From: a virus
Direction: 5' to 3' (one strand)
Length of the DNA stretch: 29,670 nt
Virus record (IMG/VR): IMGVR_UViG_3300048925_000559
Span: 1 to 29,670 of that record
The notes under the pieces are model-generated. The model saw only the letters and a list, made by a program, of their open reading frames with translations. It made no database searches and had not been told where the DNA came from. Position numbers and translations under genes: made by a program. This document shows, piece after piece, positions 1-29,670 of this stretch. Position 1 is the first letter of the stretch. Every line of letters starts with the position of its first letter.

Positions 1-643
1 CCAGGAAGAAGCGGTCATAGACCCGCCCCTCGACGGCACCTTCCATCGCCAGCCGAGGCAACAATCCGGTTTCGATGGAGCAGGGCAACGGCGGCAAACG
101 GTCGATCACGCGGCGGTCGAACAGATATAGGCCACCGTTGATCAACCCCTCCCCCGTCCGCCCTTTCTCATTCATGGCGGTGACCCGGCGGCTTTCGAGG
201 GTGATGGCGCCGTAGCGGGCGGTATCTGGAACCCACCGCAGCGCCATCCTTGCCATGACGCTGCCGTCGGACGGCAGGGGCGGGTTCGCAAAGTCGTTGA
301 GGTTGATGTCAAACAGCGTATCGCCGTTCAGCAGCAGGAACTGCGCGTCCAGCAGATCCGCCGCCAATCGCAGGGCGCCGCCGGTGCCAGCCGGCTCCGG
401 CTCCGTCACGCAGCGCAGCCGCAGGCCTGGGCGCTGCATCTCCGTACAAAAGCTTTCCATCCGGTCGCCACGGTAGCCGGCCAGCAGCAGGATGTCGTCG
501 ATCCCCTGCCGGGCCAGTTCATCGACCAGATGGCCGAGGAACGGTCGCCCACCCACCGGCAGGAGGGGCTTCGGCATGTCGTCGGTCAGCGGCCCGAGCC
601 GCGTTCCCCGTCCGCCGACAAGAATAGCGGCTTGATTCAGCAT
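1..643 (-). CDS. Sugar-phosphate nucleotidyltransferase, 3' end missing at the left edge
   Basis: The minus strand reads open from an ATG at 643 to the window edge, about 214 codons, so the C-terminus is missing. The N-terminus has the NTP_transferase signature (GGRGTRL, then MPKPLLPVGGRPF), followed by LLNGDTLFDIN, the acidic metal/nucleotide-binding segment of this fold. Such enzymes join a nucleoside triphosphate to a sugar 1-phosphate, giving NDP-sugar and pyrophosphate in the cytoplasm. They feed LPS, capsule or S-layer glycan synthesis. The short N-terminal half recalls HddC-type heptose-1-phosphate guanylyltransferases and GDP-mannose pyrophosphorylase-like proteins, but the sugar cannot be read from the sequence. 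No clear Shine-Dalgarno precedes the ATG. The glycosyltransferases at the other end of the window may belong to the same kind of pathway. Confidence 0.85.
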   Translation of the reverse strand, partial: MLNQAAILVGGRGTRLGPLTDDMPKPLLPVGGRPFLGHLVDELARQGIDDILLLAGYRGDRMESFCTEMQRPGLRLRCVTEPEPAGTGGALRLAADLLDAQFLLLNGDTLFDINLNDFANPPLPSDGSVMARMALRWVPDTARYGAITLESRRVTAMNEKGRTGEGLINGGLYLFDRRVIDRLPPLPCSIETGLLPRLAMEGAVEGRVYDRFFL

Positions 644-795
644 GGTTGCGGAAGGTCTTTCTCTTGGATGGGCTCTTGCTGTTCGGTCGGGTTGAAAAGC
701 CGCTCAGGCAGCACTCTTGTCAACCCGGATGCAGCGGCTCTTTTTCTGTCAGCATCCAGCCCGGCTTTCCGTGCCTGGGGAACGGCATGGAGAAG

Positions 796-845
796 CAACT
801 TTTTATATTTTCATGAAAAATTATAAAGCCATGATTTTATCTCAT
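796..845 (-). promoter_or_regulatory. AT-rich segment between two minus-strand genes, possible promoter or terminator
   Basis: This is a strikingly AT-rich island in otherwise GC-rich DNA. It holds a 12-bp palindrome TTTTCATGAAAA (808-819) and, read on the minus strand, a perfect TATAAT at 825-820. No good -35 box lies at the right spacing. It sits downstream of the receiver-like gene and upstream of the nucleotidyltransferase, so it could end the first, start the second, or both. The rest of 644-841 shows no gene. Confidence 0.35.
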
Positions 846-1330
846 CCCCGTTCGATCCGGCGGACGCAGCCGAGCAGCAATTCCTCCAGATTGAGCGGCG
901 GCATGTCGATGTGGATGGCTTCGAAGCCGCGGTTCCGCGCCCGGACCATCAGGTCGTGATTGGCCGCGGCGATGGACAGCAGGACAGGGCGGACGGCACT
1001 GCGCATCGCGGTCAGCCGGTCGAAGCCGGATGGCCACGGCCCTCCGTCTTCCCGGCACTCCGGTCCGGTCTCCCCCAACACGATCAGGTCGGGAACGATG
1101 GGACTGGATAAGGCGGCAGGAGACCGCGCCAGCAGAGCCAGCCCTTCCTCTATCGTGCCGCCCGCCACGACCTCCCAGCCCAGCGTCTCCAGGTAAAGCC
1201 GCAGCCCCTCGCGCAGCAACGGATTGCGGTCGGCGACCAGGACCCAGCGCACCCGGCCTCCGGTCGCCCAGTGCTGCGGCGATGGGCTGGCATGATCCAT
1301 TCGGCCGTCATCGATCATAGACGCGGTCAT
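842..1330 (-). CDS. Degenerate response-regulator receiver (pseudo-receiver) protein
   Basis: The product has 162 residues from ATG 1330. This start is chosen because GGAG lies 9 nt upstream; a GTG at 1420 extends the frame, but the extra residues do not look receiver-like. Residues 28-158 follow a CheY-like pattern: VLVADRNPLLREGL (acidic D34 near the first strand), PDLIVLGE at the third strand, VRPVLLSIAAANHD with a Ser in the switch position, and a final helix LNLEELLLGCVRRI. The phosphoacceptor Asp after strand 3 is Gly here, and the invariant Lys before Pro (usual KP) is Met. No output domain follows. It therefore probably cannot be phosphorylated in the usual way and may act by protein contact. 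It is divergent from the LuxR gene at 1521, with 190 bp between the two starts, so a shared control region is likely. Confidence 0.7.
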   Translation of the reverse strand: MTASMIDDGRMDHASPSPQHWATGGRVRWVLVADRNPLLREGLRLYLETLGWEVVAGGTIEEGLALLARSPAALSSPIVPDLIVLGETGPECREDGGPWPSGFDRLTAMRSAVRPVLLSIAAANHDLMVRARNRGFEAIHIDMPPLNLEELLLGCVRRIERG

Positions 1331-1520
1331 GGGAGCGTGCTCCGGTTCGAAGACTCCTGTTTGCGGCAGGGATTCGATCCTGTGACTTTTGAGGAAAATT
1401 CCCAGGATCGCATCCTTCACATGGCGGACGAAGCGTCAGGACGATGGTCATATGCAACTGGTGGCGATTGAGAGCGGGACATTGCCTACGAAAAATTGAT
1501 CGGTAACGAAGGAATTCCCC

Positions 1521-2729
1521 ATGATGGACGCCGCTGACCAGCTGATCGAGGACATCTACGACGCCGTGACCTTCCCGGAGCGCTGGGGTGGGGTTTTGGA
1601 GCGGTTCTGCGCCTTGACCGATGCGACGCACGGCTTCCTGTTCACCGCCGCCCCCCGCCATGACAGCCTGACCGCCGCGTTGTGGGCCCGCCACAACATC
1701 ACGGACAGGCAGCTGGCCGACTACACCACACATTTCCGCCACCGCGACGTCTGGGCGAACGCCGCGGCAGCGCGCGGCCTGCTGAACCGCTGCGTCGTCC
1801 GCCGCGGCGAGGAGCTAGTGCCGGATGCGGTTCTGCGGCGCTCGGCCTTCTTCAACGAGCTGCTGCGGGATCACGGCATGGGCCGGCTGTGTGCACTCAC
1901 CCTGTCCGATGGCGGCGAGCTTTCGTCGGTGCAGCCGGTGCTGAGCCTCCATCGGCCCCCCGACGCCTCCCCCTTTCCCGACGAGACGGTCCGGCTCCTT
2001 CAGGACTGTGCCCCGCATCTCCAGCGGGCGATGCGGCTGCGCGTCCGGTTGCTGGCAGGCCGGGAGGAGGCCTGCTGGAGCGGCCGCACCATCTACCGGC
2101 TGCCGATGGGGGTCGTCCTGCTCGACGCCGTCGGGCGGATCGCCGGCCTGAACCGGGCCGGGCAGGCAATGATCGATGCGCGGGACGGCCTGCGGCTTGT
2201 GCAGGGGCGGTTGCAGGCCGAACAGGGGGGCGAGGGGCGCCGGCTTGTCCATCTGCTGGCGGCGGCGGTGTCGGCCGGCGGGAAGGCAGCGTCGGCGCGC
2301 CGGGGGGAGGCGGCCGACCTCCGGGTGTCGCGTCCCTCCGGCCGGGCGCCTTATCTGCTGAGCGTTCTGCCGCTGTCGCCCGAGGCGGCCGGACCGTTCG
2401 ACGATGCGGACGGCGGGGGCGGCTGCGGCGGTGCGCGCATCCGGGCCGCGGTCTACATCGTCGACCCGGCCGCGGTGGCGCCGGGGCTGGGGAGGCGTCT
2501 GAGCGCCCTGTTCGGCCTGACGGCGGTGGAGGCCGGCCTCGTCGGCGATCTGCTGGCCGACCTGACTCCGGCCGAGATCGGCGAGCGCCGCGGTGTGGCG
2601 ATCAGCACGGTGCGCAGCCAGCTGCGCAGCGTCTTCGCCAAGACCGGAACCACCCGCCAGAGCGAGCTGATGAATCTGGTGAACCGCTGCCTGATGCTGC
2701 CGGAAGGGCCGCGATTGCCGGAGCGGTGA
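1521..2729 (+). CDS. LuxR-family transcriptional regulator
   Basis: The 402-residue protein carries a C-terminal LuxR-type helix-turn-helix (about 333-395: LTAVEAGLVGDLLADLTPAE, then IGERRGVAISTVRSQLRSVF with a following TGTTRQSEL). The N-terminal half (about 1-180) resembles the sensor region of soluble LuxR-type regulators. A PAS-like stretch follows at about 190-235 (PMGVVLLDAVGRIAGLNRAG). There is no receiver domain or membrane segment, so it is a one-component regulator whose ligand is unknown. GAAGGA precedes the ATG with good spacing. A second in-frame ATG follows immediately, leaving the start ambiguous by one codon. It is divergently arranged with the pseudo-receiver gene. No luxI-like synthase is in the window, so quorum sensing is not implied. 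Confidence 0.88.
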   Translation: MMDAADQLIEDIYDAVTFPERWGGVLERFCALTDATHGFLFTAAPRHDSLTAALWARHNITDRQLADYTTHFRHRDVWANAAAARGLLNRCVVRRGEELVPDAVLRRSAFFNELLRDHGMGRLCALTLSDGGELSSVQPVLSLHRPPDASPFPDETVRLLQDCAPHLQRAMRLRVRLLAGREEACWSGRTIYRLPMGVVLLDAVGRIAGLNRAGQAMIDARDGLRLVQGRLQAEQGGEGRRLVHLLAAAVSAGGKAASARRGEAADLRVSRPSGRAPYLLSVLPLSPEAAGPFDDADGGGGCGGARIRAAVYIVDPAAVAPGLGRRLSALFGLTAVEAGLVGDLLADLTPAEIGERRGVAISTVRSQLRSVFAKTGTTRQSELMNLVNRCLMLPEGPRLPER

Positions 2730-2732
2730 CGG

Positions 2733-2846
2733 TCAAGGCAGTGCCGACACCATCAGGAGGCCGAGATAGATGCCGATGAACAGGCCCAGCACGATGCCAT
2801 AATCGGCCTCCGTCATCGGGTCGGAGTCAGGGTCGAACTGCCGCAT
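2733..2846 (-). CDS. 37-residue single-span membrane peptide
   Basis: This small ORF starts at ATG 2846 with AAGG 7-8 nt upstream (minus-strand AGAAGGCGTATTC). It encodes an acidic N-terminus (MRQFDPDSDPMTEADYG) and then one hydrophobic helix (IVLGLFIGIYLGLLMVSALP). The charge distribution and length fit a small inner-membrane protein. It lies 161 bp downstream of the aquaporin gene on the same strand and could be co-transcribed with it. Standard gene callers with a 50-residue cutoff would miss it. Function is unknown. Confidence 0.6.
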   Translation of the reverse strand: MRQFDPDSDPMTEADYGIVLGLFIGIYLGLLMVSALP

Positions 2847-3007
2847 GAATACGCCTTCTGCGCTGTTGATCCTGCCTGAATAACAGTGGACAGCGGTGGA
2901 GCGTTGAGACATCGGCGGGTTATGAGGGCGCGCTATGGGGATGGGCCATCCGGGACCGGATCTCTGCGAGCCGGTCCCATCGGCGATAAGAGCGTCTTGC
3001 GCCCGCT

Positions 3008-3748
3008 TCAGGTGGAGCTTTCCGTCTGCCCGGTGATGGCGGGTTTCGCCGGCATCTCCTCGGCAAGGGCGCGGTAGGCCAGCCCGCCGGCCAGCCCGCC
3101 GGCCAGCGGGGCGAGCCAGAACAGCCAGAGCTGCTGCAGCGCCCACCCGCCGACCACCAGGGCCGGACCGGTGCTGCGCGCCGGGTTCACCGAGGTGTTG
3201 GTGACCGGGATGCTGATCAGGTGGATCAGCACGAGCGCCATGCCGATGGCCAGCGGGGCGAAACCGGCCGGTGCCCGCCGGTCGGTGGAGCCCAGGATCA
3301 CCAGCACGAAGAAGAAGGTCAGCACCAACTCGATCACCAGGGCCGAGACGATGCTGTACTGGCCGGGCGAATGCCCTTCGTACCCGTTGGCGGCGAGGCC
3401 GTTGACGGCCAGGCTGTACTCGGCCTTCCCGGTGGCGATGACATAGAGGACCAGGGCCGCCGCGAAGGCCCCGACCAGCTGGGCCAGCACATAGGGCAGG
3501 ATGTCCTTGGCCGGGAACCGCCCGCCGGCCCACAGCCCGACCGTGACCGCCGGGTTCAGGTGGCAGCCGGAGATGTGGCCGATGGAATAGGCCATGGTCA
3601 GGACGGTGAGGCCAAAGGCGAGCGACACGCCGAGCAATCCGATCCCGACCTGCGGAAAGGCGGCGGCGAGGACGGCACTGCCGCAGCCGCCGAAGACCAG
3701 CCAAAATGTCCCGAGAAACTCAGCGGAGCTGCGCCTTATCATACTCAT
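3008..3748 (-). CDS. aqpZ: Aquaporin Z-type water channel
   Basis: The 246-residue MIP-family channel has both Asn-Pro-Ala boxes: HLNPAVT (NPA at 65-67) and [10 protein letters not shown] (NPA at 188-190). The selectivity-filter residues match water-selective AqpZ, with F45, H176, T185 and R191, each shifted by two from the E. coli numbers. Six transmembrane spans are evident, with the typical Gly/Ala-rich helix packing. It moves water rapidly across the inner membrane during osmotic change. His plus Phe in the filter argue against a glycerol facilitator. The C-terminal tail ([17 protein letters not shown]) is hydrophilic. The gene reads away from the diguanylate cyclase across a 367-bp intergenic region. 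Confidence 0.95.
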
Positions 3749-4115
3749 GCCAACCTCTCACTGCTGTCAGGGTTGCCGAAGGCCGGCGGATGCCGGTGCG
3801 CAGACGAGGATAAATCCACTCCCGCGGGAGAGAGGTCGCGCGTTCGGGCAGGGGGACGTGGCAGAAGAACAGGGTGGGTGGCACAACCGGAGCGGGACAT
3901 CGCCCGCGGGGCCCGGTTCCCTGCCGAATCTTCGTCCCGTGGGGCCCTTGAATGGACGGGGCACGTCTCCTTGCCGGAATGCAAGCCAACTCTTTCCCCC
4001 ACCCTGCGGCAACGCTTTGTTTAAGCTTGATTCCCTATAGAATTGATTGCCAGGATATGCGGCATGTTCTCTGGCCGTTCGACCGATCCTGGACGATCGA
4101 TGGGGGGAGTTCGCA
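3749..4115. other. Divergent intergenic region, aquaporin / diguanylate cyclase
   Basis: This stretch of about 367 bp has no convincing gene; reading frames across it lack recognisable motifs. It contains a perfect 12-bp palindrome CTCCCGCGGGAG at 3819-3830 and, near 4020-4045, a short AT-richer stretch suitable for a promoter of the downstream plus-strand gene. No sigma-70 pair is convincing enough to annotate separately. Confidence 0.4.
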
Positions 4116-5813
4116 ATGGCGGAGCAGGGTGAGCGCGACATGGACGGCGGGGCGTCCGCCGATCCCAGGCCGGGCGCTTTCCCCCTGTGGCCGGGCGACG
4201 GCAGCGCGTGCGGCATGGATGGAGCCGGCGTGCTGGACGCGCTGTTCTCCACCAACGCCGCCCCCATCCTGCTGATCGATCCCGGACGCGACGGCGCCAT
4301 CGTCGATGCCAACCCGCGGGCCGCCGTCTTTTACGGCCACAGCCGGGACCGGCTGCGCAGCCTTCATGTCTGGGACATCAACCAGCTCGGGCGGGCGATC
4401 CTGCCGGCGATGCGCGAGATCGCGTCCTGGGAGGGCGGCCATTACCCGCAGCGTTTCCACCATCGGCTGGCCGACGGGTCGGTGCGCGATGTGCAGGTCT
4501 ATGCCGGCCCCATCCACCTCGGCGGGCGCAAGCTTCTGCTGTGCATCATCCACGACATCACCGCCGTGATCGAGGCCGAGCAGTTCAACCGCCTGCTGCT
4601 GGAGAACGTGCAGGTCGGGGTGTGCGGAATCGACCGCTCGGGTGCCGTCACCTTCGTCAATCCCACCGCCACCCGCGCCTTCGGCTTCCGCCACGAAAGC
4701 GAGCTGATTCGCAGCCATATCGGACGCTTCCTGTTTCGTGACTCCTTGCGCAGCGGCCCCAATGAAGGTGGCAGATCCCATCCGGTGTTCCGGGTTGCGG
4801 AGGCCGGAGAGCCGGTGCGCGACATCGAGACGGTGCTGTACCGCGGCGACGGCACGTCCTTTCCCGTACGCCTGACCGCCAGCCCGATCCGCAACAATGA
4901 CGGGATCGTCGGCGTGGTCATCAGCTTCTTCGACCTGACGGAGGAGCGCGAGCGGGAAGCCCAGGCGAGCGATCTCGCCAATGCCCTTCCGGGTGCGGTG
5001 TTCCAGGCCGAACTCCATCCCGGCGGAGGCTTGCGCGCGACCTATTTCAGCACCGCCGCAGCCTCCCTGTTCAGCGTGCGGCCGGATGCCGACCTGACTG
5101 CCGCGCGGACTCTGGCTCCTGTGATGGCGATGAAGGGGTGGGCGCGGGTCCGGCACGGCCTGCGGCAGGCCGGCCGGGCCGGCCGGGTCTGGGAAGGCGA
5201 GATGGAGATCGCCGGCGGACGCTGGGTGCTGGGCCGCGCCCAGCCGCGCCGCCGGCACGACGGCACCGTGCTGTTCAACGGAGTGCTGCTGGACATCACC
5301 GACCGCAAGGGCCTGGAGGCGGAACTGCAACAGGCGGCGATGCACGATCCGCTGACCGGGGTGTGGAACCGCCGGCGTTTCCAGCAGGCGGTCGGTGAAG
5401 CCGCGGCCCGGCTCGAGCGGTACGGGCGCCCCTATATCCTGGCGTTGATGGACATCGACCATTTCAAGCGCTTCAACGACACGCATGGGCATCAGGCGGG
5501 CGACGATGCCCTGCGCGTGGTCGCCGCCACCTTGTCGGACCGGCTGCGCCGCTCGGACGCGTTGGCGCGCTGGGGGGGCGAGGAATTCGCCCTGCTGCTG
5601 ACGGAGACCGACCTGCCCTCCGCCCTTGGCGTTCTCGAAGCTCTGCGGCAGAGGGTGAGCGCGCAGCGGATGGCGTGCGGCGGGGCGGTCACCATCAGCA
5701 TCGGCGTCGGCCAGGCCAGGGCCGGCGAGGATATCGACAGCCTGCTCCAGCGCGTCGATGCCGCGCTGTACAAGGCGAAGGCCGCCGGCAGAAACCGCGT
5801 CGAACAAGCCTGA
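4116..5813 (+). CDS. PAS-domain diguanylate cyclase (GGDEF family)
   Basis: The 565-residue protein starts at ATG 4116, preceded by GGGGGGAG at ideal spacing; an upstream in-frame ATG at 4047 is less likely. Two PAS domains cover about 39-152 and 159-285 (the second with the LLLENVQVGVCGIDRSGAV start). A weaker PAS/PAC-like stretch at about 295-410 ends in NGVLLDITDRKGLEAELQQA. The C-terminal GGDEF domain has an intact active site GGEEF (487-491) and an RxxD inhibitory site RRSD (478-481), five residues upstream as in product-inhibited enzymes. It should make cyclic di-GMP from two GTP in the cytoplasm and be shut off by high product. There is no EAL domain and no membrane segment. The PAS ligand is unknown; no haem- or flavin-binding residue could be assigned by eye. 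Confidence 0.93.
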   Translation: MAEQGERDMDGGASADPRPGAFPLWPGDGSACGMDGAGVLDALFSTNAAPILLIDPGRDGAIVDANPRAAVFYGHSRDRLRSLHVWDINQLGRAILPAMREIASWEGGHYPQRFHHRLADGSVRDVQVYAGPIHLGGRKLLLCIIHDITAVIEAEQFNRLLLENVQVGVCGIDRSGAVTFVNPTATRAFGFRHESELIRSHIGRFLFRDSLRSGPNEGGRSHPVFRVAEAGEPVRDIETVLYRGDGTSFPVRLTASPIRNNDGIVGVVISFFDLTEEREREAQASDLANALPGAVFQAELHPGGGLRATYFSTAAASLFSVRPDADLTAARTLAPVMAMKGWARVRHGLRQAGRAGRVWEGEMEIAGGRWVLGRAQPRRRHDGTVLFNGVLLDITDRKGLEAELQQAAMHDPLTGVWNRRRFQQAVGEAAARLERYGRPYILALMDIDHFKRFNDTHGHQAGDDALRVVAATLSDRLRRSDALARWGGEEFALLLTETDLPSALGVLEALRQRVSAQRMACGGAVTISIGVGQARAGEDIDSLLQRVDAALYKAKAAGRNRVEQA

Positions 5814-5880
5814 GTGGCGGGATCGGTCTGTTCTGCCGGGACATGCCGTGGAGCGGACGGACCGGGCTTCGCTGACCGTC

Positions 5881-5908
5881 CAAGGGGAAAACCCACGTCA
5901 CCCCCTTG
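5881..5908 (+). terminator. Weak inverted repeat after the diguanylate cyclase gene
   Basis: CAAGGGG (5881-5887) and CCCCTTG (5902-5908) form a 7-bp stem with a 14-nt loop, 67 bp downstream of the stop codon. No U-tract follows directly, so intrinsic termination is uncertain. It could separate the host gene from the tail locus. Confidence 0.3.
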
Positions 5909-5960
5909 TTCTGGAAAGCTTTTTCAAAAACATATGGCGCCTCCCCACGAGGTAAGATAA

Positions 5961-5998
5961 TCATCCGTTTAAAGGAATTATATCCTTTTAGCGGATGA
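5961..5998. promoter_or_regulatory. AT-rich inverted repeat before the tail operon, candidate operator
   Basis: The arms 5961-5976 (TCATCCGTTTAAAGGA) and 5983-5998 (TCCTTTTAGCGGATGA) pair over 16 bp with two mismatches around a 6-bp centre. The repeat lies 70 bp before the first tail gene, in DNA much richer in A/T than its surroundings. Its near-perfect dyad symmetry fits a dimeric regulator site. The lower strand also contains TATAAT across the centre (5984-5979), so a promoter overlapping an operator is possible. A terminator insulating the tail locus is the alternative, though no long T run follows. Confidence 0.5.
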
Positions 5999-6068
5999 AG
6001 GTCCAATGGGACGAATGCCCTTCCGCCATTCGCCTCCCCCCTGACCATCTTATCGGAGTCCCGAGGCC

Positions 6069-6443
6069 ATGCTGCTGCACGCATTGCTCAAACACGTCGA
6101 AGCCGAAGGGCTGGGAACCGAAGGAGGGTCCCTGTTCCTGGGCCGGGCGCCGCAGGACACCGCTACGGGATCGGTCTTCCTGCCGCGGGGCGGAACCCGC
6201 CGCGACTATGCGCAAGGCCTTCGCCGGCTTTCCTTCCAGGTCCGCACCCACGATCCCGACTATCTCGCCGGGGAGGCCCGCGCCCTGGCGATTGCCGACG
6301 CCCTGACCCTGCGGGCGGCCCCGGCCGGGGGCTGTTTCGTCATCTCGTGCCTGCCCCAGCACGAGCCGCTGATGCCCCACGACGAGACGGCAAGCACCTT
6401 CACCTTCATCGTCAACTATCGCGCCGACTGGCGTGTCGCCTGA
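6069..6443 (+). CDS. Tail terminator / minor capsid-like protein
   Basis: The 124-residue protein starts at ATG 6069, with GGAG and GAGG stretches just upstream. It lies immediately before the tube gene, the position occupied by the tail terminator (lambda gpU) in siphophage tail modules. The sequence has a middle segment HDPDYLAGEARALAIADAL and the ending STFTFIVNYRADWRVA. This layout, a helix with paired small residues and a final strand, is what I associate with the bacteriophage minor-capsid/tail-completion family. Its expected role is to cap the growing tail tube at the head-proximal end and stop polymerisation. In a headless tail it would close the top of the particle. The family assignment is by pattern and position only. 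Confidence 0.65.
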   Translation: MLLHALLKHVEAEGLGTEGGSLFLGRAPQDTATGSVFLPRGGTRRDYAQGLRRLSFQVRTHDPDYLAGEARALAIADALTLRAAPAGGCFVISCLPQHEPLMPHDETASTFTFIVNYRADWRVA

Positions 6444-6459
6444 TTAGGAGACTATACCC

Positions 6460-6981
6460 ATGGCCATCACCACCGAAGACATCGCCCTCGGCATCTGCGA
6501 CGTCACCTTCGACGGCATCGATCTCGGCTCGACCAAGGGCGGCGTCGAAGTGACCGTCAAGACCACGAACTATCAGGTCAAGGCCGACCAGATGGGCGAG
6601 ACCCCGATCAAGGACGTCATCACCGGCACCGAGGTGTCGGTCAAGGTGCCGATGCTGGAAACCAACCTGACCAAGCTGCTGGCGGTGATGCCGCAGGCGG
6701 TCGGCGTCGGCGCGGCCGGTGCTGAGGTCGGGGTCGAGATCCGCTCCGGCGTCAACATCGACCTGCTGGCCATCGCCGCCCCGCTGAAGCTGCACCCCAC
6801 CGCCCTGCCCGCCTCCACCACCAAGGACGATTTCGTCGCCTTCAAGGCCGCGCCGCTGCCCAACTTCACCTTCAAGTACGAGAACGGCGGCGAGCGCGTC
6901 TACGAGGTCACCTTCAGCTGCTATCCGGACGGCACCGCCGGCAACCGCATCGCCGCCTTCGGCGCCCCCGTCGCCGCCTGA
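6460..6981 (+). CDS. Major tail tube protein
   Basis: The 173-residue protein is preceded by a good AGGAG. It begins MAITTEDIALGICDVTFDG and has the beta-rich, Lys/Thr/Val-rich texture of siphophage tube proteins. Features include a GGVEVTVKTTNYQVKADQMG stretch, a TGTEVSVKVPMLETNL loop and a C-terminal strand pair ending VYEVTFSCYPDG. Hexameric rings of such proteins stack to build the non-contractile tube. It would be the most abundant product of the locus, consistent with its place near the 5' end and with the strong hairpin that follows at 6996-7023. No N-terminal signal or membrane segment is present. Confidence 0.75.
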   Translation: MAITTEDIALGICDVTFDGIDLGSTKGGVEVTVKTTNYQVKADQMGETPIKDVITGTEVSVKVPMLETNLTKLLAVMPQAVGVGAAGAEVGVEIRSGVNIDLLAIAAPLKLHPTALPASTTKDDFVAFKAAPLPNFTFKYENGGERVYEVTFSCYPDGTAGNRIAAFGAPVAA

Positions 6982-6995
6982 CCGCGATGGTCAAC

Positions 6996-7023
6996 GGCCG
7001 CGGGGGCTTTCGTCCCCGTGGCC
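6996..7023 (+). terminator. GC-rich hairpin after the tail tube gene
   Basis: GGCCGCGGGG (6996-7005) pairs with CCCCGTGGCC (7014-7023) over 10 bp, with one G-U pair and an 8-nt loop. It starts 14 bp after the tube stop codon. No U-tract follows. The likely effect is partial termination or 3'-end protection that raises tube mRNA over the downstream genes. Confidence 0.5.
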
Positions 7024-7065
7024 GCCCTCGCGGACCTTGCCTGCCACCAGCGACCGGGACCCTCC

Positions 7066-7356
7066 ATGCCCCAGCCCACCATCCTGAACCTCGATGAGTT
7101 CCGCGTTTCCCGCAGCGTCGTCATCGGCGGGCGCGAGCGCATCCTGAAGAACATGACCGTCGAACAGTTCCTGCAAGCCGGGGACATCGAGCGGAAGGAC
7201 ACCCCGCGCGAGGAGATCCTCGGCCTCGATCTGGGTCAGCTCCTGGTCCTGCTGGCCTTCATCCGCGGGATCGATCCGGCGGGAGACGGCCAACCGGGGG
7301 AACGCCAGCCGGGGGAGCCGCGTGCGGGCAAGCGGGGGAACCGTCGGGCCCGCTGA
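7066..7356 (+). CDS. Tail assembly chaperone, gpG-like
   Basis: The 96-residue protein starts at ATG 7066 (MPQPTILNLDEFRVSRSVVI); the frame can be extended to a GTG at 7018, but that part overlaps the hairpin and looks non-coding. The core (RERILKNMTVEQFLQAGDIE, then LGQLLVLLAFIRGID) matches the kind of short helical protein found between tube and tape measure in siphophages. It would coat the tape measure protein during assembly and not remain in the finished tail. The C-terminus is a low-complexity Gly/Pro/Arg tail with three GGG codons, next to which the next frame opens. See the frameshift site and the gpT-like feature. Confidence 0.65.
   Translation: MPQPTILNLDEFRVSRSVVIGGRERILKNMTVEQFLQAGDIERKDTPREEILGLDLGQLLVLLAFIRGIDPAGDGQPGERQPGEPRAGKRGNRRAR
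7333..7340 (+). other. Candidate -1 ribosomal frameshift site
   Basis: In the gpG-like frame the codons here are CGG GGG AA(C), with a run of five G. Slipping back one base lets a P-site tRNA re-pair perfectly on GGG and continue in the gpT-like frame as E-P-S-G-P-L-T-R-L-D-F. It is not a canonical X-XXY-YYZ heptamer. Two earlier CCG GGG GA(A/G) stretches (about 7294-7302 and 7309-7317) are alternatives. Confidence 0.4.
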
Positions 7357-7676
7357 CGCGGCTCGACTTCACCTACTGCTTCGCCCGCGTCAGCCGCTTC
7401 TATGGCATCGACCCGTTGCGCCTGCTGGCGCTGCCGGTGCGGATGTTCTGGACCCTGTTCAACGAGATCGACCGGCTGCGCGCGGAAGAGATGGCCGACT
7501 GGCTGCCGGTGCATCTGACGGCGGCCGGCGTCGGCGCCCGCGAGTTGCACGACCGGCTGCGCCAGCGGGTCGGCACGCCGCTCGCCTTCGCGGACCTGCC
7601 CGATGGCGGCCCGGCGGCCGGGGAGCCGGGCCTGACCGAAAAGGCCAGAACCAGACTGCGTGCCCGCTTCGGCTAA
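7353..7676 (+). CDS. Tail assembly chaperone, gpT-like, in the -1 frame
   Basis: This frame encodes LTRLDFTYCFARVSRFYGID, then PLRLLALPVRMFWTLFNEID, RLRAEEMADW and onward to a stop at 7674. The aromatic-rich helical segment with W-x-L-x-x-E/D resembles phage tail assembly chaperone C-terminal parts. No ATG or GTG occurs in this frame between about 7206 and 7443. The first conventional choices are TTG 7416 and ATG 7443, which would cut through the conserved segment. A CTG at 7353 overlaps the upstream TGA. The simplest reading is synthesis as a gpG-gpT fusion of roughly 200 residues by -1 frameshifting, as in lambda. The start given is the first codon past the upstream ORF and is not a proven initiation site. 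Confidence 0.6.
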   Translation: MTRLDFTYCFARVSRFYGIDPLRLLALPVRMFWTLFNEIDRLRAEEMADWLPVHLTAAGVGARELHDRLRQRVGTPLAFADLPDGGPAAGEPGLTEKARTRLRARFG

Positions 7677-7691
7677 CAGAAAGGGAAAACC

Positions 7692-9014
7692 ATGGCTGAA
7701 AACGCCGCTGGCCCGATCATGACAATCACGTTCGATAAGTCTTGCACCGCTTCCATCAAACGCCTGGATGGTACCGTCAGCAATCTTGCGGTGCAGACCT
7801 ATTCCTTGCTGGATGAGACGCGCCAGCAACTCAATGAGATTCATGAGGCTGGCAAGAATCTGATCACACCCAAGGCGGTGGCCAACCGTTTTGCGGCGCC
7901 TTACAGCGCTGCCGCACAGTTTGCCCAAGAGCAAACCGATGCGAAGGCTGCGCAAGGTGCTCCGTCGGACGCACCCGCGCAGAAGACCGACGAGGCCGCC
8001 AAGAAGTACAATCAGGTGATGGGCTCTGCTTTGCGTCCGCTTGGCGAACGTGTGAAGGCCAGCTTCGGCGACGGCTTGCAAAGCCTGCTCGACGGTTGGA
8101 GCGACGGCGTGCTGAGCGTCGTGACCGGCAAGCAGCAAATCGGTCCCGCCTTTCAGAAGCTGTTCACCACCATGCGGAACCAGTTGCGGGATTTCCTCGT
8201 GAAATCGATTGCGCAACAGACCGGCGCCGGGCTGCTCAACGTGCTGGGCTTCAAGACCAGCATCCCCGAAAACGGTAAATCCGCCGCGAAGGCCGGCGAT
8301 CCGTCGGCATCCGCTCAAACGGACAGGAAGGACGAAGCCAAAGCGTCCTCCGACACGTCGGCGAATGGAAATGGGACAGCTGGCGGCGGCTCGACCGGCA
8401 CGGCCGATACCGGCAACGGACTTTCCAATTTCATCGACTCGCTCTTCACCTCCGACAGCCTGCTCGGCACCATCTGGTCGAAGATTTCCGACCTCTTCAA
8501 GTCGGGTGGACTGCTCAGCGGCCTGATGTCCAGCATCTCCGGCCTCTTTTCCTCACTGTTCAAACCCGAAGGGCCGCTGGGCGGCATCCTGTCGGGCGTC
8601 GCCAGCTTCTTTTCGGCGTTCTTCCACACCGGCGGCATCGTCGGTGAAACCGGCCGGCCGGGGCGGATGATGTCCGCCGGGCTGTTCGCCGGCGCTCCCC
8701 GCTTCCACACCGGCGGTCTGGTGGCGGGCGAGGTTCCGATCATCGCCCGCAAGGGCGAGGCCGTCTTCACGCCGGAACAAATGACGAACGCTGACCGCCT
8801 GATCCAGGCGGCGCAGGATGGCGGCCGTGCGGTGACCCAGTCGGTGACGGTGAATGTTGCCGGCGGCTCCACCGGCGACCGCGAGCAGGACAAGGCGCTC
8901 GCCGAACGGATCGGCGCGTCGGTCAAGGAGCAACTGCGCGCGATGATGGGCAACGAGCTGCGCCAGCAGATGCGGCCCGGCGGCATGCTGAACAACATGA
9001 GCTACGGAGGCTGA
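7692..9014 (+). CDS. Tail tape measure protein (short)
   Basis: The 440-residue protein is preceded by AAGGG. Residues 1-150 are helical, with Ala-rich heptads. A second helical part (LRPLGERVKASFGDGLQSLL, QKLFTTMRNQLRDFLVKSIA) leads into a Ser/Gly/Thr-rich linker at about 200-248. Amphipathic and hydrophobic helices follow (FIDSLFTSDSLLGTIWSKIS, SGLFSSLFKPEGPLGGILSG). The C-terminus carries the lambda gpH-type repeat: FHTGGIVGETGRPG and FHTGGLVAGEVPIIARKGEA followed by VFTPEQM. Tape measures fill the tube lumen and set its length, at about 0.15 nm per residue, so about 65 nm is predicted. The first 300 bp are less GC-rich than the neighbours. No lytic transglycosylase or peptidase domain is evident. 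Confidence 0.82.
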   Translation: MAENAAGPIMTITFDKSCTASIKRLDGTVSNLAVQTYSLLDETRQQLNEIHEAGKNLITPKAVANRFAAPYSAAAQFAQEQTDAKAAQGAPSDAPAQKTDEAAKKYNQVMGSALRPLGERVKASFGDGLQSLLDGWSDGVLSVVTGKQQIGPAFQKLFTTMRNQLRDFLVKSIAQQTGAGLLNVLGFKTSIPENGKSAAKAGDPSASAQTDRKDEAKASSDTSANGNGTAGGGSTGTADTGNGLSNFIDSLFTSDSLLGTIWSKISDLFKSGGLLSGLMSSISGLFSSLFKPEGPLGGILSGVASFFSAFFHTGGIVGETGRPGRMMSAGLFAGAPRFHTGGLVAGEVPIIARKGEAVFTPEQMTNADRLIQAAQDGGRAVTQSVTVNVAGGSTGDREQDKALAERIGASVKEQLRAMMGNELRQQMRPGGMLNNMSYGG

Positions 9015-9017
9015 GCG

Positions 9018-9407
9018 ATGGCCGGCGAAACCACGAGCCAGAACGCCACGAGCCAGAACGGTGTCCCGGTCTTCCTGCCGCCCTGCCCGCCGGTGACCGG
9101 CAGCACCATCGAACCGGAGGTGAAGGTGCTGACCGCCGGTTTCGGCGACGGCTACACCCAGCGGGCGCCCGACGGCATCCACAACATCCGCGACCAGTAT
9201 TCGCTGAGCTGGGAATATCTCGACACCGATCAGGCGCGGGCGATCGAGGAGTTCCTGCGGGCCCGGCGGGGCGCGGAAAGCTTCCTGTGGAAGCCGCCCG
9301 GCGAACCCGACCGCCGGCGCTGGATCTGCAGCAAATGGAAGCGCACCCGCACCCATTACCTGTTCTCCAGCATCTCCGCGACCTTCGTCGAGGTCTTCGA
9401 CCTCTGA
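9018..9407 (+). CDS. Minor tail protein, lambda gpM-like
   Basis: The 129-residue protein is preceded by GGAGG and begins 3 bp after the tape measure stop, indicating coupled translation. The features KVLTAGFGDGYTQRAPDGIH, LSWEYLDTDQARAIEEFLRA and SFLWKPPGEPDRRRWICSKW are typical of the phage minor tail protein M family. The protein joins the tail tip to the tube. The 60-bp gap to the next gene holds nothing but a ribosome site. Confidence 0.85.
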   Translation: MAGETTSQNATSQNGVPVFLPPCPPVTGSTIEPEVKVLTAGFGDGYTQRAPDGIHNIRDQYSLSWEYLDTDQARAIEEFLRARRGAESFLWKPPGEPDRRRWICSKWKRTRTHYLFSSISATFVEVFDL

Positions 9408-9467
9408 CCCCGCGCGGCCGCTTCGCTCCCTTCGACGGCGGGGGCAGCGCCCATCCAAGGAATCCCC

Positions 9468-10214
9468 ATGAGCCAGACCAACATCCCCCAATGGGATGAA
9501 CGGCCGGCGCTTGCCGCCGCCGCCCAGTCGCCCGATCCCGGTGCCTATGTGACGCTGTTCACGCTGGACCTGACCATGTATCCCGGCGGCACGATCCATC
9601 ACTTCACGCCCTCGGGCAGCGGCGGCGAGCCGGTCCTGTTCGGCGGCATCGCCTATGTCCCGGTCGAGATGGAGACCGAAGGGTTCGAATGGACGGCGAC
9701 CGGGGCGCTGCCGACGCCGCGCCTGCGCATCGCCAACATCAACCGCCAGCTCTCGGCGTTGATCTACCAGTTCTCCGACCTGCTCGGCGCCAAGGTCAGG
9801 CGGCTGCGCACCTTCGACCGCTATCTCGACGGCCGGGCGGAGGCCGACCCGCTCGCCTTCTTCCCGCCCGACCTCTACCGGATCGAGCGCAAGAGCGCCC
9901 ACACCGCCACCCATGTCGAGTTCGAGCTGTCGGCGGCCATCGACCAGGAGGGGGCGATGCTCCCCGGCCGGCAGGTGCTGCGCGACGGCTGCACCCGCCG
10001 CTACCGCCATTGGACCGGATCGGGATGGTCGGCCGAAGAGGTCGATTGCCCCTATTCCGGCAGCCGCTGCTTTACTGCGACCGGCGAGAGTACCGGCGAT
10101 TCGGCCAAGGATGCCTGCGGCAAGCGGCTGGCCGACTGCCGCCTGCGCTATCCCAACTCGACCGATCTCCTGCCTTTCGGCGGCTTTCCCGGCGTCTCCC
10201 GGATCCGGGTCTGA
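9468..10214 (+). CDS. Minor tail protein, lambda gpL-like, probable iron-sulfur protein
   Basis: The 248-residue protein is preceded by AAGGA. The N-terminal part (VTLFTLDLTMYPGGTIHHFT, FEWTATGALPTPRLRIANIN) and the middle (RRLRTFDRYLDGRAEADPLA) match the gpL family of distal tail proteins. The C-terminal third has clustered cysteines at C175, C194, C201, C217 and C224, with C194-x6-C201 and C217-x6-C224 spacing. Lambda gpL carries a [4Fe-4S] cluster in the corresponding region, so this protein probably does too. The cluster would be loaded by host machinery before tip assembly. It works with the gpM, gpK and gpI-J neighbours at the tail tip. Confidence 0.87.
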   Translation: MSQTNIPQWDERPALAAAAQSPDPGAYVTLFTLDLTMYPGGTIHHFTPSGSGGEPVLFGGIAYVPVEMETEGFEWTATGALPTPRLRIANINRQLSALIYQFSDLLGAKVRRLRTFDRYLDGRAEADPLAFFPPDLYRIERKSAHTATHVEFELSAAIDQEGAMLPGRQVLRDGCTRRYRHWTGSGWSAEEVDCPYSGSRCFTATGESTGDSAKDACGKRLADCRLRYPNSTDLLPFGGFPGVSRIRV

Positions 10215-10256
10215 TGCGGGTGCCCCTCCCCTCACACTCAGAGGAGCCAGCAGCGC

Positions 10257-10964
10257 ATGTTCACCGCTGACGCGATCCTCGCGATGAAGCGCCACGCCCT
10301 GGCCGACTATCCGCGCGAGAGCTGCGGTCTGGTGGTGGCCGGCATCTACCGGCCCCTGTCCAACCGCGCCGCCGACCCGGCGGCCCATTTTCGCATCGAC
10401 GATGCCGACTACCTCGCCCATGCCGGCGCCATCGACGCCATCGTCCACAGCCATCCCGACGGGCCGCTCCATCCGTCGGCCGCCGACATGCGCGGCCAGA
10501 TCGACAGCGCGGTCCCTTGGGCGATCCTGGCCACCGACGGGGAGCGCTGTTCCGATCCGATCCTCTGGGGAGACGGCGTGCCGGTGCCCGACCTGATTGG
10601 CCGCGAGTTCCGTCACGGCGTGACCGACTGCTACGCCCTGGTGCGCGACTGGTTCCAGCTGGAACGGGGCATCCGGTTGCCGGATTTTCCGCGCGACGAC
10701 GAGTGGTGGCACGCCGGCAAGAACCTCTATCTCGACCATTTCGCCGACGCCGGCTTCTCGGTGGTCCGCTCCGGCGAGGCGACGGCCGGCGACGTCGCGC
10801 TGATGACCGTGCTGTCGCCGGTGCCCAACCATGCCGGCGTCGTCCTCGACGGCGGCCTGCTGCTGCACCACCTGCCGCGCCGCCTGTCGCGCCGCGAACC
10901 CTTCGGCCCCTGGCACCGGCAGATCGTCCACATCCTGCGTCATAAGGATCTCGCTCATGGCTAG
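10257..10964 (+). CDS. Tail tip assembly protein, lambda gpK-like (JAMM + NlpC/P60)
   Basis: The 235-residue protein has two domains. Residues 1-110 form an MPN/JAMM metallopeptidase with E21 (ESCGLVV) and the zinc motif HSHPDGPLHPSAAD (H64, H66, S74, D77). Residues 118-230 form an NlpC/P60 cysteine peptidase with C125 (GVTDCYALV), H192 (PNHAGVVLD) and a third polar candidate at H204/H205. Both active sites look intact. In lambda-type tails this protein is needed for tip assembly, and the peptidoglycan-peptidase half may help local wall opening. AGAGGAG precedes the start. The 3' end overlaps the next gene by 8 bp, implying translational coupling. Confidence 0.92.
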   Translation: MFTADAILAMKRHALADYPRESCGLVVAGIYRPLSNRAADPAAHFRIDDADYLAHAGAIDAIVHSHPDGPLHPSAADMRGQIDSAVPWAILATDGERCSDPILWGDGVPVPDLIGREFRHGVTDCYALVRDWFQLERGIRLPDFPRDDEWWHAGKNLYLDHFADAGFSVVRSGEATAGDVALMTVLSPVPNHAGVVLDGGLLLHHLPRRLSRREPFGPWHRQIVHILRHKDLAHG

Positions 10965-13900
10965 GATCCATCTGCACGGCGCGCTCGGCCGCCAATTCGG
11001 GCGCCTTGCCGACTATCAGGTCCGCGACGCCGCCGAGGCGATCCGGGCGCTCGCCGCCAACCATCCCGATTTCGAGAAGGTCTTCCGCGAAGGCTCCTAC
11101 CGGCTGGTCCGCGCCCCGCGCTCGCGCGGCGGCATCGACCTGACCCTCGACACCCTGACGCTCGGGTTGGGCAGCGCCGACCTGCACATCATCCCGGTTC
11201 CGGCCGGCGCCAAGAGCGGCGGCGCCGGCAAGGCGATCATGGGCGCGCTGATCATGGTCGTGGCGATCTATGCCGCGCCCGCCGTTGTTGGCGCGCTCGG
11301 CCCGACCCAGGGACTTGGCGCGGCAGCAATCTCAGCGGGGAGTTTCTCCGTCTCCTACGGCTCGATCGCCCTGTTCGGCGCATCGATGATGCTGTCCGGC
11401 ATCAGCCAGATGCTGTCGCCGACCCCCAAGGCCAACCTGCCCGACAGCAAGCAGAGCTACCTGTTCTCCGGCCCGGTCAACGTCACCGAACAGGGCGGAT
11501 CGGTTCCCCTGATCTATGGCCGCTGCTGGGTCGGCTCGACCGTCATCTCCTCCGGCATGGATACAGAGCAGACCGGAACCGTCCAGCCCCAGCCGGCGGT
11601 ATCGGCCGTCACCGCCGCTTCAGCTGGAGGTCCGGCAGGCGGCATCCAGGGGGCCAAGGGTGGCAAGTCCGGCCGCGGCGGTTCCGGCGCCACCGAGGAC
11701 GCCAACAGCCTGCAGTCCAATGCGACCGCCCGGGTGATCGACCTGCTGGGCGAAGGCGAGATCGTCGGGCTGGTGAATGAGGGGAAGAGCATCTATTTCG
11801 ACGGCACGCCGCTGATCGCCTCCGACGGGACGGAGAACTTCAAGGGCGTGAGCTGGAAGCTGCTCAAGGGACTGCCCTCCCAGGACGCTGTCGAGGGCTT
11901 CGCCGACAGCGAGACCTCCGTCGCGGTCGGCGTCGAGGTGAAGAAGACCAGTCCGGTCGTCCGCACAATCCATAGCGACGAGATCGACACCGCACGCATC
12001 GTGCTGCGCTGGAACGCGCTGACCGAGCAGGACACGTCCAATGGCGACCTGCACGGGTCTTCGGTGGAGCTGACCATCGAGGGGCGGGCGGCCAATGGCA
12101 GCTGGACGCACCTGCTCGGCGACACGGTGAGCGGCAAGACCACCAGCGCCTACGAACGGTCCTACAAGGTCGGGCTGCGCCGGCTGGGCAAGGCGCCCTA
12201 CGACATCCGCGTCACCCGCGTCACCCCCGATGCGACCCGCGCCTCGGTCCAGAACAGCTTCTCCTGGTCCCATTATGGCGAGATCGTCGAAGCCAAGTTC
12301 GGTTTCGACAATTCGGCGCTGGTCGCGCTGACGGTCAAGGCCGAACAGTTCGGCAACTCGATCCCCGAACGGGCCTATGACGTCAAGGGCCTGAAGATCA
12401 AGGTCCCCTCCAACTACGACCCGGAGACGCGGACCTATTCCGGCCAGTGGGACGGCAGCCTCAAGACCGCCTGGAGCGACAACCCGGCCTGGGTGCTCTA
12501 CGACCTGCTGACCAACAGGCGCTACGGCCTGGGCCAGTCGATCTCCGCCGAGGCGGTCGACCGCTGGTCGCTCTACACCATCGGCGTCTATTGCGACCAG
12601 CCGGTCAAGTCGGGCCGGACCGACACCGGCGGTCGCGACATCATGGAGCCGCGCTTCACCTTCAATGGGGTGATCTCCGGCCGGACCGAGGCTTACCGCG
12701 TCCTCCAGTCCATCGCCTCGACCTTCCGCGGTCTGATCTTCTGGTCGGCCGGCGGCGTGCTGGCCCGCGCCGACATGCCGGCCGATCCGATCAAGCTGGT
12801 CACCCCGGCCAACGTCATCGGCGGCAGCTTCACCTATTCCGGCACGGCGCTGAAGGCCCGCCACACCGCGGCGCTGATCACCTTCAACGATCCCGACGAC
12901 GGCTACCGCCCGACGGTCGAGGTCGTCGAGAATGCCGGGATGATCCAGCGCTACGGCTGGCGGCCGATCGAGGCGACGGCCTATGGCTGCACCCGGCGCA
13001 GCCAGGCCCGCCGCCTCGGCCTGTGGATGCTCGACAGCGAGCAGCACGAGACCGAGACCGTCACCTACCGCTGCTCCTTCGACCATCTCGACGTCATGCC
13101 GGGCGACGTGGTCAAGCTGGCCGACCCGAACTGGGCGCTGGTGCGCACCGGCGGGCGGCTGGTCGCCTACGACCCGGAGCGGCAGGTCGTCACCCTCGAC
13201 GACACGGTGACGCTGGAAGCCAACCAAAGCCACGTGCTGGCGCTCACCCTGCCGGACGGGCGGCTGGTCGACTGCCCGGTCCGCCGCCCGGTGCAGTCGA
13301 CCGAGGAACACACCACCGGCCAGCTCGCCATCGACGCGGCTCCGCTCGGCGGCGCGGTGCCGCAGCCGCATGCGGTGTGGATCCTGACCGCCACCAACCT
13401 CGCCCCGCGCCTGTTCCGGGTGCGCGCCGTCACCGAGAAATCGCCCGGCGTCTACGAGGTCACCGCCCTGCTGCACGAGCCCGGCAAATATGCCCGTGTC
13501 GAGGAGGGCGTGCAGATCGAGCCGGTGGCGACCCAGAGCGCCGCCAACGCCATCCCATCCCCCGCCAACCTCGCGGCGGTGGAAAGCGCCTATTGGGTCA
13601 ACGGCCTGCCGCAGGCCCGGCTGACCGTCAGCTGGACGCCCAGCGACGATGCCCGCATCGCCGGCTACCGCGCCGACGTGATGACGCCGGGCGGCCAGTG
13701 GCAGGAATGGAAGGTCACCCGCGCCGGCAGCTTCGACATCGAGCCGGCGGCGGAGGGCGTCTACACGCTCCGCATCACCGCATTGGCCTACGACAACCGC
13801 CGCTCGGCACCTGCGGAAATCCGGGCCACGGTGCGCGGCAAGGGAACGCCGCCCGGCCAGCCCGCCGGGCTGGTCGCCAAAGGCGGGCTGCGCCAGATCG

Positions 13901-15546
13901 CCCTGTCCTGGGTCAATCCGCCCGACACCGACCTCTCCCACATCGAGGTGCTGGAGGGGGCGGCGAACGACCTGTCGGCCGCCGCCGTCATCAGCACGGT
14001 CAAGGGCAACGCCTTCGTACGCGCCGGGTTGGGCGGGCTGGTCACGCGCTACTACTGGGTGCGCGCCGTCGATCTCGGTGGCAATGTCAGCGACGTCAAT
14101 TCCAACATCGGCACCGGTGCCACCACCGAGCAGATCTCCCACGACGACCTCGCCGACAAGCTGGTCTCGGAATCGAAGCTCGTCCCCATCCTGGCCGAGC
14201 GCATCACCGGGATCGAGAAGATCGCCGAGACGGTCACGTCGGGTCTGGTGCGCGTCAACGACAGCTACGGCCGCATCCGCAGCGAGATCGGCAGGCGCGA
14301 GGCCGACGTCGCGGAGGTGAAGGCGGACGTCAGGCAGGTCCAGGACGACACGCAGTCGCTGGCGAGCCGGGTCACCACCGTCGCCGCCCAGTTCGACGGG
14401 CAGATCGCCACCGTCAAGGAGGAACTGACGGCGCTGGTGACGGCGGACGAGGCGACGGCGACGCGCATCGACACGGTGGTCGCGGCCTGGGACGGAAATC
14501 TGGCCGGCGTGCAGGCGAAGCTGACCGCGACGGCGAACGACACCCGGACCAATGCCGAGCGCATCGACAGCGTCGTCGCCGGCTACGACAAGAGCCTGGC
14601 CGGCTATGACAGCCGCATCACCGCCAACGCGACCGCGACCGGCGCGCTGACCACGCGTCTGGATGTGATCGGCGCATCGGTCGACGGCGTGAAGGCGGGG
14701 CTGACCAGCGAGCAGACCGCCCGTGCCGACGCCGTCGGTGCTCTCGCCAGCCGGGTCGACAGCGCGTTCGTGGAAATAAAGGGTGTTTCAGGGTCCTTTC
14801 AGGAAAGCGTCAACCTGGCGGTCAAGGATGCAAAATCCGCCGTCGACAAGGTAACCCTCCTCAGCGGCACGGTCGGCAATCACACCTCGTCCATCGAGCA
14901 GGTCTCGAAAGTAGCCGACGGGCTGTCGGGGCAGTGGACGGTCAAGATCGACAACAATGGCTGGATGTCGGGGTTCGGCATCGCCTCTACCCCACCGTCC
15001 GACAACTCGGGCCATCCTGTCTCCGAATTCGCCGTGCGGGCCGACCGCTTCCTGATCGGCATTCCGACGGTCGCCGGCGGTATCGACCACCCCTTCGTCA
15101 TCGGCAAGGTGGACGGGATGTCTCGCATCTCCATGTCCGCCGCCTTCATCCAGGATGCCTCGATCGACAGCGCGAAGATCAGAGATGCAACGATCTCCAG
15201 CGCACACATCCAGGATCTGACGATCCGGGGCCAGAAGATCGAGGATTTCGCCACCGGCAATATGGCGGGGGTCCGCGCCGACATCACCAGCTGGACCGGT
15301 GGTGCCATGCAGATCGGCCCGAAAATTCCTTTGGACTGTACGGGGAAGCCGGTGGCGTTGATCGCGAGCTGTACCGGCTTTTCCAGCTCGAACGACGGCG
15401 CAACTGCCGGATTCGAATCAAGGACAGCCTCGGTAGTCATAAGATCTCGTCCTGGATACAACGAATGGTGGGCGTGCGATATTCTCGGGACATACTTCCC
15501 GATTGGCGTAACCGTCTACGTGACCGCAATTGAACTGAGGAAGTAG
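10957..15546 (+). CDS. Fused tail assembly gpI + host-specificity gpJ protein
   Basis: The single 1529-residue frame starts at ATG 10957 after AAGGA. Residues 1 to about 195 match lambda gpI: MARIHLHGALGRQFGRLADY, the mid-segment IIPVPAGAKSGGAGKAIMGA, then a hydrophobic region and VPLIYGRCWVGSTVIS. A Gly/Ser-rich linker (about 222-250) leads without a stop into gpJ (about 250-860), with landmarks ARVIDLLGEGEIVGLVNEGK, KVPSNYDPETRTYSGQWDGS and a conserved GGR segment. Two fibronectin-III-like domains follow (about 868-1057), then a long heptad-rich coiled coil (about 1060-1325). The C-terminus is DUF1983-like (GQWTVKIDNNGWMSGFGI) with short repeats IQDASIDSAKIRDATISSAH. It forms the trimeric central tip fibre and receptor contact. 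Confidence 0.93.
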   Translation: MARIHLHGALGRQFGRLADYQVRDAAEAIRALAANHPDFEKVFREGSYRLVRAPRSRGGIDLTLDTLTLGLGSADLHIIPVPAGAKSGGAGKAIMGALIMVVAIYAAPAVVGALGPTQGLGAAAISAGSFSVSYGSIALFGASMMLSGISQMLSPTPKANLPDSKQSYLFSGPVNVTEQGGSVPLIYGRCWVGSTVISSGMDTEQTGTVQPQPAVSAVTAASAGGPAGGIQGAKGGKSGRGGSGATEDANSLQSNATARVIDLLGEGEIVGLVNEGKSIYFDGTPLIASDGTENFKGVSWKLLKGLPSQDAVEGFADSETSVAVGVEVKKTSPVVRTIHSDEIDTARIVLRWNALTEQDTSNGDLHGSSVELTIEGRAANGSWTHLLGDTVSGKTTSAYERSYKVGLRRLGKAPYDIRVTRVTPDATRASVQNSFSWSHYGEIVEAKFGFDNSALVALTVKAEQFGNSIPERAYDVKGLKIKVPSNYDPETRTYSGQWDGSLKTAWSDNPAWVLYDLLTNRRYGLGQSISAEAVDRWSLYTIGVYCDQPVKSGRTDTGGRDIMEPRFTFNGVISGRTEAYRVLQSIASTFRGLIFWSAGGVLARADMPADPIKLVTPANVIGGSFTYSGTALKARHTAALITFNDPDDGYRPTVEVVENAGMIQRYGWRPIEATAYGCTRRSQARRLGLWMLDSEQHETETVTYRCSFDHLDVMPGDVVKLADPNWALVRTGGRLVAYDPERQVVTLDDTVTLEANQSHVLALTLPDGRLVDCPVRRPVQSTEEHTTGQLAIDAAPLGGAVPQPHAVWILTATNLAPRLFRVRAVTEKSPGVYEVTALLHEPGKYARVEEGVQIEPVATQSAANAIPSPANLAAVESAYWVNGLPQARLTVSWTPSDDARIAGYRADVMTPGGQWQEWKVTRAGSFDIEPAAEGVYTLRITALAYDNRRSAPAEIRATVRGKGTPPGQPAGLVAKGGLRQIALSWVNPPDTDLSHIEVLEGAANDLSAAAVISTVKGNAFVRAGLGGLVTRYYWVRAVDLGGNVSDVNSNIGTGATTEQISHDDLADKLVSESKLVPILAERITGIEKIAETVTSGLVRVNDSYGRIRSEIGRREADVAEVKADVRQVQDDTQSLASRVTTVAAQFDGQIATVKEELTALVTADEATATRIDTVVAAWDGNLAGVQAKLTATANDTRTNAERIDSVVAGYDKSLAGYDSRITANATATGALTTRLDVIGASVDGVKAGLTSEQTARADAVGALASRVDSAFVEIKGVSGSFQESVNLAVKDAKSAVDKVTLLSGTVGNHTSSIEQVSKVADGLSGQWTVKIDNNGWMSGFGIASTPPSDNSGHPVSEFAVRADRFLIGIPTVAGGIDHPFVIGKVDGMSRISMSAAFIQDASIDSAKIRDATISSAHIQDLTIRGQKIEDFATGNMAGVRADITSWTGGAMQIGPKIPLDCTGKPVALIASCTGFSSSNDGATAGFESRTASVVIRSRPGYNEWWACDILGTYFPIGVTVYVTAIELRK

Positions 15547-15547
15547 C

Positions 15548-15979
15548 ATGACAGCTTCTTCTCTGAATTTTCCAATTTCTTCTGATATTGGAACAGAAGC
15601 GATGCCCGGACAGGTGGATTACATCGCATATGACGATGTTGGGCACATCTGGCAGACGGGCATCTGCGCTGCCGATATGCTCGACCGGCAGACTTCGGAT
15701 CATCCGCATCTCAGGATTCTCGTCGCCAAGGCCGATAACGCCACCGACCATATCGACCTGTCGGGCGAGGCTCCGGCGGTGCGTCGCCGCCCTACCATCG
15801 CCGGTCTCGACCAGCTGCCGGATGGGGCGGTGGTGGAGGTGCGCTGCCTCATCACCGGCTCGACCAAAAGCTACACCGTCAACGACGGCTCCTTCCAATA
15901 CGACGACCTGCCTGGGACCTATCGGGTGACGGTGCGCCGCTTTCCCTACATGGACTTCGTCATGGAGATCCGGCTGTGA
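15548..15979 (+). CDS. Small tail-associated protein, unrecognised
   Basis: The 143-residue protein starts one base after the gpI-J stop; its ribosome site (GAGGAAG) lies inside the previous gene. The first 25 codons are noticeably A/T-rich. The N-terminal half (PGQVDYIAYDDVGHIWQTGI) reads like a short surface-exposed beta domain. The C-terminal half (about 85-143) resembles a carboxypeptidase-regulatory-like beta sandwich (TIAGLDQLPDGAVVEVRCLI, then FQYDDLPGTYRVTVRRFPYM). I do not recognise a named family. Position between tip protein and fibre suggests a fibre connector or decoration protein. Confidence 0.7.
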   Translation: MTASSLNFPISSDIGTEAMPGQVDYIAYDDVGHIWQTGICAADMLDRQTSDHPHLRILVAKADNATDHIDLSGEAPAVRRRPTIAGLDQLPDGAVVEVRCLITGSTKSYTVNDGSFQYDDLPGTYRVTVRRFPYMDFVMEIRL

Positions 15980-16185
15980 AGGTTACCAACGTCCGCACCC
16001 GCGACGAGATCGCGAAGCTGCGCCAGCAGGCCTACCTCGCCGCATGGCCGGCGGCCCGGCAACTGGAAGCCCAGCAGGACATGCTGAACGGCAACCCCGC
16101 CAAATGGGAGCGCATGCGCGCCGACTTCTCGGCGATCCGCGCGCTCTATCCCTATTCCGACACGACCCCCAGCGAGGAGAACTGA
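15976..16185 (+). CDS. Small helical tail protein, possible fibre assembly factor
   Basis: The 69-residue protein begins with GTG inside the GTGA overlap with the previous stop. It is helical and charged (VRTRDEIAKLRQQAYLAAWP, PAARQLEAQQDMLNG, AKWERMRADFSAIRALYPYS). No motif is recognised. Its size, tight overlap and location directly before the giant fibre gene fit a fibre-assembly chaperone or small adaptor. Confidence 0.65.
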   Translation: MKVTNVRTRDEIAKLRQQAYLAAWPAARQLEAQQDMLNGNPAKWERMRADFSAIRALYPYSDTTPSEEN

Positions 16186-16186
16186 C

Positions 16187-19100
16187 ATGGCCGGCTGGTA
16201 TCGCCAAGGCACCGTCGCCCTGACCCCCGGATCGGCCGCCGTCGCCGGCGCCGGCACCATGTGGATGGGCGTCGTGCGTCCGGGCTCCGCCTTCACCACC
16301 GACGGCAGGACGCTCTACGAGATCCGCGAGGTCGCCAACGACCGCACGTTGACCCTCGACCGCCCCTGGGAGGGCGAGACGGTGGCGGCGTCCGCCTATG
16401 CCGTCATCGCCGCGTCGGCGACCCTGTCCAACGCCGAACTGGCCGGCGAGATCGCGGCGATGGTCGCGAAATGGGCGGTGCGCGAGGACCAGTACGACGA
16501 CTGGCTGGGCGGCTCCCCGAACGGCGGCCCGAATGCCGACGGCAAATATCCGCTGACCGACAGCAAGGGCGTCACCCGTCTGGTCGAAAGCCCGGCCCGC
16601 CTGCTCCAGCTCCTCGACGACGGGGTGGTGGAGCATGCCGCGCAGATCATTGCCGCCATCGAGGATGACGTGGCGACGGCACGGCAGGCCGCCACTGCCG
16701 CCACGGCGGCGATGACGGCCGTCGGCGCCGACCGGCAGGCCGTGGCGCAAGCCGCCGCGACCGTCGCTGCGCAGACCGGCGAAAGCAGCGCCGCCGTCGC
16801 GACCGCGACCGCCCAGGCGGCCATCGCCGTCCAGCGCGCCGATGAGGCCGCCGACAGCGCCGCTGCCGCGGCCGGGCTGGAGGCGTCCGCCACCGCGGCG
16901 CTTGCCGCCGTGGAAACCGCACGCGACATCGTGCTGGAGGCGCGGACCGAAGCCGGCACGGCGGCGACCGGCGCCCTGTCCGCCAGAACGGCGGCCGAGG
17001 TGGCGCGCGACACCGCGACCGCTGCGCGGGATGCCGCCCAACAGGCGCGCGACGCGGCGGTGACGGCACGGACGCAGGCACAGGACTGGGCGGTGAAAAC
17101 CGACGCCCCGGTCTCCGGCAACCTGAAGTCGGCGCTGTCCTACGCCCTGGACGCCGCCTCCCAGGCTTCTGTCGCCACCGGCAAGGCGACGGAAGCCTCC
17201 GGCAGTGCCGTCGCGGCCGCCGCGAGCGCCGCCGCTCTCGACACTGCGGCAACCGCTGCGCAGGCCGCCGCCGGCAATGCGGCGACCGGCGCTCAGACCG
17301 CGACCGCCAAGGCTGCCGCTGCTGCCATCTCCGCCGACACCGCCCGTTCCGCCGCACAGCAGGCGGAAACCGCCGGGACCGGCAGCGCCACGGCCAGGAC
17401 CGCGGCGGAGGCGGCCCGCGACAGCGCGGCCACCGCCATGACGGCGGCGCAGGTCGCCGCCTCCCAGGCCGGCCAGTCGCAGACCAACGCCGCCAACAGC
17501 GCGCAGACGGCGGCAACGGCGGCAGCGGACGCGATCTCGGCCAAGTCCGATGCGACCGCCGCCCGCGATCTGACCGTGGCCGCCCGCACGGAGGCCCAGG
17601 GTGCCCGCGATCTGGCCCAGGCCTTCGCCCAGGGCGCCGTCGGCTATCAACCCAGCCCCGGCGTCTATTCCGCTTTCCATTGGTCGGAGCAGGCCAAGGG
17701 CCATGCCCAGACCGCCGCGACCATCGTCGGCGGCTCCAATTTCGGCATCGTCGGCGACGGCGCCTCGCAGCGCTTCGCCGCCGACAACCCCGGCTCCCTG
17801 CTGAACCTCGTGCAGGCCCCGGGCGGCAAGCTCACCTTCAACCCGGGCAACCACGCGGTCTCCTTCGGCTTCGATGCCACGACGGCGCCAGTGGCGGCAT
17901 CCGGCAACATCACCGCCGGCACCGTGCAGGGAGCGCTGGAGGAGATCGACCACCGGCTGTCCACCCTGTCGCAGGACAGCATCGCCAACGGCGGTGGTTC
18001 GGTTCATGTGACGGAGGACGGAGCGGTCGAGATCGTCCCGGCCGCCGGCCGGACGGCGACCTACAAGGGTGGTGAGCTGCACACGTCCGCGACCGCCTAC
18101 GGCAAGGCGCAGACGGATGCCGCCATCGCCGCCATGATCGCTGCCGGGCAGGCGGCCGGTGCGGCCAGGCTGACGACGCCCCGCACCATCGCCCTGTCGG
18201 GCGGAGTGACCGGCACGGCGACCGCGTTCGACGGCACCCAGAACATCGCCATCCCGGTGACGGCGGTGGCGGCGTCGGCGCTGACCGGCACCATCGACAT
18301 CGCCCGTCTGCCGGCAGGCGCGCTGGAACGCCTGTATCCGGTCGCCAGCGACGCCGAGCGCTTCGCCCTGACCACCGCCCAGGTGCAGAAGGGCGACACG
18401 GTGCAGGTCGGCGGCACCGGCGGCCTGATGTATCTGGTCGTCGACGAAAGCAATCTCGGCAACGCGGCGGGCTACCGGGCCTACACCGCGGCACGCGCTT
18501 CGGCGGTGGACTGGTCCGGGGTGGAGAGCAAGCCGGCTCTGCTGACCGCCCTCGCCTCGTTCGACAACGCTGCCGGCGTGCTGACGCAGACCGGAGCAGG
18601 CACTGCCGCCAAGCGGGCCGTCGGCACGGCAGCGTCGACCGATATTCCGGATCGGGCGGCGGCGGACGGGCGCTATGCCGTGCTGTCCGGACCGACCTTT
18701 ACCGGCACTGTTGCCACCAGTATCGGCACACTCGCCGCCTCCTCCGGCAGCGAGATCATCCACGGAACCCGCTTCAGCGGAAGCGGAGGCGGCAATGGTG
18801 ACAGCTTGATCACCCGCTATCTGCGCACCGGCACCACCACCACAGACTGGAAAACCGGTGCGTGGGAAATCCGCCGCCGGGTCGATGTCACCGATCAGGG
18901 CTTCATGCGCTTCGGTGGCTCGGCCACCCAGCAACTGTCCTGGGGCTTCAACGCTACCGAACGGCTGGCGCTGCCGATCACCGGCAGCCTGACGCTGGAC
19001 GGCCAGACCGTCTGGACGGCGGGCAACGATGGGGCGGGTTCCGGCTGCGACGCCGATCTGCTGGATGGCCTGCAGCCGGCGACGGCGGCGACCGTCAACA

Positions 19101-22100
19101 CCATCGTTCAGCGCGACGGTAGTGGCAACATCCAGGCCAACGGCTTCGGCGGCGCCTATGTCGCGCTGACGTCGGCCAGCCCCAACATGACCATGACGGA
19201 GACGGACGGGGCGACGGACGGCAAGCTCTGGATCAGGGCGGTCAACAACGGCATCCTCACTGACTACATCGCCAACGATGCCAACAACACCGGGGTGACT
19301 TGGCGCACCGTGACCCGCTCCGGTATGTCGATCACCGGCATCGACTACAAAATCACCCCGACCGTCAACGGCGCTCCGTTCAACGCCAACAGCGTCACCA
19401 AGTCGGCAGTCACGGTTCTTCCGGCCACCGGTATCCTCGACGTCCCCGCCAAGTCGATCCTGGCGGTCTACAGCCAGTTCGTCGGCCAGGTCTTTAACGT
19501 CGATTACAACACCGAGGCGCAATACACCCAGGAGAATGCCGCCACCGGCACCGATCAGGTCGGCGGCCAGTTCCAGCTTTACAGCACCGCCGGGGGCGGC
19601 GGGGCCGATGCCGCCACCAAGCTGCTGATCCACGCCGATGGCGCCAATGGCTCGACTGAGATCATCGACGAGCGCGGCATCACGCCGTTCGGCACCCATT
19701 GCGGCTGGTTCGACGGGGCGAGCTGTTGGAAGGTTCCCTCCAGCTACAAGCTGGCCTTCGGTTCTTCCCAGGACTTCACCTACGAATTATGGATTCGACC
19801 GCAGGACGTGGTCAGCCCGCACGTCCTGTTCGACCTGCGCCCCGCCTCCGGCTCGGATCCGACCACAACCCTGCACATCGAGAGCGGTACGTTCCGGCTC
19901 AACACCGCCGGAACGACCACCCGAATCAATGCCGGTAGCGCCGTCGCCGACAGCTGGACCCATGTCGCATATGTGCGGCGCAACAGCACAGGCACCCTCT
20001 ACATCGGCGGCGTTTCCGTCGGGTCGTGGACGGACACGAGCGTCTATGCCAACAGCCCCCTCCACATCGGCGTGTCCGGCTACAACAACACCTCGTTCTT
20101 CCTGGGCTGGATGGATCAGTTCAGGGTGTCCAGGATCGCCCGCTACACCGCCAACTTCACGCCCCCGACCACGGCGTTCGTCACCGATGCCGACACCGTC
20201 CATCTGTTCAGCTTCGACGACGGCCATGGCGGGCAGGTGCTGAAGGACCGCGCCAACAGCGGTCGCCCCGTCCTCCTCGGCGGCAGCGGCGCGGCGATCT
20301 CCAGCGAGCAGGCCAAATTCGGAACCACCAGCTTCAAACTCGGCACAGGCGGATCGTGCGTCGTCGGCTGGGGCAGCACGCCGCAAGCGGATCTCGCCTT
20401 CGGCAACGACAACTTCACCGTCGATTTCTGGTGTTACAAGACCAACACCGGCGACGCCGTGCTGTGGTCGGGCGGCAACAACGCCTATGCCCCGCAGTTG
20501 CGCACCAACGGCGCCGGCGGCGCGATTACCGTCTATCTCAGCACCGACAATGCATCCTGGAACATCGCTGCGGCTAGCACCGGAGCGGTCCCGACGGTCA
20601 ACGCCTGGAACCACATCGCCATCACGCGCAGCGGCACCACCTGCTACGTCTTCCTGAACGGTGCAGTGATCGGCACCTACATGGTCGGGACCGGCTCCTT
20701 CACCATGAACGGCCCCTACCACTATTTCGGCGGCGCCAGCGACAACTCGGCGATCATGGCCGGCCATATCGACGAGGTGCGGATCAAGCGCAGCGAGGCG
20801 GCCTGGATTTCCGCCTTCACCCCGCCGACCGCCGCCTACGCTCCCGACGCTCGCACCGTGCTCCTGCTGCATTTCGATGGCGCGAATGGAGACAGGATGA
20901 CGCTGGACAGCAGCGGGTCGAGCTATGGGATGAATGCGTTCGGGGACAGCGTCACCCCATCGGGCACCGTCACCACCGCGCTGTCGGCAACCTACACCCG
21001 CGCCGGTCACGCGACTTCGATGCCCGGCTATTTCTACTATGGCTTCGCTGGGGCCAGCGGTGCCAACCCCTCCGGCCATCCGCTCTATTTCGGCCCGAAT
21101 ACCAAGCTGTGCCTTGAGGGCTGGTATTACTTCCCGAGCATCCCTGCTGATGGTGTCGGTATCTTCTCGCTGCTCAACTACGGCATCCCCGCCAATAGCA
21201 GCAGTCTTTATTGCCGTATCTACGCCGGTCAGCCAAAGCTCGCGGTGAACGGAAATGAATGGGTAGCCGTTGGCCCGGCAATCACAGCGGGGTGGAATCA
21301 TATTGCCGTGCTGCGCGAAGCGCGCGGCTGGTGTGTCTATACCAACGGCGTTGGCGGCACCATCGCCAATCCGGCCATCAATATCGCCTACCCGGGCGGC
21401 GGCACCGAATGGCGTCTGCAAATCGGCGCCTATGACGGCGGTGTCGGCACCATCGCCGGTTCCGGCGTTATCGACAGTTTCCGCGTCACCAACGGGCAGC
21501 CGCGCTACACCACCAACTTCACGCCGGCCACCCTGGTCAGTGATGACATGACCACTCTGTTCTGGGAGTTCAACGGCGCGGTCGGCCAGAAGTGGGTGAA
21601 GGAGCTGAGCCAAAACACGGCGCTGATCGCTGCCAACGGCAATGCCCGCACGGTGAAGGATGGGGTATGGATCGCGCCCAATTTCGGTAACGGCAACACG
21701 ATGCCGCAAATCGGCACAGGTCAAGCCAAATTCGGAACCGGGTCTGTATATAACGGCGGCTCTGGCTATGCTTGCCAGACCGTTCCGAATGCCTCTTGGA
21801 TGAGCGGATCGGTCGATCTGACAATTGAGGCGTGGGTACGTCCCGAAAACTACTCAAGCTCCCGCATCATCGCACAAAAATGGGGGGCGTCCGATGAGAC
21901 GTGGGCGTTCTACCTCGATACCAACGGATGGCTGAAGTTCCGCTACAAAGGAACAAGCTTCAATAGTGACTTGTACGCTGGCGGCCCGCAAGTCATCCCT
22001 CTGAACACTTTTACGCATGTGGCGGTTACGATCTCTTCTGCCGGGACTGTGGCGTTTTTCGTCAACGGAGCTAAGTTCGGGTACGGGGGGGCCGGTGGCG

Positions 22101-22750
22101 GCACAGCTATGCGGACAGACAGTAGTGGACCGTTGATGCTGCTCGGCTCGACTAACGGCGGTGACTATGGCATCGCTGGCTATGTGGACGAACTTCGCCT
22201 CTCTACCGGAATTCGCTGGAGCGCCTCCTTCACCCCGCCGACCATTCCCTACGGCAGCAGCTACGTCACCGGCCCCTTCTATGTGGCGACGCTCGACAGC
22301 AGCCGCATCGACGTGTCGGACTGGAGCACGATCCATTCGGCGACGATCGCGCAGACCACCCCGCCCGGTACCAGCATCAAGTGGCTGGTCAGCTTCGACG
22401 GCCGGGCGACGTGGCGGAAGTGGGACGGATCGGCCTGGGTTGTCGTGCCCCTCAACAGCGGGGCCAGCATCGACACCAACGGCAACGATTATCTGACCCT
22501 GCAGACTGCCCTCACGAACCTGAACGTCGAAGCCTACAGCACCATCGACTTCGCCTTCTCGCTGAAGACGGCCAACCCGAACTTCTCGCCCAGCGTCGAT
22601 GCGGTGACTCTGGCGCGGGACGAGTACGAACTCGGGGCCGCCAAGATCGACTACACGATCAAGCGCAACGGTGCGGCCGGGGCCGAAATCCACCGCATCA
22701 CCAACCTGAAGCCCTACCCGGTCAACGTCGTCTACGACTACGTCGCCTGA
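16187..22750 (+). CDS. Giant tail fibre with Ala-rich coiled coil and four LamG-like domains
   Basis: The 2187-residue protein is preceded by GAGGAG and starts 1 bp after the previous stop. Residues 1-155 form a probable tail-attachment region (MAGWYRQGTVALTPGSAAVA, WEGETVAASAYAVIAASATL). Residues 159-485 are a very Ala-rich heptad region (repeats such as ARTAAEVARDTATAARDAAQ), a long trimeric stalk. Residues about 490-1140 are beta-rich, with phage-fibre-like motifs (RAAADGRYAVLSGPTFTGTV, TVWTAGNDGAGSGCDADLLD). Residues about 1143-2018 hold four tandem LamG/concanavalin-type domains with repeated WNHIA or WTHVA, DEVRI and FTPPT motifs. A C-terminal domain of about 165 residues follows. It should bind a target-cell surface glycan or protein. 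The C-terminus shows no recognisable intramolecular chaperone. Confidence 0.9.
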   Translation: MAGWYRQGTVALTPGSAAVAGAGTMWMGVVRPGSAFTTDGRTLYEIREVANDRTLTLDRPWEGETVAASAYAVIAASATLSNAELAGEIAAMVAKWAVREDQYDDWLGGSPNGGPNADGKYPLTDSKGVTRLVESPARLLQLLDDGVVEHAAQIIAAIEDDVATARQAATAATAAMTAVGADRQAVAQAAATVAAQTGESSAAVATATAQAAIAVQRADEAADSAAAAAGLEASATAALAAVETARDIVLEARTEAGTAATGALSARTAAEVARDTATAARDAAQQARDAAVTARTQAQDWAVKTDAPVSGNLKSALSYALDAASQASVATGKATEASGSAVAAAASAAALDTAATAAQAAAGNAATGAQTATAKAAAAAISADTARSAAQQAETAGTGSATARTAAEAARDSAATAMTAAQVAASQAGQSQTNAANSAQTAATAAADAISAKSDATAARDLTVAARTEAQGARDLAQAFAQGAVGYQPSPGVYSAFHWSEQAKGHAQTAATIVGGSNFGIVGDGASQRFAADNPGSLLNLVQAPGGKLTFNPGNHAVSFGFDATTAPVAASGNITAGTVQGALEEIDHRLSTLSQDSIANGGGSVHVTEDGAVEIVPAAGRTATYKGGELHTSATAYGKAQTDAAIAAMIAAGQAAGAARLTTPRTIALSGGVTGTATAFDGTQNIAIPVTAVAASALTGTIDIARLPAGALERLYPVASDAERFALTTAQVQKGDTVQVGGTGGLMYLVVDESNLGNAAGYRAYTAARASAVDWSGVESKPALLTALASFDNAAGVLTQTGAGTAAKRAVGTAASTDIPDRAAADGRYAVLSGPTFTGTVATSIGTLAASSGSEIIHGTRFSGSGGGNGDSLITRYLRTGTTTTDWKTGAWEIRRRVDVTDQGFMRFGGSATQQLSWGFNATERLALPITGSLTLDGQTVWTAGNDGAGSGCDADLLDGLQPATAATVNTIVQRDGSGNIQANGFGGAYVALTSASPNMTMTETDGATDGKLWIRAVNNGILTDYIANDANNTGVTWRTVTRSGMSITGIDYKITPTVNGAPFNANSVTKSAVTVLPATGILDVPAKSILAVYSQFVGQVFNVDYNTEAQYTQENAATGTDQVGGQFQLYSTAGGGGADAATKLLIHADGANGSTEIIDERGITPFGTHCGWFDGASCWKVPSSYKLAFGSSQDFTYELWIRPQDVVSPHVLFDLRPASGSDPTTTLHIESGTFRLNTAGTTTRINAGSAVADSWTHVAYVRRNSTGTLYIGGVSVGSWTDTSVYANSPLHIGVSGYNNTSFFLGWMDQFRVSRIARYTANFTPPTTAFVTDADTVHLFSFDDGHGGQVLKDRANSGRPVLLGGSGAAISSEQAKFGTTSFKLGTGGSCVVGWGSTPQADLAFGNDNFTVDFWCYKTNTGDAVLWSGGNNAYAPQLRTNGAGGAITVYLSTDNASWNIAAASTGAVPTVNAWNHIAITRSGTTCYVFLNGAVIGTYMVGTGSFTMNGPYHYFGGASDNSAIMAGHIDEVRIKRSEAAWISAFTPPTAAYAPDARTVLLLHFDGANGDRMTLDSSGSSYGMNAFGDSVTPSGTVTTALSATYTRAGHATSMPGYFYYGFAGASGANPSGHPLYFGPNTKLCLEGWYYFPSIPADGVGIFSLLNYGIPANSSSLYCRIYAGQPKLAVNGNEWVAVGPAITAGWNHIAVLREARGWCVYTNGVGGTIANPAINIAYPGGGTEWRLQIGAYDGGVGTIAGSGVIDSFRVTNGQPRYTTNFTPATLVSDDMTTLFWEFNGAVGQKWVKELSQNTALIAANGNARTVKDGVWIAPNFGNGNTMPQIGTGQAKFGTGSVYNGGSGYACQTVPNASWMSGSVDLTIEAWVRPENYSSSRIIAQKWGASDETWAFYLDTNGWLKFRYKGTSFNSDLYAGGPQVIPLNTFTHVAVTISSAGTVAFFVNGAKFGYGGAGGGTAMRTDSSGPLMLLGSTNGGDYGIAGYVDELRLSTGIRWSASFTPPTIPYGSSYVTGPFYVATLDSSRIDVSDWSTIHSATIAQTTPPGTSIKWLVSFDGRATWRKWDGSAWVVVPLNSGASIDTNGNDYLTLQTALTNLNVEAYSTIDFAFSLKTANPNFSPSVDAVTLARDEYELGAAKIDYTIKRNGAAGAEIHRITNLKPYPVNVVYDYVA
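19613..22250 (+). repeat. Four tandem LamG-like domain repeats in the fibre
   Basis: The protein-level units begin near 19613, 20230, 20890 and 21600. Each has an ELWIRP, DFWCYK, EGWYYF or EAWVRP strand, a W-x-H-[IV]-A strand and a DEVR-, DSFR- or DQFR-type strand. Each ends in a junction near FTPPT followed by a T-V-x-L-L/F-x-F-D segment. The units are diverged at DNA level. The third and fourth have visibly more A and T than the rest of the gene. Confidence 0.75.
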
Positions 22751-22757
22751 CGCGGGC

Positions 22758-22781
22758 GGTCCCGGGGCCATCCCCGGGACC
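22758..22781 (+). terminator. Perfect GC hairpin after the fibre gene
   Basis: GGTCCCGGGG (22758-22767) and CCCCGGGACC (22772-22781) pair perfectly over 10 bp with a 4-nt loop, 7 bp after the fibre stop. No U-tract follows. It probably reduces readthrough into the lysozyme gene or stabilises the long upstream mRNA. The remainder of 22751-22897 holds no gene. Confidence 0.5.
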
Positions 22782-22897
22782 TGCTCCCGATCCGGTGGAA
22801 CGCTGCCGCCCCGACGGTCCCGGCAACGCTCCGCCGGATCCGTTCTTCCCCTGTCTCCTCACCCACCGGCCCACCTATCGCCCGGGAGTCCCGATCC

Positions 22898-23404
22898 ATG
22901 CCCGATCCGATCTGCAAGGCCGCCATCGACCTTGTGAAACATTTCGAAGGCCTGTCGCTCAAAGCCTATCTCTGCCCGGCCGGCATCCCGACCATCGGCT
23001 ATGGCCACACCGCCGGGGTGACGCTCGGGCAGAGCATCACCGCCGCAAGGGCCGAAACGCTGCTGTCCCGCGACCTCGCCGCCGCTGCGGCCGTGGTCGA
23101 CAGGCTGGTGGCGGTGCCGCTGAATGGCGGGCAGCGCGGCGCGCTCGCCAGCTTCGTCTTCAATCTGGGGCGAAGCAACTTCCAATCCTCGACCCTGCTG
23201 GAGCGGCTCAACATGGGAGACCATGAGGGGGCTGCCACCGAGTTCGGCCGCTGGGTCTACGCCACCGTCAATGGCAGGAAAACCCAGCTTCCGGGCCTGG
23301 TGAAGCGCCGGGAGGCCGAGGCCCTGCTGTTCCGCCGCAATCTTTTCCTGACCAGGATCGCCGCGGCCGATCCGATGCCGCAGGCCCTCGACGATCCTGC
23401 GTGA
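22898..23404 (+). CDS. GH24 phage-type lysozyme (endolysin)
   Basis: The 168-residue protein is preceded by GGGAG at good spacing. It has the GH24 active-site block HFEGLSLKAYLCPAGIPTIG followed by YGHT, with catalytic E17 and T32. At the T4 Asp20 position there is Cys26, a variant common in this family and compatible with activity. The GGQRGALASFVFNLG and LPGLVKRREAEALLF segments are also typical. It cleaves N-acetylmuramic acid-N-acetylglucosamine bonds in peptidoglycan. No signal peptide, SAR anchor, adjacent holin or spanin gene was found, so release to the periplasm needs a factor elsewhere. In a tailocin it would lyse the producer to free particles. Confidence 0.92.
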   Translation: MPDPICKAAIDLVKHFEGLSLKAYLCPAGIPTIGYGHTAGVTLGQSITAARAETLLSRDLAAAAAVVDRLVAVPLNGGQRGALASFVFNLGRSNFQSSTLLERLNMGDHEGAATEFGRWVYATVNGRKTQLPGLVKRREAEALLFRRNLFLTRIAAADPMPQALDDPA

Positions 23405-23469
23405 TCCTTTGCCTTCCCCTGGTCCCCCGGTCTGGCCATCGATCCGGAGCGCCGAAGACCAACCGCCGG

Positions 23470-24381
23470 CTACGCGCTCTCCGGCTTTCGCACCATCCCC
23501 TGATCCCGGGCGCGATCCAACAGGTTCTTCACCGACGACCGGCTCCAGCGCAGGCCGCCGCGCGGCGTGCGCTGCCCCATGCTTTGCAGCCGGCGCGCGA
23601 TGCCAGCGAGCGTAATGCCGGGCTCGACCCGCGCCAGCCCCGCCACCATCAGCACGAGGTCGTTGCTGTCGACCCGCTTGGGCGCCGCATCGAGAAGGTT
23701 CTGACGAACCAGCCCCGCTGCGGCCAGCCGGCGGACGGCGCGGATCAGGCTGTTGGGAGTCCATGGCTTGCGATCCCACGGCCGGGTCCGCCCCTGCGCC
23801 TTCAATGCCCGGACGACCTGATCCCATGGTGCCGTCGGGCGCAGAGCCTCTACGGTCGGCAGGAACTCCTGGGCGTGCGCGACAACCAGCTCGTCGCGAG
23901 CGGCCTCGCGGCCCTGCCGTGCCTTTTCCAGCGCCGCCGGGTCCCGTCGGCGCAGGCCGGGATTGCCGGGCACCTTCCCCCTGGCCACCGCGGCCCTGAG
24001 CCCGGCGATCGAGCGCTCGCGGATCAATGCCCGTTCCAACTCGGCCGCGGCACCAAGAACCTGGAGGGCAAAGCGCCCCTGCGGGCTGGTGGTGTCGATC
24101 GGGTCGCTCAGCGACTTGAAGGCGACACCGCGCTGCCCCAGCCCGTCGATCACCTCCAGCAGATGGAACAGCGACCGTGCCAGCCGGTCGATGCGCGCCA
24201 CCACCAGCGTGTCGCCTTTCCTCAGGCTGGCGAGCGCCTTGGCCAGCACCGGCCGGTCACGGTCGCCACCCGAGGCATGCTCCTCGAAGATGACCGTGCA
24301 GCCGGCTTGCCGCAGGGCGAGCAGCTGGGAGTCGGTGGATTGGTCTTCGGTGGAGACGCGGGCGTAGGCGACGAGGGCCAT
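23470..24381 (-). CDS. Serine recombinase (resolvase/invertase family) with long C-terminus
   Basis: The 303-residue protein starts at ATG 24381, with AGGA 9 nt upstream; longer in-frame starts (24453, 24540) add sequence unlike the family. The N-terminal resolvase domain (1 to about 140) has R8 and catalytic S10 in YARVSTEDQ, VARIDRLARS with arginines 63, 66 and 69, and the ELERALIRERSIAGL helix. The C-terminal half is longer than in Hin/Gin invertases. It holds two similar winged-helix-like units, WTPNSLIRAVRRLAAAGLV and WSRSSVKNLLDRARDQGMV, each preceded by a G-x-R-x-P segment. It could resolve, invert or integrate DNA. It is convergent with the tail locus (65 bp between stops), and whether it acts on the fibre gene is unknown. 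Confidence 0.88.
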   Translation of the reverse strand: MALVAYARVSTEDQSTDSQLLALRQAGCTVIFEEHASGGDRDRPVLAKALASLRKGDTLVVARIDRLARSLFHLLEVIDGLGQRGVAFKSLSDPIDTTSPQGRFALQVLGAAAELERALIRERSIAGLRAAVARGKVPGNPGLRRRDPAALEKARQGREAARDELVVAHAQEFLPTVEALRPTAPWDQVVRALKAQGRTRPWDRKPWTPNSLIRAVRRLAAAGLVRQNLLDAAPKRVDSNDLVLMVAGLARVEPGITLAGIARRLQSMGQRTPRGGLRWSRSSVKNLLDRARDQGMVRKPESA

Positions 24382-24723
24382 CGGGATGTCCTGGGCATTC
24401 TGGGCGGAGACGCACCTGTCGGTCTCTTTGTACAGAATATAAGTCGATTCCATCCACCCGGATGAACATCGATGCAGGATGCGAAGGTGGGAAACTGCCC
24501 CGGATTGCGGCCCCGGAATCCCGTCTTCTGGTTCCGGCATTCGGTGCGCGACAAAAGGCCAGGATCACCGGGGGCCGGGGCGACGCCAGCGTGAGCACCG
24601 ACTCCCGAGCGTTGATGCACCGCGCGGAAGCCCTTGGAATGGCCCGTTTCCGACATCGGGTGCATTGGACAGGTTTCCGCTTTTCCAATATCAAACATCG
24701 ATAACTAACTGGTATATATAAAT
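24382..24723. promoter_or_regulatory. Divergent intergenic region with a possible plus-strand promoter
   Basis: About 342 bp separate two divergent starts; no gene is evident. The last 50 bp before 24724 are AT-rich. A loose sigma-70 pair is TTGGAC (24665-24670) and TATCAA (24689-24694) with an 18-bp spacer, reading plus. The promoter of the recombinase should lie in the left part of the region but could not be picked out. Confidence 0.35.
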
Positions 24724-25782
24724 ATGCATGATTTGCGCCTTTCCGACCCCCTCCCCCTTCTCGGTCCCTTGGAACGAGCAGCCAAGGCTGTCGGGCGGCT
24801 GGCCCAGGCAACTACCGGCAGTCCGGTTCTGGCCGCTTGGCTGCATCGGTCGCGGGTCGAGGCTGTTGCCAACATCGCCGACAGTCAGGGGCGCCGCGTC
24901 GATCCCAACCGACTGCGCACTCTGCTGGCTCAGGTGCCGACACGTGCTCTGCGCGACTGGGGGGCCACCATGCTGGCCCTCGATCTGATGCGGCAGATGC
25001 TCTCCGACCCCAGCCCGCCGGCATTCGCTCCGACCAGTATGGACGGGGCGCTCGCCCGGATGGAGGAGGCTCATGCCACGGCTGGACCGGCGGTGCTGGT
25101 CGCGTGCGGAGTTGGCTTCTTCGCCCATCTGGAGGCCGGCGGCGACCGCAGCGGAGCCTGTCTGGCTGTTTCCCGTTTCCTCGCCGCTCAAGGGATGACG
25201 CCGCTGCCGCTGCCCTGCCTGAACGGGGTCGAGGCGATCCGCCGCGCCGAACCGGACGGGATGTGGCTGGTTGCTTTCCTCGACGGTATCGCCCGGCAGG
25301 CGGAGCAGGGGGAGGATGGTCTCACCGCTCTGCTGCATCGCTGGCGCGGCTGGCGCCGGCGCGTCGGCGACCGGCGCAGCGATGCCCGTATCCGCCGGGC
25401 CGTCGATGCGGTGGCGGCGGAAGGGGTGATCGGCCCGGCCCGGCTGGCTGCCCGGCTGCGCTGTGCCACCAGTGCCGCCACCGATCTGCTGGAGGAATTG
25501 CAGCGGCTGGAGATCGCCGTGGAGATCACACGCCGGCGTACCCACCGTGTCTTCGTGGCGGCGGATCTGGCGGCGATGCTGGGGGAGGTGGCGCCGCGGT
25601 CCGCGGCGGCGGCCGAAGCCGTTCCTGGGATCGCGCCCGTGGCTCCCGCCGAACCGGACCGGTGGGTGGAACCGGCCGAAGGCGTCGACGATGCGCTTGC
25701 GAACCTGGAGCGCATCCTGAAGCGGCAGGACCCATTGCTGGCGCGTTATGGCCGGATCGCGGGGGCGTCAGGCGAGGAGTAG
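24724..25782 (+). CDS. Unrecognised protein with C-terminal HTH, possibly DUF1612/HTH_13-like
   Basis: The 352-residue protein starts at ATG 24724 behind an AT-rich leader with no Shine-Dalgarno, unlike every tail gene. The N-terminus (LERAAKAVGRLAQATTGSPV, LHRSRVEAVANIADSQGRRV) has the S-R-x-E-A feature of plasmid-borne Rhizobium HTH/DUF1612 proteins. Length and a winged-helix-like segment at about 235-275 (AEGVIGPARLAARLRCATSA, then ATDLLEELQRLEIAVEITRR) also agree. I hold the family name loosely. The C-terminus is Ala/Pro-rich and ends in a short helix. It is divergent from the recombinase and could be its regulator or that of the tail locus. No enzymatic motif was found. Confidence 0.65.
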   Translation: MHDLRLSDPLPLLGPLERAAKAVGRLAQATTGSPVLAAWLHRSRVEAVANIADSQGRRVDPNRLRTLLAQVPTRALRDWGATMLALDLMRQMLSDPSPPAFAPTSMDGALARMEEAHATAGPAVLVACGVGFFAHLEAGGDRSGACLAVSRFLAAQGMTPLPLPCLNGVEAIRRAEPDGMWLVAFLDGIARQAEQGEDGLTALLHRWRGWRRRVGDRRSDARIRRAVDAVAAEGVIGPARLAARLRCATSAATDLLEELQRLEIAVEITRRRTHRVFVAADLAAMLGEVAPRSAAAAEAVPGIAPVAPAEPDRWVEPAEGVDDALANLERILKRQDPLLARYGRIAGASGEE

Positions 25783-25836
25783 GGGGGACGGCACGGCATT
25801 CAAACCGGCAAAATCCTCACCTCCCCTCTCCCGTTT

Positions 25837-25865
25837 CCTGTTGCGGGGCGTTCCCTGTTGCGGGG
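25837..25865 (+). repeat. Short direct repeat, two copies of CCTGTTGCGGGG
   Basis: Two identical 12-bp copies at 25837-25848 and 25854-25865 (period 17) lie in the 259-bp gap between the HTH protein and the first TPR-glycosyltransferase. No other structure was seen in that gap. Origin is unknown; slippage duplication is the simplest account. Confidence 0.4.
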
Positions 25866-26041
25866 GAGCCAGATTGCGCCTGACAGCTTGCATGAACCGT
25901 TGGCAATCGGCCGATGCAGTCAGCAGCCGTGGTTAAGGGAGATGGCTGTGCGGATGGTGAATTGTTCTGGTCAGCCTCTCTCCAGCGCATTAAGAAACGC
26001 AAAGAGCTGTGCAGCGGCCTTGAAGCAGGAACACCGAAGTC

Positions 26042-27718
26042 ATGGCGACGACCGGCGACGTTCTGCGTCTGGCGGCGGATCACCACATCGCCGGGCGTCT
26101 GGAAGAGGCGATGGCGCTGTATCGCCTTGTCCTGCGCGTCGATCCTGTGAATGCCGATGGCTGGCGCCTGCTGGGCAAGGCCGCTAGGGCGGCCGGCGAT
26201 TATGGAGCAGGGCTGGGCTGCCTGCGGCGCCTTATCGCCCTATCCCCTGCCGACGCCACGATGTTTGCCGAACTTGCGGCTCTGCTGGCGGAGCAGGGTG
26301 ACGAGGCTGGCGCGCTTGCTGCCTATGGGGTGGCGCTGCACTGCGATCCGCTGATGGAGCAAGCGGCATTCCAGCGCGGGATACTCCTGTTCCGGCGTGG
26401 TGCTTTGAAGCAAGCCGAGGCCGCGTTCCGGGGAGTGGGCCTGCTTGTGCCCGCTCTGGCGATGGCGCACGTCAATCGTGGCGCTGTCCTGCATGCCCTG
26501 GGATGTCAGGAAATGGCCGAGGTGGCTTTGGCGCGTGGGCGCCGCCTGGCTCCGGAGGCGGTGGAGGCCGTGCTTAACAGTGCTCTGGTGGCGATAGCCC
26601 AAGGACGGTTGCCTGATGTGGAACGATACGGCAGGCGGGTTATCGCCCTGGCACCCGACTCTGTGCAGGGCTATGCCCTTTTTGCCAATGCGCGGGTGCA
26701 TCTGGGCAGGCCACAGGATGGGGTTGCCGCCTATAATCGGGCCCTAGATATTGAATCGGATAACTCGGAGCTGAAAGTAAACCGCGGTGTCGCCCGGCTT
26801 CTGCTGGGAGAGATGGCCGGTGGATGGGATGATCTGGCTGTTCGCTGGGAGACCACGGCGTCGCCAGGAGTGGGCGATGATCTGCCACGCTGGTCGGGTT
26901 CCGCCATACCGGCTGGACGGTTGCTGGTGGTGGGGCAACCCGGGGTAGGGGATGAGATCCTGTTTGCCAGTCTGATCCCGGACCTGGTCGAAAGCGGCAT
27001 TGCTTGCCGTCTCGTATGCGATACCCGCCTCGTCTCCTTGCTGCGGCGCTCTCTGAAGGGAACGGAGGTGGTGGGGCGAGATGCCGATCCCTCTGCCGTG
27101 ACGACATCCGCTCTGGTAGATGACAGTGTGGCACGGGTTCCGGCCAGCGACCTGCCGCGGTATCTGCGGCGCCGACCGGAGGATTTTGCCGGCCAACGCC
27201 CCTATCTGGTCGCCGATCCACAGCGGATTGCCGCCTTGCGGGCCCGTCACCGCGATGTCCAGCTGTGTATCGGCCTCTCGTGGCGCTCGGTTGCCAGTGC
27301 AGAGCGTTCGCTCGGTCTGGAGCAACTCGTGGATGCCCTCGCTCCAGGGGTGGCGGCAGCCGGAGGGCGGCTCATCAGCTTGCAATACGGTGTCGACGAC
27401 CAGGAGCGGCGCATCGCCGGCCTTTTTCATGAAACAAGCGTTGACCCATCGGGCGATCTCGATGGCTTTGCCTCCCTGGTGGCGGCGATGGATTTGGTCA
27501 TCACCATCGACAACACCACGGCGCACATGGCCGGTGGGCTTGGTGTTCCAGGCTGGGTGCTGCTGCCGTTCATGCCGGCGTGGTTCTGGGGGGTGGCTGC
27601 GGCCACATCCCCCTGGTACCCGAGTTTGCGGCTCTTCCGCCAGACGACGCCCGGGGATTGGAGGGGCGTGCTGGGCGAGGTGGGCCGGGCGTTACGGTCC
27701 GTGGGAGGAACGCCATGA
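26042..27718 (+). CDS. TPR-repeat glycosyltransferase, GT9/heptosyltransferase-like
   Basis: The 558-residue protein has about seven TPR-type helical repeats in residues 1-275 (for example HHIAGRLEEAMALYRLVLRV). A GT-B glycosyltransferase half follows at about 295-550. The latter has AGRLLVVGQPGVGDEILFAS, a central LCIGLSWRS strand, and the GT9-like sugar-nucleotide motif TIDNTTAHMAGGLGVPGWVL. It ends with SPWYPSLRLFRQTTPGDWRG. The likely role is cytoplasmic sugar transfer to a protein or lipid-linked glycan, with the TPRs as acceptor scaffold. Flagellin and surface-polysaccharide loci of azospirilla-like bacteria carry such proteins. AGGA lies about 11 nt before the start. Codon use is less G/C-biased than in its paralogue at 27815. 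Confidence 0.82.
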   Translation: MATTGDVLRLAADHHIAGRLEEAMALYRLVLRVDPVNADGWRLLGKAARAAGDYGAGLGCLRRLIALSPADATMFAELAALLAEQGDEAGALAAYGVALHCDPLMEQAAFQRGILLFRRGALKQAEAAFRGVGLLVPALAMAHVNRGAVLHALGCQEMAEVALARGRRLAPEAVEAVLNSALVAIAQGRLPDVERYGRRVIALAPDSVQGYALFANARVHLGRPQDGVAAYNRALDIESDNSELKVNRGVARLLLGEMAGGWDDLAVRWETTASPGVGDDLPRWSGSAIPAGRLLVVGQPGVGDEILFASLIPDLVESGIACRLVCDTRLVSLLRRSLKGTEVVGRDADPSAVTTSALVDDSVARVPASDLPRYLRRRPEDFAGQRPYLVADPQRIAALRARHRDVQLCIGLSWRSVASAERSLGLEQLVDALAPGVAAAGGRLISLQYGVDDQERRIAGLFHETSVDPSGDLDGFASLVAAMDLVITIDNTTAHMAGGLGVPGWVLLPFMPAWFWGVAAATSPWYPSLRLFRQTTPGDWRGVLGEVGRALRSVGGTP

Positions 27719-27724
27719 GGACGG

Positions 27725-27758
27725 GGCGTCAGGCATGAGCGGGAAATTGCCTGACGCC
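27725..27758. terminator. Perfect inverted repeat between convergent glycosyltransferase genes
   Basis: GGCGTCAGGCA (27725-27735) and TGCCTGACGCC (27748-27758) are perfect 11-bp arms around a 12-nt loop. They begin 7 bp after the stop of the plus-strand gene and 57 bp beyond the stop of the minus-strand gene. The position between converging genes suggests a bidirectional terminator or mRNA end-stabiliser. No U-tract is present on either strand. Confidence 0.55.
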
Positions 27759-27814
27759 GTGAGCACAGCGGAACCACCCCGCTCCGTCCCGACGCTCGAT
27801 GGCCGCGTCCGATC

Positions 27815-29281
27815 TCAGGTCCTGAGCGCCACCAGCTGGCGCAGGGCCTGTTCGGCGGCGGCGAACACGCCGTCCCAGTCGCCCGGGGTGGTCTGGCGGA
27901 ACAGGCGCATCGACGGGTACCAGGGGGTGGTGTCCGCCCACTCGCCCTTGCCGTCGCCATAGACCCAATAGGGCATGAACTGCAGCAGGTTCCACACCGG
28001 GCGGCCCAGCGAGCCGGCCAGATGCGCCACCGAACTGTCGGTCATGATCACCAGATCGAGCCGTTCCAGCACCGCCGCGGTATCGGCGAAATCGTTGAAA
28101 TGCTGCCCCAGCGGCGTGATCAGGGTGGAGGTGCCGAGCGTTTCCAGCTCCGCCTCCGGCGGGCCCTTCTGGATGCTGTAGAGCCGCACATTCGGCACGT
28201 TGAGGAAGCGAAGGAAACGGCTGAGCGTGGTGGCGCGGCGCGCGTTGTCCTTGAAGGTGACGCGGCCGGACCAGATGATGCCGACCTTGATCGTGCCGTC
28301 CGGGCCGGGAACCAGCCGGGCGGCCTTCTCGCGCGCTTCGGCCGTAACGGTCAGGCGGGTGGGCGGCGGCACCGTGTCGATGGTCGTGCCCAGCCGGTGC
28401 GGCAGGCTCATCAGCGGGCAATGGACGTCATAGGGCGGATAAGGAGTGCCGGCGCGCACGAAGCCGTCGATGCCCTCCAGCCCGGACAGCAGGCGGTGCA
28501 GCTCCGGATGGCATTCCAGCAGGACCCGGCCGCCGCGCGCCTTGACCATCGGCGCATAGCGCGCGGTCAGCAGCACGTCGCCGAACCCCTGTTCGGTGGT
28601 CAGCAGGATGGTCTTGCCGTCGAGCGGCCCGCCGTCCCACATCGTGCCGTCGGCGATGCGGTTCTGGTAGCTGGGCAGCGACAGGCGGGAATCGTAATCG
28701 CGGAAGCCTTCGGCATAGCGGCCGACCTGCAGCAGCGTCAGGGCGCGGTCCCACAGCAGCCCCGGGTCGTTGGGCCGGGCGCGCAGGGCGACGTCCAGGA
28801 TCTCCAGCGCACGGTCGAACCGGCAGCCGTGCCGCAGCGCCACCACCAGGTTGGACAGCAGGTTGGCGTTGCCGCCCGACAGCACCACCGCATGCTCCTG
28901 CGCGGCGATGGCGTCGGCATACTGCTCCACGTCGCCCAGCACGTTGCCGAGATTGGTCCAGGCGCCGACATGGCGCTGGTCGATCTCCAGCGCGCGCCGC
29001 TGGCAGGCGATCGCCGCCTCCGGCTTGCCGGCCTGCCGCAGCAGGGCGCCCAGCGCGCTCCATACGTTGGGATCCCGCGGCTTCTGCTCCAGCATCCCTT
29101 CCAGCATCTCGATGCTGAGTCCGTGGGAACCCTGGCTGGCTGCCGGGGTTGGGGCCGGAGCCGGTGCGGGAGCCGGCGCCGATGATACCGGAACCGACGA
29201 TATCGGATGCGGCGAGGCCTGAAGGGGCAAGGCTGCCTGGGAGGACGGCGCCGGGGCGGCCTGGGTGATGTTTGCCTTCAT
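27815..29281 (-). CDS. TPR-repeat glycosyltransferase, paralogue of the adjacent gene
   Basis: The 488-residue protein starts at ATG 29281 (MKANITQAAPAPSSQAALPL); the longer frame upstream to 29581 overlaps another gene end and has no family features. A Pro/Ala-rich linker (about 33-50) precedes roughly four TPRs (SIEMLEGMLEQKPRDPNVWS to about residue 225). A GT-B domain at about 235-488 carries TEQGFGDVLLTARYAPMVKA, VGIIWSGRVTFKDNARR and the motif MTDSSVAHLAGSLGRPVWNL. The ending (TTPWYPSMRLFRQTTPGDWD) is almost the same as in the convergent neighbour, so the two are paralogues. Probable sugar transfer to a surface component; acceptor and donor are unknown. Composition is typical of the host genome. 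Confidence 0.85.
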   Translation of the reverse strand: MKANITQAAPAPSSQAALPLQASPHPISSVPVSSAPAPAPAPAPTPAASQGSHGLSIEMLEGMLEQKPRDPNVWSALGALLRQAGKPEAAIACQRRALEIDQRHVGAWTNLGNVLGDVEQYADAIAAQEHAVVLSGGNANLLSNLVVALRHGCRFDRALEILDVALRARPNDPGLLWDRALTLLQVGRYAEGFRDYDSRLSLPSYQNRIADGTMWDGGPLDGKTILLTTEQGFGDVLLTARYAPMVKARGGRVLLECHPELHRLLSGLEGIDGFVRAGTPYPPYDVHCPLMSLPHRLGTTIDTVPPPTRLTVTAEAREKAARLVPGPDGTIKVGIIWSGRVTFKDNARRATTLSRFLRFLNVPNVRLYSIQKGPPEAELETLGTSTLITPLGQHFNDFADTAAVLERLDLVIMTDSSVAHLAGSLGRPVWNLLQFMPYWVYGDGKGEWADTTPWYPSMRLFRQTTPGDWDGVFAAAEQALRQLVALRT

Positions 29282-29427
29282 CTCTCGTCGTCGCTGGTGG
29301 TCTGCAGTCGGTTTGGAGCAGGGGCAGAGCGCGGGTAGGGCATAGACGGCTACTGATGGAGAGTCAAACCGTCCCTTCGGCTGCACTTGTGTGCTTCTTG
29401 AGGCCGCCCGGCGCTCATGCGGGAGGC

Positions 29428-29670
29428 TTAGCGCCGCCGCAGATCCTGAAGGTCGATGTCGTCGATCCGGAAGCCGGCCTGCCGAAGCGCCTTCAGCACG
29501 ATCACCTTCTGGGCGGTGCCTTCGCGCGCGGCGGCCTGGCGCAACTCCTCCACCAGATAATCGGGCAGCATCGCCTGCCACGGCCGGGTCGGCGCCGGGC
29601 GGACGATGGTGGGCGCCGGAGCCGGCTGGGGCTGCGGCGCGGGCTGAACGGCGGGCTGGACAGCAGCCTG
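29428..29670 (-). CDS. C-terminal end of an unidentified protein, cut at the right edge
   Basis: The frame enters from the right edge and ends with TAA at 29428-29430; 80 residues are visible. A Gln/Pro/Ala-rich stretch (QPAPQPQPAPAPT) precedes a compact helical tail (MLPDYLVEELRQAAAREGTA, QKVIVLKALRQAGFRIDDID, LQDLRRR). The tail resembles the ribbon-helix-helix-like C-terminus of small proteins that accompany ParA-type ATPases, but this is only a resemblance. The 5' part lies outside the window. It lies 146 bp upstream of the glycosyltransferase on the same strand. Confidence 0.55.
   Translation of the reverse strand, partial: QAAVQPAVQPAPQPQPAPAPTIVRPAPTRPWQAMLPDYLVEELRQAAAREGTAQKVIVLKALRQAGFRIDDIDLQDLRRR

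Follow-up and report, generated by a model that had tools for sequence, protein, structure and literature searches.

A conserved headless lambda-type tail operon of Azospirillum as a probable F-type tailocin

Does a complete phage tail that lies between host genes, with no head beside it, belong to a dead prophage, to a particle whose head is encoded elsewhere, or to a weapon kept by its bacterial host? The locus that raises this question lies in a window of 29,670 nucleotides, which is the whole of IMG/VR record IMGVR_UViG_3300048925_000559 and not a chromosome, and relatives stood in for genome-wide tests. ORF calling and profile searches recovered, at window positions 5,898-23,404, an unbroken lambda/F-pyocin-type non-contractile tail operon together with a T4-type lysozyme. 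The genes run in the order U, V, G, G-T, H, M, L, K, I-J, two small genes and a 2,187-aa fibre, with all tail parts on the + strand, in lambda order and in open frames. The original prediction of a complete lambda-type tail with a lysozyme, on one strand and open, is thus confirmed by ORF calls and by Pfam and PHROG matches. Because this tail gene set is complete and ordered, and for the further reasons set out below, the locus is probably a conserved, functional-looking F-type tailocin, that is, a headless non-contractile tail formed from a domesticated siphophage tail operon of Azospirillum. The features are as follows.

5961..5998, no strand: conserved dyad TCATCCGTTTAAAGGA-n6-TCCTTT..CGGATGA upstream of U, candidate operator
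6069..6443, + strand: U, tail terminator (PF12691, 2.3e-8; omega 0.03-0.12 in five lineages)
6460..6981, + strand: V, tail tube (phrog_2175, 5.5e-40; tail-tube fold neighbours; 99-100% identical in five lineages)
7066..7356, + strand: G, tail assembly chaperone (phrog_893, weak; position)
7098..7676, + strand: T frame (-1) of the predicted G-T frameshift product (-1 register in all aligned relatives)
7692..9014, + strand: H, short tape measure, 440 aa (C-terminal match to tape-measure PHROGs; alignment with a 1,169-aa phage protein)
9018..9407, + strand: M, minor tail protein (PF05939, 2e-25; lambda M and F2-pyocin M in the PDB)
9468..10214, + strand: L, tail tip hub (PF05100, 1.2e-39; phrog_18; best PDB match F2-pyocin hub)
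10257..10964, + strand: K, tip protein with JAB and NlpC/P60 domains (PF14464 (Prok-JAB), PF00877; phrog_30, 4e-98)
10957..15546, + strand: I-J fusion, tail tip and central fibre (Pfam; phrog_31, phrog_32; PDB F2-pyocin fibre, 2e-139)
15548..15979, + strand: variable 143-aa protein between J and fibre (phrog_18216, 2e-5; 37-67% identity between lineages)
15976..16185, + strand: small conserved 69-aa protein (84-99% identical in six lineages)
16187..22750, + strand: fibre, 2,187 aa, residues ~831-2009 variable (PF13385 LamG, 1.7e-57; mosaic identity profile)
22898..23404, + strand: T4-type lysozyme without an adjacent holin (PF00959, 2.5e-44)
23470..24453, - strand: serine recombinase adjoining the tail unit

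V has no Pfam match and is the tail tube by its PHROG match and its predicted fold; the AlphaFold model, of low confidence (pLDDT 62), has PDB fold neighbours that are mostly phage tail tubes. By sequence, U and the tape measure have no PDB relatives and V has no credible one, and the tape-measure profile match of H covers only the C-terminal part. Pfam domains in I-J are Lambda_tail_I (just below the cut-off), FNIII-A_GpJ, Phage-tail_3 and Phage_Tail_Tip; an ORF start called at 10831 is spurious, the fused I and J occupying 10957-15546. The string CCG-GGG-GAR in the G/T overlap is conserved in the window family and in a related 112-kb phage, as a programmed G-T frameshift would predict, with slippage proposed by analogy to lambda. 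No head, packaging, replication or repressor gene occurs in the unit when all frames of the window are annotated, which upholds, for 5898-23404, the predicted absence of these genes; nor does the unit contain the integrase that, like replication and packaging genes, marks an intact prophage. There is no sheath gene among the annotated frames of the window, in which everything from U to the fibre is present.

With L as query, close copies turned up in Azospirillum sp. TSH64 and A. melinis, in a B510-like genome and in several other IMG/VR records. Removal of duplicates (G005 = G001, G007 = G002, G006 = G032) left seven distinct lineages, the window included. Five of the six others carry the tail at the window's chromosomal site, as far as their flanks reach, and the B510-like one carries it elsewhere. 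Window flank genes lie on both sides of the tail in TSH64, A. melinis and G004; G009 has the GGDEF gene upstream and the recombinase and HTH gene downstream, and G003 has the GGDEF gene upstream, its record ending at the lysozyme. Two genomes have no tail at the site. In G024, homology over aqpZ-GGDEF stops at window 5852 and a different gene follows to the contig end, and in G041 homology jumps from window 3894 to 24703, nothing but a tyrosine recombinase lying between the flanks. The window and the B510-like copy are homologous from 5898 to the lysozyme stop at 23404, and a LacI-type gene directly follows the lysozyme in that copy. Together these ends of homology therefore define a tail unit of ~5.9-23.4 kb, which starts near 5898, upstream of U, includes the dyad and ends at the lysozyme stop. 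That its boundaries match those at the second insertion site and take in nothing beyond promoter region, tail and lysozyme, and that sister strains share the site and other species have it tail-less, support the tailocin reading. The expectation that sister strains would share the chromosomal place and differ mainly in the fibre was borne out; no capsid genes lie next to the tail at this site in relatives, and sister species have the site without the tail. The tail region occurs on two TSH64 contigs (G001:C1, G001:C2) without a difference over at least 29 kb, and is probably duplicated in the assembly and not in the genome. A V query against 385 alphaproteobacterial genomes returned TSH64 only.

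Host-type genes had been predicted at both ends of the tail. This holds in that neither flank of the window contains phage structural genes, but the serine recombinase at 23470-24453 had been missed. The upstream flank consists of a nucleotidyltransferase, a possible LuxR-type regulator, an aquaporin and a PAS-GGDEF gene, and the downstream flank of the recombinase, an HTH protein and two TPR proteins. The recombinase is probably not part of the tail unit, since similar recombinases adjoin the same HTH gene where no tail gene L was found. A role as fibre invertase was rejected: no convincing inverted repeats beyond the GC-rich background surround the fibre, and genomes in which no tail was found also have the recombinase paired with the HTH gene. 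Several Azospirillum genomes pair the same HTH protein with a serine or a tyrosine recombinase, as though the latter could be exchanged (window 23470-25782; L083, L084, L088, L091). The HTH protein is weakly like RHE_PE00001, and its gene is split in A. melinis (L032:6262-13113) and G044 (L089/L090) by a ~16-kb insert with TniB and TniQ (Tn5053/Tn402-like). Transposons of this type aim at resolvase sites.

Within the unit, selection and variation are unevenly distributed. The dN/dS of U, V, M and K is 0-0.13 against the five lineages at the site, and the frames are open; these four genes are under strong purifying selection. In the B510-like copy omega is 0.09 for K and 0.26 for M, U and V lying in masked sequence. 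Open tail frames with omega mostly 0-0.13 for these genes add to the case for a tailocin. The dS of the flanking genes falls in the same range as that of the tail genes, which fits vertical inheritance. Divergence between lineages affects the end of J, the 143-aa protein and fibre residues ~831-2009, and in most lineage comparisons DNA homology breaks at 15264-15743 and 18678-22214. The fibre contains four LamG-like stretches, and patches of it are common to the window and G003 (~aa 1200-1800) or A. melinis (~aa 1800-2000). We read this mosaic as recombining receptor specificity, a suggestion drawn from the identity profile. The contrast between a mosaic receptor part and a conserved remainder again favours a tailocin, and the locus is thus kept by selection at a fixed site with a variable receptor part.

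A hydropathy scan found no holin-like gene beside the lysozyme, and there is no repressor or activator among the annotated frames of 5898-23404; a regulator with the tail genes is common in known tailocins and is not needed for the particle type. The missing regulator and holin, and a tape measure that is short with a variable N-terminal part, are points that speak against the tailocin reading. All six lineages at the site conserve the dyad at 5961-5998, and in TSH64 it has perfect 16-bp inverted-repeat arms. With up to 3 mismatches allowed, the tail locus is the only place in TSH64 and A. melinis where its pattern occurs, and four other genomes have no match. Read by eye, lineage changes give mismatches and not compensation, against an RNA hairpin; because such changes break the arms rather than compensate, an operator fits better, and the dyad is a candidate operator on this pattern of conservation. 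SOS induction found no footing, there being no alpha-type or gamma-type LexA-like box upstream of U.

The closest complete relative of the unit is a 112-kb Azospirillum-type phage, IMGVR record 2896201746 (G008). Its tail genes have the same order as those of the window unit (72% identity for L, 78% for V, 77% for K) but, unlike the unit, it also has terminase, portal, scaffold, capsid and replication genes, and its tail is followed by a lysozyme and a GTA-type holin, the latter being absent from the unit. Its tape measure has 1,169 aa, whereas that of the Azospirillum unit has ~403-440 aa with the C-terminal region kept. The phage (L038-L040, L057-L059) also carries nucleotide-metabolism genes. 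Phage and unit form a phage/tailocin pair, in which steps of domestication would be directly readable: head loss, tape shortening, holin loss and fibre swapping. An L homologue occurs in 10 of the 82 genomes of the family, three of these being the close ones. At other sites, G016 (L041/L042), G023 (L043/L044) and G033 (L045/L046) each have a headless tail cluster of siphophage type flanked by host genes. Their tape measures are 709, 1,037 and 304 aa long, respectively, and no lysozyme adjoins the clusters; in G023 a divergent repressor-like gene lies beside the tail. By reading of their ORFs, G021, G051 and G087 have tails in prophage contexts with head genes, and G084 has phage replication genes upstream of the tail. 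A speculative and rather doubtful generalisation is that Azospirillum repeatedly reduced the tails of siphophages to minimal devices without a head (one family, at two sites, and three further loci), dropping the regulator, the holin and often most of the tape measure, in three cases without an adjoining lysozyme; release would then be host-controlled or non-lytic, and the rods of the window family unusually short.

The loss of integrase, regulator, holin and most of the tape-measure length relative to G008 could also indicate a prophage remnant in decay, in which the tail half of the dead phage survives with no present function. This explanation is improbable, as in several lineages the tail frames are open and U, V, M and K evolve under strong purifying selection, the tail unit is intact at the second, B510-like site, and the tail genes of A. 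melinis are intact next to a PAS-GGDEF neighbour (window 4116-5813; G002:C112) that is frameshifted there. Very unlikely, too, is a tail-derived device for adhesion or signalling, surface-borne or released without lysis and not a killer. The LamG-type receptor domains of the fibre, the missing holin and the three headless clusters without adjoining lysozyme would suit it, but LamG-like stretches are also present in phage structural proteins, M, L, K and J are all retained as in killing tailocins, and the unit's lysozyme is retained under purifying selection.

A head encoded elsewhere, making the unit the tail of a split particle such as a gene transfer agent or satellite, would be consistent with reports that A. 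lipoferum and B510 release particles that carry ~10 kb of DNA and were interpreted as gene transfer agents (PMC3899980). In TSH64, genome-wide searches gave no match to capsid (PF05065) or portal (PF04860), and the same head searches gave matches in Caulobacter, the control, and in prophage-bearing Azospirillum. Terminase matches in TSH64 (two, to phrog_2) and A. melinis were weak and were rejected as a RecD-like 727-aa ATPase and a separate gene in host context. These profiles represent HK97-type, common heads and would miss unusual ones; the G008 head is weakly seen by PF05065 and not by PF04860. The major capsid protein of G008 used as query, run without a positive control, had no match in six genomes. 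A. melinis has one PF04860 portal gene (G002:C4:8425-9414) and no PF05065 capsid match in its genome. In the B510-like genome, the prophage head genes are followed by tail genes of their own. The head and packaging genes that a gene transfer agent would have in the same genome were thus not found in TSH64, and a split particle is highly improbable; the lack of capsid, portal and credible terminase in TSH64 instead supports an F-type tailocin. This agrees with the original prediction, for which no partner head module was recognised in this relative, and its candidate F-type tailocin is now supported by the shared site in sister strains, by the absence of recognised head genes in TSH64 and by the PDB matches of J and L.

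As an F-type tailocin, the locus would most likely serve as a tail-shaped weapon against related bacteria, and we infer particle formation, lysis, release, pore and killing. In the producer, transcription of the 17.5-kb unit would start at a promoter close to the conserved dyad. The tip, made up of J, I, L, M and K, would assemble, as would the fibre; V would polymerise into a tube around the short tape measure, and U would cap the end that would have met a head. Lysis of some producer cells, by the lysozyme aided by a holin encoded outside the unit, would set the rods free; if ~0.15 nm per tape residue applies, these would measure roughly 60-70 nm. Target choice would lie with the variable LamG part of the fibre, and binding may open the tip and leave a pore in the target envelope.

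Few groups are known to have flexible tailocins, and prophages and GTA-like particles have been reported in Azospirillum (PMC3899980). An element of ~20 kb in Azospirillum sp. B510, B510PP02, was described as a prophage (PMC3899980) and, judged only by size, is possibly the B510 copy of the tail unit (G032/G006 locus). A literature search by titles and abstracts found no tailocin of Azospirillum. Rhizoviticin of Allorhizobium vitis is the reported first alphaproteobacterial F-type tailocin; its induction goes through recA, and it retains a replication/repressor region, an integrase remnant and a putative holin (PMC10811719). On the sequence evidence, the Azospirillum locus is likely to represent a second such lineage, and, if so, its spread across several plant-growth-promoting Azospirillum species would bear on inoculant competition on roots.

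The F-type pyocins of Pseudomonas aeruginosa (F2-pyocin, PDB 25vf) are, like the Azospirillum unit, headless lambda-type tails. The best PDB match of J is the F2-pyocin fibre (2e-139, against ~1e-118 for lambda J) and that of L is the F2-pyocin hub (7e-30, against 6e-21 for lambda), and this proximity of J and L is a further reason for the tailocin reading; in the same sequence comparison M is nearer to lambda than to F2-pyocin. The unit differs from the F-pyocins in having no regulator or holin, in its 2,187-aa LamG fibre and in its site and regulation, F-pyocins being regulated differently. By description, rhizoviticin and the Azospirillum unit are both headless siphophage-type tails with a lytic enzyme. 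Unlike rhizoviticin, the unit is without a replication/repressor region, integrase remnant and holin, and its own peculiarities are a ~440-aa tape measure and a private conserved upstream dyad.
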